This document shows, in pieces, positions 1-64,000 of a stretch of 64,000 bases of DNA. Positions within the stretch are counted from its first letter, which is position 1, and the number at the start of each line of letters is the position of its first letter. Source of the stretch: a virus. The stretch spans positions 62,001 to 126,000 of the IMG/VR virus record IMGVR_UViG_3300008110_000048. The stretch is one strand, 5' to 3'. The translations under genes and the position numbers were made by a program. The notes under the pieces are model-generated. The model was not told the DNA's origin. It did no database searches and worked only from the letters and a program-made list of their open reading frames with translations.

Positions 1-589
1 CCTGTGGCCCTTGTGAACCCTGGGAACCCGTAGCACCTTGGGGGCCTTGTGTACCCTGAGGGCCGGTAGCGCCTTGTGATCCAGTTGCACCTTGGGGGCC
101 TTGGGCACCTTGGGGGCCCTGTACGCCAGCAAGAATGTCCGTACTGGCACCATTGCCTCCAGTACTTATGTCAATATAAAAACCCCTGGCTGTCCCCCCC
201 TGCTCAAAAAAACGAAGCCTGTTTTGATAGACATCAATGGTAACACCACCAGTCAGAGTGGTATTTGTAACAGCTTTCTTTAGGAATATTTCACCACCCT
301 CATCACCAGATGAGTTGTTAGAAATAAGATAGCCTCCAGCAGTTACATTATTGGTAACTGATATAGAGGATGGTAAGCTAATTGCAAAAGAACCAGATGT
401 TTCAGTTACATTTATTTGATCTGTTGTTCCAGTAATTGCAGTAATTAATTTAGAAGCAACGATAGTATTAGATGCGTTTTTATAAAATATTTTACCGTCT
501 GCATAATTGATTGCTACTTCACCATGAGTCAGAGCAGAGGGTACGGACGTAGAAGTACCTGAATTTTTTATAACAAGGGTATTGGCCAT
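1..589 (-). CDS. Collagen-like phage tail fibre protein (3' part outside window)
   Basis: The frame opens with ATG at 589 and stays open to the window edge, so the C-terminus is missing. The first ~165 residues are a Ser/Thr/Asn-rich beta-type region. It includes LTHGEVAINYADGKIFYKN, an N-terminal motif common in phage tail fibre and structural proteins. From about residue 168 the chain becomes Gly-X-Y triplets (GPQGAQGPQGATGSQ...), a collagen-like stalk. The DNA of the stalk is a degenerate 9-nt-period repeat and is richer in GC than its surroundings. A late-type TTACTAT box lies upstream on the same strand. It probably forms a trimeric receptor-binding or decoration fibre; the exact role is inferred. 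Confidence 0.8.
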   Translation of the reverse strand, partial: MANTLVIKNSGTSTSVPSALTHGEVAINYADGKIFYKNASNTIVASKLITAITGTTDQINVTETSGSFAISLPSSISVTNNVTAGGYLISNNSSGDEGGEIFLKKAVTNTTLTGGVTIDVYQNRLRFFEQGGTARGFYIDISTGGNGASTDILAGVQGPQGAQGPQGATGSQGATGPQGTQGPQGATGSQGSQGPQ

Positions 590-634
590 TAAAAACCTCT
601 ATAAAAATAGATAAAGTAAGCGCTTTATAGAACA

Positions 635-641
635 ATAGTAA
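635..641 (-). promoter_or_regulatory. Putative late promoter box TTACTAT (fibre gene)
   Basis: On the minus strand the sequence reads ATGTTACTATTG, 52 nt upstream of the fibre ATG at 589. It is one of eight copies in front of late-type genes. No -35 hexamer is recognisable upstream. A plus-strand copy of the box at 696 serves the divergent gene. Confidence 0.5.
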
Positions 642-695
642 CATATTTTTCAGCTTTGCGCTAGTTAAAGTCAATTTGATTCAAGGAGTTTAGTC

Positions 696-702
696 TTACT
701 AT
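696..702 (+). promoter_or_regulatory. Putative late promoter box TTACTAT (surface protein gene)
   Basis: The plus strand reads GTCTTACTATTG, 30 nt before the ATG at 726. This is the only late-type copy on the plus strand. Its presence in front of one of the few plus-strand genes supports a directional promoter rather than chance. Confidence 0.5.
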
Positions 703-725
703 TGCACAAGAGGATGGGAGTCTTT

Positions 726-2906
726 ATGCGGAATTTTATAAGTAATTTATTTAGATTATCAACGGTAAGTATAGCTGTTGTAGGATTTTTTGCACCACTA
801 TCCAGTGCGCAAGCAAGTAACACTTTTGTCAATGGAGACTTTAATGGATCCTCCGGATGGACTGTCTCCCAGAACGGAGGCTCTGGAGTTTTATTCAATG
901 GCTCTTTGCAATTTTCTTATGAAACGGGCGAAGTTTTTCAATCTATTCCTGTCACACCAGGAGAGATTATAAATTTTTCATTTGTGGTTAATAATAGTAC
1001 GACGAATAGCATAGGCCAAGGTGCTGTGTCAGACACCTGGACAGCAACTCTATCCTCAGACTCCCCCTCTCCCGCTTCAGCTACGGTCACTAGATCTATT
1101 TCCCATAACCTGGAAAACTTCAGTTTGTCCATTACCATTCCTGAGGGAGCAACAACCGCTACAATAACCTTTAGTGGTATAGACAATGGATACTGGGCTG
1201 GGCACTACGGTCCGAGCATTGATAATGTAAATTTATCTATCACTCCAGCACCACTGCCTTTTACTCCTGGAAATAATGGCTGCGGTCCATATCAAGCCTT
1301 TACTGTCACTGGAACTTCTGGTGGCGCAATCTGGGGTTCCAATCCCTACACAGATGACTCAACGTTTTCTTCAGCTGCTGTTCACGCTGGTTTAATTGAC
1401 GTTGGCGAAACCGCGATCATTGAACCATATCTGGTAGACAACTACCCATCCTATGTAGGTAGTACTGCAAATGGCGTCTCAACCTATGACTGGGGAAGTA
1501 ACTGGTGCGGGTATTACATTCGTATTCTTGGTACTTCCGGCGAAACACCTACAACTACAACAACTATACCCAACTTTCTTGGAGTTCCCCAGAGCGTTAC
1601 TGTCACAGACACCGGTGAGGGTGTACTTGTTGACTGGGAAGTGGCAAACGACGATACTGGAGTTTCTCCAGAGCGGTATGCAATCTCATGGAGCACTGGC
1701 TCTGCTGGATGGGGCGTTGCAACCGGAAATGTTGGCGATGCAAGCGCATTAAATACCGAGATATTTCTTGGCTATTCACTATTTGAGGGAACTGGTGGTC
1801 TTGGCACTGAGTATACCTTCACGGTTCGCGCAGATAACGACACAACCGGTGTGTACTCACAACCGTCCTCTGGTATTCAATTTGTAGTTAGCGCACCACC
1901 GCCGCCTACGACCACTACTACTACCACAACTACAGAACCTCCAACAACAACTACAGAACCAGAGACAACTACTACTGAAGCTCCAGTTGTAACAGAACCA
2001 GAAACTACAACTACAACTGAGCCAGAAGTTATTCCTCCAGTTGTTATCCCTCCGGATACAGAACCGCCGGTAATTATTCCTGAACCAGAAATCACAATAC
2101 CCGAACCTGAAACTACAGAGCCAGAAATAATTATTCCTGAACCAGAAATCACAGAACCAGAACCCGAAACTACGGTTCCAGAAGAGATATCTGATCAAGT
2201 AGATGAAATCTTATCTGGAAATCTAACTGAAGAAGAATTTGCCAATGCCGTAGATGAAATTTTAACTTCAGCTGATAATGAAGAAGAGCTGGTCGCTGCA
2301 GCTACAGAATTATTATCTGGCGATCTATCTGCAGAACAGTTTACAGAAGTTATTGATCAAGTGTTTACAGAAGAACTAAGTGACGAAGCCTTTGCCGAAG
2401 TACTTGATACAGTGTTTGAAGAGCCACTAAGCGATGAAGAATTTACTGCAGTTATCGACGCTGTTTTAGATCAACCATTAAGTGATGAACAATTCGAAGA
2501 ACTAGTTGATGTCTTAAGCAGTGACACAGTCACTGATGAGCAAGTTCAAGAAGCCGTCGATGCAATTATTGAAAATGGAATAACAGAAGATCAAGCAACT
2601 GAGATTGCTACAAGTGCAGAGGTACTATCTTCTATCGACGGAGATCAAGCAGATGAGATCTTTGCTGAAATTCCGATAGATGAAATAACAGAAGAGCAAG
2701 CTTTGGAGATTATTGGTGCGGTGCAAGATGCTCCAGAAGAAGTACGTTCTTCATTTGAAGAAGAAATAAATATATTTGGTTCCGGAAGCTTAAATACTTA
2801 TGTGCCTCTGGGTTCCAGCATAAATGTAGGACAAAGAAGAGCGGTCATAGCTGCTGGTGCAGTTATAGCCGTTGCTCCAGTAGCTGGAGCTCCAAGAAGA
2901 AGATAA
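726..2906 (+). CDS. Secreted multidomain surface protein (CBM-like, LCCL, FnIII, Thr-rich linker)
   Basis: I chose ATG 726 because GGGAG lies 5 nt upstream; TTG 702 and ATG 714 are alternatives. The product is 726 aa. Residues 1-31 are a signal peptide ending AQA/S. Residues 33-175 form a beta-sandwich like carbohydrate-binding modules (NGDFNGSSGW). Residues 184-268 match the LCCL fold pattern (WGSNPYTDDS, AAVHAGL, paired Cys 186 and 261). Residues 282-390 are a fibronectin type III domain. A Thr/Pro/Glu linker follows to ~500, then acidic helical repeats of ~20 aa (SDEEFxxVIDxVL), and a short hydrophobic C-terminus ending GAPRRR. Linkers of this kind are typical of actinobacterial surface proteins. 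I infer export to the host envelope in late infection. A virion-attached adhesin is the alternative. Confidence 0.8.
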   Translation: MRNFISNLFRLSTVSIAVVGFFAPLSSAQASNTFVNGDFNGSSGWTVSQNGGSGVLFNGSLQFSYETGEVFQSIPVTPGEIINFSFVVNNSTTNSIGQGAVSDTWTATLSSDSPSPASATVTRSISHNLENFSLSITIPEGATTATITFSGIDNGYWAGHYGPSIDNVNLSITPAPLPFTPGNNGCGPYQAFTVTGTSGGAIWGSNPYTDDSTFSSAAVHAGLIDVGETAIIEPYLVDNYPSYVGSTANGVSTYDWGSNWCGYYIRILGTSGETPTTTTTIPNFLGVPQSVTVTDTGEGVLVDWEVANDDTGVSPERYAISWSTGSAGWGVATGNVGDASALNTEIFLGYSLFEGTGGLGTEYTFTVRADNDTTGVYSQPSSGIQFVVSAPPPPTTTTTTTTTEPPTTTTEPETTTTEAPVVTEPETTTTTEPEVIPPVVIPPDTEPPVIIPEPEITIPEPETTEPEIIIPEPEITEPEPETTVPEEISDQVDEILSGNLTEEEFANAVDEILTSADNEEELVAAATELLSGDLSAEQFTEVIDQVFTEELSDEAFAEVLDTVFEEPLSDEEFTAVIDAVLDQPLSDEQFEELVDVLSSDTVTDEQVQEAVDAIIENGITEDQATEIATSAEVLSSIDGDQADEIFAEIPIDEITEEQALEIIGAVQDAPEEVRSSFEEEINIFGSGSLNTYVPLGSSINVGQRRAVIAAGAVIAVAPVAGAPRRR

Positions 2907-2924
2907 CAACAGGGAGATATAATA

Positions 2925-3113
2925 ATGAAAAAATTTATGACTAAATTAATAACTGCACTTTACGAACAAGCTTGGACAATAGCTGGAACTATATTGGTTC
3001 TCATTACTTTGTCTGGCGACATACAAACATGGGGCATAAAGATCAGCGTTATTACATTGATAATAGTTCTATTTGGCGCTGTGATCAAAAAAGAAATGGA
3101 TGATTCTGATTGA
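2925..3113 (+). CDS. Small membrane protein, two predicted TM segments
   Basis: The 62-aa product starts 18 nt after the surface-protein stop, behind an AGGGAGA ribosome site, so the two are probably co-transcribed. Two hydrophobic stretches (about residues 16-31 and 37-54) flank a short turn (SGDIQTWG), and the C-terminus is charged (KKEMDDSD). Size and topology resemble small holins or membrane partners of surface proteins, but I recognise no family. Confidence 0.6.
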   Translation: MKKFMTKLITALYEQAWTIAGTILVLITLSGDIQTWGIKISVITLIIVLFGAVIKKEMDDSD

Positions 3114-3133
3114 TCTTATTTAACTATAAGATC
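3112..3133. terminator. AT-rich inverted repeat at a convergent gene junction
   Basis: GATCTTAT and ATAAGATC are separated by six bases (TTAACT). They lie exactly where the plus-strand gene ending at 3113 meets the minus-strand gene ending at 3116. The stem is short and AT-rich, so this is only a weak bidirectional terminator candidate. Confidence 0.3.
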
Positions 3134-3490
3134 TTCAGGAATAATCCACAGCTTACAAATAGCGTTTGACTCTATCTTCCCAGCTACAATTTCGCATCCC
3201 TGTCCACCCATAAAAAATACACAGTTAGAACAAACCATTCCCTGTTTAATAAAAGGATTTAACTTAGACGGTGCGTAGTGTGCACCGTTAGCTTTAGCTG
3301 TTTGGTCAAACTTGCCAAACATTTCCACTAAATGCTCATAGTGATCATACATCATTTTTTGACGAGGATTTAATTTTTCCTCAGGATCATCTGGATCCTC
3401 TTCGTCCTCAGGTTCTTCCTCAGGCATCTCGTCTTCTGGCATTTCTTCATCATCGCCATTAGAATATTCTGATAACCAATAATTATTCAT
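3116..3490 (-). CDS. Cys-rich phage protein, paralogue of its upstream neighbour
   Basis: ATG 3490 is preferred over GTG 3502: AAAGGTGG lies 8 nt upstream, and the start overlaps the previous stop by 8 nt. The product is 124 aa. The N-terminus is short, followed by a strongly acidic stretch rich in DE and P (about residues 12-38). The C-terminal part carries a four-Cys pattern CSNC...GCEIVAG...AICKLW. The same pattern occurs in the next gene and in small phage proteins associated with head or structural operons. It probably binds a metal or Fe-S cluster; the function is unknown. Confidence 0.65.
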   Translation of the reverse strand: MNNYWLSEYSNGDDEEMPEDEMPEEEPEDEEDPDDPEEKLNPRQKMMYDHYEHLVEMFGKFDQTAKANGAHYAPSKLNPFIKQGMVCSNCVFFMGGQGCEIVAGKIESNAICKLWIIPEDLIVK

Positions 3491-3806
3491 CCTTAGGTCC
3501 ACCTTTTACTGCGCCCTGCCAAATTGCAGCGAGTCTACAATAACCATCTTCCTCTACAGTTTGAGCAACAATCTTGCACACGCCATTGCCTTCATAGAAG
3601 GCGCAGTTTCCACACTTGACACCTATTGGAAGGTTATCATTTTCCATTGCAGGCACATAGCCAACCCATATGCCATTAGCGTCACCATTGGCTAACTTGC
3701 CATACTTGCCAACAATGCCAATCATGGCGTTAACATACTCTGCTTCTGCTGGAGCAAGCTTTTGTTCCATTTGCTCTAGAAATTCGGCTAACCAATAAAT
3801 TGACAT
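3483..3806 (-). CDS. Cys-rich phage protein (CxxC...C...C)
   Basis: The 107-aa product carries CGNCAFYEGNGVCKIVAQT...GYCRLA in its C-terminal half. It also has an N-terminal YWLAEFLEQ segment like the SYWLSEY start of its downstream paralogue. The pair probably arose by tandem duplication. A TTACTAT box lies 37 nt upstream and an AGGAGAAT ribosome site precedes the ATG, so this gene starts a late transcription unit. The Cys spacing suggests metal binding. No enzymatic motif is seen. Confidence 0.65.
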   Translation of the reverse strand: MSIYWLAEFLEQMEQKLAPAEAEYVNAMIGIVGKYGKLANGDANGIWVGYVPAMENDNLPIGVKCGNCAFYEGNGVCKIVAQTVEEDGYCRLAAIWQGAVKGGPKDE

Positions 3807-3836
3807 ATGATATTCTCCTATTTAGATTTAATACAT

Positions 3837-3843
3837 ATAGTAA
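3837..3843 (-). promoter_or_regulatory. Putative late promoter box TTACTAT (Cys-rich pair)
   Basis: The minus strand reads TCGTTACTATAT, 37 nt upstream of ATG 3806, in the short gap after the stop at 3854. An inverted copy of ACTATAT lies just upstream, so the site is partly palindromic. Confidence 0.5.
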
Positions 3844-3853
3844 CGATATTATA

Positions 3854-5023
3854 CTATATAATTCCTCTGCGCTGCATTTCTAATCTTTTATTTGTTTCAT
3901 TTTCGTCTTGAACAGAACGAGTGCCACGAGATAAACCAAAACCAGCTACACCAAGGGCACCAGCTATGCCGAGCATCTTTAAATTTCTGGCACCGTTTGG
4001 ACCTTTGGTCACTGCTGCAGAAACATCATCAGCTAATGCTCTCATTTTCCCAGGTGCTTTTGCCGGTGCACCACTAGACGGCCTTGGTGGCGTTGGAGCA
4101 TTGGAATGTATTGTAGCCTTTGGTGGTGGGGTTGCATTTCCTGATTGAGTTGTAGCTTGTGCTGTTTGCTGAGCTCCAGCAGCAGTTGGTGTTGGAGCAG
4201 TAGTATTAGCTGATATAACAGGTCTGCCAATTGGTTTCTTAGGTGGAGTTGGCCCAGTTGTTACCGTAGGTGTTGGAGGAAATGCTCCGGGCGTAGGCCC
4301 AGTTGTTACCGTAGGTGTTGGAGGAACTGCTCCGGGCGTAGGCCCAGTTGTTACCGTAGGTGTTGGAGGAACTGCTCCGGGTGTAGGTCCAGTAGTCACT
4401 GTAGCGGTAGGGACGGCAACTCCTGAGCCAGCGCCAGTTAAAGTTTTTGAACCAGATAAAATCTCTTCGACTACATTAGATCTTAATATTTTTTCATCTA
4501 CAGTTTCTGCAGCCCTTTCTCCTCTTTGAACATTTTTTTTAAGCGCTTCAGCTGCAGATAAGCTTCTTGTATTTTCTGTAGTATCATAAATTGTTTGATC
4601 CATAAAAATGGAATTACCCTTATTGGCATTCCATCCAGCATCTCCGTCAGATATTTCTGGAAGCTTAAATCTAGCTGTTCTTCCCTCTTTTGTTCTGAGG
4701 TATATGGACCCTTTGCCTTCAAGAGCTTTTTGCTCAGAAGGAGTCATGTCTAAATATTTTTGAGATGTAGATGGATCAGTTTGAAAAATATGGCTTATAT
4801 TCCCAGAATTAATCTCATCCATTACTTCTTGTGGCATATTCTCAAGAATTCTTGGATCTAATCCTGAAAGATATTTCAATAAATCATCACTAGCCATATC
4901 GGCTGTATCTGTCAATTGAAATATTGGAGTACCTTTATGGGAAACTGTTTTTGAAACTTCAAATGGCGTTAGTCCAACTTTTGGTACATACTCTGGCTCA
5001 AACTCTTGCGCAGGGAAAAACAT
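3854..5023 (-). CDS. Pro/Thr-rich repeat protein, probable virion-associated protein
   Basis: The 389-aa product has three parts. Residues 1-200 are a folded, mostly helical N-terminal region (FEPEYVPKVGLTPFEVSKT...). A low-complexity middle holds three and a half tandem 15-aa units (TVTTGPTPGAVPPTP). The C-terminal ~60 residues have a hydrophobic segment (MLGIAGALGVAGFGLS) and a charged tail. It lies 9 nt downstream of the zinc protein and probably shares its late promoter. No known family is recognised. A structural or head-tail role is inferred from the company it keeps. Confidence 0.6.
   Translation of the reverse strand: MFFPAQEFEPEYVPKVGLTPFEVSKTVSHKGTPIFQLTDTADMASDDLLKYLSGLDPRILENMPQEVMDEINSGNISHIFQTDPSTSQKYLDMTPSEQKALEGKGSIYLRTKEGRTARFKLPEISDGDAGWNANKGNSIFMDQTIYDTTENTRSLSAAEALKKNVQRGERAAETVDEKILRSNVVEEILSGSKTLTGAGSGVAVPTATVTTGPTPGAVPPTPTVTTGPTPGAVPPTPTVTTGPTPGAFPPTPTVTTGPTPPKKPIGRPVISANTTAPTPTAAGAQQTAQATTQSGNATPPPKATIHSNAPTPPRPSSGAPAKAPGKMRALADDVSAAVTKGPNGARNLKMLGIAGALGVAGFGLSRGTRSVQDENETNKRLEMQRRGII
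4251..4400 (-). repeat. 45-nt in-frame tandem repeat
   Basis: Copies begin near 4251, 4296 and 4341, with a diverged fourth from 4386. The period is exactly 45 nt, that is 15 codons, so copy-number change would keep the frame. The first three copies are nearly identical at DNA level, which suggests recent expansion. There are no spacers. Confidence 0.9.
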
Positions 5024-5032
5024 TGCTATATA

Positions 5033-5236
5033 TTACTTGATACAATTTCTTGAACAAAATTTTTGATTATTATGCTCGTAAACCATACCTCGCTGGAGTT
5101 GACGACTACATGTTGGACAAGTAAAGGAAACACCTTTTAATCCGACATATAATACTGGCTTACCTGGTTGCTCTACTTTTAAAGTAGCTACGGGTGTATT
5201 GGATACATTTTTCTTTGCGGGTTTTTTTCCGGCCAT
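5033..5236 (-). CDS. Small zinc-binding protein (CxxC...CxxxC)
   Basis: The 67-aa product has a basic N-terminus (KKPAKKN). It is followed by a compact zinc-binding unit: CPTC at about residues 40-43 and CSRNC near the C-terminus, as in treble-clef or FCS-type fingers. A late-type box lies 39 nt upstream of the ATG. The Lys-rich start resembles the small basic proteins at 10-15 kb and is compatible with DNA or virion association. Confidence 0.65.
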   Translation of the reverse strand: MAGKKPAKKNVSNTPVATLKVEQPGKPVLYVGLKGVSFTCPTCSRQLQRGMVYEHNNQKFCSRNCIK

Positions 5237-5268
5237 GACTTACTCCTTACATAATATTTAACAACAAT

Positions 5269-5275
5269 ATAGTAA
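5269..5275 (-). promoter_or_regulatory. Putative late promoter box TTACTAT (zinc protein)
   Basis: The minus strand reads TAGTTACTATAT, 39 nt upstream of ATG 5236 and just after the stop of the acetyltransferase gene. It probably starts the unit that continues through the Pro/Thr-rich gene. Confidence 0.5.
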
Positions 5276-5285
5276 CTAATCTAGC

Positions 5286-5924
5286 TTAAATATATTCGCC
5301 AAACTTCTTTATTTCCCTACCGGGCACTCCGACTACAGTTGTATGATCGCTTATATTATCTATGACTACAGTGCCAGCGCCCAGTGTACATTCTCTTCCT
5401 ATTGATTTGAAATTAATAATCACTGCGCCAGCCCCTATAGAAGTGGTGTCGCCAACTTTAACATCCCCACAAACCCTAACGCCGGGACTTACCGTGCAGT
5501 AGTCTCCTATAAAGCTAGATTGATTAATCGACGCTGCAGAATTAATATGGACATGCTTGCCTATCTTAACATTTGTTGTTAATAAAGAATATGGCCCCAT
5601 AGTAATGCCATTACCATATGAGCACTCGCTACCTATTAAAGCTGTCTCATGGATCAAATTAGCTGACTTTTCATCGTCTCCATAGAGTAAGTCTATTTTT
5701 TTTCTTATTATTGAGGAGTTAATGGCAATACAATATTTTAAATTTTTATATTTATTTAAATAAACGCTCAGCGATGAAACCGGCCCTATCGTCTTGTCGC
5801 TATACCTATTTACCGGATCATCATCTAGATAACCTATAATGTTCCATTTAATATATTTATCATTTTCAGATAGATAGGTCAGGTCAACAGCATGTCCGCC
5901 CGCTCCAATGATTATTAAATCCAT
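5286..5924 (-). CDS. NeuD/PglD-like sugar O-/N-acyltransferase (left-handed beta-helix)
   Basis: I chose ATG 5924, where the protein begins MDLIIIGAGGHAVDLT. This is the N-terminal nucleotide-binding motif of the NeuD/PglD family; the upstream ATG 5954 lies inside the previous gene. Residues ~90-205 are hexapeptide repeats (IGSECSYGNGITMG..., IGAGAVI, VVIDNISDHTTVVGVPGR) forming a trimeric beta-helix. Family members transfer acetyl groups from acetyl-CoA to sugars in capsule, sialic acid or glycoprotein glycan synthesis. It is the last gene of the glycan cluster, 4 nt after the methyltransferase. The substrate cannot be read from sequence. Confidence 0.85.
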   Translation of the reverse strand: MDLIIIGAGGHAVDLTYLSENDKYIKWNIIGYLDDDPVNRYSDKTIGPVSSLSVYLNKYKNLKYCIAINSSIIRKKIDLLYGDDEKSANLIHETALIGSECSYGNGITMGPYSLLTTNVKIGKHVHINSAASINQSSFIGDYCTVSPGVRVCGDVKVGDTTSIGAGAVIINFKSIGRECTLGAGTVVIDNISDHTTVVGVPGREIKKFGEYI

Positions 5925-5928
5925 AAAA

Positions 5929-6639
5929 CTACCACAAAAATAAATAACTTCCAAAACTACTGTCTATTTGTTCTAAGCTTATTTTTCTACCCTGCTCATC
6001 AAATACCTGTTTTGTATTAGCAAGATTTTGCGTGAGTTCTTTAAGTAAGGATTCGCCATTATTAAAAAAGGGAGTGTGCAGAGATAAAAATAATGGTATC
6101 TTTGCTTGGTTTAAAACTTTTATGTATTCTTTGATTAGTTGAAACTCGTGTCCCTCAATATCAATTTTTATTAAAGAAAAATCTCCAAGCGAAATTAACT
6201 CATCTAGACCCATTGCTTTAACAGCAATACCCGAAGATGCATTCTCTGAGACTCTTGTCATTGAATCTCCAAAGAACCTATTTGGTTTGAGGTAAGCTGT
6301 TTGTAAATTTGAAGCAGCGGCGTTAAAGTGAATTATATTGGTAATTGAGTTTAAGGAAATATTTTTTTGCAGGATCTTATAGGCGGTAGGGTCTGGCTCT
6401 ACGGCAAATACTCTTCTGCTTAGAAATGAAGCGTAGATTGCCGTTGGTCCAACCCATGAGCCTATATCTAAATAATCTTTATCTTTTGATAAATACTTAT
6501 CTAATACTTGAAAAGTGCTATTCTCCCAAGAAGAATATTTTTCTGACCAAAAATTATAACCAACATCTTGATGGAGCTCTTTGCTGTCTTCTACTTTAAA
6601 GGAAATATTATTTTTATTTACTATAATTTCTTTTTGCAT
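5929..6639 (-). CDS. FkbM-family SAM-dependent methyltransferase
   Basis: The 236-aa product carries the FkbM (Methyltransf_21) signature: the SAM-binding motif YLDIGSWVGPTAIYAS near residue 55, an acidic strand end VFAVEPDPTAY, and the motif IKIDIEGHEFQLIKE near residue 160. FkbM enzymes O-methylate sugars and polyketides and are common in glycan gene clusters. It abuts the glycosyltransferase upstream (stop to start about 1 nt) and the acetyltransferase downstream, which points to modification of the same glycan. Confidence 0.85.
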   Translation of the reverse strand: MQKEIIVNKNNISFKVEDSKELHQDVGYNFWSEKYSSWENSTFQVLDKYLSKDKDYLDIGSWVGPTAIYASFLSRRVFAVEPDPTAYKILQKNISLNSITNIIHFNAAASNLQTAYLKPNRFFGDSMTRVSENASSGIAVKAMGLDELISLGDFSLIKIDIEGHEFQLIKEYIKVLNQAKIPLFLSLHTPFFNNGESLLKELTQNLANTKQVFDEQGRKISLEQIDSSFGSYLFLW

Positions 6640-7296
6640 TTATAGGAACCATCCTTCACTTCTTCTTCCACCAATATGCGTCACATATGGCTTATCATAT
6701 ATTTCTCCATAAAAACCAAATCTATAACTGTCATTTAACGAGTGAACTTTTGAAGTGAATTCAGATTCGCCACCATGATCTGGCCACCCCATTCTTACGG
6801 TAGACATTGGATACAAACAAGGATTTAAAGTAAACAATCTACCATGTTCAAAAAAGCCATCCTTTTGAGTGTAGTCTTCTAAGTGTTGAAAGACAAATCC
6901 GCCCACCTCTTCTTCGGGCGGATTAACCGGAGCGCGCACCAAAGCCATTTGAACAAGATTAGGATTAGATTCAAGAAGTGATATAAGATTTTCAATACTG
7001 ATTTCCTGATTAAACAAGAAGTCATCTTCTAAATGAAAAATATAATCTGAATCACGAGAAACGGAAGTCCATGCTGACTGTACTGCTCCAGCCAAACCTC
7101 TTCTAGTTTCATGTGAAACTATACGAAAATCTGGATAATTAGACATTAAATATTGATGATATCTAAGATCTGCTGAATCATTAATTATTATTTTCTCATA
7201 AAAATTATAGTTTAAATTTTTACGCATGGACGGTATTGTTTCAGAAATACATGCTTGTCTGCCGTCAGTTATTATTATCAAAGAAACTTTATTCAT
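6640..7296 (-). CDS. GT-A fold glycosyltransferase
   Basis: ATG 7296 overlaps the preceding stop by one base (TGATG) and is preferred over GTG 7299. The product is 218 aa with a Rossmann-type GT-A start (KVSLIIITDGRQACISETIPS). It has NDSAD in the nucleotide-binding region and the metal-binding HLEDDFLF motif near residue 95. The C-terminal half contains GFFEHGRLFTLNP and WPDHGGESEF, typical of acceptor-side loops. It probably transfers a hexose from an NDP-sugar within the glycan cluster. Confidence 0.75.
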   Translation of the reverse strand: MNKVSLIIITDGRQACISETIPSMRKNLNYNFYEKIIINDSADLRYHQYLMSNYPDFRIVSHETRRGLAGAVQSAWTSVSRDSDYIFHLEDDFLFNQEISIENLISLLESNPNLVQMALVRAPVNPPEEEVGGFVFQHLEDYTQKDGFFEHGRLFTLNPCLYPMSTVRMGWPDHGGESEFTSKVHSLNDSYRFGFYGEIYDKPYVTHIGGRRSEGWFL

Positions 7297-8171
7297 CACA
7301 ACTCCATTATTGGGGCTGGGTCATGTATCAATCTGCCCAAATCTCCCTGTACTAAAATATTTTTGTAATACATTTTTTCTAAGCCAGGTACGCCATTTGC
7401 TTCGAATTCTTCAAACTCTTGCCACCATGCAGCACCTTTATATAAATCATGATTGCTAGGAAGAGCTTTACACGCTTCATAGGCATTCGTCACTTTTTTA
7501 ATAAAATGATCAAGAGATCTCCACTGGAAATGTCTAATGGCAAGAATCTGTGGACCAAAAACAATCCGATCATGACCATAATCGTCAATGTAAACGTTGA
7601 CATTAGCGCCAATATTCCCACCGTTATGTTGAACAAAATGATTTCCATTTGAAATCTTGACAAAAGCATCGTTTTTTCTAAACCTAAAGCAGCTCTTATG
7701 GTTTGTTGGGAGATCCCATTTATATTGCATTGAATGAAATGGCGATTTCCCTGGGGTGTCATATTCTGTTACGGAATGATTTGTGTATAACGTTCTATAT
7801 ACGTCAACGTTTTCGGCATCTAGTTGACTGAAGGCATCAGAAAGAGTTTGATTTGGCGAAAACCAAATTTCATCTATATCAAAAGGAATAATCCACTGTG
7901 CACCATTTTCTCTAGCTCTTTGCGCTAGAGCGGTCATCTTTTCACTTTGAGTATATCCGACAACATCATCTTTTAAAAGAACAACTTGAGTATCGCATCC
8001 ATGCGATTGTATGTGCTCCTTGGCTAGATTCATTTGTTCCCAGGTATTATCTTTGGATAAATTATCTGCAATAATAATTCCGTTTACTTTATTTGCAGCG
8101 AGATGAATCATGGTGTGATATATGATATCACCCTCATCTCTTGCCATTCCAACTGCCCATACATTAGACAT
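7296..8171 (-). CDS. Glycosyltransferase family 2/92-like protein
   Basis: ATG 8171 is chosen because the domain begins MSNVWAVGMARDEGDIIYHT and GGGAG lies upstream. The start overlaps the upstream stop by 8 nt. The 291-aa product has ADNLSKDNTWEQ in the nucleotide-binding region and IIPFDIDEIWFSP near residue 108, the DxD-type metal site. The N-terminal ARDEGDII and FDxDE pattern is that of the Glyco_tranf_2_4/GT92-like group. It sits between two other transferases in a tightly overlapping operon, so the three may extend one glycan. Confidence 0.8.
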   Translation of the reverse strand: MSNVWAVGMARDEGDIIYHTMIHLAANKVNGIIIADNLSKDNTWEQMNLAKEHIQSHGCDTQVVLLKDDVVGYTQSEKMTALAQRARENGAQWIIPFDIDEIWFSPNQTLSDAFSQLDAENVDVYRTLYTNHSVTEYDTPGKSPFHSMQYKWDLPTNHKSCFRFRKNDAFVKISNGNHFVQHNGGNIGANVNVYIDDYGHDRIVFGPQILAIRHFQWRSLDHFIKKVTNAYEACKALPSNHDLYKGAAWWQEFEEFEANGVPGLEKMYYKNILVQGDLGRLIHDPAPIMEL

Positions 8172-8904
8172 TTCTATCTTCTCCCATTGTCGGCATGAAA
8201 CCGTTTGTGCAGTTCCACTGCACTGACTTTTCCCTATAAACTTTCCCCTGCAAAGGTTTATCATAATCTATTGGATGAAATAAGAATCCATTTTTTTCTA
8301 TTCTATCAAAGAAGTATGCATCAGCGCCGGACCAGGCGTGCGGGTGATCGTCCCATCCGTCTACTAAATCAAACACTCTTCTAGTTGTCATGACTTGATT
8401 ATGGTCTAACTTATCAGCGCCTCTTTCCAAAGGTGAACTAAACCATCTAACGCCTCTACCATCTAATCCCCAGCCATCAATATTGCCATCTGCATCTAGG
8501 ATGTGTTGTGCGCAGAAGACAACATCATGTTTATTTTTTTCCGCTGAAAAAACCATTTTCTCAATCATCTCAGGATAATAAAAGTCATCGTCCGCCAAAT
8601 AGCAAATGTATTTTGATCTTGAATATAAACGAACTGCGGTGTTTATCTGAGTAGCATATCTGGCGGTATTTAACCTATCTTGCTCTTTGATAAATGAATT
8701 AAAGAATGTTATTCTTTTATCTCCACGATAATTATCAACAACATCACGAATTACATCCATGACTTTTGTGTTTGGGGAATTGTCTTCTGCAATAATTAAA
8801 TGAATATTATCGTAGGTTTGCTGAATGACTGAATGTATTGCTTTTTCTAAATAGCTTGGCTTATTATAGCTAGTTAATACAACTGACACTTCTGGATTAT
8901 TCAT
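8164..8904 (-). CDS. Family 2 glycosyltransferase
   Basis: The 246-aa product is a canonical GT2. It starts VSVVLTSYNKPSYLEKAIHS, continues with IIAEDNSPN and carries the metal-binding YLADDDFYYPE near residue 100. Residues ~150-200 hold GWDDHPHAWSGADAYFFDRI in the acceptor region. AAAGGA precedes the ATG. It is the first glycan gene after the tRNA. Substrate and linkage cannot be predicted from sequence. Confidence 0.85.
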   Translation of the reverse strand: MNNPEVSVVLTSYNKPSYLEKAIHSVIQQTYDNIHLIIAEDNSPNTKVMDVIRDVVDNYRGDKRITFFNSFIKEQDRLNTARYATQINTAVRLYSRSKYICYLADDDFYYPEMIEKMVFSAEKNKHDVVFCAQHILDADGNIDGWGLDGRGVRWFSSPLERGADKLDHNQVMTTRRVFDLVDGWDDHPHAWSGADAYFFDRIEKNGFLFHPIDYDKPLQGKVYREKSVQWNCTNGFMPTMGEDRNV

Positions 8905-8931
8905 ATCTTTCCTTTTTACAAAAACATTTTG

Positions 8932-9022
8932 CGGAGAGGGTGGGATTTGAACCCACGGACACTTTTAAGGGTGTCGACATCTTAGCAGGATGTTCCATTC
9001 AACCGTGCTCTGGCACCTCTCC
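8932..9022 (-). tRNA. tRNA-Ser (anticodon GCU)
   Basis: The minus strand folds into a complete class II tRNA. The acceptor stem is GGAGAGG/CCTCTCC with discriminator G. The anticodon stem ACATC/GATGT encloses CTGCTAA, with anticodon GCT at 8984-8986. A long variable arm GACAC...GTGTC and a T arm GTGGG-TTCAAAT-CCCAC follow. CCA is not encoded. It would read AGC/AGU Ser codons. It lies between the exonuclease and glycosyltransferase genes and is the only tRNA I find here. Confidence 0.95.
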
Positions 9023-9030
9023 TAAATATA

Positions 9031-9789
9031 TCAGGGAACTATGCCTGGGCGCTCTACATCTTCTAACAATCTAGTTCTGCTCCATGCTCCACATGAGTTA
9101 CAGAACCACTGTTGATAGGTTCCTATTTGAGTATAGCGTTGACCTCTACGCTGGAGGTCGTCTGACCCACATGTCGGACAACTGCATTCGCCAGAATAAA
9201 CGTTGAGATTTGGATGATTAGTCATCCAAGGTCTTAGCTTCATATAAACTTTACGTAACAAATCGACATCCTGCTTTGCATACTTGGTCATTAGTTTCCA
9301 GGCTTTCAAATCACCACGCATACATCCGGCCCATGTTTCAAAGCCGCCCGTATCAACTTTTCTTCCAACACCCAAGTGCTGACCAAGGTGATCTAACTTA
9401 TTGCTATTAAACATGAAATATCTTCTAGCAACTTTTAAGGTATCAATTTGTTTAACTGGAGATGTTGGACCAAGATTGTGGTAAACAAATCTAGCGTTTG
9501 CTTTGCGCATATCAAATCTATCGCCATTATGAGCAATAACAATATCGGCTTCATCTATTAATTCCCATAGCTTCTTGGCAACAAAGAAGTCATTTTCTGG
9601 ATCTTTTTTATATGCGTCAGGAAAATCAATTAAAGAACACACCTGTGTCTTACTGTCGCCTTCCCATCTATAGGAAACGCATAGCAGATACCATTCTCTG
9701 TCGTGCTCAATAACATTTTGTTCAAAGTGACCCCAAACATAACTTAAGTTTGGAGCTGTTTCTATATCATAATATAAAATTTTTGCCAT
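9031..9789 (-). CDS. DEDD-family 3'-5' exonuclease with C-terminal zinc ribbon
   Basis: The 252-aa product shows the RNase H-like exonuclease motifs of polymerase proofreading domains: ILYYDIETAP (ExoI), VIAHNGDRFDMRKA (ExoII) and KYAKQDVDLLRKVY (ExoIII, DEDDy type). After residue ~205 a separate zinc ribbon follows (CPTCGSDDLQRRG...WFCNSCG). Polymerase III alpha subunits often use a separate proofreader, and the phage DnaE in this window lacks an obvious exonuclease insertion, so this could be its partner. It is far from the replication operon, which leaves a repair or nucleic-acid-processing role open. Confidence 0.8.
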   Translation of the reverse strand: MAKILYYDIETAPNLSYVWGHFEQNVIEHDREWYLLCVSYRWEGDSKTQVCSLIDFPDAYKKDPENDFFVAKKLWELIDEADIVIAHNGDRFDMRKANARFVYHNLGPTSPVKQIDTLKVARRYFMFNSNKLDHLGQHLGVGRKVDTGGFETWAGCMRGDLKAWKLMTKYAKQDVDLLRKVYMKLRPWMTNHPNLNVYSGECSCPTCGSDDLQRRGQRYTQIGTYQQWFCNSCGAWSRTRLLEDVERPGIVP

Positions 9790-9844
9790 AATAGCACCGT
9801 CTCTTTATTTGAGTAACATCGGTTGAATACTACATATACTTATA

Positions 9845-9850
9845 CATTAT
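9845..9850 (-). promoter_or_regulatory. Possible -10 element TATAAT
   Basis: On the minus strand TTATAATG lies just after the large hairpin and ~56 nt before the exonuclease ATG 9789. No convincing -35 is visible because that region is occupied by the hairpin. This is a weak candidate for the promoter of the exonuclease-tRNA-glycan unit. Confidence 0.3.
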
Positions 9851-9857
9851 AACACAA

Positions 9858-9897
9858 ATGGTGGCACGATGCTCATACTGTCACATCGTGCCACCAT
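9858..9897 (-). terminator. 14-bp perfect hairpin between transcription units
   Basis: ATGGTGGCACGATG and CATCGTGCCACCAT pair perfectly around a 12-nt loop. The hairpin begins 13 nt after the stop of the gene ending at 9910. In the minus direction it is followed by TTTGTGTTAT, which is U-rich but not a full run. It is most likely the terminator of the lysis/small-protein unit. Perfect symmetry also allows a protein-binding site. Confidence 0.6.
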
Positions 9898-9909
9898 TAT
9901 AATAAGTAA

Positions 9910-10116
9910 TTATGCGTTTAACACTTTCAATATAACAAAAAACAATTTTTGAAGCTGATCCTCCATGAGCGAAAGTATTATTTCTTTGTCGTCGCCCAAA
10001 GTTATCTTTACTATGTGCCCATTAATTAATGATCCATCTCCAGTTATCATTGGTGTCTGACCAGTAATTTCAATATTTTTTATTGCTGGCATAAAGCCAG
10101 AAAAAACTTCATCCAT
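9910..10116 (-). CDS. Hypothetical protein, 68 aa
   Basis: The product is small and rich in beta-branched residues (EITGQTPMITGDGSLINGHIVKITLG) with an amphipathic C-terminal helix. It overlaps the stop of the preceding gene by one base, so it is the last gene of the unit before the hairpin at 9858. No family is recognised. Confidence 0.5.
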   Translation of the reverse strand: MDEVFSGFMPAIKNIEITGQTPMITGDGSLINGHIVKITLGDDKEIILSLMEDQLQKLFFVILKVLNA

Positions 10117-10394
10117 TATTTTTTCTTTTTCTTTTTAAAGGTAGCAACATTTTTTGGAGCTTGCCCTTTAACACCTTTCGAAGGAGTGCCTTGAGACCTT
10201 TTTCTTTGAACCGCACTTCTCCGCTGAGAAGAGGATAGTGAATTGGCTTTGGCGACAGGAAGGCACTTTGCATAACCGCCACCTTTGCCAGACGTTCCAC
10301 AAGGCTGCCACTTGCCATTCTTTTTTGGAGCACCAATGTTAACCCATTTCTGATTAAACCATTTAGTTAAACCAACACCTTTTGGTCCAGCCAT
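10116..10394 (-). CDS. Small Lys-rich phage protein (DUF5872-like)
   Basis: The 92-aa product has the pattern GVGLTKWFNQKWVNIG...W-PCG...YAKCLPVAKAN...SSSQRRSAVQRKR and ends in a poly-Lys tail. This matches a widespread small protein of environmental phages and some bacteria that I associate with DUF5872. The family name is from memory. Conserved Trp, Cys and Arg/Lys residues suggest nucleic-acid contact. It is one of a dozen tiny basic proteins in this region. Confidence 0.7.
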   Translation of the reverse strand: MAGPKGVGLTKWFNQKWVNIGAPKKNGKWQPCGTSGKGGGYAKCLPVAKANSLSSSQRRSAVQRKRSQGTPSKGVKGQAPKNVATFKKKKKK

Positions 10395-10400
10395 AGTATA

Positions 10401-10577
10401 TCACTTTTTCTTTTTAGGTGCAGATGTCGTTCTCCATGCTCCACCCTTGGACTTATACCATTTTACCGCCCATGCGTTAGCATAGGCAGAAGGGTAAACA
10501 TCAAACTTTGATCTAGCCATAGATTTAGCTTGACTCCATAGCTTAGGATTTTTTGCTACATTTCTTCTTTGTGCCAT
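10401..10577 (-). CDS. Small basic phage protein, 58 aa
   Basis: ATG 10577 overlaps the upstream stop by one base (TAATG). The product begins MAQRRNVAKNPKLWSQAKSM. It contains KFDVYPSAYANAWAVKWYK, a motif repeatedly seen in small proteins of environmental phages, and ends PKKKK. The YPSAYAN-W-W-K core resembles the neighbouring DUF5872-like protein and the two may be related. Function is unknown; a virion-internal or DNA-binding role is possible. Confidence 0.7.
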   Translation of the reverse strand: MAQRRNVAKNPKLWSQAKSMARSKFDVYPSAYANAWAVKWYKSKGGAWRTTSAPKKKK

Positions 10578-10882
10578 TACTCTTGATCCTGATCATATAC
10601 TCCATAGCCGCTACCGCTTGACTTCTCTTTGTCCTTTAGGCCATTAGCTGCAAGCACGCCGGAAAGACATCCGGAAAGGAATAGAACGATTGGAACTAAT
10701 AGGGAATCAATAAAGGCCTTGTCATTTGGCGACTGCTGATCAATTGGTTGAGTCACAAATACAAGCGCATACATAACGCCAACAACTATGACTGCAAAGG
10801 TAAAAGCTAAAGTTGCACCTACAAAGAAGACCATTCTAGCTTTAATTTCACTGTTTGTATATCTTTTTTTTACATTACTCAT
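10577..10882 (-). CDS. Two-TM membrane protein, holin candidate
   Basis: ATG 10882 is chosen because it overlaps the upstream stop in an ATGA junction; the longer start at 10915 lies inside the lipoprotein gene. The product is 101 aa. It has a basic N-terminus (MSNVKKRYTNSEIKAR), TM1 (about 17-43), a loop, TM2 (about 59-79, LLVPIVLFLSGCLSGVLAA) and a charged tail. It lies two genes after the endolysin with overlapping starts, which is the usual place for a holin. Other small membrane proteins in this genome are rival holin candidates. Confidence 0.6.
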   Translation of the reverse strand: MSNVKKRYTNSEIKARMVFFVGATLAFTFAVIVVGVMYALVFVTQPIDQQSPNDKAFIDSLLVPIVLFLSGCLSGVLAANGLKDKEKSSGSGYGVYDQDQE

Positions 10883-11070
10883 TCTGGTATACTCCCATAA
10901 ATATCCTCTGGACATGTTCCAGAAGCTTCACAAATAGGTGGCTTACAATCCGCACTCTCCCAATTAGCTGGATCCTGACATGGGTAACGATACGAATCGT
11001 TACAACCACTTAAAAGACCCATGCAAAAAGCTCCGACAATTGCAGTTAATACAAGTATTATTTTTTTCAT
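10879..11070 (-). CDS. Small lipoprotein of the lysis cassette
   Basis: The 63-aa product has a lipoprotein signal (MKKIILVLTAIVGAFCMGLLSGC) with the lipobox LSGC, giving an acylated Cys near residue 23. The remaining ~40 residues are Cys-rich and acidic (YPCQDPANWESADCKPPICEAS). It starts on the last base of the endolysin stop (TGATG) and overlaps the holin candidate. Position and form recall o-spanin-like or lysis-accessory lipoproteins. In a monoderm host it would sit outside the membrane under the wall. Confidence 0.7.
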   Translation of the reverse strand: MKKIILVLTAIVGAFCMGLLSGCNDSYRYPCQDPANWESADCKPPICEASGTCPEDIYGSIPE

Positions 11071-11882
11071 CAGAACATTTTATCCCATGTCACCGGACCA
11101 ACAACACCGTCAGCCTTTAAACCATTTGCTGCTTGCCATTTTTTAAGGGCTTCAACAGACTTAGGACCAAAGTCGCCATCGGTCTTAGCGCCGATAACAC
11201 CCTGAACTAAAGCAGCAGCTGCGCCTTTTGAGCCTAACTTAACTGGTGTTCCAGGATAATTGAATACCATAGGGCCAGCCTCAACTGATCCACCGGAAGG
11301 AACAATGGCTTCAACTGGAGCTGCTGCTGAACCATCTGGCTTAGCGTCCCCTAGGCAGTACTGCCAGTGCCAAGCTTCGAATTCTTTTGAGTTCTTATCT
11401 GATGTTTGAAGATAAAAGCCCCACTTAGGAGCATTTGCACACATCCACTCGAAGCAGGCTCCGCCCATTGACTGTAGTTTCCCATTAGCCTCGTAACCAA
11501 GATCTATGGCTGTACCCCAACCATGATTTGAGCCCTTGACTCCAGTGGGATCTGGTGCAGCTGACGGAGCATTACCCGGCTTTAAATACCAGGTCTTACC
11601 TTCATATTGACGGGTTACCTGTGGGCTACGACCCTGATCTGTTGTGGAGTAGCGAGAAAGAAACATATCCAACTGACTCTTAAATGAACGATAATCTCCA
11701 ACATTGCGAAGCTTAAAACCAGCAGCCATTGCAGCGTCGTACATCTTATTGAACTCTTCAGCTACAGGTGCATACATCCGTCCACCAGTCTTAACATTAG
11801 CTAGCAGATTTTCAGGAAGCTGACCATTCTTATGCGCCTTTAATGCAGTTGGGACAACGTGTTTAATGTATGGATAAATCAT
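11070..11882 (-). CDS. Endolysin: M15 D-Ala-D-Ala peptidase + peptidoglycan-binding domain
   Basis: The 270-aa product has an N-terminal M15/VanY zinc peptidase with the metal motif SNHGWGTAIDLGY near residue 120 and a second histidine motif EAWHWQYCLG near 170. A Pro/Ala linker follows. A C-terminal PG_binding_1 domain (about 205-270) has LVQGVIGAKTDGDFGPKSVE and LKADGVVGPVTWDKMF. It would cut peptide stems of peptidoglycan at lysis. There is no signal peptide, so release should need a holin. It heads a tightly overlapping cassette with a lipoprotein and a two-TM protein. Confidence 0.93.
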   Translation of the reverse strand: MIYPYIKHVVPTALKAHKNGQLPENLLANVKTGGRMYAPVAEEFNKMYDAAMAAGFKLRNVGDYRSFKSQLDMFLSRYSTTDQGRSPQVTRQYEGKTWYLKPGNAPSAAPDPTGVKGSNHGWGTAIDLGYEANGKLQSMGGACFEWMCANAPKWGFYLQTSDKNSKEFEAWHWQYCLGDAKPDGSAAAPVEAIVPSGGSVEAGPMVFNYPGTPVKLGSKGAAAALVQGVIGAKTDGDFGPKSVEALKKWQAANGLKADGVVGPVTWDKMF

Positions 11883-11899
11883 AATCTTAATCTCCTAAA

Positions 11900-12112
11900 T
11901 CACTTCTTTTTCTTATTTTTATTTGTAATCTTTTTCAAAGTCTTAGCAAAATTTGCCTGCTGGACAGTCAGCTTGCTGTATCTACCAGGATTCTTGGTTA
12001 CAGCTGACGCATAGGCTGCTGGTGTTTTTCCAGCTTTTTTAGCTTTAGCCGTAAAAGCTCCAGGTCTTTTAATTGCTTTCTGAATCCATTTTTTATCAGT
12101 TGGCTTTGCCAT
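11900..12112 (-). CDS. Small basic phage protein, 70 aa
   Basis: The product is strongly basic. It contains KRPGAFTAKAKKAGKTPAAYA and QQANFAKTLKKITNK and ends KKKK. The GAFTAKAKKAG...QA-FAKTL pattern is widespread in small uncharacterised proteins of tailed phages. The start overlaps the end of the LPXTG gene by 17 nt, so both share a transcript. It is probably virion-packaged or nucleic-acid-binding by composition; no function is established. Confidence 0.7.
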   Translation of the reverse strand: MAKPTDKKWIQKAIKRPGAFTAKAKKAGKTPAAYASAVTKNPGRYSKLTVQQANFAKTLKKITNKNKKKK

Positions 12113-13439
12113 TCTTTAAAACCTTTCGATTAAACATAAATATTGATATGCCTATAGTAATCAAGAAAGCGCCAATGCCCATGGAAGAATTGCTATCTTG
12201 CCCAGTTGTTGGAAGAGGTGCACTTATGGTATCCTCTGTCCCATGGTCATGAGTGCTATGGTCATGAATTGTGGTTGTGGTTGGATCTACAATTATTTGT
12301 GGTTCAGTTGTAGTTGTTTCCGGAACAGTTGCAACAACGGTAGTTGTCGTTTCAATAGTGGTAGTGGGGGCAGGAGGGTCCCAGGAAACTGTAATTGAAA
12401 CAACTTTAACTACACCGTTAACCGTTGCACTAGCGGTATACACTGCTGTACCTTGAGATGCTGTATTAACTGTAATGTTAGCTATTCCATTAGAATCTGT
12501 GGTTGCAGTAAAAGTTTGCCCTGAATCTGGTCCAGAGGAGACGGTCATGGAAACCGTAACTCCAGCCTGTGGAACTCCTGCTAAAGTTTGCGCAGTAGCG
12601 GTAATTGTAATTGGCTCACCAGCACGAGGTTGCTGAGGGCTATAAGAAAGAATAAAAGAGCTAGGAAGAGAAACGCTTCCGCCTCCAATAGAAACAGACT
12701 TTCTAGAGTCACTTGCGCTAGGATATGGATAGTCTACAAGTGTTTTTAATGTGCCCACATTACCAGTAAAATAACCGTGCCAGCATGCAGCGACAAGTGT
12801 ATTACTAAGACCAAAATCAGCAATACCGTCTGTTGTAGCTTCTGGCCCCCCGTTGCATCCACCATTATTGTATACTGCTTGCGGTAACAGGGCTGTTAGC
12901 CATCCATATGAACCAAAGTTAGCAAAAAGACCACCGCCACCATTGACAAAGTCTGCTATCTTTTCTGCGTTAGCTGTAAAAATATCTTCTGTACTGGAAG
13001 CGCGATTCCAGTTGTCCGGTATCCATAATACCGCTGGAGGATTAGAGGTGATTGTGCTACTGAAGAATGTGCTTATTTCTGAATCTGTAACATAAAAATC
13101 AATCTGAGGTGCAGTAGAAAATTCAGCTAAAAACTGTGTACTTAATTGGGTAGCCCAGTCAGCTCCACATGAGGTTGTAGTAGCGTTTGAGCCAACAATG
13201 GCGATATGTCCATTATTTAAATTTCGCGCACCATCATGCACCTTCTTTAAAACCTTGGCTATATATTGACCAGTACTTTCCCATCCAGAGTGGCAAACTG
13301 GATCCATTCCATCCAACACAATTGGGCCACCACCACCACTGGTAGCTAAGGCCACGGATGAATTGCTAACTGGACTGATAAGCAGTCCGATACCTAGAGT
13401 AATTGATAATACTGATAAGATGTTTTTAAATTTAGACAT
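12096..13439 (-). CDS. LPXTG-type cell-wall-anchored surface protein
   Basis: The 447-aa product has a Sec signal peptide (about 1-34). Residues 40-240 are an alpha/beta domain like class I GATase/ThuA folds (HIAIVGSNATTTS, FYVTDSEISTFF, ADFVNGGGGLFANFGSYG). Residues 258-350 form an invasin-type Ig-like domain (PRAGEPITITATAQTLAGVP, TTDSNGIANITVNT). A Thr-rich linker follows with a His-rich patch (HDHSTHDHGTED), then the sorting signal LPTTG at about 409-413, a hydrophobic stretch and a basic tail. In Gram-positives sortase links such proteins to peptidoglycan. It has its own terminator-promoter pair upstream. I infer late display on the infected cell; the ligand or substrate is unknown. Confidence 0.85.
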   Translation of the reverse strand: MSKFKNILSVLSITLGIGLLISPVSNSSVALATSGGGGPIVLDGMDPVCHSGWESTGQYIAKVLKKVHDGARNLNNGHIAIVGSNATTTSCGADWATQLSTQFLAEFSTAPQIDFYVTDSEISTFFSSTITSNPPAVLWIPDNWNRASSTEDIFTANAEKIADFVNGGGGLFANFGSYGWLTALLPQAVYNNGGCNGGPEATTDGIADFGLSNTLVAACWHGYFTGNVGTLKTLVDYPYPSASDSRKSVSIGGGSVSLPSSFILSYSPQQPRAGEPITITATAQTLAGVPQAGVTVSMTVSSGPDSGQTFTATTDSNGIANITVNTASQGTAVYTASATVNGVVKVVSITVSWDPPAPTTTIETTTTVVATVPETTTTEPQIIVDPTTTTIHDHSTHDHGTEDTISAPLPTTGQDSNSSMGIGAFLITIGISIFMFNRKVLKNGKAN

Positions 13440-13473
13440 ATCTCCCTCGATCTTTAAGTTGTCCGCAGAAGAT

Positions 13474-13480
13474 ATAGTAA
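13474..13480 (-). promoter_or_regulatory. Putative late promoter box TTACTAT (LPXTG gene)
   Basis: The minus strand reads ATCATTACTATATC, 41 nt upstream of ATG 13439. It lies immediately downstream of the terminator at 13485-13523, so the surface-protein gene begins a fresh transcript. Confidence 0.5.
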
Positions 13481-13484
13481 TGAT

Positions 13485-13523
13485 ACAAATAAAAAAGAAG
13501 GCTATGGCGTTTTTACCATAACC
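13485..13523 (-). terminator. Intrinsic terminator of the small-protein unit
   Basis: In the minus direction GGTTATGG and CCATAGCC pair (one G-T pair) around an A-rich loop and are followed by TTCTTTTTTATTTG. It stands after the 43-aa gene ending at 13546 and before the late box of the LPXTG gene. Confidence 0.75.
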
Positions 13524-13545
13524 CTCTTTAATTGAAATGATTAGA

Positions 13546-13677
13546 TTACTTTTTCTTTTTCTTTTTTAATATTGCTGACTGAATAAATGGAGGAAGCTTC
13601 TTCTGAGCTGGAGTAAGACCAGCCATCTTTTTTGAAGTTGATCCTTTTGCAGCACTTGCTTTCTTCTTCATTGCCAT
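13546..13677 (-). CDS. Small basic phage protein, 43 aa
   Basis: The product begins MAMKKKASAAKGSTSKK, contains GLTPAQKKLPPFIQSAI and ends in six lysines. The LTPAQKKLPPFIQ-AI motif recurs in tiny late proteins of many tailed phages, which supports a real gene despite its size. It is followed at once by the terminator at 13485-13523. Its function is unknown; charge and neighbours suggest a packaged or DNA-associated peptide. Confidence 0.7.
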   Translation of the reverse strand: MAMKKKASAAKGSTSKKMAGLTPAQKKLPPFIQSAILKKKKKK

Positions 13678-13717
13678 AATTATTACCTTAATCTTAAACT
13701 AAGACTGAAAATTAATT

Positions 13718-13840
13718 TCAGTACATCTTCTTGCCACCCATTTTCTTGGAACCGCCCATTTTCTTGGCGCCCATCTTCTTAGTGCCCATTTTCTTGGATC
13801 CACCCATTTTTTTCTTACCCATACCAGTATGACCAGACAT
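13718..13840 (-). CDS. Tiny Gly/Lys/Met repeat protein, 40 aa
   Basis: After MSGHTGMGKKK the chain is almost entirely five imperfect KKMG-type units (GSKKMGTKKMGAKKMGGSK...) and ends GKKMY. The composition is extreme: Lys, Gly and Met make up most residues. It lies between two genes of the small-protein unit with short spacing. Similar peptides occur in phage late regions. It may condense DNA or decorate the virion interior, but this is inference. Confidence 0.65.
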   Translation of the reverse strand: MSGHTGMGKKKMGGSKKMGTKKMGAKKMGGSKKMGGKKMY

Positions 13841-13842
13841 AA

Positions 13843-14106
13843 TTACACCCCCTTTACTTTGCTTTTGTTTTCGCTTGATTTCTTATAATGCCACATCATA
13901 TGATCATGCATTTGATCATCTACCTTGTCCACCTGTTCGTCAACATGATCTATCTTATGATGTAAATTAAGTATTTCATCCTTAACATCTATCAGCATTG
14001 TTGCAACAACATTGTGATCATTTTTATTTTCAGTTCTACTCTTCTGAACAAGAGCTGCAAGAATTCCGCCTACAGCAGCGATGACAGCAACAATGATGGC
14101 TTCCAT
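13843..14106 (-). CDS. Small membrane protein with coiled coil (DUF2746-like)
   Basis: ATG 14106 gives MEAIIVAVIAAVGGILAALVQK, an N-terminal membrane helix; the longer frame from 14283 lies within the upstream gene and is rejected. The 87-aa product continues with a heptad-patterned helix (VVATMLIDVKDEILNLHHKI, then DHVDEQVDKVDDQ) and a His-rich end. This matches my memory of DUF2746 proteins in actinobacteriophages, sometimes called holin-like. Here it may be a second holin/antiholin or a membrane partner of virion proteins. Confidence 0.65.
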   Translation of the reverse strand: MEAIIVAVIAAVGGILAALVQKSRTENKNDHNVVATMLIDVKDEILNLHHKIDHVDEQVDKVDDQMHDHMMWHYKKSSENKSKVKGV

Positions 14107-14107
14107 G

Positions 14108-14419
14108 TCAAGATCCCTTAACCCATTTCTTTGAGGGTGACTGAGTTTTGCTGGGGCTCCATTTAACTTTATTGGCCCAGTATGCAGCCGACATCTTGCC
14201 TTTGGAAATATTCTTTGCATGGCGTGAGGCAAAAGCTTTTCTCTGACCAACAGTTTGATTTGTTTTAACACCCTGTTGACCAAAACGTATTGTCTTAATT
14301 TGATCCCCCTGCTTAGCTACTACAATGTGAGATTTTGTAGGATGACTAGGTGTACGCTTTGGTTTGTTAAAACCAGAAACACCAGCTTTAGTTAATCGTG
14401 AATCTTTTTTAGCTGGCAT
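14108..14419 (-). CDS. Conserved basic phage protein, 103 aa
   Basis: The product contains GVSGFNKPKRTPSHPTKSH, IKTIRFGQQGVKTN and KAFASRHAKNISKGKMSAAY, then WANKVKW. These segments form a pattern I recognise from many environmental and marine phage genomes, where it is unannotated. It is very basic and lacks membrane or enzyme motifs. It overlaps the upstream stop by one base. A virion-internal or DNA-binding function is plausible. Confidence 0.75.
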   Translation of the reverse strand: MPAKKDSRLTKAGVSGFNKPKRTPSHPTKSHIVVAKQGDQIKTIRFGQQGVKTNQTVGQRKAFASRHAKNISKGKMSAAYWANKVKWSPSKTQSPSKKWVKGS

Positions 14420-14658
14420 TAGCTACTCCTTCGCTTAGAGCTATTTGACTTTTTACCAGAGGGTTTAGAAATTGTTCTGCCAACGGTTTTTTTTATGGAA
14501 CGATACTTTTTATCTTTAGTTTCCATGTGATTTTTTTCTTTATTACCCTTTTTGGGTATAAATCTTTCGCCATGATCATTAGCTATAGGGGGAAATTCTC
14601 CAGCCTGTCCAGGAACTGCTACTCGAAACTTATCTTTTTTCTTTTTAATTTGAGCCAT
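14419..14658 (-). CDS. Basic hypothetical protein, 79 aa
   Basis: The product starts MAQIKKKKDKFRVAVPGQAG, has a central ERFIPKKGNKEKN, and ends in a Lys/Ser/Arg-rich tail (KPSGKKSNSSKRRSS). It shares the small-protein operon and the Lys-rich ends of its neighbours. No family is recognised. Confidence 0.6.
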   Translation of the reverse strand: MAQIKKKKDKFRVAVPGQAGEFPPIANDHGERFIPKKGNKEKNHMETKDKKYRSIKKTVGRTISKPSGKKSNSSKRRSS

Positions 14659-14685
14659 ATCTAGTCCTAAATCAATAAAATAAAG

Positions 14686-14799
14686 TTATTTCTTTTTTCT
14701 TTTTTTCTTTGGCCTAGCAGAAAGAACTGGACCATTACTTTTTTGATTATTTGTTCCCATTCTTGGTCCACTAATGTAGATAGATTTCTTAAAAGCCAT
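14686..14799 (-). CDS. Tiny basic protein, 37 aa
   Basis: ATG 14799 overlaps the upstream gene's stop by one base. The product MAFKKSIYISGPRMGTNNQ... ends in a run of Lys/Arg (PKKKRKKK). Start-stop coupling and the shared Lys-rich tail suggest a real gene. It is not recognised outside this context. Confidence 0.55.
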   Translation of the reverse strand: MAFKKSIYISGPRMGTNNQKSNGPVLSARPKKKRKKK

Positions 14800-14972
14800 T
14801 ATTTTTTACGCTTCTTCTTCAATCTATCAGCTGACGATATTGCAATAGCTATTGCTTGCTTTTTGGATTTAACTACTGGACCACCTTTTCCTGAATGCAA
14901 GGTGCCCCTACCGAATTCTCCCATAACAGACTTAATCTTTTTTTGATAAGCTGCTTTCTTCTTACTTGCCAT
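14799..14972 (-). CDS. DUF6496-like small basic protein
   Basis: ATG 14972 (MASKKKAAYQKKIKSVMGEF) is preferred to the longer frame from 15032, which lies inside the upstream gene. The 57-aa product contains VMGEFGRGTLHSGKGG followed by VKSKKQAIAIAISSA, the signature I associate with DUF6496, and ends KKKRKK. The family is broad in phages and bacteria and has no assigned function. Lys-rich ends suggest nucleic-acid binding. Confidence 0.7.
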   Translation of the reverse strand: MASKKKAAYQKKIKSVMGEFGRGTLHSGKGGPVVKSKKQAIAIAISSADRLKKKRKK

Positions 14973-15108
14973 TATTGTTTTTTGTCCAATGACTTGAATA
15001 TTGACCACCAGTTTTCTTGGTATCAATAACATTCATGACAGAATCTTTGAGTAGTTTATAATAATTTTTTTCTGAGGATGTTTTATTACCCCAACCTTTA
15101 TCGGCCAT
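14962..15108 (-). CDS. Small hypothetical protein, 48 aa
   Basis: The product MADKGWGNKTSSEKNYYKLL... continues with SVMNVIDTKKTGGQYSSHW and NNNGK. A late-type box lies 43 nt upstream and the stop overlaps the next start by 11 nt. It therefore heads the small-protein unit. It is less basic than its neighbours. No family is recognised. Confidence 0.6.
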   Translation of the reverse strand: MADKGWGNKTSSEKNYYKLLKDSVMNVIDTKKTGGQYSSHWTKNNNGK

Positions 15109-15124
15109 AATTAACCACCTTACT

Positions 15125-15179
15125 AATAAAAAAAGACTAGTTATATAGTAACATTTCTGCCACTATATAACTAGTCTTT
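15125..15179 (-). terminator. 18-bp perfect hairpin with U-tract, containing a promoter box
   Basis: Two 18-nt arms (15132-15149 and 15162-15179) are perfect inverted complements around AACATTTCTGCC. In the minus direction the hairpin ends in a run of seven U and follows the gene ending at 15202, so it should terminate that transcript. The downstream arm also includes most of the TTACTAT box of the next unit. Confidence 0.8.
15145..15151 (-). promoter_or_regulatory. Putative late promoter box TTACTAT (small-protein unit)
   Basis: The minus strand reads ATGTTACTATAT, 43 nt upstream of ATG 15108. The box spans the loop/stem border of the terminator hairpin, so the same DNA ends one transcript and may start the next. 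Confidence 0.5.
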
Positions 15180-15201
15180 ACTGCTATTAAAATGTTTAAT
15201 A

Positions 15202-15471
15202 TTAGATATTTTTATTTTGTTTTTGTGCAGCAGGAGCTTTTTTAGCAGCTGGCTTCTTGGCAGAAGAAGAACCTTGCCCCTTTGGTCTGCCAGGCTTTTT
15301 GGCAGTTGGTTTCTTGTCAATGCAGGTTTCATCTTTTACGGGCGAAACTGGCTTCACTGAAGGTTTTGGCTCAGCCTTAACTTCTGCTAACACAGGCTTT
15401 GGTGTGCTAACAGCAGGAGTAATCGTTTTAGTCTTTTTCAAACCAAAAATCTTCTTAATTAAATTAATCAT
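15202..15471 (-). CDS. Lys/Pro/Ala-rich protein with AT-hook-like motif
   Basis: The 89-aa product has a short hydrophobic/basic start (MINLIKKIFGLKKTK) and a Pro/Val/Lys-rich middle. The sequence AKKPGRPKGQG contains the GRP core of AT-hooks, and an Ala/Lys-rich tail (SSAKKPAAKKAPAAQ) resembles histone H1 and bacterial nucleoid proteins. It is monocistronic, with a late box 36 nt upstream and a strong terminator downstream. I infer minor-groove DNA binding, perhaps condensation of packaged DNA. Confidence 0.6.
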   Translation of the reverse strand: MINLIKKIFGLKKTKTITPAVSTPKPVLAEVKAEPKPSVKPVSPVKDETCIDKKPTAKKPGRPKGQGSSSAKKPAAKKAPAAQKQNKNI

Positions 15472-15500
15472 TTTATCCTCTTCTTGCTATTGGTGAATTT

Positions 15501-15507
15501 ATAGTAA
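15501..15507 (-). promoter_or_regulatory. Putative late promoter box TTACTAT (AT-hook-like gene)
   Basis: The minus strand reads TAATTACTATAAA, 36 nt upstream of ATG 15471, in the gap after the early-type gene that ends at 15520. It marks the boundary between the early block and the late small-protein block. Confidence 0.5.
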
Positions 15508-15519
15508 TTAACTTGCTTA

Positions 15520-15840
15520 TTATTTACCCTGCTGGGAATCTTTTATCAGCATGTAGCGCTCACCAGTTTCTTTTGACGCAAGAGAAAAACCATAGGATAC
15601 AGCCTCCTCTATTGCCGAAGTAAGCGCCTCTTTATCTTCAAATGAAACTCCATGCAAGGGTATTGTCACTCCTGCATAGACATCAATATTTTCAAAGTTT
15701 CCAATATTGATTTTTCTATTTACCCCACATATTACTATGGGAGAACTTGTTAAAGATACTTCATTACTCAAAAGGTTCACCACCTGATCTAAGGGAGAAT
15801 CTATAGATTGCTCCATTGCTGTTTTGGTTATTTTAGGCAT
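15520..15840 (-). CDS. Hypothetical protein, 106 aa
   Basis: The product has a beta-rich centre (SSPIVICGVNRKINIGNFEN then IDVYAGVTIP) and a helical C-terminal part (DKEALTSAIEEAVSYGFSLA) ending YMLIKDSQQGK. The GNFENIDVYAG-TIP pattern recalls small uncharacterised proteins in actinobacteriophages. It overlaps the upstream kinase by 8 nt and is the last gene of that operon. Confidence 0.6.
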   Translation of the reverse strand: MPKITKTAMEQSIDSPLDQVVNLLSNEVSLTSSPIVICGVNRKINIGNFENIDVYAGVTIPLHGVSFEDKEALTSAIEEAVSYGFSLASKETGERYMLIKDSQQGK

Positions 15841-16624
15841 ACGCGTTTATATATCCGTTTATTATTTGTATTGTCTGAGAAGCTTGATCTTCCATCGACA
15901 TGTTGTCTGTATTTATTATAGCAGATGCTAGACCTTTTACCAAGTCACATTCTTGCTCCGATACATGAGAAGATTGAGCTTCCGTCATAAGCATGCCGTC
16001 TCTCTTCATCATTCTAGCATTTCTAGTTTCATCTGAAGCGTCAAAGTAGATCACCATTCCATTTGGATGACCTAATATCTTGCTAGCCTCATTTACAAAA
16101 CGAACGTCGGAAATAATAATTCCAACAGGAAGCTCATTTTCCTCGTATGAATCGGCAGATATAATACTTCTATGCATTTTCGATGCCTTGTAGATTACCC
16201 ATTTAGCGAAGCATTCGGGATCATATAGTCTGCATAGATCTCCTGCTTTTTGCAGGAAGCTTCTTGGCTTTAGTGGCTCTTGCTCTATTGGCAGAGCGTA
16301 TATCTGTTCAACTAAATCAGTAAAGTGCCTATAGTCCGGTATATTACCTAGGGCACTACCGCCAAATAAATCAAACAAAACTTGATGAATAGCAAATAGC
16401 TGACGATCTTTTTGACGAAGACCTAATGTGGTTCTTTTAATAGAGGCAATCTCATAGAGTGGTAGCGTAAAGAATATGTGATCCCATATTATGGAATTAC
16501 TTACCGGATTAACAGACGCCTTAGGGACTATGCTTTCAGCAACAGAGGTTTTACCGCTAGCAGCTTTGCCAGCCAAACCAATTATCAAAGGATATTCTTT
16601 GTAATATTTTTTATCTAAAATCAT
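15833..16624 (-). CDS. Deoxynucleoside monophosphate kinase-like P-loop kinase
   Basis: The 263-aa product begins with a Walker A loop GLAGKAASGKTSVAE at residues 16-30. It has a lid/NMP-binding region (about 100-150) and the motif GIIISDVRFVNEASKI near 170, which in phage dNMP kinases follows the core. SSHVSEQECD lies near 222. Such enzymes convert dNMPs to dNDPs for phage DNA synthesis. It is co-transcribed with RNase H, the sigma-like factor and a nuclease. A zeta-toxin-like or other small-molecule kinase is a less likely alternative. Confidence 0.75.
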   Translation of the reverse strand: MILDKKYYKEYPLIIGLAGKAASGKTSVAESIVPKASVNPVSNSIIWDHIFFTLPLYEIASIKRTTLGLRQKDRQLFAIHQVLFDLFGGSALGNIPDYRHFTDLVEQIYALPIEQEPLKPRSFLQKAGDLCRLYDPECFAKWVIYKASKMHRSIISADSYEENELPVGIIISDVRFVNEASKILGHPNGMVIYFDASDETRNARMMKRDGMLMTEAQSSHVSEQECDLVKGLASAIINTDNMSMEDQASQTIQIINGYINAYA

Positions 16625-16641
16625 ACTATCTATTATAGCAG

Positions 16642-17076
16642 TTACATCTTGGAAATGTGTTCTTTTCTTAGTTCTAATTCGTCAAGAAACGTATTTGCTA
16701 GTGCGTCAGGCTCCCAGACAAAAGATCTTTTTACTTGAACTACACGAAAGTTAAACTCATCTTTTATTTCCTCTATAGTCATCAACAGAGGAATTAATGA
16801 ACGACTCCTGCACTTAGCCTTACCATTTATCTGGCTAGCAACCGTAGAGGAATCAGTATATATAATAGGGTCCACTAAATCAGCCATAGAGCATATCAGA
16901 AGGCCAGCTATTACAGCCTCATACTCTGCTTCATTGTTAGTTCTTGGGCCGAGTCCTCTAGCGAACTGTGCTATCTTTTTTCTATTTTTATAGACCACGA
17001 CAGCACATGCTGCCTCTCCAAATTTTTTTTGGCCCTGGCCTCGTGATGCGCCATCACAAAAAACTTCTATGTTCAT
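16642..17076 (-). CDS. Ribonuclease HI family protein
   Basis: The 144-aa product carries the RNase H1 active-site layout: Asp in FCDGASRGQG (residue ~8), Glu in NNEAEYEAVIAGL (~49), Asp in IIYTDSSTVASQ (~74) and a C-terminal Asp in EPDALANTFLDE. It would degrade RNA in RNA-DNA hybrids, such as primers made by the phage primase. Its length matches the bacterial reverse-transcriptase-like RNase H subfamily. It lies between the dNMP kinase and two small genes. Confidence 0.85.
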   Translation of the reverse strand: MNIEVFCDGASRGQGQKKFGEAACAVVVYKNRKKIAQFARGLGPRTNNEAEYEAVIAGLLICSMADLVDPIIYTDSSTVASQINGKAKCRSRSLIPLLMTIEEIKDEFNFRVVQVKRSFVWEPDALANTFLDELELRKEHISKM

Positions 17077-17088
17077 TTAACACCGTTT

Positions 17089-17244
17089 TCAGTTTGTTTT
17101 AAGCAAAGAATATATGTCAAGGAGCATATTTTCTACCTCTTGTCTAGAATATAATTCCCTGTCTTGGGAAGATATTTCAAACAAAAAGTTTTCAATTTCT
17201 GACTTTAAATCAGCTGTTTGCTCCTGAGTCAATTCTAATGTCAT
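17089..17244 (-). CDS. Small acidic hypothetical protein, 51 aa
   Basis: The product MTLELTQEQTADLKSEIENF... is predicted almost wholly helical and acidic and ends LLDIYSLLKTN. It overlaps the end of the upstream gene and stops 12 nt before RNase H, so it fits the operon with no gap. No family is recognised. Confidence 0.5.
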   Translation of the reverse strand: MTLELTQEQTADLKSEIENFLFEISSQDRELYSRQEVENMLLDIYSLLKTN

Positions 17245-17434
17245 ATTTAATTCCGTATTTCTTGGCGGTGTTAATAATATTTTTTTCTTGAGATTCAGAA
17301 GATACCTGTATGGTTTTATTTAACAGATATCTATCGCCTTCATATTCAACTTGAATTGGAAAATTTAAATCACTTCTTTTGGACGAGTAAAACTCCTTAG
17401 AAGAAGCAACACTCTTATAGTAACCTATAAACAT
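17210..17434 (-). CDS. Hypothetical protein, 74 aa
   Basis: The product MFIGYYKSVASSKEFYSSKR... includes FPIQVEYEGDRYLLNKTIQV, a likely beta-hairpin, and a mixed C-terminus. It follows the 172-aa helical gene by 10 nt. The GTTACTAT inside its first codons encodes GYY and is not taken as a promoter. Confidence 0.5.
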   Translation of the reverse strand: MFIGYYKSVASSKEFYSSKRSDLNFPIQVEYEGDRYLLNKTIQVSSESQEKNIINTAKKYGIKYDIRIDSGANS

Positions 17435-17444
17435 ATATTATCCT

Positions 17445-17963
17445 TTAGTATGTGCTAAAAAAATCAGACTCCATAAAAGAGCCTTTGTCTTCTCTAAATG
17501 AGGCAACTTGCATGGACTGTATTTTGTCCATCAACTTTCTAGCTGACTCCGATGCTATTCTTGCAGCGGATTCCATGGCTTCAGCCAGATTGACAATTGC
17601 CTCACATGTTACTAGAGCAAAGTATTCATCCTCTGCAGCGTCCATAGCTGCAGCCTCTCGCTCTGCTTCGTTTTTTCCTACACGATTTGATTTGTAAACT
17701 TTCTTATATTTCCCTTCCAATATCTTGTACTGAGCTCTAGCTATTCCCGCAAATCTAGCTGCTCTACCGTAAACATTAGACGTTCTAGCGACCAGTGAAG
17801 CTATCTTTTCTATGCCTAAATCTACGACATCAGTTTCCGGAATTTCGATAAAGTATTTGTATGAATTATCGTTGTCATTGTAGGCGTCTATAACTTCTTT
17901 TAGCTGAGGGCCAAGGAACTGCTGTAACATTTCCTGAAGCTTTTCAAGAGTTGAACTATTCAT
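17445..17963 (-). CDS. Conserved alpha-helical phage protein, 172 aa
   Basis: The protein is mainly helical. It contains VDLGIEKIASLVARTSNVYG then AARFAGIARAQYKILEGKYK, and a Glu/Ala-rich segment (GKNEAEREAAAMDAAEDEYF). The Arg/Lys-YK-VYK...GKNEAERE portion resembles proteins seen in other actinobacteriophage replication regions. Its start overlaps the sigma-like gene's stop (ATGA), which couples their translation. Function unknown; a helical adaptor or recombination accessory protein is a guess. Confidence 0.6.
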   Translation of the reverse strand: MNSSTLEKLQEMLQQFLGPQLKEVIDAYNDNDNSYKYFIEIPETDVVDLGIEKIASLVARTSNVYGRAARFAGIARAQYKILEGKYKKVYKSNRVGKNEAEREAAAMDAAEDEYFALVTCEAIVNLAEAMESAARIASESARKLMDKIQSMQVASFREDKGSFMESDFFSTY

Positions 17964-18826
17964 TTAGTCTCCATTTTTAACAGATAGTAAAGTTCTTCAT
18001 ACGAGAACTCGTCTTCCAAAAGGGTTTGTTTAATTTTTTCTCTAACTTTAGACAAATGCTCTCTTACGGTATTTGGATGCTCATTGACAATTTGAGATAT
18101 TTGGCTAGATCTTTTTCCATCAATGTATCTCCACTTTAAAAGCTGTCTTTCTTGTATGGATAGCTTATCAAATGGTCCTTCTACTTTCTCTCCCAAAACC
18201 CAGAATTCATCTATTTTATCAGTTGCCATTAGTTTTTCCATGCTGTACTCTATTGGATCAGCCTTAAACCCAACAACATAATCTTCGTCACTTTCATCGT
18301 TTGTTGCTTCGTCATCAAGGAGTGGGAAAGTCTTTCTGCCAAGTTGATCAATTAAAAATGTATCCACATTTTTCTTTAGAAGATAAAAAAAGTAACTATA
18401 TAAAAATCCACTAAACGGTATCGGCCCCTTTGCTGAATCCTTTCTTTCGTACCTGCCTAGGCATTGGAAGAACGTCATGTAAACTGTCTGCCGAATATCT
18501 TCTTCATCGCCATATCTTTTAGTCATATAATGAATGCCCCGCATTGTTTCATTTACGACTTTTAGATTATTGCCCTTTATTTTATTTTTCATCAAAGCGA
18601 ATCGGGTAGAAGGATCTTTTATGAATAAAGATATAAACCTTCTAATGTCATAATCATTTAAATTAAACTTACAGTGATACAGTAACGAAATATATTTCGT
18701 TAAAAAGTTACTAAAGACTTGTAGCAGTTCTGCTTGAGCTTTTTGCGAACCCCTTTTGCTATCTGCTATTAGTTTTTGCATCTCGTCTTCTGCTAAAGAA
18801 TAATATTGTTCTTTATAACTTGTCAT
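17960..18826 (-). CDS. Sigma-70-like RNA polymerase sigma factor
   Basis: ATG 18826 is chosen (AAGGA upstream, ATGA overlap with the nuclease gene). The 288-aa product has an N-terminal helical part. Residues 106-152 (GDEEDIRQTVYMTFFQCLGR, then PIPFSGFLYSYFFYLLKK) recall sigma region 2. A variable acidic linker follows. Residues 222-267 are a sigma region 4 helix-turn-helix: LSIQERQLLKWRYIDGKRSS, then QISQIVNEHPNTVREHLSKV. Region 4 contacts -35 DNA or the beta-flap. I infer that it redirects host RNA polymerase, perhaps to the TTACTAT late boxes. A LuxR-type or other HTH regulator cannot be excluded. Confidence 0.75.
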   Translation of the reverse strand: MTSYKEQYYSLAEDEMQKLIADSKRGSQKAQAELLQVFSNFLTKYISLLYHCKFNLNDYDIRRFISLFIKDPSTRFALMKNKIKGNNLKVVNETMRGIHYMTKRYGDEEDIRQTVYMTFFQCLGRYERKDSAKGPIPFSGFLYSYFFYLLKKNVDTFLIDQLGRKTFPLLDDEATNDESDEDYVVGFKADPIEYSMEKLMATDKIDEFWVLGEKVEGPFDKLSIQERQLLKWRYIDGKRSSQISQIVNEHPNTVREHLSKVREKIKQTLLEDEFSYEELYYLLKMETK

Positions 18827-19389
18827 TTTTTTCCTTCCCAGCAAACTATATATTCGCTGTAATAATCTCTAAAATCTTCGTAAAAAATAATATTTGGTAC
18901 TTCTAAATCTTTCATAAAGTTCTTTGCGTCGTTTGAATACTTACTTATGACGCAGGTAAAGTTTTCAAATTCATCTGGATAATATCTCTTAAACCTTTTT
19001 AATTTTATCTTACTCTTATCATCTAGGTATCCTTTTATTTCTACCCAATCGTTATTTCTATTTAAAAGAAAGTCTGGAGTATATCCTTTGGTTCCCCTCT
19101 TAATTGGGAAAGAAAAAACAGTAGGTTCAAATTGAAAATCAATTTTATAGATTCTTAATACTCTAACAAAATTTGCTTCCCAGCTAGAACGGACATTCAT
19201 GTCTATATCTTTTCTGTATCCAGTTTTGGTATACTGATACGCGTTTCCTTTTTTCCTGGAAATTACAGCGTCGTTTTCAATTATCTCAGAATCAATAGAT
19301 TTGTTCCTGATGTTTTTCAAATTGGGATGTTTTTTAAAAGAAGATTTCTCCAAAAAAAACTCTTCTGGGTTGACAATCTGTATGGTCAT
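18823..19389 (-). CDS. PD-(D/E)XK endonuclease (T7 endonuclease I/TnsA-like)
   Basis: ATG 19389 is chosen because AAAGGA lies 6 nt upstream. The 188-aa product has the restriction-type core: Glu in RSSWEANFVRVLRIY, Phe-Glu-Pro in IDFQFEPTVFSFP, PDFLL and the catalytic Lys pair VEIKGYLDD. The SSWE...PDF...VEIKG arrangement matches phage endonucleases related to T7 Endo I and TnsA. It probably cleaves branched DNA or host DNA. It is the first gene after a strong -35/-10 promoter and is coupled to the sigma-like gene. Confidence 0.75.
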   Translation of the reverse strand: MTIQIVNPEEFFLEKSSFKKHPNLKNIRNKSIDSEIIENDAVISRKKGNAYQYTKTGYRKDIDMNVRSSWEANFVRVLRIYKIDFQFEPTVFSFPIKRGTKGYTPDFLLNRNNDWVEIKGYLDDKSKIKLKRFKRYYPDEFENFTCVISKYSNDAKNFMKDLEVPNIIFYEDFRDYYSEYIVCWEGKK

Positions 19390-19426
19390 TGTGTATCCTT
19401 TATGCATCAAGATAATTCATACATAA

Positions 19427-19455
19427 AGTATACACTATCTTGGTAAAAAAATCAA
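19427..19455 (-). promoter_or_regulatory. Sigma70-type early promoter (TTGATT-17-TATACT)
   Basis: On the minus strand TTGATT at 19450-19455 and TATACT at 19427-19432 are separated by 17 bp. Transcription would start near 19420, ~30 nt before ATG 19389. It drives the nuclease, sigma-like factor and RNase H operon and lies back to back with the plus-strand promoter at 19462. Confidence 0.7.
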
Positions 19456-19461
19456 AATAGG

Positions 19462-19490
19462 TTGCAAATCCAAAAGAAAGAGAGTACACT
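19462..19490 (+). promoter_or_regulatory. Sigma70-type promoter for a leaderless mRNA (TTGCAA-17-TACACT)
   Basis: TTGCAA at 19462-19467 and TACACT at 19485-19490 are separated by 17 bp. The expected start point, about 7 nt after the -10, coincides with ATG 19498. No usable Shine-Dalgarno precedes that ATG, which fits leaderless translation as is common in Actinobacteria. Confidence 0.65.
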
Positions 19491-19497
19491 GTTCACC

Positions 19498-19674
19498 ATG
19501 AACACTTTAAAGACAATCATCAACAGCATCAATCAGACGATCAACGAAGAGATCATTGACGACATGACCAAGGTTCTTGGTTTCGACCACCAGTCGGCTG
19601 TCAAAATGGTAACTGAGTTTGAGGATTTCGACCTTTGGCTCTCTGCTGAGGAAAATCCTGTAACAGACTTCTGA
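19498..19674 (+). CDS. Small acidic protein, 58 aa, on the opposite strand
   Basis: ATG 19498 is preferred to TTG 19462, because the TTG is part of the -35 box. The product MNTLKTIINSINQTINEEII... is helical and acidic (VTEFEDFDLWLSAEENP). Its codons are visibly more GC-rich than the neighbours, with many C-ending codons. It is a single-gene unit with its own promoter and a strong bidirectional terminator. An early, highly expressed regulator or host-takeover peptide is inferred; no family is recognised. Confidence 0.75.
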   Translation: MNTLKTIINSINQTINEEIIDDMTKVLGFDHQSAVKMVTEFEDFDLWLSAEENPVTDF

Positions 19675-19690
19675 TTGTTGCTTCAATAAT

Positions 19691-19726
19691 AAAAAAAGGC
19701 CGGGGGAAACCCCGGTCTTTTTTTTT
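19691..19726. terminator. Bidirectional intrinsic terminator
   Basis: A GC stem (GGCCGGGG with CCCCGGTC) is capped by a GAAA tetraloop and flanked by seven A and nine T. It serves the 58-aa gene on the plus strand. On the minus strand it follows the gene ending at 19725, whose stop codon lies in the T-run. Confidence 0.93.
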
Positions 19727-20522
19727 ATCCATTACTCTTTTTGTTCCTAAAAACACCAGTTGGACAAGCCCCACTCTTTGCGTGATCACAGTACGAGCAG
19801 ATCCGCACATTTGATGTTGCGGTAAAGTTTGTATCATTGATAATCTTTGTTATGGAACTTATTAATTTTAACTTTACATTTTCAATATCTTCAGGTGTGA
19901 AAAGATGGCCTTTCTTTTTACCAGATCTTAAGTAGTGCAGCTCGGCGTATATCTCTTTCTCTGGAAAGATATTGTGCATAGCCAGTGCATATATGCCTAG
20001 CTGTAAATTATTTGCAATATCCTTGAGGGTGACTTCCCATTTGCCAGTTTTATAGTCAATAATATTTACCCTATCACCGACAATATCGACCCTATCTATA
20101 AAGCCTATTATGCGATATGACCCTATAATGAAATCAAATCCTAATTCTTTTTCATAAATATTAAATTTCTTATCAGAATATTCATCATAAAATTCCTGTA
20201 GGATAACAGATCCAACTGATATTAAATCTTTTGGTATATTATCTTCTGGGTCCCAAATGGGAATATTTTTATTATATTCCTCTTCTAATTCGTTTAGGTC
20301 TAGCGTTTTATCATTATCTAAAACATTTTCTAGAACAGCGTGAACTATATTGCCCAGTACAGCTGGAGGATTAAATAACCGTGGCTCTTTAGCTATATAA
20401 GAATAAAAGTATTTAGCCGGACACTGTTGATATGTATCTATTCTAGAATAGGAAAAGTCTACCAAAGATAATAGTTCTAGATCTTGTAAATCACTATAAC
20501 TTTTAATTTTAATTGAACTCAA
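19725..20522 (-). CDS. Cas4/RecB-family PD-(D/E)XK exonuclease
   Basis: The 265-aa product has a RecB-like layout. YSRIDTYQQCPAKYFYSYI (first Cys) lies near residue 30, GNIVHAVLENVL at 58-69, and the catalytic core GFIDRVDIVGDRVNIIDYKTGK near 140. A C-terminal Cys cluster (VRICSYCDHAKSGACPTG) completes a four-Cys Fe-S site as in Cas4 and AddB-type nucleases. It would resect or process DNA ends during phage recombination or replication. It is the last gene of the replication operon. Confidence 0.85.
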   Translation of the reverse strand: MSSIKIKSYSDLQDLELLSLVDFSYSRIDTYQQCPAKYFYSYIAKEPRLFNPPAVLGNIVHAVLENVLDNDKTLDLNELEEEYNKNIPIWDPEDNIPKDLISVGSVILQEFYDEYSDKKFNIYEKELGFDFIIGSYRIIGFIDRVDIVGDRVNIIDYKTGKWEVTLKDIANNLQLGIYALAMHNIFPEKEIYAELHYLRSGKKKGHLFTPEDIENVKLKLISSITKIINDTNFTATSNVRICSYCDHAKSGACPTGVFRNKKSNG

Positions 20523-20535
20523 AAATAACTCCTAA

Positions 20536-20700
20536 TTACTCTTCGTCTGGATCAAATATCAATAATCCATTTTCATCGTATTCTTTTCCATTTTCATCTA
20601 TTGTGTGTCCATTGTAAATATTTTTATAGCCACCACTTTTAATAGAAACCCATCCTGATTCACCTATTTCCATGTGATCACTTTCTTCATAGGGCCACAT
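20536..20700 (-). CDS. Small acidic hypothetical protein, 54 aa
   Basis: The product MWPYEESDHMEIGESGWVSI... contains a repeated DENGK/DENGL motif (HTIDENGKEYDENGLLIFDP) and ends PDEE. It overlaps the upstream gene by 14 nt and precedes the Cas4-like gene by 13 nt. The short YNG-T-DENG-EYDENG pattern resembles a beta-repeat. Function unknown. Confidence 0.5.
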   Translation of the reverse strand: MWPYEESDHMEIGESGWVSIKSGGYKNIYNGHTIDENGKEYDENGLLIFDPDEE

Positions 20701-20908
20701 TTTCACCTCCTATAGAAACAGAAACTTCGGTAATGTCATCTGCATTTAGATAGTAATGAACAACAGTTAATAAATCTTTTAGATCATTCTTCGTAAGATA
20801 GAAACCAACACACGTACATTGAATAAAGAGCTTGTCTTCATATCCGTACGTTGGATCACTATATTCCGTTAGCTTTATGTTTCCCTTTTGAACAATTGCT
20901 GGTATCAT
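20687..20908 (-). CDS. Hypothetical protein, 73 aa
   Basis: The product is mixed alpha/beta: MIPAIVQKGNIKLTEYSDPT, then KLFIQCTCVGFYLTKNDLKD and a C-terminal EVSVSIGG strand. It sits in the replication operon, 3 nt after the zinc protein. Similar small 'F-L---DLKDL--V---YLN' proteins occur in phage replication modules, but I assign no family. Confidence 0.5.
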   Translation of the reverse strand: MIPAIVQKGNIKLTEYSDPTYGYEDKLFIQCTCVGFYLTKNDLKDLLTVVHYYLNADDITEVSVSIGGENVAL

Positions 20909-20911
20909 TTT

Positions 20912-21277
20912 TTACTCCTCGTAAATAGTTACTGGATTCCAATTTGGATCATCCAATTTTTCTCGCATATCGTTTACGTAAGAATCCCAATCTCTTTCAT
21001 CTTCCGTTTTCTTTTCATATCTAACCTGACCCTTAAAAGGGTTTGATTTAAATCTTGTAAGAATTAATTTTCCTTGTTTTGTTTTCCATCTTAAAACGCC
21101 GTTTTTACAATCGCAAAAATCTTCGTTATCAACAGATATCTTTAGGTCTGGATCATATCTTCCACTGCATCCATTGCAGCGTGTATATCTACCCTTGTCC
21201 TGGCATCTATTGCAGGAGGGACAGAACGACCAGCACCATTTTTCAACTGGATTTATTGTTGGCCCAATACTAGACAT
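20912..21277 (-). CDS. Cys-rich zinc-binding protein
   Basis: The 121-aa product has at least nine cysteines in its first 60 residues: CWSFCPSCNRCQDKGRYTRC, then NGCSGRYDPD and DFCDCKNG. These form two zinc knuckles in rubredoxin or DnaJ-like style. The C-terminal half is charged. It overlaps the end of the polymerase gene's neighbour junction by 8 nt (polymerase stop at 21270). It may bind DNA or bridge replication proteins. Confidence 0.55.
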   Translation of the reverse strand: MSSIGPTINPVEKWCWSFCPSCNRCQDKGRYTRCNGCSGRYDPDLKISVDNEDFCDCKNGVLRWKTKQGKLILTRFKSNPFKGQVRYEKKTEDERDWDSYVNDMREKLDDPNWNPVTIYEE

Positions 21278-24200
21278 TTTCTTTCTCCATTCTAATAATA
21301 TTTTCTATAACAGATTGAACTTTTGATGATGTATTATTCTTAAATTTAAATATATATTTGTGATTACCATTAGTCATTTGCATGAATACTGGTTTATCAC
21401 CTTTTGTTGATTCAATTATACCATATATTTTTTCAATTAATGATGGAGAAAAGTTTTCATCTATCTCTAATATTATTGCCTTACCGCTGGAGAATATTTT
21501 TGAATCAACTTTTTCAGAAGAGTTATAATATAACTTAACTATTGAATTTTCTTCGTCGCCCTCTTTATTTACTGAACCATTAACTATTAATATGTCACCT
21601 TTAGAGAAAGGTGTTTCACCCAAATTTTTTAATGACTTTGGGAATACAATAATTTCAATATCAGAAGATATATCTTCCAATATTAACTTATACATTTTCA
21701 TTCCCTTTTTTGTCACCATGGGTTTTACATCGCTTAATATTCCACCAATTTTTACTTGAGTATTATTAGATAGTTCTGATAAGTCAAATATTTCATAATC
21801 AATTTTTTTAGATAAAATGTCCCATATTCCATTAACAGGATGGTCGGTAACATATATCCCTAATTCTTCTTTTTCTATCTCAAGAAGTTTGATTTCTTGA
21901 ATTCTATTTAACTCGTTATCCTCTATATTAAATAATTCATCAAGTGCACCAGCTTTAGCTAAATGTTCCAATGTGCTCTTTTTCAAAAGAGTTGCCCCAC
22001 ATCTTCTGAAAAAATCATGCATGTTTGTGTATGGCTTTGACTGATCCCTAATTGAAACTATATTTTCTGCTATAGAGTTACCGATTCCGTTAATTGCAGA
22101 TAAGCCAAAAATAATAGAATTGGAATCTAATACCTCAAAGTCTATGCCAGAGTAATTTATTGACGGCGGCATAACGTTAACGCCTAATTTTCTACAGTCT
22201 GCCAAATATAATGATTGCTTGTCCTTGTTCCCTACAACAGAAGACATCAAAGCTGCCATATATTCCACTGTATAATTTGTTTTTAGATATGCAGTAATAT
22301 AGCTAATCATTGCATAGCTCGCTGCGTGCGCTCTGTTGAAACCATAGCCACCAAAATATTCTATGTCGGAAAATATTTTATTAGCTAAAGTATCGCTTAT
22401 TCCTGAATTTTTGATGCAGTCTTGAACAAATTTTGATCGCATATTAGCTATTTTGTCCATAAGCTTTTTTCCGATGACTTTTCTTAGATCATCAGCTTCA
22501 GCGGATGTAAAACCCGCTAGCTCTCTAGCAACTCCAAGAACATCTTCCTGGTATAACATAATGCCAAGAGATGGGCCCAATACCTTTTCTAACTTAGGAT
22601 GCTCGTATTTAACCTTACTGCGACCATGCTTGCGGTCAATATACTCCCTATCCATTCCAGAGCCCATTGGGCCCGGACGATAAAGAGAAATTAGGGCCAT
22701 TATGTCTTCTATGTTTTTAGGCTGAAGCTGCATCATTAGTTGACGCATTCCTGAAGATTCCAGCTGGAAAACTCCGATGCAATTACCACGACATAACTGC
22801 TCATAAGTATTATGGTCATCAAGTGGTATTTGATCTATGTCTATATCTATATCGTGATGTTTTTTTATTAACTTCACACATGAATCTATAATGCCAAGAT
22901 TTCTTAGGCCCAAGAAGTCAATCTTTAACAGGCCGCATTGCTCCACTCTACCCATGTCCCATTGTGTCACCATGGGGCTATTAGCGCCCTTTTGCATAAT
23001 AGGCAAGTATTCCGTTAGCGCATCTCTTGATATAACAATACCAGCTGCGTGCATGCCCGTTTGTCGAACTAGGCCCTCTAAACCAAAGGCAGCATCCACT
23101 ATGCTTTTTGCGTCAGTATCTTTTTCATACAGCTGTTTAAAATCTTGAACTTCCATGCACTCAGAAAGATTCTTGGAAACGCCAAGAACTGGAGGAGGAA
23201 CAAGTTTCGCAACTGCATCGCCTGCAGAAAAATCATATCCTAAGGCTCTTGCTGCGTCTCTAATTGACTGTCTAGCCCCTGTTCTGTTGAATGTGCAGAT
23301 ATGCGCTACATGATCAGATCCATACTTAGTTCTAGCGTAATTGATAACTTCATCACGATACCTATCGTCAAAGTCTAGGTCAATGTCGGGCATTGACTTT
23401 CTACCCTCAACGAGGAATCGTTCAAACATCAATCCAAACTTGATAGGGTCTAAATTAGTAATTTTGAATGCGTAGGATAGAATACTTCCAGCTGCAGATC
23501 CTCTTCCCCAGCCAACTCTTACATTATTATTTTTAGCCCAATTAACAAGATCTGAAACTACAAGAAAGTATTCAGTGAATCCCATTTCTTTTACAACACG
23601 AATTTCGTGATTTGCTCTATCAATAATATGCTGAGGAAGTGGATCCCCATATCTTTCACGCAAGCCAGTCCAAGCTAATCTATCAAAGTATTCTACAGAA
23701 GTTTCAAGAGTTGGTATAGGGAAATCAGGAAAGTGGATATCCCCAAAGGTTAAGTTTAAATCAACCATGTCACAAACATCCATACTGTTTTTTAGCCAGT
23801 CTGGATTAAATTTAGATGACATTTCATCGTACGACTGTAGATAAAATTCTTCGCCACTAAATGAAAATCTATTAGGTGTATGAATGTTAGCGTTTGTTGC
23901 AACGCACAACATGATGTCATGCGCTCTAGCATCGCACTTATGGACATAATGGCAGTCACCACTAGGAACAACTTTTGCACCTATAGTTTCTGCAATTTGT
24001 ACTAATTGATTAAATACTTTTCTTTGTTCACCTAAGCCATGGTCTTGAACTTCTATGAAATAGTTTTCTTTGCCAACTATATCTTGCATCTTTTTAGCAG
24101 CAGCGAGTGCAAAGTTGTAATCATCTCTAAGTAGAGCTTGACAGATTTCGCTATTCAAACATCCAGAGAGTACAATTATTCCTTCCGCATGTTCAGAAAT

Positions 24201-24602
24201 TAAATCATGGTCAATTCTAGGCTTTACGTAATATCCCTCAAGAAAGGACCTAGAAGACATTTTGATAATATTTTTATAACCTATTTTATTTTTAGCTAAA
24301 ATGGTTATGTGATATGGACCTCTCTGTTCCCATTCGTTTTTAGAAGGGCCAGATCTTTCTTCTTCATCTCTATCAAATCTAGATTTTCTAGCTTGATAAA
24401 ATTCAGAACCGAGAATTGGCTTTACCCCTATCGATGTGCCAGCGTCATAAAAGTCTAGCCATGAATGAATGTTTCCATGATCAGTAGTAGCTAAACCTTT
24501 CATGCCCAAAGACTTAGCTCTAGTCAAATATTCTTCTATGTCACCGTGTCCATCTAGCATTGAGAAAACGGTATGGTTATGGAGATTAGTCCAGTTTTTC
24601 AT
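21270..24602 (-). CDS. dnaE: DNA polymerase III alpha subunit (DnaE-type)
   Basis: ATG 24602 overlaps the preceding stop by one base. The 1110-aa product is a near full-length C-family polymerase. It has an N-terminal PHP domain (NLHNHTVFSMLDGHGDIEEY, TTDHGNIHSW, SGCLNSEI, PSGDCHYVH). In the palm, GWGRGSAAGSILSYAF is followed by the catalytic acids PDIDLDF near 405-411, and GLLKIDFLGLRNL supplies the third Asp near 560. Fingers motifs include GVFQLESSGM and YRPGPMGSG. Helix-hairpin-helix and OB-fold regions follow (VKIGGILSDVKPMVTKKG). It is the phage's own replicative polymerase. No exonuclease insertion is obvious. Confidence 0.95.
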   Translation of the reverse strand: MKNWTNLHNHTVFSMLDGHGDIEEYLTRAKSLGMKGLATTDHGNIHSWLDFYDAGTSIGVKPILGSEFYQARKSRFDRDEEERSGPSKNEWEQRGPYHITILAKNKIGYKNIIKMSSRSFLEGYYVKPRIDHDLISEHAEGIIVLSGCLNSEICQALLRDDYNFALAAAKKMQDIVGKENYFIEVQDHGLGEQRKVFNQLVQIAETIGAKVVPSGDCHYVHKCDARAHDIMLCVATNANIHTPNRFSFSGEEFYLQSYDEMSSKFNPDWLKNSMDVCDMVDLNLTFGDIHFPDFPIPTLETSVEYFDRLAWTGLRERYGDPLPQHIIDRANHEIRVVKEMGFTEYFLVVSDLVNWAKNNNVRVGWGRGSAAGSILSYAFKITNLDPIKFGLMFERFLVEGRKSMPDIDLDFDDRYRDEVINYARTKYGSDHVAHICTFNRTGARQSIRDAARALGYDFSAGDAVAKLVPPPVLGVSKNLSECMEVQDFKQLYEKDTDAKSIVDAAFGLEGLVRQTGMHAAGIVISRDALTEYLPIMQKGANSPMVTQWDMGRVEQCGLLKIDFLGLRNLGIIDSCVKLIKKHHDIDIDIDQIPLDDHNTYEQLCRGNCIGVFQLESSGMRQLMMQLQPKNIEDIMALISLYRPGPMGSGMDREYIDRKHGRSKVKYEHPKLEKVLGPSLGIMLYQEDVLGVARELAGFTSAEADDLRKVIGKKLMDKIANMRSKFVQDCIKNSGISDTLANKIFSDIEYFGGYGFNRAHAASYAMISYITAYLKTNYTVEYMAALMSSVVGNKDKQSLYLADCRKLGVNVMPPSINYSGIDFEVLDSNSIIFGLSAINGIGNSIAENIVSIRDQSKPYTNMHDFFRRCGATLLKKSTLEHLAKAGALDELFNIEDNELNRIQEIKLLEIEKEELGIYVTDHPVNGIWDILSKKIDYEIFDLSELSNNTQVKIGGILSDVKPMVTKKGMKMYKLILEDISSDIEIIVFPKSLKNLGETPFSKGDILIVNGSVNKEGDEENSIVKLYYNSSEKVDSKIFSSGKAIILEIDENFSPSLIEKIYGIIESTKGDKPVFMQMTNGNHKYIFKFKNNTSSKVQSVIENIIRMEKENV

Positions 24603-24808
24603 CAAATGCCTCTACCTCTGTCTGACTCATTTAAAGATTGATCTCTTGTTTCTCTATAGGTAATTATTACAACGCCACCACAGTACTTGCAGGGCACTGC
24701 CTTTCCCTCTTGGGCAAAAGGACTTCTATACATGTAGCTGTCTGGTTGATCTGACTTACACTCAGAACAAACACCAACCACATCATCCGGATCTTTTATA
24801 TTATCCAT
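24602..24808 (-). CDS. Zinc-ribbon protein, 68 aa
   Basis: The product has two Cys pairs, CSECKSDQPDSYMYRS and CKYCGGVVIITY, typical of a zinc ribbon, and an acidic start (MDNIKDPDDVVG). It lies between primase (2 nt gap) and polymerase (1-nt overlap), so it may be a replication accessory factor. Confidence 0.6.
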   Translation of the reverse strand: MDNIKDPDDVVGVCSECKSDQPDSYMYRSPFAQEGKAVPCKYCGGVVIITYRETRDQSLNESDRGRGI

Positions 24809-24810
24809 TT

Positions 24811-26007
24811 TTATTCACCTCCTTTTTTTATACTTTTATATGCAAAGCGGACTGGAGAAGGTGAAGATTGATCTTGCGTTTCCACGTATTTGTCCCCAAC
24901 TTTAATCCACTTATTTCTTTTCTCCAAAGAACATTCTCCACAACCAACACCCACAGCATTAGCTCTTTCGCACGTGTAAGGTCTGCCGCCTATTCCAAGC
25001 TGTCTTCTTTTGATCCAGTCATTTATGTGACTATTAGTTTTCTCAATGTTGTAATCATCGCAATTACTTAATATGCCATGAAGAAACTTTACAGATTCAT
25101 CGTTATATGTCAGGATGGAGCATAGAAATAGTCTTGCTTCATGTTCTAGATATTTTTTTTCTATAGCTTGTTGCCACAGTCTTTTAACGGCATGGCAATT
25201 TTCTACTAGACTTTTAGGGGTGAACTCTTTTTCTGATTCTTGAAATGATTTAAATGCAGACGATCCATGCTTATTGAAGTAACCAATAAAATCTTTAGAC
25301 TTTTCCTTGTGCACTTCTAACTCGTACGTAAAACCCCTAAACCACTCATTGGCTTTGGCGCTGAACTGCTGCTCTGGCACTATGTTTTCAGAGGGGCTCT
25401 TGCAATAATCTATAATTGCTTCTAGGCCGGATTTTAATCTTTCTTCAGAAATTATATTTTTATATAAACCAGTCTCCTGGTGTATACTGCCAGCTAATCT
25501 CCACATTCTTCTTGCGTCATATACGCTAAAATCTAAAGATTCAATGCCTAATTTAGATTTAATATTTTCTGCTATGAATCTAAATATATTTGGTAAGTTG
25601 TTTGATGGGTTTATACCAAGGGCTATTGCTTCACATTCAATGTGGAAACCCTTTTTCCCTGTAAAGTAAACAACGATAGAATGTTTGGGTATAAAATTAG
25701 ACAAATATTCATAAAGCTTTATGCAGTCATTTAAAGACTTTTGTTGATCTTTATTATCAATATCAAAGTAAAGAGAAGCTAATCTAGTAGCAGAATCCAG
25801 GCTCTTGTCGTTATATCTCCATATTGAAGTGTATAACCCTGTGTTATCGTTTTGTTTTACAAAATTGTCTAACTCCACATCAGTTATTAGAACTGGGAGA
25901 TCGTTATTCTTAATTCTAATAACTCTATCTAAATTCTTAACATACTTTGCTATTTCAAAGTATTTCCAGTTAGAAATATATTTAGACTGGTCATCTGGCA
26001 TCTTCAC
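24811..26007 (-). CDS. Archaeo-eukaryotic-type (AEP) DNA primase
   Basis: GTG 26007 (AAGGTG 8 nt upstream, 4-nt overlap) or ATG 26001 may start this 398-aa product. Residues ~70-160 carry AEP motifs: LYFDIDNKDQQ (motif I DxD), YFTGKKGFHIECEA (motif II, sugar-phosphate contact) and SLDFSVYDARRMWRLAGSIH (motif III). The C-terminus has Cys residues (YTCERANAVGVGCGECSLEK) like the zinc or Fe-S elements of primases. It makes primers for the phage polymerase and is encoded between a helicase block and dnaE. Confidence 0.82.
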   Translation of the reverse strand: MKMPDDQSKYISNWKYFEIAKYVKNLDRVIRIKNNDLPVLITDVELDNFVKQNDNTGLYTSIWRYNDKSLDSATRLASLYFDIDNKDQQKSLNDCIKLYEYLSNFIPKHSIVVYFTGKKGFHIECEAIALGINPSNNLPNIFRFIAENIKSKLGIESLDFSVYDARRMWRLAGSIHQETGLYKNIISEERLKSGLEAIIDYCKSPSENIVPEQQFSAKANEWFRGFTYELEVHKEKSKDFIGYFNKHGSSAFKSFQESEKEFTPKSLVENCHAVKRLWQQAIEKKYLEHEARLFLCSILTYNDESVKFLHGILSNCDDYNIEKTNSHINDWIKRRQLGIGGRPYTCERANAVGVGCGECSLEKRNKWIKVGDKYVETQDQSSPSPVRFAYKSIKKGGE

Positions 26008-26186
26008 AGTATCTTCACCTTGGTATCGCTATAAATATTAATTTTTGCAACAACCTCTTCCGAGATGTTGTCTGCATTCGTTCTGTAATATACTGACTCT
26101 TTGATTATATCATCTAAATGATTTAAAATAAACGTTCTATTTACAATACGCTGATCTTTAGTCAGCTTGCTTTCTCCATTTTTCAT
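26004..26186 (-). CDS. Hypothetical protein, 60 aa
   Basis: The charged helical product begins MKNGESKLTKDQRIVNRTFI and continues LNHLDDIIKESVYYRTNA. It overlaps the HD-domain gene by 29 nt upstream and the primase by 4 nt downstream. It is probably translationally coupled to both. No family is recognised. Confidence 0.5.
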   Translation of the reverse strand: MKNGESKLTKDQRIVNRTFILNHLDDIIKESVYYRTNADNISEEVVAKINIYSDTKVKIL

Positions 26187-26835
26187 TTATAAGCTCACTA
26201 TCTTCTATAACTGTATGGATCTTACTTGCTATATTATCAGCAATGTGCACAATATAATCTAGGTACGTAATTGGATATGTTTCTGGAACCGGAGACCATG
26301 GCCCTAGGTGGCACCTAACTAGTCTTAGTATCGCCTGTATAGACTCTTCTGCTATAAACAGACTTGTTGACTGGGAATCATTTCCATATTCTTTATCATA
26401 CATCTGGCAGTTCTGCACAAATTTAGCCACCGTATAAGGGTGCATTGGGTCATAGTGAAAAGAAGATGGATCATTAAAATCCGGAATACCCTTAGTTACA
26501 TCATGAAGCAAGCATGCAGCTATGATTACATTTCTTTCATCATCTGATAAAGAATAAGAATCAGCTAAAATGCAAGCAACTCTGACTACTCTTTTTGTGT
26601 GCAGGACATTGCCACCATGACCATGCTCATCTGCTGGATGATACTTTCCAGAAAAACTAGAAGGAATGTCCCAAAAAATTTCTGCTTTCAATAAAACAGA
26701 CCTAACAAAAGAAACTATTGCGTCATCAGTAATTAGATTTATCTCATCTATCAGTTGATTCAATACGTCGTTTTCTGTTTCAAAAACACTTTTTTTATCT
26801 TCTTTTAGAATTTCATCTAAGAAATTTTTAGCCAT
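26158..26835 (-). CDS. HD-domain phosphohydrolase
   Basis: The 225-aa product shows HD-superfamily metal ligands: His in GHGGNVLHTKRVVRVACILA (residue ~80), the HD doublet in AACLLHDVTKGIPDF (~112) and Asp in YLDYIVHIADNIASK (~203). HD proteins hydrolyse nucleotides, often dNTP/dNMP or cyclic and signalling nucleotides. In a replication operon, a 5'-nucleotidase-like or alarmone-degrading role is plausible. The substrate is not predictable. Confidence 0.75.
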   Translation of the reverse strand: MAKNFLDEILKEDKKSVFETENDVLNQLIDEINLITDDAIVSFVRSVLLKAEIFWDIPSSFSGKYHPADEHGHGGNVLHTKRVVRVACILADSYSLSDDERNVIIAACLLHDVTKGIPDFNDPSSFHYDPMHPYTVAKFVQNCQMYDKEYGNDSQSTSLFIAEESIQAILRLVRCHLGPWSPVPETYPITYLDYIVHIADNIASKIHTVIEDSELINEKWRKQAD

Positions 26836-26856
26836 AATACAATACTCACTTTACCT

Positions 26857-27642
26857 TTACTTTACTTGACTTGGGAAAGACCATTTTGAACAAGGTGTAT
26901 CAAATGGGCACTTTTTGCAATAATACGTTAAACCTCTTCTAGGTGCAAAAATATCTTTGTCTTCTATTGTAGCGCACCAATAATTAATTGACTCAATATC
27001 CTGTTCAGTTATTTCGTATTCATTAAATTTTAAATTAGTAGACATTAAATCTACATAACCAAACTTTGTTGATGACAGCTTTTCAGAATGAAGATTTTTA
27101 AAAGCTAAATACATTGAAGAAAAATCAACTTGATAGATCTGCCTATAACTGTTTTTGTAATTAAAAATGAATTTAACAACATAATTTTGTCCAGCATGTC
27201 TGTATATTAAATCAAATTTATCATGTATTCTCACCGTTTTATCTACAGTCACAACGTATTCATCCCCAATAGAAATTGGAATTGCGTCTAGTTGACTATA
27301 TGTGTCGTGAAAATTAAGAAGAGTATTTGCTGCCTGTGTAGTTAAGCTCGACATATTGCCGTATGCACTTTCATGCTGCTCTGTCATTAGATCATAATGG
27401 GTTGTATCTTTTGGAAACCAGATTTTTTCCCATCTATTTAGAAGAGAAGAATAAGAAGGTGTAATCCCCGCTTGTTTTTTAAACCAAAAAAAATTTATTA
27501 TACTCTTTAAACTATTTTCAAACTTCAATGTATAAAGATCTCTAGAGTAAATTGTCTCTGGAAGTTTTTCCTGATACCTATAATCATATAATCTTTCACA
27601 AGTTTGAAAGTCTTTTATTGAATCAGTAGTTAAATCTAACAT
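26857..27642 (-). CDS. Cas4/RecB-like protein with divergent active site
   Basis: ATG 27642 overlaps the helicase stop by one base (TGATG). The 261-aa product starts LDLTTDSIKDFQTCERLYDY, like the RecB/Cas4 N-terminus, and ends with a Cys cluster YYCKKCPFDTPCSKW. The expected catalytic D...(D/E)xK core is replaced by HDKFDLIYRHAGQNYVVKFI, without a clear ExK. It resembles the clearly active protein at 19725 in layout. It could be a degenerate structural paralogue or an accessory subunit for the adjacent helicase. Confidence 0.6.
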   Translation of the reverse strand: MLDLTTDSIKDFQTCERLYDYRYQEKLPETIYSRDLYTLKFENSLKSIINFFWFKKQAGITPSYSSLLNRWEKIWFPKDTTHYDLMTEQHESAYGNMSSLTTQAANTLLNFHDTYSQLDAIPISIGDEYVVTVDKTVRIHDKFDLIYRHAGQNYVVKFIFNYKNSYRQIYQVDFSSMYLAFKNLHSEKLSSTKFGYVDLMSTNLKFNEYEITEQDIESINYWCATIEDKDIFAPRRGLTYYCKKCPFDTPCSKWSFPSQVK

Positions 27643-29102
27643 CAATCAAATCCTTCTCCATTAAGCAGATCTTGCAAATCTGTACTTTCAGTATATGAAT
27701 TTTCATCAACAACTTGATAGTCTTCATATATTTTCTTTTCATCATTATAACGAACCAATGGTGGATCATAAAGAAAAGCAGAACCAGTTATTCTATTCTT
27801 TGGTATCTGCAGCTGCATGATATTCTCATCTTCGGTTTCATCTTGGGTCGCCAAACGTTTTTCGGTGATAAAGATAGTTACTGCACACTTTTGCTGAATA
27901 GCAAGAGAGCCACCAGTGTCAGATTGCTGGACAACCTCTCTTCTTTCTTTCATTCGATTGGCGTTTTCTTGCGCAGTTATTATTAGAGCGCAATTCATAT
28001 CTCTAGCTAGCTTTTCCAGCTTAACCATCATCTCTTCAAATTCGCCCCATCGTGGCTTGCCTTTTCCATTGCCTCTGGTAAACATCGACTGTATTGTGTC
28101 GATGATCAAAACATCAGGAACCTTGTCTGCATGGCCTATTAAATCTCTAAGCCAAAATTCCAGATCCTCAAAATATGGGGTATCAGGGTCATGCCTAACC
28201 ATAAGGCGATCACCCCATTTTTCTAATCTAGACTTAAAAATAGATATGTAATCTAGCTTTTCTTTTTCTGACCACTTTTCCGCTTCAGAATATACATTCT
28301 TACCTATAATCTGGGTCATCAATATTCTTTCCCAGTGGCCAACAGCTTCTTCGAAATTTACATACAGAACTCTATGACCAGTGTCTAACCAATGATTGGC
28401 CAAACACTTTGCAAATGTACTTTTGCCTTTTCCTGATGGAGCAATGATTGCATGAACAGCTCCCTTAAAAAATCCACCATCTTCAGTATAACCCATTGCT
28501 TTATTTAGAGCCTTAAATTGCGTTGGCATAAAGCTTGGTATATCGAGCAGATCATCCGCCCTAGACATAATATCTGAAGCAGTGGTTAGCTTATCAAATG
28601 GATTGTACTTTATAGAGTTTTCCAAGTCTTTAATCTTTGAAGTTAACTCTGATATTCTTGAGGTATCTTCTTCAGACTTAAGGCCCTTTTTGTTTATTAG
28701 TATCTGTAGTTCTTGTAGATAATTTATCTGTTTTCGCTTATTTGCTTTGTGCTTAATTAGCTCTAAAACAGACTCCTTACTTCCAACATCAATACCAAGA
28801 ACAAAGTCAAGCATGATTGATAGTCCGGTGTCGCCACCAAGAGCATTATAAATATCTGTTTCTGACTGAAGCCAAACTTTAAATGCTACAGGATCTACTA
28901 CATCTAATGCCGTGGCACGATAGAATCCCAGCAACGCTTCATAAAACTCATGTACGCCTTTTTCTCCATGAATAATTCCTACTATGTCACTAGGAAGATT
29001 GTCATTAAAGAATTGTACAGCCCCAGGCTGCTTAAGGCATAATGAGAACGCATGATACTCTATCGGTGACTTTTCTAGATCAGGTACTTCTTCTGCGATC
29101 AT
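27642..29102 (-). CDS. DnaB-like replicative DNA helicase
   Basis: The 486-aa product has an N-terminal helical domain (about 1-150), a coiled linker, and a RecA-fold ATPase: Walker A IIAPSGKGKSTFAK near 215, a Walker B-type segment PDVLIIDTIQSMF near 325, and CALIITAQENANRMK with SDTGGSLAIQQKC, as in DnaB/SF4 helicases. ATG 29102 overlaps the upstream gene by 23 nt. It would form the hexameric ring that unwinds the fork ahead of the phage DnaE, with the AEP primase nearby. Confidence 0.9.
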   Translation of the reverse strand: MIAEEVPDLEKSPIEYHAFSLCLKQPGAVQFFNDNLPSDIVGIIHGEKGVHEFYEALLGFYRATALDVVDPVAFKVWLQSETDIYNALGGDTGLSIMLDFVLGIDVGSKESVLELIKHKANKRKQINYLQELQILINKKGLKSEEDTSRISELTSKIKDLENSIKYNPFDKLTTASDIMSRADDLLDIPSFMPTQFKALNKAMGYTEDGGFFKGAVHAIIAPSGKGKSTFAKCLANHWLDTGHRVLYVNFEEAVGHWERILMTQIIGKNVYSEAEKWSEKEKLDYISIFKSRLEKWGDRLMVRHDPDTPYFEDLEFWLRDLIGHADKVPDVLIIDTIQSMFTRGNGKGKPRWGEFEEMMVKLEKLARDMNCALIITAQENANRMKERREVVQQSDTGGSLAIQQKCAVTIFITEKRLATQDETEDENIMQLQIPKNRITGSAFLYDPPLVRYNDEKKIYEDYQVVDENSYTESTDLQDLLNGEGFD

Positions 29103-29736
29103 CAATTTTTGAACCTTTTATTTTTCTGTATAGTTTTTTCTTGTACTCAGAATTTTTCTTTTTTGCTTCTTGATAAGCTGGATTAGACTTTATGGAAGTC
29201 TTGTGAACTGGCTTTGAAACATGATCAGTTTCTCTTATTGCTGTTAACATTCTATCATATACAGCCTGCTCAGTTAGCAGATCATTGTACCTAAAAACTA
29301 TTAGAGCTATTCCATTATCTAGGCAATACTGGACTTTTTTTTCATCTCTTTTTTTAGCTTGTTCAAAATCATACTTTGACTCAAAAAATCTACTAGTGTA
29401 GTAAAAGTGCTGTCTGCCATGATACTCTGCCGCTATTTTATACTTAGCACAAAATACATCAAACTTTAACTTGTCACCAATATGATATTCGTTAATAATT
29501 TCTTCTCCAGGAAGGAGCTTTTTCATAATTAAAGTCAGAGCTGTTTGGCCTCTAGACATTTTTTTTCTAGAGTTTTTTAACCAAGATAAACCAAGAGAAT
29601 TGATTTTTTTATTAACTTCAGCTATAGAGACATTTAATTGCTTTGCGATTTCGCTAACAGATAAAGACGTATCAAAAAGAAGATCAGTAAGGAATTCTAT
29701 GTCATCTTCTTCTAGCTTTTTGTATTCTTTTTTCAT
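29080..29736 (-). CDS. PD-(D/E)XK endonuclease with N-terminal HTH
   Basis: The 218-aa product has an N-terminal helix-turn-helix (TSLSVSEIAKQLNVSIAEVN). A nuclease core of the Vsr/DUF559 type follows: LKFDVFCAKYKIAAEYHGRQ, then KKVQYCLDNGIALIVFRYND. Asp in KFDVF, Glu in AAEYHG and the neighbouring His/Gln give the active-site pattern. The C-terminus is highly basic. It could cut branched DNA or mismatches or act as a homing-type nuclease. Its place next to the helicase favours a replication or recombination role. Confidence 0.7.
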   Translation of the reverse strand: MKKEYKKLEEDDIEFLTDLLFDTSLSVSEIAKQLNVSIAEVNKKINSLGLSWLKNSRKKMSRGQTALTLIMKKLLPGEEIINEYHIGDKLKFDVFCAKYKIAAEYHGRQHFYYTSRFFESKYDFEQAKKRDEKKVQYCLDNGIALIVFRYNDLLTEQAVYDRMLTAIRETDHVSKPVHKTSIKSNPAYQEAKKKNSEYKKKLYRKIKGSKIDDRRRST

Positions 29737-30374
29737 GCCACACTTACTGTTTGAGGAGTCTTGCTCAAACTTAATGTTTTGCCAAAATCTAATATTGACA
29801 TATTTAGATTATCCCAAATTTTGGAAGCAAGCGCCAAACCAAGCACTCCGCAATCCATGATGCAGTAATCTACTCCGCCTTCAAACTCTGTCAACTGGGC
29901 ATATATGTTATCTAGCTTTTCGTAATAGTTTGTATATGCAACGTTGATTATGTGGGCACTATTGCCAAAATGTTTTTGTATTAGCTTTTTATCATGGAAA
30001 GTGATTACAACACTTGGTGAGTTTTTTATGTAATAATTCACGGTTGAATTATAAACATCTTTATTGTTCATATAATAATATTCAAAAATATTTGAATAGT
30101 AATATGTACCATTCTTATGTAGGCCTATCTTATAATGCTTTCCATCTTCTATATCAGAAACTAACGAGTGAGATATAGCCTTCATCATCATCGGATCGTT
30201 GTTCTTCAATGAAGCTATGACGCTTTTTGCAAAATGAGATGGAAAAGAGTTATCAGAATTCTTACTAAGTGCAATAATTGCAGACTTAGTTACATTAATA
30301 TAAGAAAACTTTTTGTGTTTTTCTAACGCTAAAGTTAGATTAGTTATTGATTCAGCTGGATTTAGACAAGTCAT
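29733..30374 (-). CDS. Possible GT-D-fold glycosyltransferase-like protein
   Basis: The 213-aa product contains PSHFAKSVIASLKNND and a region with AHIINVAYTNYYEKLDNIYA and YCIMDCGVLGLALASKIWDN followed by SILDFGK. The late 'D-G-L---LA--I------ILD-G' pattern resembles GT-D-type transferases (DUF1792-like) that extend protein-linked glycans. The match is weak and there is no clear donor-site motif. It lies directly before a GT2 gene, which supports a glycan function. Confidence 0.4.
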   Translation of the reverse strand: MTCLNPAESITNLTLALEKHKKFSYINVTKSAIIALSKNSDNSFPSHFAKSVIASLKNNDPMMMKAISHSLVSDIEDGKHYKIGLHKNGTYYYSNIFEYYYMNNKDVYNSTVNYYIKNSPSVVITFHDKKLIQKHFGNSAHIINVAYTNYYEKLDNIYAQLTEFEGGVDYCIMDCGVLGLALASKIWDNLNMSILDFGKTLSLSKTPQTVSVA

Positions 30375-30386
30375 TTTTTCTCCTAA

Positions 30387-31079
30387 TTAAATTCCAAACG
30401 TACCCCAGTCAATTAAGACTGGGCTTTCGTCCAATATTGAGTTGATGTGATCTCCGTTATGATATTTGCCACCATCTATTTCTGAATATCTTGAATACTT
30501 ATCTTTCTTGTCTGAATCCTTTATGTATCCCAAGTGCTGCATAACTAAACCTGAGTTTAGCCACCAGTTTCTTTGTCGAACCCAGTCAACGACATACGTT
30601 GGTTCCGATCCGCAAGCAAGCTGTCTGTCGGCAAAGCCGCCGTTAGGAAGGAATCTAAAAATTCTTGAGCTATTATTAGGCGCCCACAATTTGTCTACTC
30701 TATACTGAGATTCGTTCCACATATGATAAAATCTAACATTGACAATATCATTTGGCGATTGAGCCAATACATCTCTTATAGGTAAATCATTTACGTGATA
30801 TAACATTTCGTCGCAATCTATAGCAACAATCCAGTCGCCAACAGAAGCAAACTTTTCCAAATTTGACCAAGCAAATGCTCTGAGCTTACCCTCATGTACT
30901 CGGAATAAGGGCTCTGGACTCTGAAACACCTCGGCATACTTTGATGCTATTTCCGGAGTGTTGTCATCGGAACAGTCATCAGTAAAAATAATTTTATCAA
31001 CCTGTGAAGACAGTCTTTCTAGAACGTTTTCTAAGAATCTATCAGATTCATTTTTGCCTATCATTTGAGCTATTATCAT
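30387..31079 (-). CDS. Family 2 glycosyltransferase
   Basis: The 230-aa product shows the GT2 core: MIIAQMIGKNESDRFLENVL, FTDDCSDDNTPEIASKY and the metal site WIVAIDCDEMLYHV. Residues ~115-170 (FYHMWNESQYRVDKLWAPNN) are acceptor-side. It lies outside the main glycan cluster, between the replication block and a hairpin terminator, and forms a pair with the GT-D-like gene. Confidence 0.85.
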   Translation of the reverse strand: MIIAQMIGKNESDRFLENVLERLSSQVDKIIFTDDCSDDNTPEIASKYAEVFQSPEPLFRVHEGKLRAFAWSNLEKFASVGDWIVAIDCDEMLYHVNDLPIRDVLAQSPNDIVNVRFYHMWNESQYRVDKLWAPNNSSRIFRFLPNGGFADRQLACGSEPTYVVDWVRQRNWWLNSGLVMQHLGYIKDSDKKDKYSRYSEIDGGKYHNGDHINSILDESPVLIDWGTFGI

Positions 31080-31094
31080 AAAATATCCAATCTT

Positions 31095-31130
31095 TAAAAG
31101 TAGCTTGAGGGGGATCTCTCCCCCTCAAGC
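31095..31130 (-). terminator. 12-bp perfect GC-rich hairpin terminator
   Basis: GCTTGAGGGGGA (31103-31114) pairs with its complement at 31119-31130 around a TCTC loop. In the minus direction TACTTTTAAAG follows, a short U-tract. It lies after the GC-rich 64-aa gene and before the glycosyltransferase, and would limit read-through. Confidence 0.8.
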
Positions 31131-31156
31131 ATAAACAAATACGTTTGCTGAACTAC

Positions 31157-31351
31157 TCAGCCGACGAGCTGATCGTGGGCCTCAACAGCCGAAATGCGCT
31201 CGATCTCAACGTCCTTGAAGATTACCTCTCCAGCAACTCCAACTGGACGACGACCAGTCGACATTGCAAGCTTTTCCGCCTCGGTCTTATTATTAGCCTT
31301 GACGATTGAGGTTGCTGTTACTGTGAAATACTTCAACTTATTATCTGACAT
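31157..31351 (-). CDS. Small GC-rich-coded protein, 64 aa
   Basis: The product MSDNKLKYFTVTATSIVKAN... continues KTEAEKLAMSTGRRPVGVAG and ends ISAVEAHDQLVG. It looks like a small beta-alpha domain. GAAAGG lies 7 nt before the ATG. Codon usage is distinctly richer in C and G at third positions than that of adjacent genes, as in the 58-aa gene at 19498. With the strong terminator this points to high expression. No family is assigned. Confidence 0.7.
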   Translation of the reverse strand: MSDNKLKYFTVTATSIVKANNKTEAEKLAMSTGRRPVGVAGEVIFKDVEIERISAVEAHDQLVG

Positions 31352-31365
31352 TGTATTACCTTTCG

Positions 31366-31770
31366 TTAATTTGATGGATAATTGACTGCGATATATTCTA
31401 TCGCATCTTGCATTGATAGTGCAAGCTTTGTGGCCATATATTTCAAATAAACCCTATCTTTATTTGCGTCACAGCAGAAAACTACTGCTGGCTGATTATT
31501 GAATTTAGCCCAAGCTAACTCAAAATCAGTTCCTATATATGGGCGATCTTTTATCATATATTCGACAAGTATTATATCTGCTCTACGTTGTAGAAACAAA
31601 TTTTTTTCAACAATTTCTTCTGGAGTTTCATATTCTTTATCAAAAATTAAAGTGGGGTCTAATACATCATAGCCAAAAAGATGAAGCTTTTCAGTAGCAG
31701 ATTTTCTCCAACTACGACCATACTCTTCTACGCCTTCTATGGCTCCAGACAAAAATATTTTAAGCGGCAT
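31366..31770 (-). CDS. Nucleoside 2-deoxyribosyltransferase-like protein
   Basis: The 134-aa product has the family outline: IFLSGAIEGVEEYGRSWRK at the N-terminus, GYDVLDPTLIFDKEY, the DIILVEYMIKDRPYIGTDFE segment with catalytic-type Glu, and ELAWAKFNNQPAVVFC. Members transfer deoxyribose between bases or hydrolyse nucleotides to free bases. In a phage this fits precursor salvage or turnover of modified nucleotides. It overlaps the next gene by 11 nt. Confidence 0.75.
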   Translation of the reverse strand: MPLKIFLSGAIEGVEEYGRSWRKSATEKLHLFGYDVLDPTLIFDKEYETPEEIVEKNLFLQRRADIILVEYMIKDRPYIGTDFELAWAKFNNQPAVVFCCDANKDRVYLKYMATKLALSMQDAIEYIAVNYPSN

Positions 31771-32179
31771 ACGTTGCTCCTGGCCAGTAATATTCTAGAT
31801 CATTTGGTTCATCAAAGTATTGTGAATAATATTTGAAATCTTTTCGAAGGAGATTTGATCTGTGTGATCTGTGGAACTGTTCATCGCCAAACCAAACTGG
31901 CATAACCACAGTGCCTGGATCTATCTCTTCATAAGACATGTTATTATTATACCCTCTGCGAATCCACTCTCTAATAGTTATATTTTGATACAACTTCAAG
32001 GCAGACTCATAGCCAGTCCACATTAACGTGACTGGATGATTTCGCCAACCTTTCGTAGGCGTTCTCTCAAGTAAAATATTAAGAACTTGAAATGTCTCAA
32101 CACGTTGTTTCCCCAATCTACGGTAGTCTAATACTTCTACTGACTTTTGGAAATCAGCATAAGGTAAGAATGTTTGCAC
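31760..32179 (-). CDS. MSMEG_6728-family protein (pyrimidine-dimer glycosylase-like)
   Basis: The 139-aa product reads MQTFLPYADFQKSVEVLDYR, LGKQRVETFQVLNILLE, GWRNHPVTLMWTGYESALK, REWIRRGY and FHRSHRSNLLRKD. This is the signature of the actinobacterial MSMEG_6728-type family, which shares the fold pattern of T4 endonuclease V. Its biochemical role is not established, though DNA repair is the usual annotation. It is phage-encoded among nucleotide and DNA-modifying genes. Confidence 0.8.
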   Translation of the reverse strand: MQTFLPYADFQKSVEVLDYRRLGKQRVETFQVLNILLERTPTKGWRNHPVTLMWTGYESALKLYQNITIREWIRRGYNNNMSYEEIDPGTVVMPVWFGDEQFHRSHRSNLLRKDFKYYSQYFDEPNDLEYYWPGATYAA

Positions 32180-32180
32180 T

Positions 32181-32579
32181 TTAATCCTTTTTGAATTCAG
32201 TAAATGTTTTGTCGCCTACACCAAAGTATTCTCTGGCTAGACCAGAAGCTATTATAGCATCATTGAGACACTCTCCGGCTTCATTCCATACTTTTGCTAG
32301 AACTCTTCCATACTTTTCGTTCTTGTCAATGATAGTTTCTATCTTAACCTTATGATTTGCAGCTGTCAACCATTGATCAGTAAATTCTTTTGCGGCTAAG
32401 CCCATTTTCTTTTCTTCAATATTGGAAGTGCGACTCTCTGGAGTATTAACTCCATAAAGGCGAACTCTACCTTTCTTCAAAACATCAAAACCAAGATCAA
32501 TAACAATATCGAAGGTATCACCATCAATTGTCTTCTTGACCTCTGCATTGTAAATCCAGGGGTTTAATTTATCTTTCAT
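32181..32579 (-). CDS. Thermonuclease (SNase-like) family nuclease
   Basis: The 132-aa product carries the SNase OB-fold and active-site motifs: VKKTIDGDTFDIVIDLG (Ca-binding Asp), GRVRLYGVNTPESRTS (Arg and Glu), GLAAKEFTDQWL, and EKYGRVLAKVW (second Arg). There is no signal peptide, so it acts in the cytoplasm, for example on host DNA or RNA. It lies 13 nt from the methyltransferase gene upstream. Confidence 0.87.
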   Translation of the reverse strand: MKDKLNPWIYNAEVKKTIDGDTFDIVIDLGFDVLKKGRVRLYGVNTPESRTSNIEEKKMGLAAKEFTDQWLTAANHKVKIETIIDKNEKYGRVLAKVWNEAGECLNDAIIASGLAREYFGVGDKTFTEFKKD

Positions 32580-32592
32580 ATCAATTCCTTTT

Positions 32593-33480
32593 TTATATGT
32601 TAATTATTTTTTCTGCTATCCATTTTATAACTGGGCTAACTGCACCGTTGCCACACATTTTATATCTTGCGTTATCTGAATTCTCTTTTCCGTCCGCTCT
32701 ATAAATTGTATGGTTATCGTTCCAGCCCATAAGTCTTTCGCACTCAAGAGGTGTTAATCTACGTACTTTTTGTAAGGACTCCTCTAATACTAGATTTTCC
32801 CCTCTACTTGAGGGGATTCCTCCTTGGCCACCGCTTCTAAGGCAGCTAGCAAGTTCTGTGGCATCGTCTTGTTTTCCCTTAGTATTCTTCGCAAGATTCC
32901 CTGAGCTGCTTTCTTTGATAGGTAATATTTTATCAGGACATCTTCCCGCGATTGCAGGATCAAAGACAGAGAGCAAATAGATTCTTCTACGTCGCTGGGG
33001 CACTCCAAAGTATCTAGCATCCAAAACTGCCCATTCGCTGAAAAGCGCCCCTGCTTCATCCATTTGCCAGAGAACTTGCTTGAAATCTGAGCCTGAGTTA
33101 GATGACAGGGATCCTGTGACATTTTCCCAGATTGTCCATTTTGGATATTCTCCATTTGATTTTTCTCTCATTTCTTTTATTACCCTAACAGCTTCATAGA
33201 ATAAGACTGACTTACTGCCAAGCAGACCGCTTTTCCCTCCCGCAGTAGATAGATCTTGACATGGCGAACCGAAGGCAATTAGATCAACGAATGGCAATTC
33301 ATAGCCTTTAATATTTTTTATGTCTCCATAAAGTGCAACATGAGGCCAATGATATTTTAGAGTTTGTTGACAGTTTTCATCTATTTCAACCTGAAATGCA
33401 CACTCTAATTTAGCGGAATCTAACCCTAAATCTATACCACCAACACCAGAAAATAATGAGCCATATGTCTTTAGTGGCAA
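32593..33480 (-). CDS. DNA (cytosine-5)-methyltransferase (Dcm-like)
   Basis: The 295-aa product has C5-MTase motifs in order: I GSLFSGVGGIDLGLDSA, IV AFGSPCQDLSTAG with the catalytic Cys, VI WENVTG, VIII PQRRRRIYLLSVF, and IX/X LTPLECERLMGWNDN with GNGAVSPVIKWIAEKI. It lacks a large target-recognition insert, so it is compact. No cognate restriction gene is adjacent. It probably protects phage DNA from host restriction or from the phage's own nucleases. Confidence 0.93.
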   Translation of the reverse strand: MPLKTYGSLFSGVGGIDLGLDSAKLECAFQVEIDENCQQTLKYHWPHVALYGDIKNIKGYELPFVDLIAFGSPCQDLSTAGGKSGLLGSKSVLFYEAVRVIKEMREKSNGEYPKWTIWENVTGSLSSNSGSDFKQVLWQMDEAGALFSEWAVLDARYFGVPQRRRRIYLLSVFDPAIAGRCPDKILPIKESSSGNLAKNTKGKQDDATELASCLRSGGQGGIPSSRGENLVLEESLQKVRRLTPLECERLMGWNDNHTIYRADGKENSDNARYKMCGNGAVSPVIKWIAEKIINI

Positions 33481-33481
33481 A

Positions 33482-34273
33482 TTAATCTCTTTCTATTCCC
33501 ATATAGTCGCAAGCTTTACGAAATATTGATTGACTTTCTTTGAATTTGGAATCAGCCTCTCCGCCTACGGCAGATGATTTGTGCCAGCTATGACCAATAG
33601 AAACGCTTCCATCATAGACTACGTTATAACCTAGATGTCTAGCAAAGTAAGAGCACCAGGTTTCTTCATAATAATGCGGTGTAGGAAGGAATGCGCCAGT
33701 TGCATCAGGATACATTTCTCGATACTTTGGATGATTTGTCAGTGCATTCCATACTTCACGACGAATAAAATATGCAGATCCAGATACTGTAACGCAATTA
33801 ATTCTATCTCTATATAATTCATCATTAAAATCGCTTTGACGCCAGCCACGATGCTTTGGTGCCGTATTGGTGCCAATAATACCGGCATGCGTGATGAGAC
33901 CGTTTTCGTCTCTCTGTTTAGGACCTAGAATATGAATATCTGGATTCTCATCAAAAATATTTGCTACTTTAACCAAGTTTTCATTATCCATCCATACGTC
34001 AGCGTTCAGTAAGCAGATAATGTCAGATGAACCCTCAGCTGCTAACTGATTGCATGCGGCGGAGTAACCAATATTATAGTTTTGATAGAATTTCCTAATT
34101 CTATATCTTTGATAATTATACTTTAGCCAGTCTACACTATCGTCCGTAGAATCATTATCTGCAATGTAAAGATTCCAAACTCTAGGATGGTTATGAAGAT
34201 CATTATGAAGGCAGTCTAAAAACCTATTCAATAATGGTCTTGTATTATAGTTAACTACACATAAATCAATCAT
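33482..34273 (-). CDS. Family 2 glycosyltransferase (rhamnosyltransferase-like)
   Basis: The 263-aa product shows MIDLCVVNYNTRPLLNRFLD, IADNDSTDDSVDWLK, YNIGYSAACNQLAAEG and the metal motif CLLNADVWMDNEN. This is typical of GT2 enzymes near the rhamnosyltransferase group. It has a C-terminal acceptor region (AFLPTPHYYEETWCSYFARH). It sits beside the Dcm gene in a nucleotide/DNA-modification operon. A role in DNA base glycosylation is conceivable but unproven; protein or surface glycan is equally possible. Confidence 0.85.
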   Translation of the reverse strand: MIDLCVVNYNTRPLLNRFLDCLHNDLHNHPRVWNLYIADNDSTDDSVDWLKYNYQRYRIRKFYQNYNIGYSAACNQLAAEGSSDIICLLNADVWMDNENLVKVANIFDENPDIHILGPKQRDENGLITHAGIIGTNTAPKHRGWRQSDFNDELYRDRINCVTVSGSAYFIRREVWNALTNHPKYREMYPDATGAFLPTPHYYEETWCSYFARHLGYNVVYDGSVSIGHSWHKSSAVGGEADSKFKESQSIFRKACDYMGIERD

Positions 34274-34529
34274 TGTTTACTCTTTCAATATTTGTGATTG
34301 CACTGAAGGCGTTTTTGGGACTCATACCAAAATCGACTAAATTAAGGAACTCATCCTCAACTATATCTATTGTATTTGAATCGTAAAATTCAATTAATCT
34401 ATTTAGATATTGCCCAATATTTGGTTCATTAATTTTTTCTATGAGCTTTTTTCTAGAATGAGACTTGCCAATGACGGAGCCAATAGCAAACATTACCAAC
34501 AAAAAAGTTAACTTTTCACCATTCTTCAT
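34266..34529 (-). CDS. Small single-TM protein, 87 aa
   Basis: ATG 34529 gives MKNGEKLTFLLVMFAIGSVI, an N-terminal membrane anchor, followed by a basic stretch (GKSHSRKKLIEKIN) and a helical cytoplasmic part. The longer frame from 34637 lies within the upstream gene and is rejected. It overlaps both neighbours. Function unknown. Confidence 0.55.
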   Translation of the reverse strand: MKNGEKLTFLLVMFAIGSVIGKSHSRKKLIEKINEPNIGQYLNRLIEFYDSNTIDIVEDEFLNLVDFGMSPKNAFSAITNIERVNND

Positions 34530-34749
34530 ATTCATCATCTTGAAACTCGTGGCGATTCTCACTTGCCTGTGCCCTAACCAAGTCTGCAACATCTTTGTAG
34601 TATTGCACGTGCTCTTCTTCTGTTTCCATGGAAACAAAATCGTAGGTCTCTGCTATATGCAAAGCCACATCATATGGAATAACAATGGCTGTTTCGTCCA
34701 CATTTAATTTCAGACTAATTTTTTTCTTATATGATTGTTTCTTACTCAT
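34516..34749 (-). CDS. Hypothetical protein, 77 aa
   Basis: The basic N-terminus (MSKKQSYKKKISLKLN) is followed by a helical region with IPYDVALHIAETYDFVSMET and an acidic end (DDEYEEW). It is a small operon gene between membrane and unknown proteins in the nucleotide-metabolism block. No family is recognised. Confidence 0.5.
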   Translation of the reverse strand: MSKKQSYKKKISLKLNVDETAIVIPYDVALHIAETYDFVSMETEEEHVQYYKDVADLVRAQASENRHEFQDDEYEEW

Positions 34750-34948
34750 TACTTTCTTCCTGGTTATTTACTTTATGTATACTTATGCTATCTGTATCTG
34801 GTTCAAATGTAATAAAGAAAACATTTTTATCATCTACAGAATAACCCTCTGGTGGTGGACTTTCTATTGCAATTTTTTTTGAAGAACAACCGTATACTTG
34901 GCTGTGATCTTTGTAGACTAAAATATAGTTTAGCTTAGCTGCTGGCAC
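34742..34948 (-). CDS. Hypothetical protein, 68 aa
   Basis: The product MPAAKLNYILVYKDHSQVYG... is probably beta-rich (NVFFITFEPDTDSISIHKV) with an acidic tail. It overlaps the dCMP deaminase gene by 14 nt and the next gene by 8 nt, so it belongs to the same operon. No family is recognised. Confidence 0.5.
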   Translation of the reverse strand: MPAAKLNYILVYKDHSQVYGCSSKKIAIESPPPEGYSVDDKNVFFITFEPDTDSISIHKVNNQEESNE

Positions 34949-35405
34949 TTTTTACCTCTATAGTTTTTACTGAGCATTTTTTCAAAAACTCCCTAACCTC
35001 ACACCAATTGCTGTACGAGGTATCGGAAATATAGTATACAGTTTCAACTGTTGAATTTGCAATTAGCTTTGCACAAGAGAAGCATGGCGGTCCATTGACA
35101 TACATCTTTTTCGGTCTTGCAGAATAATCTGAATGAAGAAGGGCGTTAGCTTCTGCGTGCACAGCTATGCAATTATCATATATTGAACCATTTGGTGAAT
35201 TCTCTAAATATCTTGGGCACCCGCCATCTTCACAGTGCTTAAGGCCACTGGCCCCACCATTATAGCCCATACCAACAACATGACCAAGGTCATCGACTAG
35301 TATTGCAGAGTATTTTCTTTTAGCGCATGTAGAAAATATTTTAGATATTTCTATACATAAATTCATGTACTGAAAATCTTTTCTTGATACGAAATCAACT
35401 ACCAT
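34935..35405 (-). CDS. Deoxycytidylate (dCMP) deaminase
   Basis: The 156-aa product has the zinc cytidine/dCMP deaminase site HAEANALLHSD near residue 83 and the second motif GPPCFSCAKLIANS near 105. Allosteric-type dCMP deaminase features appear upstream (VVGMGYNGGASGLKHCEDGG). It converts dCMP to dUMP, the substrate of the ThyX encoded two genes upstream. Together they supply dTTP. Confidence 0.9.
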   Translation of the reverse strand: MVVDFVSRKDFQYMNLCIEISKIFSTCAKRKYSAILVDDLGHVVGMGYNGGASGLKHCEDGGCPRYLENSPNGSIYDNCIAVHAEANALLHSDYSARPKKMYVNGPPCFSCAKLIANSTVETVYYISDTSYSNWCEVREFLKKCSVKTIEVKSASS

Positions 35406-35572
35406 ACTAATAACCCACCAGCAATAGCGCCCGCAATAATACCAAGAACTACCGCTACAATTTTCTCTTTTCTTCTAGATCCATCTAATGATTGTTGGAA
35501 TATCTGTAATGATATACACCAATTAAGTAGAAAAGAAAATATTAACAACTTTAATATTTCTACAGCTATCAT
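35399..35572 (-). CDS. Small two-TM membrane protein, 57 aa
   Basis: ATG 35572 overlaps the ThyX stop in an ATGA junction, and the gene ends inside the dCMP deaminase start. The product has TM1 (MIAVEILKLLIFSFLLNWCI), a short polar loop with DGSRRKEK, and TM2 (IVAVVLGIIAGAIAGGLLVW). The Gly/Ala-rich second helix resembles small holin or pore-like proteins. Its early-type operon argues for some other membrane role. Confidence 0.6.
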   Translation of the reverse strand: MIAVEILKLLIFSFLLNWCISLQIFQQSLDGSRRKEKIVAVVLGIIAGAIAGGLLVW

Positions 35573-36270
35573 AACTCGCCAACAAGTAGTGGTATTGAAA
35601 CAGGAAACTTATCTATAACTAAATCCCTAACCGCCGCAGCGTATAATTGTATTTCTTTTTGCGAGTCTTCGGCTAGTCTTTGAGAAAGAAACAATGCTAT
35701 TGACTGAAGACTACATGACCATCTATATATGACATACATGCCATACGCAGGGAGGAAAAGTCTAGCCTGCTCTGGCGCCACTCCTGAGTTTATAGCCATA
35801 ACATAATGAGCTTCTCCTTGCTCTATATAATCCAGTAGTTGCTGAGACAGAATTGCTCCAGTCCAAGGATCAACTGGGCCACCGGACCCCTGCTTTTTAT
35901 TGTCTGGGGCCAATCTCCAGTCATCCTTTGAGGGAATATGAAATTCTGGATCCATAGTGATATAACGTCTACTTGACTCATTCCACGAATCCATTGTGTG
36001 ATCAGATCCCACAACATACTTCCAGTGCTGACGAGCAACCATTAAGGGAGCCTTGAATTCAAACGTTGCAAACGCATGTCTAAAGGGTGACATGTGATTT
36101 TCTCTAGCAAGGAAATGCAGCAGTCGTGCATCAGATACCGACATTTCTGTTGATTCTTTCGCAAACGATGCTCTAGCGGCATTAACTATTGAAAGGTCTG
36201 AGCCCATAACGTCGACAAGTCTAACATAACCCTTGTCTAGTACTTCAATCAAATTATTAGTTTTCTCCAT
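35569..36270 (-). CDS. thyX: Flavin-dependent thymidylate synthase ThyX
   Basis: ATG 36270 (MEKTNNLIEVLDKGYVRLVD) is chosen; a longer frame to 36330 runs into the upstream gene. The 233-aa product has FAKES near residue 37, FRHAFATFEFKAPLMVARQH and WNESSRRYITMDPEFHIP. In place of the classical RHR motif it has WKYVVGSD, a variant seen in phage ThyX proteins, while NESSRRY is kept. RLFLPAYGMYVIYRWSCSLQ is the C-terminal substrate/FAD motif. It makes dTMP from dUMP with methylene-THF and FAD. Confidence 0.92.
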   Translation of the reverse strand: MEKTNNLIEVLDKGYVRLVDVMGSDLSIVNAARASFAKESTEMSVSDARLLHFLARENHMSPFRHAFATFEFKAPLMVARQHWKYVVGSDHTMDSWNESSRRYITMDPEFHIPSKDDWRLAPDNKKQGSGGPVDPWTGAILSQQLLDYIEQGEAHYVMAINSGVAPEQARLFLPAYGMYVIYRWSCSLQSIALFLSQRLAEDSQKEIQLYAAAVRDLVIDKFPVSIPLLVGEL

Positions 36271-36604
36271 TTTCAAAATCCTCATCATCATCTTCATCAT
36301 CTTCGATTGTAAAAATAACAAAATTTTCACTTATAGAATCATTAAAGTCTTCAGACATTCTATACAACAAACCCAATTTTTCAAACTCTTCACTACCAGG
36401 CTGTGCAAAATCTAGCTCACCATTGTTTAAGTCTTCAATTATTTCAGCAATATTGCTTAAGGCATCGATTAAAGATCTCTGCATTAAAAGCAAATCCTTG
36501 ACAGTTAGTGGGCTATCTTTAGAATATGTTTCTGAAAAATCTTTTAACTCTTCTGAATTAATTATTTCAGAAAACTTTTTTTCAAAATCAGGATCTTCTG
36601 ACAT
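36257..36604 (-). CDS. Acidic hypothetical protein, 115 aa
   Basis: The protein is strongly acidic and helical (MSEDPDFEKKFSEIINSEEL..., LTVKDLLLMQRSLIDALSNI) and ends with a poly-Asp/Glu tail (EDDEDDDEDFENGEN). It stands between the reductase (1 nt gap) and ThyX (14-nt overlap). The charge suggests a DNA mimic or protein-interaction factor, but this is speculative. Confidence 0.55.
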   Translation of the reverse strand: MSEDPDFEKKFSEIINSEELKDFSETYSKDSPLTVKDLLLMQRSLIDALSNIAEIIEDLNNGELDFAQPGSEEFEKLGLLYRMSEDFNDSISENFVIFTIEDDEDDDEDFENGEN

Positions 36605-36605
36605 G

Positions 36606-38663
36606 TTACACCTTTGCGTTATCTTTTATAAATTTAATCTCGCAAGAATCTGTTGTACAATACTGTTCGCCTATCGCATCTGCTGCAAGTCCAGCATAAA
36701 TTCCATCTAAATCAATTGGTAATAGATTTTTTGATGACTCATCATAGTCATTTTGCTCTATTTGAGTATATGGCATTTGTGGATATACAAAGTTGCCTTG
36801 AGGCAAGAATGATACGGTTTTGAGCTGACCGTCATACATATGCAAAACGGTACCCACATGATGCTTTTCTTCCTCAGAGTCAAAAGATATAGTTACAGAA
36901 ACAGAGTTATCCGACCAATATCTTTGTGCTGTTGCAGCCAAAGACATTTTTTCAAATATTGTTACATCTTTTTCTGATCTACGTGCATCAGACTTGATAG
37001 GGAAGAATACAACAGAAGTAGTATCTGGAGACTCAGATGCAGGTTCCACTCTATAATTAGCCATTTGGAACAGTGGAAGCATGGGGTCGTCATTTGCAAA
37101 TCTTATTGCTCTCAAAAAGTATTTGCCACCAGGAGTCCAGTGTACGCCAGGAGATTCGCCAGCTAAAATAGATACAGTGCCAGATGGCTTAACTGTTGTG
37201 GTCTTGATTGATTCACGTATACCAAGCCATTCTGAATAAATATTGTCATATCTCTGAACGGTCTGGTACCCATTGTCAAGCCACTCTCTTAGTACTGGCA
37301 AACCTAATCTGTCAGCAAAGTTAGCGACACCCGAAACAGATGTGCCAATTCTGCGATTTCTTTGCATGATAGCGTTTGTTTCCTCCCAGTGAGTTGGGAG
37401 CAAGGTAACAGTCTTTGCATACAGATAGGCAAACTTCAGTGTTCTCTTAAAGTCTTCTAAGGAGTCATGTCTATTTAGATATGTCTCAACTAGCGTACAA
37501 CACTCGTAGGACTCTAGGGACTGCTCTGCGCATGGATTATAGCCTGCTACACGATGGTCTTTATTATTTGGCGGATCAGCCAATCGGCCATACTTTCTTG
37601 ACATGTCCATCCATATGACACCAGGTTCTCCATTTCTAGATATACCGTCAACAATTGAAGACAAATCTGTACCAACAGATGTTTCTACGGAATTATTTGA
37701 CATCCAGCCCCAGCCTGGAGATTCGGCGGAGTAAGAGTTTCTTTCTGGAAACTTATCAGAATTTTTTAAATTAAGGAAGTCTTGATCATCTAAACGACCA
37801 ATTAAAAGTTCGGCGGATCTGCGAACATTACCGGATACAACACAAACACCTATGGTGTTACCAATGTCAGCTATGTCTACTCTAGTTAGTTTTTGTCCAG
37901 CTCTTCCATCAAACATTCTTCTAATATGATTATGCAGTTTGATCAATGGATCTGGGCCAGCTGCTGTACCACCAAATGTTTTAATTGGAGTACCGGATGG
38001 TCTAATCAAGGAGTAGTCAAACTGCAAAAGGTTTTGATCTGGCTTTAAATAAGAGTTAATCAAGGAAACTACAGAATTAACCCATCCTTCACGAGAGTCC
38101 TCAATTGTGTCAATAACCATCGATTTGGTTGGTTCATATATGTTGAAATCTTTATCTGCGCCCTTATCATCAAATCCCACGCCAACGCCCAACATAGATG
38201 CCTCCATCAAAAATCCAAACGGCTTAGCGGGATTTAACTTGGTCATTTCTGATGTACTCACAAAAGCGCAGTTCTGTAAAGCAGCGGAGTTCTTTTGTAC
38301 CATAACAATAGGTGTGCCCATGACCCATAGTCCTCTACCTGGCGGTGTCCACTTTAAATTGAACAATCTATCAAAAGCCTCTTTTGCAGAAGACTGAGCC
38401 TTAATGTCATTCCACGGAAGTCTATTCTTCTTGCAATGCTCCTTTTGTAGGGAGTACATCCCATTAATAACTCTTTCACATACATCTACCCATGTTTCTT
38501 TTGTGCCATCTTCTTTCATTCTTGAATATGTTCTTAGAAACGTAATTTCGCCAACAGAATTACCCGCAGCGTCCGTATAGCCAAATGGTGCTTTTAATTT
38601 CTTATACGCTTCCACAAAATCATCACTTAAACGAAAAGTAAACATTGATGAACCCTCAGACAT
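36606..38663 (-). CDS. Adenosylcobalamin-dependent (class II) ribonucleotide reductase, monomeric type
   Basis: The 685-aa product matches the monomeric RTPR-like class II enzymes. An N-terminal allosteric/substrate region has ALQNCAFVST with the first redox Cys near 132. FGFLMEASMLGVGVGFDDKG and VVSGNVRRSAELLIG follow. The active-site loop NPCAEQSLESYECCTLVETY near 372-391 carries the thiyl Cys and partner Cys. PSGTVSILAGESPGVHW comes next, and a C-terminal shuttle CTTDSC lies near 672. It reduces ribonucleotides using B12, with no oxygen dependence and no small subunit. Confidence 0.93.
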   Translation of the reverse strand: MSEGSSMFTFRLSDDFVEAYKKLKAPFGYTDAAGNSVGEITFLRTYSRMKEDGTKETWVDVCERVINGMYSLQKEHCKKNRLPWNDIKAQSSAKEAFDRLFNLKWTPPGRGLWVMGTPIVMVQKNSAALQNCAFVSTSEMTKLNPAKPFGFLMEASMLGVGVGFDDKGADKDFNIYEPTKSMVIDTIEDSREGWVNSVVSLINSYLKPDQNLLQFDYSLIRPSGTPIKTFGGTAAGPDPLIKLHNHIRRMFDGRAGQKLTRVDIADIGNTIGVCVVSGNVRRSAELLIGRLDDQDFLNLKNSDKFPERNSYSAESPGWGWMSNNSVETSVGTDLSSIVDGISRNGEPGVIWMDMSRKYGRLADPPNNKDHRVAGYNPCAEQSLESYECCTLVETYLNRHDSLEDFKRTLKFAYLYAKTVTLLPTHWEETNAIMQRNRRIGTSVSGVANFADRLGLPVLREWLDNGYQTVQRYDNIYSEWLGIRESIKTTTVKPSGTVSILAGESPGVHWTPGGKYFLRAIRFANDDPMLPLFQMANYRVEPASESPDTTSVVFFPIKSDARRSEKDVTIFEKMSLAATAQRYWSDNSVSVTISFDSEEEKHHVGTVLHMYDGQLKTVSFLPQGNFVYPQMPYTQIEQNDYDESSKNLLPIDLDGIYAGLAADAIGEQYCTTDSCEIKFIKDNAKV

Positions 38664-39363
38664 TTTGTACTCCTACCTTTTTAATATATTGACTGTTTGT
38701 TTTATTTAATTCTGCTAATTTTATTTTCTTTATTTGGTCTATTGAATAAACCTTATGTATTTGTTTTTCAAAAAAGTATCCACTTCTCCAGTTGAATACT
38801 TTATCTACATTTGACTTATGGTTAATAAATATATTGCAAATGACTGCTCCACCATAAGCTTTGACTAGATTTGATAACTTTACCTTTAGCGCACTCATAT
38901 CAATGTTTGAGCAATTTTCATTTTCTTCGGCCTTTTGATATAGCCAATTGTAAGCCTGTCTTGTTATCGGAGAAATATCTATGGGGTCTATAATGCCAAC
39001 TTCAATTGCTTGATTTCTAAGAAGTACAACTTTTAAGTCTTCCTCTAATATATCAAGATACATGGAAAACCAATCATGCTTGTTAAATTGTGCCCATCCA
39101 GTGCACCAGAACAATAGGTTGGTAGGAGGATCTGGTATTGCAGTTTTTTCCACAAAGGGCAAAATCGTTGCACAGCTGATTGCCTTTTTGACATGCTCCT
39201 TAGCCAAATCTTCGTTACGAAGTTTGTTGACAGAATTTGTCCATAAAGTCTTGATTGGCTGCTCCCAACTAACGTCAGCAACATATAGTCTTAGATATTT
39301 TTCTGCAACAGATAATGGCAGTGTCTTGTTTGTAATTGCTTCCTGAACTTCTTGTATAGACAT
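38656..39363 (-). CDS. Hypothetical protein, 235 aa
   Basis: ATG 39363 is chosen (TTAGGA upstream) over TTG 39369. The product MSIQEVQEAITNKTLPLSVA... is mainly helical, with ATILPFVEKTAIPDPPTNLL, HDWFSMYLDILEEDLKVVLL and AYGGAVICNIFINHKSNVDK. It overlaps the reductase start by 8 nt and is the first gene after the promoter at 39415, so the two are co-expressed. No family is recognised; it may assist nucleotide reduction or host takeover. Confidence 0.6.
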   Translation of the reverse strand: MSIQEVQEAITNKTLPLSVAEKYLRLYVADVSWEQPIKTLWTNSVNKLRNEDLAKEHVKKAISCATILPFVEKTAIPDPPTNLLFWCTGWAQFNKHDWFSMYLDILEEDLKVVLLRNQAIEVGIIDPIDISPITRQAYNWLYQKAEENENCSNIDMSALKVKLSNLVKAYGGAVICNIFINHKSNVDKVFNWRSGYFFEKQIHKVYSIDQIKKIKLAELNKTNSQYIKKVGVQNV

Positions 39364-39414
39364 CCTCAATCCTAAATAAGCTCACATAAATTGGTTTAAA
39401 CATATATATTTGCC

Positions 39415-39445
39415 AGTATAAAGAGACAGCCCCGTCGATTTCAGA
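39415..39445 (-). promoter_or_regulatory. Putative early promoter (CTGAAA-18-TATACT)
   Basis: On the minus strand TATACT lies at 39415-39420, the same -10 as the promoter at 19427. CTGAAA lies 18 bp upstream, inside the loop and arm of the hairpin at 39429. Transcription would begin ~45 nt before ATG 39363 and lead into the ribonucleotide reductase operon. Confidence 0.45.
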
Positions 39446-39451
39446 CGGGGC
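39429..39451 (-). terminator. GC-rich hairpin (8-bp stem) upstream of the reductase operon
   Basis: GCCCCGTC and GACGGGGC pair around GATTTCA. In the minus direction TGTCTCTTTATAC follows, a weak U-tract. It stands ~65 nt after the holin-like gene and probably ends the late transcript from the right. It overlaps the -35 region of the putative promoter. The surrounding 146-nt gap (39370-39515) holds no gene. Confidence 0.6.
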
Positions 39452-39515
39452 CGTTGCTCTATCGGCTTTCTGACGGATATATTATATCACGCCATAGCCG
39501 TTATGTAATGCTAAA

Positions 39516-39716
39516 TCAGCCTTTCAAAGTTGCTGCACTTTCTGCGTCACCAATCTTTGTGGCGGCAAAACCTTTAATTACGCTTATGCCAGCAGCAACA
39601 GCAGCTGTTGCAGCAGACTTAAGCTCATCAACACCACCAACTGTATAAACAGCTACAAAAGCCTGAACTGCTGTCCAAACTGCTCTTTCAATAATATCTT
39701 TATATAATTTAGTCAT
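39516..39716 (-). CDS. Holin, r1t-type candidate
   Basis: The 66-aa product begins MTKLYKDIIERAVWTAVQAF, has a hydrophobic AVYTVGG stretch, and then Ala/Val-rich LKSAATAAVAAGISVIKGFA. It ends in GDAESAATLKG. Length, the RAVWT-VQAFVAV start and the Gly/Asp-Ala/Ser end match small r1t-type holins of actinobacteriophages. It is far from the endolysin but lies with other late membrane genes. Confidence 0.65.
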   Translation of the reverse strand: MTKLYKDIIERAVWTAVQAFVAVYTVGGVDELKSAATAAVAAGISVIKGFAATKIGDAESAATLKG

Positions 39717-39728
39717 ACAACTCCTTTG

Positions 39729-40007
39729 TTAAGAATACTTTTTTCGAACCAACTTCTCTATAAGAAGATGAAAAGTTAAACCTAACCACGCTCCTACTGG
39801 TATTATTCCTGTTAATGGTTTTTCAGTTAATCTCCAAAAAGATCTAGTTAAGGTCTCAATCTTTTTGGACTTTATAGCGTATATGTCATACGCTATAATT
39901 CCTAATACTAATCCTCCCCAAGCGATTGTACCACTTTTTCTTTCTTCTTTTTCAAGAATCAAAGGGGAACTTATAGCATCAGAGAGCTTGAGCCGAAGGG
40001 ACCCCAT
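39729..40007 (-). CDS. Small membrane protein (actinobacteriophage-type)
   Basis: The start is uncertain (ATG 40007, 40034 or 40061); 40007 gives 92 aa and a short overlap with the upstream gene. There are two hydrophobic segments: IAWGGLVLGIIAYDIYAI and LTGIIPVGAWLGLTFHLLIE, the latter after LTRSFWRLTEKP. The pattern 'G---YDIYA...TLTRSFWR...P-A--G---HL' recalls small membrane proteins in Streptomyces and related phages. It neighbours the r1t-like holin and may belong to the same lysis group. Confidence 0.6.
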   Translation of the reverse strand: MGSLRLKLSDAISSPLILEKEERKSGTIAWGGLVLGIIAYDIYAIKSKKIETLTRSFWRLTEKPLTGIIPVGAWLGLTFHLLIEKLVRKKYS

Positions 40008-40611
40008 ACCACTCTTGAACTTTTTCACGACCATAGTCTCCAGTTGTATTAGCTTGACCATAACCAGAAGTGAATATAACAGAGCTTGTTACACCCTGGA
40101 ACTCACTTGGCTTGAACAAGCCAAACGATGCCGGAGCACCTCCGGCTTCAGTTCTTGGTCCATGGCCAGTGTCAGCAAATATATTAGCAGATGTTACGCC
40201 GTCAAAGATGTAATTATTGTAAAGAGAATATTCTCTAACTCTTGTTCCGGCGTGACCATAATCAGAAGGGAAGGCCTGAGCGCCAGCAAGACCCTTATAT
40301 TCTAGAGGTCGGAATCTTGCGCCATCGTATGTTCCAGTGCCATCTGGGAAGGTGCCAGATAGAGGGTGGATATAAAGTGATGTTCCGTTAAACACCTGTG
40401 ACAAGAATCTATTACCTGGGAACTGACCTGTTCCAGGTGCAAAATGATTGTCAGGGGCACCGTCTAAAACGTGACTAGTGCTATAAAGTGGGTAGAAAGA
40501 ATATGTTCCAGTACCCTTAGACTTTCCAGTCATTGTAGTGTATGGGTTTACCATCTCGGACGATGATCTACCCTTTAAAACTGGTCTAGGTCCTACATAA
40601 AAAGTAGCCAT
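39979..40611 (-). CDS. Conserved virion-associated protein, 210 aa
   Basis: The product begins MATFYVGPRPVLKGRSSSEM. It contains TGTYSFYPLYSTSHVLDGAP, HFAPGTGQFPGNRFLSQVFN and ARFRPLEYKGLAGAQAF. I recognise this Gly/Tyr/Pro-rich pattern from many uncultured freshwater and marine phages, where it is unnamed. It lacks enzyme or membrane motifs. A late box lies 39 nt upstream. It is probably a secreted-like beta-rich structural or decoration protein. Confidence 0.75.
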   Translation of the reverse strand: MATFYVGPRPVLKGRSSSEMVNPYTTMTGKSKGTGTYSFYPLYSTSHVLDGAPDNHFAPGTGQFPGNRFLSQVFNGTSLYIHPLSGTFPDGTGTYDGARFRPLEYKGLAGAQAFPSDYGHAGTRVREYSLYNNYIFDGVTSANIFADTGHGPRTEAGGAPASFGLFKPSEFQGVTSSVIFTSGYGQANTTGDYGREKVQEWYGVPSAQAL

Positions 40612-40643
40612 TTATTTTCTCCTTGTCAGAAATCCGTATACTT

Positions 40644-40650
40644 ATAGTAA
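40644..40650 (-). promoter_or_regulatory. Putative late promoter box TTACTAT (virion protein, 40 kb)
   Basis: The minus strand reads AAATTACTATAAG, 39 nt upstream of ATG 40611, in the gap after the tail-protein array. It would start a short unit covering the virion protein and two small membrane proteins. Confidence 0.5.
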
Positions 40651-40657
40651 TTTTAAG

Positions 40658-41911
40658 TTAGATATATTCAATGATTAAATCAGAAAGAACCGGGGCAGTC
40701 TTGTCATCTAGCTGATTAAGAGTTACCTCTATCCAAACATGATTATTTGCACCCGGATTAGTTAGGCTATAAGTGCCGGCGTCGTCATATATAATCCTAT
40801 AACTAAACGCTTCGTCCAATTGGCTTTCTGCTACGTTATATATTTTTGGTGAGACATTTGTCACTTCTTCTATTACCTCGCCAGCTGGGGCAGAATACTT
40901 TATAATCATTTTTCCAGTCTGTAGATACTTTTCATACTTCACATCAAGATCAGACAAACCATATGTATATACATATTTTGATGTCTCTGTTAAATAATTC
41001 TTTTGATGCATCTTTACTCTTATGGCGGTTATGTTTGCCTCTGGAAACTGGAAGCAGAGGGGACCAGAGTTTTTTATAGAATCAGAACCAAGGACTGACC
41101 ATCCACCAGGAGCAACCTTGCCTATTGCAGAGGGTACGGAATCATAGAAGCTATTCTTATTTAGGGGTATCCAAGTATCTGAAGATGACAAAGATGGATT
41201 ATCTACCGTTGTATATTCAATTGAATATATTTCGCAGCCAAAAGATGGGAAAGGATTTAGTTTTATGACATTAGACTTTAATATACCTACCGCATCGTTG
41301 GGTATTTGAACATACAGCATTAGCTGTGCCCCAGTTGTTGGGTTGGTGTCTGAAACCACCGTTCTTCTCCAAACCTTATCTGGAGCATCCAGTATGCAAT
41401 TGTATATTGGAGTACTGTCTATAACTGCCCCAGAAGTGTCAACTCCAGCATAGGATATGTCGATTCTAGTCTTAAAATAATCAGGCACTATTTGACCTAC
41501 TCCTGATTGGCCAAATTTTAGCTTAGAGAATGAACCGCTTGAAACCTTTGGCAAAGTTACAATATTATAAATTGGATCAAAACTTAATAGCTCTGTTCCA
41601 GAAACAGCAAAACTTGTGCCAACAAAATTGGCGTAGTCAAGCTGCGAGAAAGAATATATTGACAATACATTCGAAGCAGACTCTAAAGCTGTTACTCTAT
41701 CACTTAAGTCCTGTATTGCATTAGCTAGGAATACATGATCTTTTAAAACTCTTTCAAAAGCCGTAGCCAACTTGGCATCTATGATATTTGCCCGATTATA
41801 AAGATAAACTAGATCCTGATAATTTTCCTCTATTCTTGCGTTATAATCGGAACTATCTACAGGACCATTATATTTGTAATCTCTTTTTTTAGTCTTTAAT
41901 ATATCTGCCAT
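40658..41911 (-). CDS. Tail-associated protein with shared C-terminal module
   Basis: ATG 41911 (MADILKTKKRDYKYNGPVDS, GGTGA 5 nt upstream) is preferred to 41920. The 417-aa product has an N-terminal helical region (DLVYLYNRANIIDAKLATAF) followed by beta-rich domains. Near the C-terminus KYVYTYGLSDLDVKYEKYLQ matches a 'Y-YG(L/I)-D(I/L)-V' module repeated in the neighbouring proteins. It is the last gene of the tail array and probably a baseplate-peripheral or fibre-attachment subunit. Confidence 0.6.
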   Translation of the reverse strand: MADILKTKKRDYKYNGPVDSSDYNARIEENYQDLVYLYNRANIIDAKLATAFERVLKDHVFLANAIQDLSDRVTALESASNVLSIYSFSQLDYANFVGTSFAVSGTELLSFDPIYNIVTLPKVSSGSFSKLKFGQSGVGQIVPDYFKTRIDISYAGVDTSGAVIDSTPIYNCILDAPDKVWRRTVVSDTNPTTGAQLMLYVQIPNDAVGILKSNVIKLNPFPSFGCEIYSIEYTTVDNPSLSSSDTWIPLNKNSFYDSVPSAIGKVAPGGWSVLGSDSIKNSGPLCFQFPEANITAIRVKMHQKNYLTETSKYVYTYGLSDLDVKYEKYLQTGKMIIKYSAPAGEVIEEVTNVSPKIYNVAESQLDEAFSYRIIYDDAGTYSLTNPGANNHVWIEVTLNQLDDKTAPVLSDLIIEYI

Positions 41912-41912
41912 A

Positions 41913-42308
41913 TCATTCACCGTTTTCTAATCTAGAAACTTTATTAATTAATCTAGACAATTTACCACTCAATTTATTAGTGGTATCTATTGTCAGTTCT
42001 TCTAATGCTGGACTTGCTTCATCAATATATGTCTGTATGCCAGGAAAGTCGTAAGCTATACCATCGTCTAACCTAGCCTGCTCTGTATAGTCTGTTATAT
42101 CTCCAACAAAATATGTTATCTTATCTAGGATTGAATCATCTATTTCATCCAAATGTTTTAGTATTCTAGAAAAATCTATCTTTAACAAATTGCTTTCTAA
42201 ATTTTCCATTAAACTACTTCTGGGAGACTTGAGCTTTACTCTATCTATTTGATAAAGTGGTTCAATTATCCTATTTATTTTATTAGAATTTCTATAGCTG
42301 ATAGCCAT
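41913..42308 (-). CDS. Helical hypothetical protein in tail operon, 131 aa
   Basis: The charged, helical product begins MAISYRNSNKINRIIEPLYQ and contains RILKHLDEIDDSILDKITYF, ending KLSRLINKVSRLENGE. There is one nt to the next upstream gene and its stop nearly touches the next start. It is probably a small connector or chaperone for the surrounding tail proteins. No family is recognised. Confidence 0.55.
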   Translation of the reverse strand: MAISYRNSNKINRIIEPLYQIDRVKLKSPRSSLMENLESNLLKIDFSRILKHLDEIDDSILDKITYFVGDITDYTEQARLDDGIAYDFPGIQTYIDEASPALEELTIDTTNKLSGKLSRLINKVSRLENGE

Positions 42309-42309
42309 T

Positions 42310-44454
42310 TTATCCTTCTTCGTTGTGTCTAAATTTAATTCTTACATTATCTATTATTGGAGAAATTAAAGGATTCTTATCCCTATATAAATCAGCCCTA
42401 TATCTAACTGCCCTAACTGCAGTTGAGTTTTCTCCATAATAAACTATTTGAGATCTGCCAGACAAATGTCTTGAACATAAAACTTCTTGCGCACCAAATG
42501 CACTATCTACAGTGAAAACGTAATTACTCTGCGATACTCTTTGTCTGAACTCATAAGGGTCCAAGTAAGAATAGTAATCCAGGAAGACGGTTCCATAATC
42601 GGATAGTCTTCTTCCAGACATAATATTGAACGTGATAAGACCCTCAAAGTTTTTATCATAGGTTATTTTAATGTAATTTATTCCTGTTTTAAAATTCCAC
42701 TCAATGTCTTTAGATAAAACTCCAGCTGGCAAGTCTGCAATCAGTACATCATTTAGATATATCGCCAAAGTAAAATCTTCCCTACTCTTGGTAACCGTAT
42801 GTATAACTGTATTTTCTCTCACTGTAGAAACACTTGCTTCTAGCAATCCAGAACATATTCCATTAAATCCAGGACTTATTGAATTAAGTTGGTTTTCAAT
42901 AGGACTAGTTTGAGTAATGTCTGATGAAGACTGTGATATTTTTTGAGTCCATATATTTAAGGATTTGTAATACTGCTCCGTTATATTGGAATTTGAAGAT
43001 CTCAATAGAGCATAGTTTCTTATTGAATTAATTCCATTTAAAATAAATGGTTGCTTTATCTCATCTGTTCCAACGTTGCAAATTCTATAAACAGTTTTAC
43101 CTGAATATATATTGGTACTTGGATTTAGCTCGTTCACATTATTCGAAGTAGAATTCAAATCTATCAACTCATAGCCACCTGCCACTCCAGCGCCATCATA
43201 AATTAGCTTAGTATTTCTATTTGTTGTTTGTAGATTTACGATGGTTGGATTTGAGGTTGATAAAGAATTTTCTGGATTAATTGCTATCCAATTAAATCCA
43301 TCGACTCCAGTTGACCCAGGAACATCTGCAGCAATAAAGTAGTCAATATCATAACCTGGGCCAATCTGATGCTGAACGCTGAGACTAACTGATTCTATAG
43401 AAAGTAGACCATTGTCAACTTCAGGTATTGATATTGGAGAAGAAACTATTGTAGCTCTTCTATCGTGATATTTTGAGCCGATATATATATCTCTTAAGCC
43501 AAACTCATAAATATATGGTTTATCAGAATTATTTAAAATTTCATCAGGGAATGTTTTAAATAATATTAATGTAATACTCGAATAGTTTAATGGATTTAAG
43601 TTAAATGAGAATCTGTCATAATCAGATCTAGAATCCTTGATTATATTTTGTTCTGGCATTTCTGGGTTTAGAGGCTTTGCCAAGACTCCGATTCCTACAC
43701 CAGAAGAAGCTAGCAAAGTTCCTTCAATTTTAGATATTACATAATTAGAATTGACAGGGATTGTTATAATCGCGCTGACCACTCCAAGTTGTGATGACTC
43801 ATATCTATAAGACCAGTATGTATCAGTTAATCCATCTGTAACATTTTCCAAATCAGAAATTACAGATGGGCTAACGACCTGTGTTCCATTTAGATCAACA
43901 GAAAGTGTTACACTAGACGGGCTAATTAATGATGATGTTATCATGTCAAATACACCAGAATTAATTATGGGTATTGTTACATTACCAGCCTTGACATCAA
44001 CAAAGGCGTCAGTTAAAGTTAGGTCAATATCCTTAGTTGATGTAAAATTTTCTAAGTAAGAATAGAAAAATCCATCAGAATTATTTATAGCAAAAATCAA
44101 CTCATCGACTTTTGCCTCAAGCTCTCTCCGTTTAGATTTAAGATTTTCTAATCTCTTATTAAGAGCAGTTATTGTCGACATCATCTGGTAATTATTTTCA
44201 GTTGTGCAGTCATAAGCTACTTCTAAATTAAATAGAGCTTTAATCATTAACTCATTTAAATCTTCATGATCAAAAACATTCTTTCTAGTAAAAATGTCAT
44301 AATCCATAGGTATTGGATAACCTAACTTATAGATAGAAAAATAATCATTAAATAATTTTCTAATTTCTATTTCACTAGGTCTAGTTCCAGAGGAATACAA
44401 TAATTTATTTACATTATTAAGAAACTTTAACTTTTGTACACTCGCTATGTTCAT
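42310..44454 (-). CDS. Large tail/baseplate structural protein, 714 aa
   Basis: An N-terminal helical and coiled-coil part (about 1-125, with LNKRLENLKSKRRELEAKVD) is followed by beta-sandwich domains: DLENVTDGLTDTYWSYRYES near 205-225 resembles discoidin-like ligand-binding modules. The module KPYIYEFGLRDIYIGSKYHD lies near 320 and is shared with neighbouring genes. The C-terminus has LNDVLIADLPAGVLSKDIEW. It overlaps the upstream gene by 4 nt. I infer a carbohydrate-contacting tail component. Confidence 0.65.
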   Translation of the reverse strand: MNIASVQKLKFLNNVNKLLYSSGTRPSEIEIRKLFNDYFSIYKLGYPIPMDYDIFTRKNVFDHEDLNELMIKALFNLEVAYDCTTENNYQMMSTITALNKRLENLKSKRRELEAKVDELIFAINNSDGFFYSYLENFTSTKDIDLTLTDAFVDVKAGNVTIPIINSGVFDMITSSLISPSSVTLSVDLNGTQVVSPSVISDLENVTDGLTDTYWSYRYESSQLGVVSAIITIPVNSNYVISKIEGTLLASSGVGIGVLAKPLNPEMPEQNIIKDSRSDYDRFSFNLNPLNYSSITLILFKTFPDEILNNSDKPYIYEFGLRDIYIGSKYHDRRATIVSSPISIPEVDNGLLSIESVSLSVQHQIGPGYDIDYFIAADVPGSTGVDGFNWIAINPENSLSTSNPTIVNLQTTNRNTKLIYDGAGVAGGYELIDLNSTSNNVNELNPSTNIYSGKTVYRICNVGTDEIKQPFILNGINSIRNYALLRSSNSNITEQYYKSLNIWTQKISQSSSDITQTSPIENQLNSISPGFNGICSGLLEASVSTVRENTVIHTVTKSREDFTLAIYLNDVLIADLPAGVLSKDIEWNFKTGINYIKITYDKNFEGLITFNIMSGRRLSDYGTVFLDYYSYLDPYEFRQRVSQSNYVFTVDSAFGAQEVLCSRHLSGRSQIVYYGENSTAVRAVRYRADLYRDKNPLISPIIDNVRIKFRHNEEG

Positions 44455-46607
44455 GACCGTTTTACCTTAGCTATTAATTGATATGAATATATATTTGGCG
44501 TAAAGTTATACGCACCCTTTTTCTGTGCAACTATTTTAACAGTGATATCTTTAACTTCTTTTGGAATTATGGGGAAAGATAAGTATGACGCTCCAGACAA
44601 TCTGTACTCATCAAGTATTGATTGGTTAAAAAATACTATTTCAGGGGTGCCGGTAAAATCTAGTTGAACCGGAGAAACCTCTATCCAATTAGAACCTTGA
44701 TCTGCTGATATGTATGTTTGAATATTAGTTCTTCCAGAATGCACTTCATCTATAGACGCCTGGACATCCAGCATCACTGATTCAACCGGGTAATCAAATT
44801 TAAACGGGAAAGATATGACCTGCATTTCATCTATGTATGTTTCCCGATAAACGTCAATATCCCTAATTCCTATGGCCCATCTCTTTGCCTTGTAGAATTC
44901 CTCTTCTTGCTCAACTATAACTCTATAAGAAATTTCTTTTTGAATAGGAACAAATGACTGCTGCACAATTGATATATCCTGCAGAGTGCCAAGTTCTTCA
45001 TCCACATATGGGGTAGCGCCAAAGTATAAGTCAAGTAAATCGTTTAAATCTTCTTGAGCAGCTGATGGTGCATCGTAGTTCTTGGTAATATAGCTGTCTT
45101 CGTCTTTTATTATTTCAGAAATAAATTCAGCCTCTTCACCAACAACTTTCCATCTATTGAAATAAACAGTTGAATTAACAGGAGTTGCTGATTCATTTAC
45201 AAAAGAAGCTGCTATAAAATAAGCATTCAGAGAAGTTGGCTTCTTTTTTAGGGCAACATTAATGTCAGCGACATTTTGCGTAGTAGTTTTATATTTGGTT
45301 GGATTGGATAAAGTTGGAATTAATTGATATTTATTATACTTAATTGACTCATATATATCCCTACTTAGAGCGTCTGGGTTAAATCTAGATAGATTAACAA
45401 ATGGATTATTCACATTTGTAGAACTTGGCTTCCAATAAACATGCTTAATATCAATATTAGAATATGTGGGTTGCCTAAAGGATATCTCTATTTTAGAAAC
45501 TTGTCTTTCGGGAAAACGTACTGTCGCTTTATTGTAAAAATAATTTTGCGCTAACTCAATATTCAACGGAACTAAAGATGAACCTATAAAAATGGTATTC
45601 TTTAAAACATTTTCAGATGATCCATCTTTAGCAAAAACTAAAACTTCTGTAACTTCTACGTACTTAGATGACCCAAAAAATGGAGTTATGTCAATACTAT
45701 TTGCAATCCTGCCAGAATTTGATGTTAACTTTAACTTAAGAGTTAACGGTTCTGATTCCGGATGAGATGACCAATCTATCGTATTTGACTCGTTCGCATT
45801 TGAGCTATTCATTTCTGTTTTTAGGAACTTAAATTCGTTCTCTTGTGCAATGGTCGTTAATGGTGGTCTTGCTGTTGATTTATCAACATTAATATTTTCG
45901 TACTCAAAATAGGAAAGAGGGTTATTGTCGACTATGCTTCTTAAGTTATTTAATGTTTTATTGTTTTCAAAAACGTATTTATATTCTGAAGTATTTTCAT
46001 CATTATTAGCCTTAACCACTTGGTGGCTATTTCCTATGAACCCATTTCCCGATACCACCTCTATTGCATCGGGCACCCATCTTTTAGAGGATTCTATTGC
46101 GAATGATGCAATCCCTCCTCTGATTAATGGATTGGATCCTTTTGCTATTTTTGTGTAGTCGATAAGGTCATCATTTTCAAATGAATCACCGATATATATT
46201 AAATCATCAGATGGGCTACGAGAATACATTTGCAAAATCTTGCACTTTGATGCTATTCTTTCTGAGTATCTTTTTTCTCCTTCGATTTCTTTGGAAAATA
46301 AATTAAATACACTTATTGTTTTGGCATTAAGGTAGTCAATTTGCTTCGATAATACAGAGACATCTTGGGCGTACTCTGCAAAGAATTTGTTAAACTTTTC
46401 AGACCTGGGAGGCTCACCTTTAATAAAGGGAGAATAGGAAGCTAAAGGTGCACCTATTTGATTCTTAATTTCATTTAATATATTTATATACTGTTCTGCT
46501 ATTTCATCTTTTGTAATAAGAGAAGCAGAATTTATTGCGGTAATCAATTGGCCCACTTTGTGAACCATTTGCTGGTATGGCATTGTGCTTGCTGATAATT
46601 GTGTCAT
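44451..46607 (-). CDS. Large tail/baseplate structural protein, 718 aa
   Basis: The layout is like its neighbours: N-terminal helices (YQQMVHKVGQLITAINSASL), then beta-rich domains (ITPFFGSSKYVEVTEVLVFA). A late module RWAIGIRDIDVYRETYIDEM is followed by a cell-surface-binding style strand set (TYISADQGSNWIEVSPVQLD). The array of similarly built proteins suggests repeated duplication. It is probably part of the baseplate periphery or tail fibre network. No enzymatic motif is seen. Confidence 0.65.
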   Translation of the reverse strand: MTQLSASTMPYQQMVHKVGQLITAINSASLITKDEIAEQYINILNEIKNQIGAPLASYSPFIKGEPPRSEKFNKFFAEYAQDVSVLSKQIDYLNAKTISVFNLFSKEIEGEKRYSERIASKCKILQMYSRSPSDDLIYIGDSFENDDLIDYTKIAKGSNPLIRGGIASFAIESSKRWVPDAIEVVSGNGFIGNSHQVVKANNDENTSEYKYVFENNKTLNNLRSIVDNNPLSYFEYENINVDKSTARPPLTTIAQENEFKFLKTEMNSSNANESNTIDWSSHPESEPLTLKLKLTSNSGRIANSIDITPFFGSSKYVEVTEVLVFAKDGSSENVLKNTIFIGSSLVPLNIELAQNYFYNKATVRFPERQVSKIEISFRQPTYSNIDIKHVYWKPSSTNVNNPFVNLSRFNPDALSRDIYESIKYNKYQLIPTLSNPTKYKTTTQNVADINVALKKKPTSLNAYFIAASFVNESATPVNSTVYFNRWKVVGEEAEFISEIIKDEDSYITKNYDAPSAAQEDLNDLLDLYFGATPYVDEELGTLQDISIVQQSFVPIQKEISYRVIVEQEEEFYKAKRWAIGIRDIDVYRETYIDEMQVISFPFKFDYPVESVMLDVQASIDEVHSGRTNIQTYISADQGSNWIEVSPVQLDFTGTPEIVFFNQSILDEYRLSGASYLSFPIIPKEVKDITVKIVAQKKGAYNFTPNIYSYQLIAKVKRS

Positions 46608-46617
46608 AATATTCTCT

Positions 46618-49212
46618 TTATAATGTTAAAGAATTTAGTTTTTCATAATATGGATCATTATTGATAGTTTTCATTTTTATAATTACACTATCTACAGATA
46701 TTGGGTCAGAAGAATCAATAATATTCTTTCTTATAACCAGTCTAAACCGCAAATTATTTGGTATATATTGATAGTAAACTGTGAACGGCTGATTAATTGG
46801 CCTATTGAATACAAGATTTCTGCCACTCTGTATAAAGAGAGTTTCTTCCGTAGAGTAGAAAGATACTTTTTCTGAAGACAAAGAATAATTTGTCAAATTA
46901 ATAGCCACAGTTCCATCAGAAAGAATAACTGTCACAGGAGAATAGCCTGCGTTATTGCTAACAAAAGTAGTTCCAGTTGATTTATTGTAAATAATTCTAG
47001 AATAACTATCTCTATCCACATATGGTGAGTAGCTTAACTTTACTGAAGAATTTATATCTGTTGATCCAAACATTTCTCCAGAACTATTTTCCGAAGAATA
47101 ATTTGTTAAAGATTGAAGGATAACATTTCTTTTTATAAAGTCAACTTCATCAGGGGCAGAACCAGAAAAATCTAAATCGTAAGAAACTATAAATCTACTA
47201 TTTATATTAAATACATCCTGCGAAATAGATATAGTATTATCGGCAGTGCTGTAAATGTAGTTTGTGGAAACTCTTGGAATTAAGACACCATCCTTATAAA
47301 GCGCTATGGAATCATTCTTGGCCTTAAATCTCAACTGAGCTTTTCTTGTTATATCGTTAGTAAATAATATTTCTGATTGAACAAAAGTATTGCCATGGCT
47401 AGAGATAGGTATCCAATCAGATTCACTTGAAGGGATAGGTTTATTTGATAAAGATAGTTCATATGATGCTGGAGCCAATATGTTTCTATCAACATTTGAG
47501 ACGCCGGCATTGTTGTTAAGGAAATATGGCTTAGCTTTTGCTGCGACAACCTGTCCGTTAACAGGAATTTTTCTACTGACAAAAACAGCTTTATCAGTGT
47601 TTTGGTTGAGTGTTTCAATAAATTCTATAGATTTAAGGGAGAAACTATATTCATAACCAAGGTTTGATTCTAGCACAGAAAGCTGAGAGTCTATAGAGGT
47701 TAATGGTGGCGCCAAAGCACCGGTGTCATATTGCTGATACCCAGTTGATCTAGCGTTACTGCTGGAACCGAGCATGAAGCCGGAAGAGAATAGTGACGAT
47801 CCTGCTGTTATTCCTTCAATGTATTTATCTGAATCAAATATTTTATACTTACCAGAAAAAGTATTTAACATTGTATTGATTGCATTTACAAAAATAGGAG
47901 TGTTTGTAAAAACATTTTTATCTTCTATAGTTAGATTATTAAATTCTTTTATTTGTTCATCTAAATTATAGATATAGCTATCAAATTCTTGCGGGAATCT
48001 GTACGCATAGTAGTCGATATCTGTTTTCTTATTTTTAGAGATACCTTTAACCGTACTTTTTCTTTTAAAGAACCAATAAATAATATCTTGGAACTTACTA
48101 AAGCGAGCTTTTCGATCATTAATAACAGCTTTAACAAAAGAATCTAAAGCCTTAGAATTTAATTCTGAATTAATTGGTGATCTACTATTTTTTACATAAT
48201 CTTGCTGATTAAATATAAATATAATTTTTTTAATAGATTTTTTATTGAATCTTAAATCAAAAACTCTGTTCAATAAAGCCGGACCATTTAAGAGGACAGT
48301 GTAATTTTCAGATGGCGCAATATTGTTTGCATCAACGGGAGAGTTATGATAGACAACTGCTTGAAGAAGTCTAAAGTTAGTTGACTGATTTGGCTGGAAT
48401 CTAATCGTATCAATATTAATAGGCCTTTGTAGATTTATCTCAACTGCGGATATTGCCCCAGAAACATTTGAATAATCATAGTTGAAGTATTTGATATAAT
48501 CTTTTAGCTGAGCTGATAATATTGCTGGAGCCTTAACGGTTACTGACCATGAATCAAAAAAGTTATCATTGAATAAATTCTCAAAACTTGAATCAGTTGT
48601 CACGTAGTTATTGTAGTTGTTTGTAATATTTATTGATTTTATATTTCTAATAATATTTTTTACGTCTTGACCTTTACCAATTTTTAAAGTTCCACTAACT
48701 GGATCTATGTACGCGTTGTTTGTCTCGCCAAAAGAAACACCATCTCTATCTGGAATAGGAAATTGTGTGCCATCTGCCCTATAGTCGTTAAAGAAACTGT
48801 CAAATTTTTCTATGTAGTTAGCGTTAAATAGATCGTCTTTACCAGAAATAAATTCATAATTATCTATAAATACTTGAAGTTTATCTAAATCTTCTTCAAC
48901 TTTTTCTATTTCAGAACTAAATACTCCAACAATAGAATTCAGAGCGATGCCCGTAGCATTAGCTGCATTAAAAAGGTTCTGCATTCTTAGGTAGGCATTC
49001 CTGAATGCGTCAACCATTGCTTCTTTCGTTAAGAGAGCAAAAGCTGGCACCTTAGCGCCTGAGTAATTGAGGTCAACAGTCATGTTTGACATTTTAGTTA
49101 CCAGGAAATTTAAGTCAGTTTTTTCAAGCCTCATATCTCTGATTAGAGAGGAGACTGTAGCCCTGGAAGCGGAAGAGTATAAGCTAATTGTTTCTGGTAA
49201 TGCGTGTATCAT
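46618..49212 (-). CDS. Large tail/baseplate structural protein, 864 aa
   Basis: The product has an N-terminal helical region (SRATVSSLIRDMRLEKTDLN, YLRMQNLFNAANATGIALNS) and long Asn/Ser/Tyr-rich beta regions. One carries a discoidin-like strand pattern (INIDTIRFQPNQSTNFRLLQ near 272). The shared module appears as GYEYSFSLKSIEFIETLNQN, followed later by SDWIPISSHGNT. It ends with FTVYYQYIPNNLRFRLVIRK-type strands. It lies in an unbroken operon of large tail genes. Confidence 0.65.
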   Translation of the reverse strand: MIHALPETISLYSSASRATVSSLIRDMRLEKTDLNFLVTKMSNMTVDLNYSGAKVPAFALLTKEAMVDAFRNAYLRMQNLFNAANATGIALNSIVGVFSSEIEKVEEDLDKLQVFIDNYEFISGKDDLFNANYIEKFDSFFNDYRADGTQFPIPDRDGVSFGETNNAYIDPVSGTLKIGKGQDVKNIIRNIKSINITNNYNNYVTTDSSFENLFNDNFFDSWSVTVKAPAILSAQLKDYIKYFNYDYSNVSGAISAVEINLQRPINIDTIRFQPNQSTNFRLLQAVVYHNSPVDANNIAPSENYTVLLNGPALLNRVFDLRFNKKSIKKIIFIFNQQDYVKNSRSPINSELNSKALDSFVKAVINDRKARFSKFQDIIYWFFKRKSTVKGISKNKKTDIDYYAYRFPQEFDSYIYNLDEQIKEFNNLTIEDKNVFTNTPIFVNAINTMLNTFSGKYKIFDSDKYIEGITAGSSLFSSGFMLGSSSNARSTGYQQYDTGALAPPLTSIDSQLSVLESNLGYEYSFSLKSIEFIETLNQNTDKAVFVSRKIPVNGQVVAAKAKPYFLNNNAGVSNVDRNILAPASYELSLSNKPIPSSESDWIPISSHGNTFVQSEILFTNDITRKAQLRFKAKNDSIALYKDGVLIPRVSTNYIYSTADNTISISQDVFNINSRFIVSYDLDFSGSAPDEVDFIKRNVILQSLTNYSSENSSGEMFGSTDINSSVKLSYSPYVDRDSYSRIIYNKSTGTTFVSNNAGYSPVTVILSDGTVAINLTNYSLSSEKVSFYSTEETLFIQSGRNLVFNRPINQPFTVYYQYIPNNLRFRLVIRKNIIDSSDPISVDSVIIKMKTINNDPYYEKLNSLTL

Positions 49213-51957
49213 TTAAGACCAATCTTCCCCTTCCATGTTTTGCAAATCGAAAACAATTCCGGCTGTTAAGTTATTTCTAATAATATTATATATTTCTTGT
49301 GGCGAAGTAAAGTTTTGTTTAACATTTTCAGGCACTCTAATTATAACATATCCACCGTTCATATAGGATGTTCCGCTTGCGGGATAGGTATCCCAATGGG
49401 ATAGAATTTCAGGAACTTCGTTAATTATATCTGAGTTTTCAATGTCAGCCTTAATTCCGCCTCCTCTTAATCTTAAGTCAAATAATTTAGGTTTAACTTT
49501 ATTTGGATTATTTGTAACATATATAATAGCTACACACAGGGCAAACGGATCGTAGTCTATTGATGTTTCATCAAATATTGTTGAACTATAGGTAAAATTA
49601 ACCGGATTGCTGTATTGAAATTCTGTTACTTTTTCATAACTAAATACATTTACATCAGACTGATTAGGTGAATTCTTTTTATAGATATTTTTAGGCGTCA
49701 AGTAAACATACATTGGCTCATCAAATTGTATGCTATCAGAGTTTAAAAATGGGTTTAACGGTATAGGCGTACCATTAATGTGTCTAACTAGAGAATTTTT
49801 GTTTATTGTAGAATAATCAACTTTTACCAGTGTTGTTTCGCTGGGTATAATTCGTTTTTTGAATTTGATTAATCCATTTTCACAATCTACATCTGATATC
49901 AACGAGTCATCGACCTTCACCCAAGGAGAATCAATCGTTGATCTAGTATAAATGTTAACTTCTTGACGGACAATTCCACCTATTGACTGACGGTAATCTG
50001 TTTTATGATTCCAACTTAAAATTGGCGTTCTTCTTAATTTAATAGATTTACTGTCTATGATTAAAGGATTTTCGTTAACGACATCATAGTAACCATAACC
50101 ATATATCTTAGACCAAGAGACATCAGATAAATCCATTGTAGAATATTCTGCCAACATTTCTTGTCCGGAATATATGGATTTCCAATCTGTATATTGAACT
50201 GAAGATTTTATTTTAATTTTCTTATTAAAAGAACCATTAGAGATTGGGAGTTCCCATGCATCGAATTTTGACAAATTGGCGCTAATGTTATTTATTTGAA
50301 CAGCGGATCCACCACCGTGCTTAACGGAATAGATTGGAGTTAAATACTTCAATGGTATTCTTGTTGGAATAAATGTTGTTGAATTATTTTGTCCAACAAA
50401 CTCGTTATCACCATTCGCTCCATCTGAGTCTAAGGCGCAAATGGCTATGTATATATTTTCAAAATTAGTAAAAGATGACCTCGTATAAAAGTCGACATAA
50501 CTTAAAGAATGCCCTAATAGCTCTTGGGTACTTAAATCATAGAAACCATATCTAAAACCGTCAGAAGGAAGTTCATTAACTAACGAGAAATAACCGTAAG
50601 CTATATCCCTTTCTTCTTGAGAAAATGTTTGAGGATTTGACACTGATGCTGATATTTGCGCTAGTGTTGGCAGCCCTATTGGCTTGCCATTAGAATCGCA
50701 TAGAAGCAATATTCCATCACCATAATTAATTGAATTTTTTCCTTCAGGAAATATTTGTCCCAGGCGATTCTTTAATCTATAACCAGAAGAAAGGTCTATC
50801 TCAGTGGTTCTGGTAAGTGCATCTCCATAAAATGTGCTAGATGTTTCTAGTATAACATTATTTTCTTGCGTTTGCCTTATCGATATTGGTGAACCAGAAA
50901 CTGTTTGACCTAGACTTGTTGTATCCGATAGAGTTAAATTTTGCAAAGAAAAAGTTCCAGCTACCACATTATTTCTAAAATTAGGAATCTTTATTTCATA
51001 CTCACCAGTCAACAAGTAGTCAACACTATTAAGATTAACACCAGATTCACTGGTAAAAGTTAATTCTCTTTGATTCACTCCATCTGGAGAATAACTAAGA
51101 GATGAAACATATTGAGTTTGCTGAGCCGAAACTCTTTCTACATTGGAAATATTAATCAAGGCCGGAGAAGATGGAGTGACATCGTTTAAGGAAGTAATAA
51201 AATTAGCTTTTACGTTAATTCTAATTGGGTCCTCATAATCTACTACCTGTGTTATATCTGGATCTTTTACCAATGCTGCAACATTGATTTCAGAAATGCC
51301 AAACCCCTCACCCTGACCTAGGCCGTATATTCCGCCACCAACAAGATTTACCCATACATATCTTACGCTTTCTGCAGATCTTCCGTTCATTGGAATTTCT
51401 ATATTGGTTGATACCGCAGATAGATCCAGCGCCTCAATGTTTGGATATTCAAATATATTTGTAGAAAAAGATGAATGCCAACCAAAAGAAATGGCCTTAT
51501 AATTTCTCCATCTAATGTCTTGATCTGGAACTATGATTATTTTTTCAACACTTAGAACTGATTGAGGTATTTCAAAAAATATTACATCAGAAGCCAGACT
51601 TGGCCCAGCAACTCCGGTGAATGTTGTTTTTCTATAGGTTTTACCAGAACCAATATCTGGCGCCAAACCCATCTCTTCAACCTTTTGTATATATTTTCTA
51701 ATATCCTCTGAGGCAAACGTTTTCCAGGATTCAAATAACTGATTATCTGTTGCAATTAAATTAAGCCAATATTTGGCCAAATACCATTTAGTTTCACTGT
51801 CAACTTTTCCGTCAATGTATCTTTGATTATTTGCAATCTGAAAAGATCTTACTGCGGAAGCGGTTGATGAACCATAATCTCCATCTACTGCTTTTGTATA
51901 GAAACCTGCAGCACCCAGTGTGTACTGTATATATTTAACGTATTCGTGCGTAGCCAT
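49213..51957 (-). CDS. Large tail protein with N-terminal peptidoglycan-binding domain, 914 aa
   Basis: Residues ~5-70 form a PG_binding_1-type domain: VKYIQYTLGAAGFYTKAVDG, GSSTASAVRSFQIANNQRYI and GKVDSETKWYLAKYW. This would dock the tail on the host wall. The rest is beta-rich, with a short copy of the array module (GEGFGISEINVAALVKDPD) and IDSPWVKVDDSLISDVDC-type strands. It stands at the upstream end of the related array. I infer a wall-binding baseplate or fibre-attachment protein. Confidence 0.7.
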   Translation of the reverse strand: MATHEYVKYIQYTLGAAGFYTKAVDGDYGSSTASAVRSFQIANNQRYIDGKVDSETKWYLAKYWLNLIATDNQLFESWKTFASEDIRKYIQKVEEMGLAPDIGSGKTYRKTTFTGVAGPSLASDVIFFEIPQSVLSVEKIIIVPDQDIRWRNYKAISFGWHSSFSTNIFEYPNIEALDLSAVSTNIEIPMNGRSAESVRYVWVNLVGGGIYGLGQGEGFGISEINVAALVKDPDITQVVDYEDPIRINVKANFITSLNDVTPSSPALINISNVERVSAQQTQYVSSLSYSPDGVNQRELTFTSESGVNLNSVDYLLTGEYEIKIPNFRNNVVAGTFSLQNLTLSDTTSLGQTVSGSPISIRQTQENNVILETSSTFYGDALTRTTEIDLSSGYRLKNRLGQIFPEGKNSINYGDGILLLCDSNGKPIGLPTLAQISASVSNPQTFSQEERDIAYGYFSLVNELPSDGFRYGFYDLSTQELLGHSLSYVDFYTRSSFTNFENIYIAICALDSDGANGDNEFVGQNNSTTFIPTRIPLKYLTPIYSVKHGGGSAVQINNISANLSKFDAWELPISNGSFNKKIKIKSSVQYTDWKSIYSGQEMLAEYSTMDLSDVSWSKIYGYGYYDVVNENPLIIDSKSIKLRRTPILSWNHKTDYRQSIGGIVRQEVNIYTRSTIDSPWVKVDDSLISDVDCENGLIKFKKRIIPSETTLVKVDYSTINKNSLVRHINGTPIPLNPFLNSDSIQFDEPMYVYLTPKNIYKKNSPNQSDVNVFSYEKVTEFQYSNPVNFTYSSTIFDETSIDYDPFALCVAIIYVTNNPNKVKPKLFDLRLRGGGIKADIENSDIINEVPEILSHWDTYPASGTSYMNGGYVIIRVPENVKQNFTSPQEIYNIIRNNLTAGIVFDLQNMEGEDWS

Positions 51958-51969
51958 AGTATTCCTTAA

Positions 51970-53166
51970 TTAAGATGTTCTTGCTGTTCTCGTCAAAAAT
52001 TCAGCTGGTATAATAACTCTTGGGCCCAACTTTTCTTTTAGTTGCTGGAGGCTTATCTTGCCAGAGTTAAGTAGCATTTGTACTTTACCGTCTGATTTAG
52101 CTTTACCGATGTGAACGCTGTATTCACCTAGGCTATATTTTGATACAATGCCAATATCATAAGATCTTCCTGACATTGATCCATCTTTCAGCCAATATCT
52201 CCATTCGGCAATTATAAATGAGTCATATCCTGGACCAGCTAGCTGAATTTTATTCTGATTATGATAATCAAGACTGATCGACTTGAAATCAGAGCTAGAT
52301 GTCATCTGCGGAATGGTTTGCGCTGCTACTTCAACAGATGTTGGTATTTTGTTTATTCTTTGCTCAATTCTGTCTGGCGACGCATAGATTGTTGGCGGAT
52401 TTAGCTGATAATAATTTGAAATGTACAAAGAGCTAAGGTAGTCCCCTACCGCACGCGCATCTTCTATGGACAAGAATCTTTCAGTTCCATCACCAGACGA
52501 ATCCCATCCCTGCTTCCATATTCTTGTTTCGCCATGTATTTCGATGTCGCCCGTATAAGGGAATACGTTAGATGTTTCAGAAGTAGATTGAGCTCTTAAT
52601 AAATCATAATCATCGATAGCAGATTTTATAGAAGAAGTCTTTAAAGTTCTCAGCGCTGGCTCTGGAACAATAACAGTAGTTCTAGTTCTCTTTATGGTGC
52701 CCATTAAATCATATGTTAATTCGCCATTTAACTTAGTTTGGAAAACTGTCGGCTGATCAATTCCTTCATATGAAACAAAAGAAGACTTTAATCTAAACGA
52801 ATACGAATGAAAACCAGAAGAAGGATTAAATCCACTTAGCAGCTGTCTACTTGAAGAACTATTTATAGGCCTTTCCAGCAAGGCGTATGGTCCCATCCCG
52901 GAAATAGGAGTAAGGGATTTTGAGTACTTTATGGTATATGCATACGCTGCAGCATTTGCTGGATGCGCAGTATCTCCGGTTGATTCATTTATCTCATGTA
53001 AACTATACGAAGATGGTACATTGATATTTGCCAAATCAGTGTCCGACAATTTGGTTGCGTCTTTAATTAAAACATCAGGATTAGTTACTTCAATGAAAAA
53101 ATCCACATCATTAACAGATATCTCTGACAAAATTGATACTTGTGTTGCTGGTAATTTTAATGACAT
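51970..53166 (-). CDS. Tail protein, 398 aa
   Basis: The product MSLKLPATQVSILSEISVND... is mainly beta (YSLHEINESTGDTAHPANAA, FHSYSFRLKSSFVSYEGIDQ) with a helical region near 230-245 (FLSIEDARAVGDYLSSLYIS). The C-terminal SLQQLKEKLGPRVIIPAEFL looks like a short helical cap. It is flanked by the PG-binding tail protein and a 591-aa protein within the tail operon. No specific family is recognised. Confidence 0.55.
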   Translation of the reverse strand: MSLKLPATQVSILSEISVNDVDFFIEVTNPDVLIKDATKLSDTDLANINVPSSYSLHEINESTGDTAHPANAAAYAYTIKYSKSLTPISGMGPYALLERPINSSSSRQLLSGFNPSSGFHSYSFRLKSSFVSYEGIDQPTVFQTKLNGELTYDLMGTIKRTRTTVIVPEPALRTLKTSSIKSAIDDYDLLRAQSTSETSNVFPYTGDIEIHGETRIWKQGWDSSGDGTERFLSIEDARAVGDYLSSLYISNYYQLNPPTIYASPDRIEQRINKIPTSVEVAAQTIPQMTSSSDFKSISLDYHNQNKIQLAGPGYDSFIIAEWRYWLKDGSMSGRSYDIGIVSKYSLGEYSVHIGKAKSDGKVQMLLNSGKISLQQLKEKLGPRVIIPAEFLTRTARTS

Positions 53167-53219
53167 TTTTTCTTTAAAATAATTAAATAAACTAGTATTG
53201 CTTGACGCTGCGTTCTTGG

Positions 53220-54995
53220 TCAGTACTCTGGCATATACTGATGTTGAAGGTAATTCCAGTCTGTAACAAAATTAGTTAAAGAAGATATGACGGAAGAAGA
53301 TTGTTGCGATCTAGCCTTTGAATAAAGGGCATAAGAAATTGTATTGTACAGCAGTTTGAACGGCCCTTCTATAATTGCTGGCAGTACATTTTCTGTTTCA
53401 ATATTTCCGGCGTGTGTACTTTCATTGTTATCATTAACTGGTATTTCCGATGCTGACAATGAATACACTTTATTGCAGTATTCCATCACAGGAAAGGTTG
53501 TAGCTATGACATTGCCCTTAGATAAGTTATCTACAGCTGGAGAATATGATATAGCAGTACCTATAGTTTGTTGGGATCCTGTTGTTGGTCCAACCTTAAC
53601 AAAACTATTGCCAGAAGTCGTATTGGAAAAATACTTATATGTCTTAGGATTTAAATCTCTTGTATACCTAGACCCAAATATACCATAAGAACCACAGAAC
53701 AATCTTTGAGCATTGGGGCAATTGCTTAAGTCTAAGAATATAGTGCCAAACTTATTTGTGATGTAATCATTGATCTTTTGCGCCTGAAGTGGAGTAACTG
53801 AAAAATCTGGTGACCAAAAAATAATGTCATACTGAGATAAGTCTTGCGTGCTGACGGTATCAATATTTGTAAGCCAGTACGCACTGGTGTTTTTGTTTTG
53901 TGTATTGGCTAATGGATTTTGAAAATTAAAGTTAGATAAGTTAAAAGGTGAATTTTGTAATCTATATATTGTGTATGGGTTGATGTTTGAACTGCTAGTT
54001 TCGCCAGAGTATAGTATGCAAGAATTTACTGTTCTATTGGAACCAAAGTTTACTTCTGTTAAATTAAGAGCTCTTTTAACCCTGCCTATTATTCTCCAAT
54101 TGAATACTTCATATGTTCTATAATCCTTAATAGCCTTGCTTGGCACTATGGCTTGATAACCATTTTTGATTACATTAGATTGACCATATGTGTTTACGAA
54201 TCTGTTGTCCACTTTTTTAATAGAAAAAATATTTGATCCAATATAATTTGGATCTATAACAAACGACTCTTCTGGTAGCTCCTTAAACATTGGGACCGAA
54301 TTAATATTTTCGGTATACCTGAGCTGATGATTGTGTCTTTTTCCTTTTTCATCTACTTCAAATTTATTATAAATTAACTTTAGACCAACAGGTGTTGTAG
54401 TATCTAAGAAGACTAAAATTTTGTATGGAAGTTCGGAATCGTTTATATTATAATCAGTTTTAAATGGTTCCAATAATATTTTATACTTAGGCTTATTGGT
54501 GTCTTCGTCTACGTATTCTTTTCCATACTGATCTATAATCTTTATGCCAACTTCCGAAATACGTGCGCTATCAAGATAATCATTTAAGGTTATGACAGAA
54601 AAGACAGCTGGCAGTACAGTAAAGTATCTGCTGACATAATAATGATGAGCAAAATTATCACTATCTACTTGCAGAGGATCAACTTTTTGTGAAGATGTAA
54701 TTTTATCCACAAATACATTGCTAACGCTTATGTTGTTATTTGAAATAATAGATGACCCATCTGGCCTTGTCAAAATGCCAAACTCGTCCGCATACATTAG
54801 TTCTGATTGACCAGAAAGTGGGATGCGATTTTCCAATATAGTCCCTGATAAATCAAATATTGTGACATTTTTTTCAGGAGAAATTGGATCTACATTAAAC
54901 CAAGCTAGAACAGCGGAATCACTTGGGGCATTCTGGCCAATCTTAATTGATTTTTCATTATTGGAATCTGTCAAGTTAACAAATTTTTCCATCAT
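53220..54995 (-). CDS. Tail protein with Rossmann-like insert, 591 aa
   Basis: ATG 54995 overlaps the upstream stop (ATGA). The product has beta-rich N-terminal regions (EKNVTIFDLSGTILENRIPL). Near 375-430 is an alpha/beta stretch, LSQYDIIFWSPDFSVTPLQA then QKINDYITNKFGTIFLDLSN, which resembles a GATase/ThuA-like fold. This type of segment also occurs in the LPXTG protein of this genome. The remainder is Ser/Asn-rich. It probably belongs to the baseplate or fibre assembly; catalysis is not evident. Confidence 0.55.
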   Translation of the reverse strand: MMEKFVNLTDSNNEKSIKIGQNAPSDSAVLAWFNVDPISPEKNVTIFDLSGTILENRIPLSGQSELMYADEFGILTRPDGSSIISNNNISVSNVFVDKITSSQKVDPLQVDSDNFAHHYYVSRYFTVLPAVFSVITLNDYLDSARISEVGIKIIDQYGKEYVDEDTNKPKYKILLEPFKTDYNINDSELPYKILVFLDTTTPVGLKLIYNKFEVDEKGKRHNHQLRYTENINSVPMFKELPEESFVIDPNYIGSNIFSIKKVDNRFVNTYGQSNVIKNGYQAIVPSKAIKDYRTYEVFNWRIIGRVKRALNLTEVNFGSNRTVNSCILYSGETSSSNINPYTIYRLQNSPFNLSNFNFQNPLANTQNKNTSAYWLTNIDTVSTQDLSQYDIIFWSPDFSVTPLQAQKINDYITNKFGTIFLDLSNCPNAQRLFCGSYGIFGSRYTRDLNPKTYKYFSNTTSGNSFVKVGPTTGSQQTIGTAISYSPAVDNLSKGNVIATTFPVMEYCNKVYSLSASEIPVNDNNESTHAGNIETENVLPAIIEGPFKLLYNTISYALYSKARSQQSSSVISSLTNFVTDWNYLQHQYMPEY

Positions 54996-57877
54996 TGTTC
55001 CTCATGATCCGGGTGAACTAACTCATAATCAGATATATGGTTTGGTGTTGAGCCAAAAATTCCCATTTGATATTGGTCATACTTTCTTAACGGCACCCAT
55101 CTTGGCGGACTCCAATTCGGAGTTGCGCTACTATAAACAATAGTATTTGAATCGCTATGCTTATAAACAAAGTTAGGAGTTGCTATGATTTCTGAACCTT
55201 GCTGTTTATTTGAAGTATAAATATTGGGTAAGGGTGGGCTTAATTCTTGGTCATACTGAATTGTATCATAGGATTCATACCAATAAATAACATCTCCAGA
55301 TATAGTAACGTCTTGTCCTGCATTAATTTCTTGATCTGCCAACAAAATGCTTTTAGCGTACTCTTCATTTGAAATATTTACTCTAGCAAACCAGTATCCC
55401 GGAGTCGCTGAGTCTTGCGCAGTTGCAATATTGGCTATTTCCAATTTTCCATCCGAAGAAGTATACGTTGTATAGTCTGGTGTTGCTGCAAACAAATCTT
55501 TTAGTGTTCTAGCCTTATTCCAGGAAACAGGCAGTACCTTGGGCCAAGGCTGATCATCCCAAACCACCTGTCCCACTATGGAGATACCTTGATCTGAGCC
55601 GGCGTTGATTATCAGAGAAGATGGAGCGGCTTTTAATCTTAGGATCTTGGGATCTGATATATTTACACCAAATGGCACTGATGTCACATAACCTTGACTC
55701 TGGCTATTTATGCCACCATATGGAGTTGCCGAACCAATTCCAGATACATATAAATTGCTTGACTCGTATACTTCTTCTCCGGTATACGAATATCTAATTA
55801 TGGCTTTCCCTATTCCATTGTCATTTGTTGTGACATAAGCTGGTGTAGCTGAAACTATATCTCCATAAACATGGAAGGTTTGACCAGGCTTGAAATTATT
55901 ATTTTCATCGTAAGATATTATAGTTAGATACATCAAGTCATCTTGTGAATTGGATATATTTGCAGGAGACAATAATGTTTTGGCGGAACTAAATGGGTAG
56001 TCTGTTTTTGACACATAAATGAATCCTTCATCTATAGGATTGGTAGATGGGACTAAGGATAGATCTATGGAATAGGTATTGTCATTTAGCGAAGACTCAT
56101 AGGTAATAGAGTAGATTTCACTTGCATTAGGAGTGGAGCTAAAGTAGATATTTGAATTATAGCTATCAGTATTCTCATCGTATACATTTTTATCAACATA
56201 CCAGGCATTTTTTACATCGTAATTGACGGTGTATTTTCTTCCATAAACCGACGGTGTGGCCTCACTGAAGCAGCTGAGTTCATTTGTAGAGGTTGATAAA
56301 TTGCTAAATAACTCAACTCCAGTATATGAGTCTTTAACTGAAATGTTTTCAACATTTTCATATGCTAGATAAATGGCATTGCTTACATTGCCATAAATAT
56401 CTTCTGTATTATTAAATACAATATTACCCGGCGTTGCTGCGTCTTCGAAAAGAATATTTCTATAATTTTCTTCACCAACTGTCACCATTATCGGTGAGCC
56501 AGATCTAGGATACTGACTGAGTGGCAGAGAAAAGAATCTTCCTGTAGCAGAATCTGTGACAGGATTAGAGTATATGTAATATTCGTTTTCATCTAAATAT
56601 AACCAACCCGTATGAAGTGCTGGATTATTTTGAACTACATCTTGGGCATCTCTAGCAATTCTTACATCAATATCAACATTTTCGTTGTCTGCAAATGCGC
56701 TAGTCAAACCTAGAATCAAAGAATTTTTGTTATTGACATATGGATCAATATATTGTGTTTCGGATATTAGCTGTGCATCCTTGACAATATAAGTGGTGTC
56801 TGAATCTAACCCAAAAGAATCTTTAGATAAAGATATCTTTTTTAGAAAATCATCTGAATTAAAGAATATATTGTTTGCTTCATCTGTACTTTCATAAACA
56901 TTTTCCAGAGAATCTATGTATCCACTAAATAGCTGAGGAGTAGTTTGAGATGTAAATGAACTGTATTTTGTAAAATAAATCGGATAAAAATTATTACTTG
57001 CCGACTCAAAAGTAAAATATGAAGGGGTTGCATTATAGTTTATTGTAGCGGAATCAAAGTATTCCGGCGTAGAAATTTCTACATTTGAAGAATTATATGT
57101 TTTATAGCTTATATTTGGAGAGGAAGGAACCAGGTATCTTTCGTTATCGTCTGGATTTATAACTGCGCCACCATAAATATCACTTATCAAAGTGTCGCCA
57201 TTAAAATAGGTTAAACCAAGAGGTTTAACGTTATCAATATGTATATATTGCGGTGTTGCTTCCGGAGGAATAATCAACCTATTTACCAAACTATCTATTT
57301 GCATAGAGTAATTTTGGGTGCCAGATTCAGTTAAATCATTATTATTATTCAAGTAAAAAGAAGAAGTAATTGTTTGTGTATTAAAACTTTCTACTTTTGT
57401 CTCATATACTGTCGAACCTATTCTAATGCTAGCGTCTCTGTAAGAGAATTGAGTTGGTGACGCCAACTCTGCAGACTGACCATAAGATGGATTGGCATAC
57501 CACGTTGTATTTGGAGTAGATCTAGTGAAAGCAACGCGGTAATTTGCTGTAGCCAAAGACTTATCATACGACTGAGTAATATGATTCCATCCTCCATTTG
57601 AAAAGACTATTTTAACAGAATCTACATCATCAAAATTAATTGTGTTTACACTAGGAGAACTAGAGGCATTGTAGTAGATATTGTTATATGTCTTATCTCT
57701 AAACTGCAAAGAAGATAACGTGTATCCGTCATCATTGAATATTCTAATTAAATTATATTCTGGACTAGCAGGATGATTTTGTGGCAATCTATTTCCAACA
57801 TAGAAATCATCTCTATCTAGATAGTTTAAATTAACATAGAATGTAGATGGTGTGGCGTAGAAATTGTGCGTAGCCAT
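54992..57877 (-). CDS. Large beta-rich tail fibre-like protein with repeated (A/S)TP motif, 961 aa
   Basis: The product is almost wholly beta-strand, with Ig-like segments (PGQTFHVYGDIVSATPAYVT, GQDVTISGDVIYWYESYDTI). The tripeptide ATP or STP recurs about 17 times (for example YATPSTF, EATPQYI, NATPSYF, DSATPGYW, SATPNW), usually with an aromatic residue 1-3 positions later. Codons differ between copies, so the repetition is at protein level. It starts 14 nt after the 525-aa tail gene. It is probably an elongated fibre or needle-associated protein whose Thr-Pro sites could be glycosylated; that is inference. Confidence 0.65.
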   Translation of the reverse strand: MATHNFYATPSTFYVNLNYLDRDDFYVGNRLPQNHPASPEYNLIRIFNDDGYTLSSLQFRDKTYNNIYYNASSSPSVNTINFDDVDSVKIVFSNGGWNHITQSYDKSLATANYRVAFTRSTPNTTWYANPSYGQSAELASPTQFSYRDASIRIGSTVYETKVESFNTQTITSSFYLNNNNDLTESGTQNYSMQIDSLVNRLIIPPEATPQYIHIDNVKPLGLTYFNGDTLISDIYGGAVINPDDNERYLVPSSPNISYKTYNSSNVEISTPEYFDSATINYNATPSYFTFESASNNFYPIYFTKYSSFTSQTTPQLFSGYIDSLENVYESTDEANNIFFNSDDFLKKISLSKDSFGLDSDTTYIVKDAQLISETQYIDPYVNNKNSLILGLTSAFADNENVDIDVRIARDAQDVVQNNPALHTGWLYLDENEYYIYSNPVTDSATGRFFSLPLSQYPRSGSPIMVTVGEENYRNILFEDAATPGNIVFNNTEDIYGNVSNAIYLAYENVENISVKDSYTGVELFSNLSTSTNELSCFSEATPSVYGRKYTVNYDVKNAWYVDKNVYDENTDSYNSNIYFSSTPNASEIYSITYESSLNDNTYSIDLSLVPSTNPIDEGFIYVSKTDYPFSSAKTLLSPANISNSQDDLMYLTIISYDENNNFKPGQTFHVYGDIVSATPAYVTTNDNGIGKAIIRYSYTGEEVYESSNLYVSGIGSATPYGGINSQSQGYVTSVPFGVNISDPKILRLKAAPSSLIINAGSDQGISIVGQVVWDDQPWPKVLPVSWNKARTLKDLFAATPDYTTYTSSDGKLEIANIATAQDSATPGYWFARVNISNEEYAKSILLADQEINAGQDVTISGDVIYWYESYDTIQYDQELSPPLPNIYTSNKQQGSEIIATPNFVYKHSDSNTIVYSSATPNWSPPRWVPLRKYDQYQMGIFGSTPNHISDYELVHPDHEEQ

Positions 57878-57891
57878 TGATATTTCATATG

Positions 57892-59466
57892 TTAAGCCGA
57901 CTCCATGTAAACACCGGAAATGGATGCATAACCAGAAAAAGATGTTGTAGCTTTTTCTTCTGCTTCCAGTATTAATTTAGCGTCAGCATAGTCGCCAACG
58001 CCTGGTTGATAATATTGTGGCGATGCGCTAGTTTCGACATCGTATATTGCAGGGATTGAAGATATTCCTTCTCCGTCTGCTCCGCCGTAATCCCAATAAC
58101 CTTCTTCCCATCTTACATAGCCAATATTTGATGGGTATCTTTCATTTATGCTTTCAATTAAATCAACAAATGGCTTTAAAGGTTTGCCAGAAGGAGTGAA
58201 CCATGGAGTTGTTTTTTCCATGTCAGAAATTTCAATAACATCCGGAGTGGCTCCAATATAATTAGAATCTGGCTCAACACCGTAGGCCTTCCAAATGTCT
58301 AGCTCTCTTCTTACTGTTCTCTTGAATCCATCTATATGCGCTGCTGGATAGTTTAAAGCTACGTCAAGAATTCTCTTTTTGTATCTGGCATTAGTCTCCA
58401 ATAGAAGTCTAGGAAGACCTACCTTTGCACCGAACTCATCAAAGTTATTTGGAACATGCAGGGGATACTGATCATATTCAACATCATTGATTGTTAATGA
58501 TGAAAACTCTCGCATACATATTATTTGCTTATTCGTCTGACTGTAATAATATACATAATCAGTCAATTGAGACTTATAAAAAGAAGCTAGACTATCCATC
58601 TGTATTAACGGAACATCATCGCCTAAAACCTTTAGGATATTAACAGGAACATCGTAAGACACATAGGCCCAAGCCAGCATGTTTTCATCTGCGCTTGATA
58701 TATAGTGGTTGATGTCATATAGGTTTAATTCGTTATCAAAGTTATCAAGAGACTCTTGGACAAGAGCTGTTAAAAATTTTCCAGCGGTAGAGCTGGGGAC
58801 AAACAAGGACGGAGTTGCTGGATTTTCCGAATCCGCAAACATATCTGTCCATGTTGGGAATCTCTTTAGAATATTTCTTGCATGTTCAGACGCTACAGGG
58901 GCAATTGGATCATGTATACCAATTTCCAAATAAAATAAAAGACCTAAATCGCTAGTATCTAAAGTTTCAGTAAATATTTCTAACTCTATTTTTATCCAAG
59001 GTTTGCAGTCCCTAACAAAGATGACATTTGAATCAAAAGACAGAATCGACTTTAACCACGGACCATCCTCCGAATCTGATTCATACATCTGAAGATTAAA
59101 AGTTGGGACTTCTGTTCCAGGAAGATTGGTGAATAAATGCTTGTAGGCTAGAACGTCTATCTTGGATGTTGTGTCTATGAATCTCAAAAGAGATGGTGTG
59201 GCGTCGTCATAAACGATTTCACCGATATCTGTTACGTATGCTGCATTGTCTGATAGCGGCGTTGCAACGTCGCCGTTATAAGATGGGGAAGTGAGCTCAA
59301 GTCCAACATAGGTATTATCACCTATTGTATTGAGGCCATACCTTGATCTGACATAAGAATAATTGGTGAAAGAGCTATTTTTGTATAGGTTTATAGCACT
59401 ACTTGTCCATGTGTTGCCAGACTTATTGAAGTCCCCACTTTTTAAAAGTAACAAATACTGCTTCAT
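57892..59466 (-). CDS. Baseplate/tail protein, gpI-like position, 524 aa
   Basis: ATG 59466 (AAGGA 6 nt upstream) is chosen over TTG 59469. The product has a beta N-terminal half. From ~200 it is helical, recalling tail proteins that follow baseplate J: ARNILKRFPTWTDMFADSEN, AGKFLTALVQESLDNFDNEL and YKKRILDVALNYPAAHIDGF. Five (A/S)TP motifs occur here also. Directly downstream of the baseplate J gene, the P2 gpI/T4 wedge-type slot, it is likely a baseplate wedge or fibre-connecting subunit. Confidence 0.7.
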   Translation of the reverse strand: MKQYLLLLKSGDFNKSGNTWTSSAINLYKNSSFTNYSYVRSRYGLNTIGDNTYVGLELTSPSYNGDVATPLSDNAAYVTDIGEIVYDDATPSLLRFIDTTSKIDVLAYKHLFTNLPGTEVPTFNLQMYESDSEDGPWLKSILSFDSNVIFVRDCKPWIKIELEIFTETLDTSDLGLLFYLEIGIHDPIAPVASEHARNILKRFPTWTDMFADSENPATPSLFVPSSTAGKFLTALVQESLDNFDNELNLYDINHYISSADENMLAWAYVSYDVPVNILKVLGDDVPLIQMDSLASFYKSQLTDYVYYYSQTNKQIICMREFSSLTINDVEYDQYPLHVPNNFDEFGAKVGLPRLLLETNARYKKRILDVALNYPAAHIDGFKRTVRRELDIWKAYGVEPDSNYIGATPDVIEISDMEKTTPWFTPSGKPLKPFVDLIESINERYPSNIGYVRWEEGYWDYGGADGEGISSIPAIYDVETSASPQYYQPGVGDYADAKLILEAEEKATTSFSGYASISGVYMESA

Positions 59467-59494
59467 CAATTATCCTTAAATATTAATTTGTAAA

Positions 59495-60664
59495 TTAATA
59501 ATTTGTTCCACCCATTATAACAGAACTAATGTTTATTGCGCCTGCTACTGGATATTTTTTAACTGTATCTAACGAAAAATCAACGAGTGGCATATTTGAG
59601 CCGTCCGCAAGCATTGCGCTTATATAGCAGCTGCGAATATAATCTGATGATAATTTAATTTGTCTTTCAATCTCTGACATAGAAACCATATCGCCTACAG
59701 TAAGCGAATTCAAGTATCTCTTCACAAAGAGCGATGCTTGGTTTCTGACTCCGCTAGCCAGATTTTCGCTCAAGCCCATCGGCAAAGTAATGGTAGCCTC
59801 TATGTTGATGCTAACTCTTTCTGCAATTCTGACATTAAATCTAACACCAATTGGCTTTACTGCACTTACAGCAACCATGACTCTTTGAGGGAGATTAGAC
59901 ATATCGGTAGCTGTTTCTGGTACGATTATTACGTCACAGGAGCCAACGCCATACGTGCCCTCTCTAATTCTAACGTCCCTGACCCCTCTGACCGCTAGAG
60001 CAGCAAATCTTACAGACTCAACTGTACCAGGCGCCTTAGCCTTTATGGAAGCTATGATTCTTCTTCTAAAATTAGTGTCTGACTCTGCGCTTGTATTGGA
60101 ATATACTTCTTTGGGGTTTGAGCAAAATATAATTACTCCTGCGGGAGAAAATGCGTTATGTTTAGTAAGCGTACTTACGGGCGCCACATAGGCGTTGTCC
60201 GTAAAGTTAGGGTCAACTCTTCCGTAAGCTCTGGTAGATCCTCTGCCTATAATTACATCTCCAGCTAGCTTATAAGTATATTGTTTTGTAATAAAATTAG
60301 ACACATCATTATATACTAAAGTCCCTGATGGTATAGTGACATCGGAACTATGTGGCTTGTCTATAAAAAACTGAATATTAAAAGATTCACGATCTTGACT
60401 TGAATAATCGCTAATATTTCTTCTAGTTATGCCATATAAATCGCCTATTAAGTCAAGGTTACGACCTGATGCTGTCATTAGATCACCTTGGGTAAGGTTG
60501 AATCTTAATGCCTCATAAAGATCAGAAACTTCACTAGTGAAAGCTTCCGCAAACGCTCTAGCTATAGAGCCCGGGTAGACTGCAGATATGCCTGCGTTTT
60601 TTTGTAAGCCGTTTAAAACATTAACTAATATATCAGCTTTATTTTTTATTCCATATATTGGCAT
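59495..60664 (-). CDS. Baseplate J-like protein
   Basis: The 389-aa product matches the baseplate J/gp47 family. The N-terminal helical part has YPGSIARAFAEAFTSEVSDL and ASGRNLDLIGDLYGITRRNI. The beta domain has VTIPSGTLVYNDVSNFITKQ. The diagnostic core is DTNFRRRIIASIKAKAPGTV followed by RDVRIREGTYGVGSCDVIIV. It forms the baseplate wedge of contractile tails. It sits 2 nt from the gp25-like gene, the classic order. Confidence 0.93.
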   Translation of the reverse strand: MPIYGIKNKADILVNVLNGLQKNAGISAVYPGSIARAFAEAFTSEVSDLYEALRFNLTQGDLMTASGRNLDLIGDLYGITRRNISDYSSQDRESFNIQFFIDKPHSSDVTIPSGTLVYNDVSNFITKQYTYKLAGDVIIGRGSTRAYGRVDPNFTDNAYVAPVSTLTKHNAFSPAGVIIFCSNPKEVYSNTSAESDTNFRRRIIASIKAKAPGTVESVRFAALAVRGVRDVRIREGTYGVGSCDVIIVPETATDMSNLPQRVMVAVSAVKPIGVRFNVRIAERVSINIEATITLPMGLSENLASGVRNQASLFVKRYLNSLTVGDMVSMSEIERQIKLSSDYIRSCYISAMLADGSNMPLVDFSLDTVKKYPVAGAINISSVIMGGTNY

Positions 60665-60666
60665 TA

Positions 60667-61047
60667 TTATACTCCTAAAGTTTGACTAACAGAAAGAATT
60701 ATTGGCTCATTAATATCAGATATTATATGAATATCAAATCTAATCACATCTCTGCTAGTTGGTACTGCCTTAATTTGAATACCCCTACCCTTAAAAAGGC
60801 CTTCCTTTTGAATGCCAGCCATTATCAATGCCTTACCAAACTCAGCCGTTTCTTTTGTTTGTGGTAAGCCATAAAGCCTAGATAAGTCAACGCCAAGCTG
60901 AGGATATATATAGAAGTCTCCAGGCTCAGTCATTATTCTTAAGTAAATTTGCTGGACATCTTCATGCATAGAGGAGGGTGCTAGGGCAATGTCTTTATTG
61001 CCATCTAACATAAAGTCTCCATTTAGCGTTAAATACAAATCACTCAT
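60667..61047 (-). CDS. gp25-like/XkdS-type baseplate wedge protein
   Basis: The 126-aa product has MSDLYLTLNGDFMLDGNKDI, DVQQIYLRIMTEPGDFYIYP then LGVDLSRLYGLPQT, and FDIHIISDINEPIILS. The 'I---L-T--GD----P--G--L---G' pattern is that of gp25/W-family (DUF2634-type) wedge proteins, which nucleate sheath assembly. It lies immediately upstream in transcription of baseplate J, as in other contractile phages. Confidence 0.85.
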   Translation of the reverse strand: MSDLYLTLNGDFMLDGNKDIALAPSSMHEDVQQIYLRIMTEPGDFYIYPQLGVDLSRLYGLPQTKETAEFGKALIMAGIQKEGLFKGRGIQIKAVPTSRDVIRFDIHIISDINEPIILSVSQTLGV

Positions 61048-61684
61048 TTGTTTCCTTTAAGGCGAGGCTATGTGCCTCCTCAAAACTGTTTCCACTTTTC
61101 ATTAGTTCGACCATTAGCAATATGTGTTCTTTTGAGTGATCAGTTTGATATATTTCAAGCAGCCCTATTTGCTCATCGGTCAACCCAGTCAAATCATACT
61201 CTGACTCATATGTTTGCTGAACTTGCTCTTGCTTACTAGCAAAACCAAACTCACCTATTATAGTAATGGGAGTTTGAGTTTCTTGATCCGCATACTCTTC
61301 TATGCCATTTAAATAGTAAGCTATACCATTTGTAGCTGAATGAATATTTTTATGATTAATTTTAACAAGAGTTGGCTCTATATAGGAAGATGCGCAGTAG
61401 TTAAAGTTGTAGCTGTTCCATCTTAAACCATCTTCTTTTGTAAAAAATCTAACAGAATCTCCAAATAAAGAAATTGATTTAGATTTTGCGCTTATAACAA
61501 TACCTATGCCCGGTGCTGCAAATATCTCTATGTCGCCACGGTCATTAAGTCTAATAAAACTTGACAGATCGGGGTGCGTTAAGCCAACTTCTCTTTCTGA
61601 AAATTCTTTTCTTTTTCTAATCTCAGCGCCTATTGGAATAGTTGGCTGCTGATAATTATCTCTTTCGATTGACTCTTTACTCAT
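61040..61684 (-). CDS. Baseplate-associated protein, 214 aa
   Basis: An N-terminal part with EREVGLTHPDLSSFIRLNDR and GDIEIFAAPGIGIVISAKSK looks like beta structure. The middle, VRFFTKEDGLRWNSYNFNYC, follows, and a helical C-terminus has LTGLTDEQIGLLEIYQTDHS. It overlaps both neighbours (8 and 4 nt) between spike and wedge genes, so it is a baseplate hub or spike-linked component. Similar proteins occur at this position in other environmental myoviruses. The exact role is unknown. Confidence 0.6.
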   Translation of the reverse strand: MSKESIERDNYQQPTIPIGAEIRKRKEFSEREVGLTHPDLSSFIRLNDRGDIEIFAAPGIGIVISAKSKSISLFGDSVRFFTKEDGLRWNSYNFNYCASSYIEPTLVKINHKNIHSATNGIAYYLNGIEEYADQETQTPITIIGEFGFASKQEQVQQTYESEYDLTGLTDEQIGLLEIYQTDHSKEHILLMVELMKSGNSFEEAHSLALKETNE

Positions 61685-62052
61685 GAGCAGACCATAAAAT
61701 TGGGTATTCCAGTGTTAACAGTATTGTAATATCTATAGCTGCCCATATTTCCCGCATCGTTGTAGAAATTTATAATATATGGCTTAGCTTCATTGTTGTC
61801 GCGAAATCCCACTAGGCACCTGTTTCCTGGTGTTGGGGCGACAGATTGAACACCATTGGTTACTGGACAAACTACGTTTTTTATAACATTACCAATATTC
61901 TGGGAGTACTGGTCTTCAAGTATTACAACGGCTGTGTTTTGACGCTTATCATAAGATGCAATGACTCCGGGCCTACTTCTGGCCTTTTGCATTTCCGTTA
62001 CATCTATTTGGTCTTGTATTTTTTTGTCAAATTTAGGGTAATTAACTGGCAT
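61681..62052 (-). CDS. Baseplate spike protein (gpV/gp5 OB-fold)
   Basis: The 123-aa product has GVIASYDKRQNTAVVILEDQ, NVVCPVTNGVQSVAPTPGNR and CLVGFRDNNEAKPYIINFYN, the OB-fold pattern of phage spike proteins. It is shorter than full gpV, without a long beta-helix, so the needle tip may be separate or minimal. It follows the tail lysin gene, as expected for a central hub/spike module. Confidence 0.8.
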   Translation of the reverse strand: MPVNYPKFDKKIQDQIDVTEMQKARSRPGVIASYDKRQNTAVVILEDQYSQNIGNVIKNVVCPVTNGVQSVAPTPGNRCLVGFRDNNEAKPYIINFYNDAGNMGSYRYYNTVNTGIPNFMVCS

Positions 62053-62060
62053 TTTTTCTC

Positions 62061-64000
62061 CTAGCTATCTCCGTTTGCATAATTTCTTGGAAAAACTTCT
62101 CCATTCATCCATCTTTCTATATATTTAGCTGAGGAATTAGCAACTATTGGCAAGAAGACGGATGGATCAGTCGCATATACATTCCTTAACCATGTCTTAA
62201 GATCTGCTGCTGTTTTTCCTGTTCTATCAGAATAAATATCTGCTGCGTCCTGAAACTTTACGCCACCATTCATCCAGCCATAATCTTTGTACCCGTCTCC
62301 CCATACCTGGAACTGATACCCATCAAGCTTTGGATCACCAAAGGCTGGAAGCTTACCAGTACGCGCAGTATAAGCCATCCACGCTTGATTTCTAGGTATC
62401 CAAACCCTTCTATCAACTAGTGGCCTCATTTCTTCTATTACTTTATTTTTAACTCCCCCATTATAAAATAAAGAAAGGTAGTATTTATCATTTATCATTT
62501 TATTATAAGTATCTTGAGTTGGGACTGTTTCTCCAGGATAAACCAAACTCCAGTTTGCTGAAGCAATAAGCCACCCCTGCATTTGCGTTTTGCCAGTTGC
62601 ATTTGTTAACTCATATGTCTTAGTTCCGTGAGCCAATCCATCATATCTTCCATACTTTTTGTTAGTTTCAGAATATCTTTTGTAGCCACCCGCACCCATA
62701 TTGATCTGCAAAAATCCTAAAGAAATAAAATCGTCATCACCAATATAAAACCCTGTAGGTCTGCAATTACTCTCTCTAACCGCAACGGCAGCGAGACAGG
62801 CTGCTAGTTCCGGCGAGCACCAGGTTTGAGTTAACACATCATACACTCCTTCTAGTCCAAGACTAAAATCCCATTGGCCATAATAGTTTGCATCTAACAT
62901 ATCTGCAGGGCTAGATCCAGAACCACCATATCCGCCACCTCGCATCTGTTTTTCAATCTGTCTTTCCAGGCTGTCTGCACTACCGCTTAGGTTTGACGGA
63001 CGAGATGTTACGTTTGTTGCTGAAATAGTCATAGCTCCACCTGGGCCAACATATTTTCCGGCTCTCATTCCACTAAAACTTAAATGTATATGATCCCTGT
63101 GGTTAGAGTCCGCATGGAAGTTCAAGTACTGTAAGTATGGCCTATTTAATTTAATAGCTGCAGTAACTGGCTCTAGACCATCTATAATTCCCAAGTCTAA
63201 TTTATCACTAACAACAATTGAATCTGGGATTAAATATTGTGGAACCTCTGATAACGCCTCTATTAAGATATCCAGGGCAGAGCCGTATACAGGAACGTGA
63301 TTTGGAGTGCCGTTAGTTGTCTCAACATTAAAGGATTCTTCATTTATTCTTCCGACTTCTCGTATATCTATAGCTCTACCAAAAGTGTGATCTCCTGGGG
63401 TAAATTTATCTGGCTTAATGTATTGAGGTTGATTAGGGTCTCTTCCTGCGCCAAATCCACCTGCTATATAATAGTTCTTTTCGTGCAGAAGTATTAACAA
63501 TTCTATTAGAGCTGCGGATAGAAAGGCATTTGATATTCCGAGTGTGGGCGATTGTAGTATGAGATCGTCGCTCAGAATTCTTTGACTACTATCTACCTTA
63601 GAATCAGGAAAATGAGTCGAGGAACCGTTATAAACATCTCTCGGATCAGCTGCCCACTCATTTGGAATATCAAATCTAAATCCGCCCATAGAGCTATCGT
63701 CACTTATTTGTGACTCATATTTAGATCTTAATAAAGTCAACCTTTCCTGATACCATCCCTTTTCCTCTAATGTAAGTTCCGCTATTAAGGCTACATCTCT
63801 TCTTCCCGCACTCTGCATCTCGCCTATTCCCGGAGAGCCAGAACCGCCAGAACCCCTATTGTTATCAGATGGATCATCATCCTGTGATGAAGAGATCATT
63901 GTGTTTCTTATAATTTGCAAGGAATTTTCCACAAAAGTATTTCCAATGTTTTTTCCAACCATACTTTTTGACAAAATTTTATTCCATGCGGCGGCTCCTG
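62061..64000 (-). CDS. Tail lysin with M15 peptidase and SLT-type domains (5' end outside window)
   Basis: The frame is open to 64000 (upstream codons read GAAAWNKILSKSMVGKN) and no ribosome site fits ATG 63962, so the N-terminus is probably missing. After a Ser/Gly-rich linker, an M15-type peptidase has PGDHTFGRAIDIREVGRINE and FHADSNHRDHIHLSFSG. The C-terminal half is a lytic-transglycosylase-like domain: CLAAVAVRESNCRPTGFYIG (catalytic Glu), ISLGFLQINMGAGGYKRYSE and SLFYNGGVKNKVIEEMRPLV. It would open peptidoglycan during injection. It is located upstream of the spike and wedge genes. Confidence 0.88.
   Translation of the reverse strand, partial: GAAAWNKILSKSMVGKNIGNTFVENSLQIIRNTMISSSQDDDPSDNNRGSGGSGSPGIGEMQSAGRRDVALIAELTLEEKGWYQERLTLLRSKYESQISDDSSMGGFRFDIPNEWAADPRDVYNGSSTHFPDSKVDSSQRILSDDLILQSPTLGISNAFLSAALIELLILLHEKNYYIAGGFGAGRDPNQPQYIKPDKFTPGDHTFGRAIDIREVGRINEESFNVETTNGTPNHVPVYGSALDILIEALSEVPQYLIPDSIVVSDKLDLGIIDGLEPVTAAIKLNRPYLQYLNFHADSNHRDHIHLSFSGMRAGKYVGPGGAMTISATNVTSRPSNLSGSADSLERQIEKQMRGGGYGGSGSSPADMLDANYYGQWDFSLGLEGVYDVLTQTWCSPELAACLAAVAVRESNCRPTGFYIGDDDFISLGFLQINMGAGGYKRYSETNKKYGRYDGLAHGTKTYELTNATGKTQMQGWLIASANWSLVYPGETVPTQDTYNKMINDKYYLSLFYNGGVKNKVIEEMRPLVDRRVWIPRNQAWMAYTARTGKLPAFGDPKLDGYQFQVWGDGYKDYGWMNGGVKFQDAADIYSDRTGKTAADLKTWLRNVYATDPSVFLPIVANSSAKYIERWMNGEVFPRNYANGDS

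Follow-up and report, generated by a model that had tools for sequence, protein, structure and literature searches.

In a 64,000-nt stretch of phage DNA (hereafter the window), the heptamer TTACTAT recurs in front of genes. We asked whether this box marks transcription units and, if so, what would read it.

Intergenic TTACTAT boxes in the window face the next gene

A preliminary description had listed eight copies of the box, seven on the minus strand and one on the plus strand, and every coordinate and strand proved correct. Of the 23 TTACTAT copies in the window, these eight and no others are intergenic, each pointing in sense into the next gene, whereas 6.4% of the window is intergenic according to our own gene calls, made with a simple caller (binomial p 5.6e-5). 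The 23 copies compare with a shuffle mean of 16.6 (sd 3.6; at least 23 in 4/100 shuffles), and the 17 copies of RTTACTAT with a mean of 7.1 (17 reached in 0/100 shuffles). Counted from the box's first base, the described spacing of 30-52 nt to the start holds; counted from its last base, it is 23-45 nt. The flanking consensus given with it is a tendency and not universal: the copy at 696 is preceded by C, and those at 635 and 696 are followed by T.

To follow each box in orthologues we used a slightly looser pattern and restricted the count to clusters with at least three genomes. The box at 635..641 (minus strand) lies 45 nt before a gene of 1418 aa that runs past the window, identified as a tail fibre by family matches; it is present in 3/3 cluster members, G000 included, and an additional best hit in G004 lacks the full core. 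The plus-strand box at 696..702 precedes an LCCL-domain gene starting at 726 and is present in 4/4 members, again including G000. The others are all on the minus strand. The box at 3837..3843, 30 nt before 3483-3806 (107 aa), occurs in 3/3 members, two of which also carry TATAAT. That at 5269..5275 precedes 5033-5236 (67 aa), a gene absent from our own calls, so that the comparison with relatives covers the other boxed genes; its earlier label "zinc" has as sole basis a weak LIM-type match below its cut-off. The box at 13474..13480 lies 34 nt before 12096-13439 (447 aa, with a Big_1-like domain below cut-off) and is found in 3/3 members, and that at 15145..15151, before 14962-15108 (48 aa), in 6/6. 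The box at 15501..15507, 29 nt before 15202-15471 (89 aa), is not retained in the one best hit found for it (G001).

Finally, the box at 40644..40650 lies 32 nt before 39979-40611 and opens a three-gene unit, composed of a 210-aa protein without family match, a 110-aa protein and a holin (39516..39716, minus strand; PF16945, 3.3e-8; phrog_443, 1.3e-10). Its pattern is present in 8/8 cluster members, with the full TACTAT core in all seven relatives. This box had been described as the front of a virion gene, which no family match supports; the box is instead preceded by a virion-protein gene (40658-41920). Outside the window, further boxes were found before the tail-sheath gene and within the head-gene region.

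The box is enriched and conserved upstream of starts in related genomes

Of 14 related records, seven were taken into the full analysis. Beyond the window, both in the remainder of the genome and in the relatives, the box is enriched before starts with respect to shuffles, anagrams, antisense and coding copies. Over eight related genomes, which share ancestry so that their counts are not independent, the regions upstream of starts contain 61 sense copies of TTACTAT and one antisense copy; for the other 104 anagrams of the word, sense copies in this position average 4.0, with a maximum of 25. The total for TTACTAT over the same genomes is 312, vs an anagram average of 396 (rank 78/105), confirming the earlier caution that position and orientation, not frequency, make the case. 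TTACTAT is the top upstream 7-mer in 5/8 genomes, and ranks 6, 121 and 387 in G002, G006 and G008, respectively.

We also analysed held-out fragments, from which 102/189 loci were skipped for DNA shared with the eight genomes and four Moorella loci were excluded. Their 666 upstream regions were reduced to 213, of which the 192 that differ from the discovery set were kept, with a few register-shifted near-copies remaining; in these the box is present 31/192 times in sense and never in antisense (anagram mean 1.66). Upstream of best hits, TACTAT is retained in 16/17 cases in G001, 12/13 in G005, 9/11 in G002 and 8/10 in G003; other 6-mers in the same windows are retained at 43%, 19%, 22% and 18%, respectively. 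Retention is partial in farther genomes (3/10, 3/6 and 3/6). When 6.9 kb of the window was used as a DNA query against a phage collection, no match was returned.

The motif has the geometry of a -10 element

Motif search returned [AG]TTACTATA and a weakly preferred A at +1, an arrangement that places TACTAT at -12 to -7, as in a -10 hexamer. The TACTAT core was reached by 19 of 28 expectation-maximization (EM) runs, including the nine best-scoring ones, which were seeded with common 6-mers or TATAAT; among the seeds of the whole set, four were words from the box itself and TATAAT was supplied twice. In a run seeded with the box, the fitted motif has C at -10 with frequency 0.91 and T at -9 with frequency 1.0. 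T at -1 and A at +1 show only weak enrichment (p 0.02 and 0.03).

Spacing was counted on copies selected within 12-75 nt of a start, the 63 intergenic boxes being dereplicated to 44. The distance from box end to start codon is 30-34 nt in 20/44 of them, and never below 20 nt.

The absence of a common -35, already remarked on in the preliminary description, was borne out: no TTGACA-like word appears among the top upstream words of 45 boxes. With no -35 hexamer and a core of TTACTAT, the boxes do not fit a canonical sigma-70 promoter (TTGACA plus TATAAT). Between about -39 and -26 there is an excess of T-rich words (TTTT in 15/45 boxes, CTTTT in 10/45; reached in 0/300 shuffles), which may represent terminator tails or an upstream T-tract promoter element.

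A conserved sigma-like gene follows host-type promoter-like sites

The minus-strand gene at 17960..18826, whose start was set from relatives, encodes a 288-aa protein with a sigma2-like part and a sigma4-like helix-turn-helix (HTH; residues 220-265). It matches phrog_1740, PF08281 above its cut-off, and TIGR02937 over residues 91-269 (1.3e-10), the last at 41.1 bits, just under the cut-off of 42.9. Both TIGR02937 and Sigma70_r4_2 are matched in 16/16 relatives; Pfam sigma region 2 is matched in just 2/16 (best 0.12), and a search of five genomes for that region gave no match. From these family matches, the phage is predicted to encode a sigma-70-family factor. The gene is encoded in all eight genomes examined, with broken frames in G004 and G006; in a set of five, 4/5 carry one sigma-like gene apiece and the fifth is G004. 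In IMG/VR, 432 stretches encode a relative of the sigma. The sigma4-like HTH is present in this protein although the boxes show no -35 hexamer.

Structure prediction was of limited quality, with a poor first model (pLDDT 55.3) and a second that was partial and of low confidence (mean pLDDT 63.6). Foldseek found no PDB match with an E value of 0.001 or lower. VIA-align of the partial helical model gave a best Z of 8.3 (rmsd 22.2), the others being about 6-8; the PDB fold matches listed are nearly all sigma factors or RNA polymerase (RNAP) complexes, and we take them as only supportive. BFVD returned four matches at E 0.001 or below, and a profile search of PDB sequences two rows, with a best E of 0.34.

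Directly before the sigma gene lies a gene for a Holliday-junction resolvase/endonuclease I-like protein (18823..19389, minus strand; phrog_9019, 1.3e-15; PF05367 below cut-off). The pair is preceded by TATACT at 19427..19432 (minus strand), which by sequence resembles a host-type -10. TATAAT or TATACT is found before the pair in 41/41 distinct upstream sequences (28 dereplicated), and TTACTAT in 0/41; one of the 41 (L218) also holds TACTAT without the leading T.

Other promoter-like sites of this kind, TATAAT with a TG extension, were found on the minus strand at 39481..39486, 117 nt upstream of the gene that precedes ribonucleotide reductase, and at 26104..26109, 96 nt before a primase-like gene, both present also in G001. 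The class is based on a site scan, word ranking, conservation in G001 and the upstream sequences of the sigma operon; in EM on box-free regions, TG-g-TATAAT emerged solely from TATAAT-word seeds and was absent from the best-scoring runs, which are T-rich. A further candidate, TGcTATAAT at 16632-16637, was rejected as the promoter of the dNMP-kinase gene because it lies just 7 nt before the called start. The split of gene classes between box and TATAAT is not clean, since TATAAT-type words also stand before some virion-block genes, including clusters with a major-head-protein match (5/8) and with a virion-protein match (6/10).

These sites bear on the question of whether the box could instead be a promoter read by a primary or alternative host sigma, possibly helped by a phage activator or appropriator in the manner of T4 middle transcription. 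TACTAT shares 4/6 letters with TATAAT, 11/45 boxes carry TG at -15/-14, and TATAAT and the box stand side by side at genome positions 47482/47489. However, clean TG-N-TATAAT sites elsewhere in the genome indicate that its host-type sites are not all degenerate, the near-invariant C(-10) and T(-9) are not expected of a weak host -10, and each of the eight genomes has a phage sigma gene. We consider a host-sigma reader unlikely.

As reader of the box, a phage-encoded RNAP was rejected, given that no beta'-type match was found in five genomes by a search whose controls were detected in 14/14 cases. A six-frame scan of eight genomes found no NADFDGD or DFDGD, and one DFDID word in G003, followed soon by a stop; a search for T7-type RNAP found no match and was uninformative, as its controls gave none either. 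Of four large proteins tested, three have no PHROG family and one matches an endolysin. Two scans of genome contigs for the host, one with the sigma and the other with the polymerase, found no relative.

Terminator-like hairpins lie directly before several boxes

Terminator-like hairpins precede 10/61 boxed starts vs 6/283 starts with neither motif (p 5e-5, in a comparison where orthologues are not independent). In the window, one with a T-run lies at 13494..13529 (minus strand), just upstream of the box at 13474. Another terminator-like hairpin (39426..39454, minus strand) follows the holin unit and precedes 38656-39369 and ribonucleotide reductase. At 15133..15178 (minus strand), a 17-bp hairpin is followed by a T-run, and its 3' arm begins with ACTAT of the box at 15145 (fold z -8.5; both-side changes in 3/17 pairs). 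This box thus sits inside a conserved, covarying terminator-like hairpin, an unusual arrangement for a putative promoter box. On a tentative reading, the upstream transcript would end in this 46-nt element and the next one would start within the stem; the new transcript would be blind to the terminator because it starts from inside the stem.

The hairpins also speak to a reading in which the box acts at the RNA level, as a strand-specific element of the 5' leader, for instance one where transcripts are processed or bound by a protein. Such an element would account for the sense-only position and the preferred distance to the start codon. That distance varies, however, from 21 nt to the 75-nt counting limit, one box (15145) lies within a terminator-like arm, and upstream transcription would often fail to reach boxes that have hairpins directly before them; the -10/+1 geometry would moreover be a coincidence. 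We regard an RNA element as quite improbable. Chance selection by eye of an AT-rich 7-mer fits the bare counts, which are not raised, and the 15/23 window copies inside genes, but is negligible in view of position, orientation, de novo ranking, conservation and above all the held-out set, which makes it very unlikely.

The box as a probable -10-only late promoter

Taken together, [AG]TTACTATA is probably a -10-only late promoter, most likely read by host RNAP with the phage's ECF-like sigma. We infer that the box starts transcription: the promoter would consist of TACTAT at -12 to -7 with a purine at -14, T at -13 and often A at -6, without a -35 hexamer, and transcription would begin near the +1 A, six nt after the hexamer. 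Host polymerase carrying the phage sigma would read the boxes, which front units encoding the tail sheath, the tail fibre, proteins of the head region and lysis functions; it is solely on the basis of this gene content, with a holin in the lysis unit, that the units are presumed late. As the sigma operon has a host-type TATAAT site, the host sigma would make the phage sigma, which would then open the late units.

A broader and more tentative proposal is that these phages form a group with an undescribed ECF-like sigma bearing a sigma4-like domain and with terminator-coupled -10-only late promoters, one of which would itself be a terminator arm. If the promoter reading is true, it offers a concrete promoter-sigma pair for large uncultured phages well represented in IMG/VR, and their transcription units and likely late genes could be read directly off metagenomic contigs. 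It also raises a pointed question, namely why a sigma with a region-4-like domain goes together with boxes that have no -35 hexamer.

Comparison with known systems

In open-access literature on TTACTAT or TACTAT phage or late promoters, nothing among the entries listed resembled the box promoter, and no expression data were found for the phage group. Moorella phage MTATph1 has a sigma-like protein with 22% identity to the phage sigma; TTACTAT is found in 0/89 of its upstream regions, which did not yield a clear motif either.

T4 late promoters (TATAAATA; gp55, gp33, gp45) are single elements without a -35, and gp55 is not known to have a region 4. Their core is absent from the boxes, the core here being TTACTAT. 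The likeness to T4 late promoters drawn in the preliminary description thus stands in kind, as a single-element promoter, and fails in sequence, and phiEco32 and Kayvirus are nearer models. In T4, gp33 and gp55 replace sigma-70, aided by gp45 (PMC11598898). Promoters of phage 7-11 gp47 are given as GTAAtg-16-aCTA (PMC8948821); a phage sigma and late genes, presumed late in the present case, are shared, whereas the 7-11 promoter is bipartite, with an upstream element.

Closer are the middle and late promoters of phiEco32 gp36, which the same source describes as a single element, tAATGTAtA, without a -35, with the start 6-8 bp downstream, used by host RNAP with the phage sigma; the missing -35 is tied there to the lack of homology of gp36 to region 4 (PMC8948821). 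A single -35-less element and a phage sigma are common to both, those of phiEco32 proven experimentally and the boxes here predicted from sequence. The element itself differs, and the present sigma has a region-4-like HTH that gp36 does not. The Kayvirus vB_SauM-515A1 has late promoters TGTTATATTA with a long -10 box, no -35 and an initiator 6 bp after, mostly in the virion region, for which a phage sigma was inferred, together with sigma-70-type early promoters and some units carrying both types (PMC7698491). The boxes resemble these in the -10 element without a -35, the virion-type genes, the predicted phage sigma and a second, sigma-70-type class; they differ in sequence, and the Kayvirus sites rest on RNA-seq in a known host. 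On the best reading, the kind of promoter is the one known from phiEco32 and Kayvirus, and its sequence and its sigma would be new.

The TTACTAT box is enriched upstream of genes

The preliminary description had listed eight TTACTAT boxes in the window, each fronting a gene; all eight are present where it placed them, every one points into the next gene, and together they are exactly the intergenic subset of the 23 window copies (intergenic DNA making up 6.4% of the window; p 5.6e-5). The whole genome holds 49 copies, with extra intergenic sense boxes near starts at genome positions 47489 (+), 154890, 162835, 165618 and 166308. Outside the window, the major-capsid gene (PF25209; genome 162940-163998) is followed by the box at 162835 and preceded, at a distance of a few genes, by those at 165618 and 166308.

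Enrichment upstream of starts in relatives had been proposed as a check, and it was found. We added seven related genomes, called genes on all eight with one simple caller and counted words from -75 to -15 of starts with a gap of at least 30. We counted 61 upstream sense copies of TTACTAT and one antisense copy, compared with a mean of 4.0 for the 104 other anagrams, the highest of which (25) was TACTATT, a word overlapping the box. TTACTAT was not over-represented genome-wide (312 copies in the eight genomes, the anagrams averaging 396); the share of copies lying upstream, 0.196 against a median of 0.008, was the top value among 105 anagrams. A ranking of all upstream 7-mers, with no word specified beforehand, placed TTACTAT first in five of the eight genomes, 6th in G002, 121st in G006 and 387th in G008. 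In a held-out set of 87 loci, comprising 192 upstream regions dissimilar to the discovery set, we counted 31 sense and no antisense copies (anagram mean 1.66).

The core TACTAT was kept upstream of best hits in 16/17 cases in G001, 12/13 in G005, 9/11 in G002 and 8/10 in G003, versus 43%, 19%, 22% and 18%, respectively, for other 6-mers in the same windows. Retention was lower in G004 (3/10), G006 (3/6) and G008 (3/6), where other 6-mers were kept at 5%, 5% and 11%. Two sites, before the tail-sheath gene and before the gene opening the holin unit, carry the box in all eight genomes. Altogether, TTACTAT is very probably a promoter element.

Anatomy of the box

TACTAT was the endpoint of 19 of 28 EM motif runs on 386 upstream regions from the eight genomes, the best-scoring of which read [a/g]tTACTATa.....a; setting TACTAT at -12 to -7 puts the trailing A at +1. 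Among 44 dereplicated boxes, 39 have a purine at -14 and 28 an A at -6; the preferences for T(-1) and A(+1) are weak (p 0.02 and 0.03), and 159 dereplicated genic copies lack comparable bias at these positions. The box ends at least 21 nt before the start codon (30-34 nt in 20/44; copies taken up to 75 nt), a spacing that would accommodate a leader carrying a ribosome-binding site. No -35 hexamer was found upstream of the boxes; the corresponding stretch is enriched in T-rich words, which may represent the tails of terminators. Two tandem boxes following C and T runs (CCCCCCTTCCCCCC) were observed at genome 188814-188839 (-), outside the window, at distances of 75 and 94 nt from a downstream ATP-dependent-protease-like gene.

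Boxes and terminators

Terminator-like hairpins lie upstream of 10/61 boxed starts, 3/21 TG-N-TATAAT starts and 6/283 starts with neither. The box at 40644 opens a unit in which genes for proteins of 210 and 110 aa precede the holin; such a hairpin follows the unit (39454-39426), and a separate TGaTATAAT (39486-39481) stands on the reductase side. The earlier observation that boxes are absent before the replication and nucleotide operons holds within the window, as far as can be read from the sequence. At 39426-39486 (-), before the reductase-side genes, a strong G+C hairpin and its short T-rich tail come about 27 nt after the TGaTATAAT and may represent either a terminator or a leader attenuator.

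The box at 15145 sits within a hairpin whose 17-bp stem is followed by a T-run (fold z -8.5); the 3' arm starts with the ACTAT of the box. Across nine related elements (8 distinct), 97.8% of pair cells are kept, and 3 of the 17 pairs are changed on both sides, compared with none in slid controls. Transcripts arriving from upstream would terminate here, while a transcript begun at the box would be devoid of the 5' arm and so escape, in which case the element might act both to terminate and to start transcripts.

A phage sigma factor and a possible cascade

The window encodes a 288-aa sigma-70 family protein (17960-18826, minus strand), matching TIGR02937 just below cut-off (1.3e-10; 16/16 relatives match) and Sigma70_r4_2 above cut-off; a partial structure model resembles sigma domain 2. 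It is the sole such match in each of four of five genomes, the G004 gene being in broken frames. Broken frames or stops in the sigma gene were seen at G004:130628-131454 and G006:10379-11194, reflecting assembly errors or decay. A sigma profile search found a relative encoded in 432 stretches, the best 80 of which were kept.

The sigma gene lies directly 3' of a Holliday-junction-resolvase-like gene. Upstream of this pair, all 41 distinct sequences (28 after dereplication) carry a host-type element, TATAAT in 40 and TATACT in one; none has TTACTAT, and one also has TACTAT. This fits a cascade, which requires that the host sigma would make the phage sigma. A beta'-type search of five genomes and a six-frame motif scan of eight yielded no multi-subunit RNA polymerase. 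In Moorella phage MTATph1 (36493-41662 of its locus, L220), a resolvase adjoins a sigma-like 'transcriptional regulator' in the same order, with a DNA polymerase gene nearby, so the pairing may be old.

Clean TG-N-TATAAT sites lie 96 nt upstream of the primase-like gene and 117 nt upstream of the gene preceding ribonucleotide reductase, in this genome and in G001; in EM of box-free regions the motif surfaces only if seeded. Among 113 orthologue clusters of at least three genomes each, 13 were box clusters and 16 TATAAT clusters, and two boxed clusters also had TATAAT in at least two members. It counts against a simple early/late rule that one TATAAT cluster has a major-head-protein match (5/8) and another a virion-protein match (6/10). 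TATAAT and TTACTAT stand side by side (tgaTATAATATTACTAT) at genome 47482-47495 (+), outside the window, an arrangement shared by G001, as if the 48-aa gene that follows had both promoter kinds.

The phage and its relatives

The source record is 193,454 bases long, the window covering 62001-126000. It encodes DNA polymerase III alpha, a DnaB-type helicase, a primase-like protein, a B12-type ribonucleotide reductase, terminase, portal, major capsid protein, tail sheath, tail fibre and holin; this content marks it as a contractile-tailed phage. A DNA search of a phage collection with a 6.9-kb stretch of the window returned no relative, and by terminase the closest named phage is MTATph1 (37.8% identity across 72% of the protein). 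IMG/VR relatives are plentiful, the sigma gene occurring at 72 loci and the polymerase gene at 51. A single tRNA-Ser (gct; 8931-9022, minus strand) adjoins a block of glycosyltransferase- and hexapeptide-transferase-like genes (5286-8904), and the window's only long plus-strand gene (702-2906) has an LCCL domain (8.4e-9).

Comparison with known late promoters

Taken as a whole, we consider it likely that TTACTAT defines a late -10-only promoter class read by the phage's own sigma. The published late promoters of phiEco32 (tAATGTAtA) and of Kayvirus 515A1 (TGTTATATTA, with an initiator 6 bp on) have the same build and rest on experiment. The build is thus already known; since the sequence, a sigma with a region-4-like HTH and the closeness to terminators differ, the box promoters would be a novel variation on it.

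Follow-up and report, generated by a model that had tools for sequence, protein, structure and literature searches.

A 288-aa protein encoded by a large, uncultivated phage from a lake is homologous to the sigma70 family over regions 2 and 4. The homology is well supported, and the corresponding activity is predicted. Its gene occupies 17960..18826 on the minus strand (ATG at 18826, stop at 17960) of the window, i.e. the whole stretch of 64,000 nt analysed here, which spans 62001-126000 in a virus record of 193,454 bp; positions given below are those of the window. We consider it probable that this phage sigma factor redirects the host RNA polymerase to a class of late promoters characterized by the box TTACTAT.

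Homology to the sigma70 family

Region 4 (residues 220-265; 18032..18169, minus strand) was recognized by Pfam PF08281 (Sigma70_r4_2) with 28.6 bits against a cutoff of 25.7. Region 2 is divergent, and Pfam Sigma70_r2 was silent on the window protein. Matches including region 2 came from PHROG 1740 (residues 76-275, E 1.3e-8) and from PHROG 351 (residues 45-271, E 5e-6), which also matches gp28 of phage SPO1; for L206 the PHROG 351 profile, which covers both domains, reached E 7e-10. TIGR02937 matched all nine of the members scanned (best E 1.3e-10), the member given as the example scoring 39.9 bits, just under the curated cutoff of 42.9. Profile comparison aligned residues 101-267 with RpoE, FliA, RpoH and gp28 (Prob 94.3, E 9.9e-8), against Prob ≤ 0.7 for unrelated or reversed controls. 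The alignment used for this comparison included the homologues from Moorella phage MTATph1 and Bacillus phage KLEB27-3 described below; HHalign against single sigma factors was not significant when these distant homologues were left out of the profile. The window protein is collinear with RpoE; it has region 2 and region 4, and no clear region 3.

When AF2 was run on the full length with 28 similar sequences, the C-terminal half was poorly modelled (pLDDT 64). Residues 1-180 were therefore modelled by themselves; with 39 sequences, they reached a pLDDT of 81 and a pTM of 0.76. In the PDB, this model came closest to region 2 of sigma-E in complex with -10 DNA (prob 0.98). Sigma subunits also made up most of the 50 leading fold matches; the E-values were weak (0.2). 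Among the best matches to viral models was a phage 'DNA directed RNA polymerase subunit'. The BFVD entry A7KUW7, which we take to be possibly from phage 0305phi8-36, also matched (TM 0.71) and may extend the SLF-containing family defined below. The sequence-only reading had claimed a region-2-like helical section and a region-4 helix-turn-helix, and had named structure prediction and profile comparison with sigma families as ways to check them: both domains were recovered, and both analyses led to sigma factors.

Region 2 and its insertion

The first region-2 helices (residues 9-50; 18677..18802, minus strand) resemble the N-terminus of SigF, SigI and SigH: they are helical in the AF2 model, their best PDB profile match is the sigma factor 1l0o, and the NCBIfam SigI and SigH N-terminal models match them. 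Next comes an insertion of ~54 aa relative to the ECF sigmas (residues 51-104; 18515..18676, minus strand), defined from the alignment and from AF2, with modelled helices at 59-66, 72-79 and 85-105. It follows the first pair of region-2 helices and precedes the helix that carries D-x2-Q. Within it, RRFISLF (residues 62-68; 18623..18643, minus strand) is the core of a family signature, R-x3-SLF-x2-D-x3-R, which is common to three distant lineages and in which D71 is changed to E, rarely to another residue, in a few members. Regions 2.1 to 2.4 follow (residues 105-166; 18329..18514, minus strand), with residue roles transposed from sigma70: the D-x2-Q pair (D110 and Q113, both invariant in the clade) lies where sigma70 has its core-binding motif, and PFSGFLYSYFFYLL would form the 2.3/2.4 helix.

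Full-length homologues carrying the SLF signature are found in MTATph1 (WPA89561) and KLEB27-3 (gp089), with 22-24% identity (22% for Moorella, 24% for KLEB27-3) and E-values from 1e-5 to 8e-10. Searches of viral contigs for more distant relatives returned the same clade, a search with the Moorella protein gave no more distant relatives, and none were found in the bacterial genomes searched. On sequence criteria, the window protein is a divergent member of the sigma70 family with an insertion.

Genomic context and operon promoter

The sigma gene is housed in the replication module, together with genes for a helicase (27642), a Pol III-type DNA polymerase (21270) and an exonuclease (19725), the last being upstream of the resolvase gene. 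Its operon starts with a Holliday-junction-resolvase-like endonuclease gene (18823..19389, minus strand), which overlaps the sigma start (ATGA), and continues with the gene of a 172-aa protein (17445..17963, minus strand), the start of which overlaps the sigma stop (ATGA); genes for a putative RNase H-like protein and then a dNMP kinase are listed after it in the module. The sigma ORF is kept in 72 to ~300 IMG/VR contigs. The exonuclease-resolvase-sigma-172-aa order was held in nearly all of those that were long enough (72 contigs), and in most contigs a few bases (ATGA) are shared between the sigma gene and its neighbours. The 172-aa gene is translationally coupled to the sigma gene in most relatives; its product, for which Pfam and PHROG searches gave no match, is a possible partner or coactivator of the sigma factor.

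Directly before the resolvase gene there is a host-type promoter, TTGATT-17-TATACT (19427..19455, minus strand), separated from the upstream exonuclease gene by a terminator-like hairpin (19700..19715, minus strand), so that the order is exonuclease, hairpin, promoter, resolvase. In a generic scan for sigma70 promoters, the number of sites did not exceed that in shuffled sequences, and we therefore used only the promoter that is conserved between relatives: about 50 distinct relative sequences read TTTGnnn...TGTATAAT at this position. There is no late box upstream of the resolvase-sigma operon. The operon had been described from the sequence as having a conventional early promoter. The promoter itself stands; that it acts early is what we infer from its host-like sequence.

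The TTACTAT box

In the genome of the window phage, no 7-mer is more over-represented before genes than TTACTAT in the orientation of the gene. The box occurs 18 times before an RBS and start codon, against a mean of 4.5 for 105 permutations, of which it is the best, and it also ranks first in the relatives G002 (tied with TACTATT), G003 and G005. Among 60 orthologous upstream regions from eight relatives, 49 had the exact box, for a permutation mean of 1.7. Eight regions had one mismatch, at least six of them only at the first T, so that TACTAT appears as the fixed core. Outside this core, information is low: no -35 element was found at either fixed or flexible spacing from the boxes, which are also without extended -10 TG and have an almost invariant C. 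An A is favoured at the would-be +1 position (26 out of 37).

The distribution of the box is uneven, with none in the left arm (47 kb, 82 genes) and 17 in two segments containing late-type genes. The boxes considered here, all on the minus strand, are at 635..641 (45 nt before a 1418-aa gene), 3837..3843, 5269..5275, 13474..13480 (34 nt ahead of a 447-aa gene whose product has weak Ig-like matches), 15145..15151, 15501..15507 (not kept in the one relative compared) and 40644..40650 (32 nt upstream of a 210-aa gene next to the structural block). A box lies immediately before the tail sheath gene, and the major head (capsid) and portal proteins are encoded in the same block; for most of the other genes directly behind a box, no function is assigned. 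From its position and conservation, TTACTAT is a true -10-only promoter class at putative virion genes. The -10-only box claimed earlier at 635-641 and 13474-13480 is thus real, there and elsewhere, and far above chance.

The single TTACTAT of the replication block, at 17990, lies within the end of the sigma gene; it was rejected as a promoter, being a coding occurrence present in one genome only. Two arrangements outside the window may be mentioned. A tandem pair of boxes, 19 bp apart, is found just beyond its end (window 126814 and 126833, minus strand; record 188814 and 188833), where it precedes a 472-aa gene and adjoins GGGGGGAA-type repeats. In the same record (window -14521 to -14505, plus strand), and also in the close relative G001, TTACTAT stands one base after a host-type TGATATAAT, an arrangement that is possibly an early/late double promoter.

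Reading of the box

The assignment of the box to the phage sigma comes from elimination and from the logic of a regulatory cascade. A host-type promoter in front of the operon together with a -10-only class at the virion genes makes the succession of host sigma and then phage sigma, the latter for late genes, the simplest cascade. As to elimination, no other protein of the contig passed the Sigma70_r4_2 cutoff, the only other match (14 bits) being in an HNH endonuclease. Beta and beta-prime subunits of RNA polymerase were not found in the contig, nor was a YonO-like/RdRP polymerase in the genome; a genome-wide search for a T7-type polymerase, run without positive control, was negative. An HNH/homing-type endonuclease (29080-29736, minus strand) has a small helix-turn-helix weakly resembling region 4.

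The main competing explanation, which we regard as rather unlikely, is that the protein is a real phage sigma serving another promoter class (middle, like SPO1 gp28) and that the late box is read otherwise. The presence of the gene in the replication region would fit a middle sigma as well, as would the match to PHROG 351, a family also matching gp28. The distant homologues point the same way, as no recognizable TTACTAT class was found upstream of the structural genes of MTATph1 and KLEB27-3; however, this neither proves nor refutes the link between sigma and box, because late genes there are in long operons and their promoters may differ. Against this explanation, no second conserved phage-specific promoter class was seen, the top upstream 7-mers being the box and its neighbours, and the contig has no second recognizable sigma.

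Somewhat less probable still is a reading of the boxes by the host primary sigma with the help of a phage activator, the sigma-like protein then being an inhibitor or an accessory factor. TACTAT is within the usable range of a primary sigma and shares T-12, A-11, A-8 and T-7 with the usual -10, and cyanophage Ma-LMM01 was reported to have host-type promoters in all phases (PMC5780444). The boxes, with neither -35 nor TG and with their near-invariant C, are nevertheless unlike the TATAAT promoters of the same genomes, and D110 and Q113, at the core-binding position, are invariant in the clade. Finally, the protein could be a DNA-binding regulator with a LuxR/GerE-type or sigma-4-like helix-turn-helix and no sigma function: a GerE match of 22.9 bits, the LuxR-type chains which lead the single-sequence PDB search and the silence of Sigma70_r2 go in this direction. 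Against it are the identification of region 2 by the PHROG and TIGR02937 profiles, by profile comparison and by fold, and the deposition of the KLEB27-3 homologue as a sigma70-ECF factor; we see this explanation as very improbable.

If the phage sigma reads the box, as we favour, it would be made from the host-type promoter together with the replication genes, and its region 2 would bind the host RNA polymerase core, region 4 probably contacting the beta flap. Region 2 would also recognize the -10 box, (T)TACTAT, the sole sequence element of the late promoters, and virion genes would be switched on through these promoters, presumably late. One feature sits uneasily with this scheme: from a sigma with an intact region-4 helix-turn-helix, one would expect recognition of a -35. 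Our guess is that region 4 is kept for anchoring to the flap or for contact with a coactivator, perhaps the 172-aa protein.

Comparison with other systems

Among the closest counterparts are gp089 of Bacillus phage vB_BauM_KLEB27-3 (UNY39858, 'RNA polymerase sigma factor') and WPA89561 of MTATph1. They have the same SLF insertion as the window sigma and similar neighbourhoods, with a RuvC-type resolvase, a Cas4-type exonuclease and replication genes. Their hosts are Firmicutes. Bacterial ECF and group 3-4 sigmas (TIGR02937) have regions 2 and 4 without clear region 3, as does the window sigma; the latter differs by its ~54-aa insertion in region 2 and its score below the TIGR02937 cutoff. The SPO1 sigma factors gp28 (middle, PHROG 351) and gp34 (late, PHROG 1025) also consist of regions 2 and 4, but they are without the insertion, and direct pairwise profile comparison of them with the window sigma was not significant. 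SPO1 promoters carry both -10 and -35 elements.

T4 late promoters have a -10-region element only and are served by the phage factor gp55 on the host core; gp55 is devoid of region 4, which is supplied by a separate protein, gp33 (PMC2988020). A functional parallel with gp55, independent in sequence, had been suggested for the window protein, and it holds in part. The late promoters of the window phage likewise have a -10-region element only, and the two proteins are unrelated by our comparisons (gp55 belongs to PHROG 234, which the window sigma does not match, and hhalign gave Prob 0.2). The parallel is incomplete in that the window sigma has region 4 in the same chain as region 2. In T4, gp55 acts together with gp33 and gp45; a search for a bacterial-type sliding clamp in the window phage found none.

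The absence of any fused late sigma is raised as a question in a review on late transcription in T4 (PMC2988020), and the family of the window sigma is a candidate for such a factor. The arguments for and against are about evenly balanced for the view that it is a natural 'fused' late sigma, with domains 2 and 4 and a family insertion in one chain, serving -10-only promoters in a large phage whose DNA polymerase is of the Pol III type. A survey of jumbo phages reported a group 3, which includes Pol III-type phages, as without sigma factors (PMC7824862), and no sigma was recognized in the 0305phi8-36 paper (PMC2147016). Divergent sigmas may have been overlooked, as is suggested by the SLF-containing family, which occurs in two named large phages whose replication modules are similar.

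For an abundant clade of uncultivated phages, there is now a testable transcription programme, with one candidate regulator and a defined set of promoters, and in these contigs the box can be used to predict virion operons from sequence. We also noted a small ORF (13740-13850, minus strand) which is rich in Lys, Gly and Met and contains short repeated motifs.
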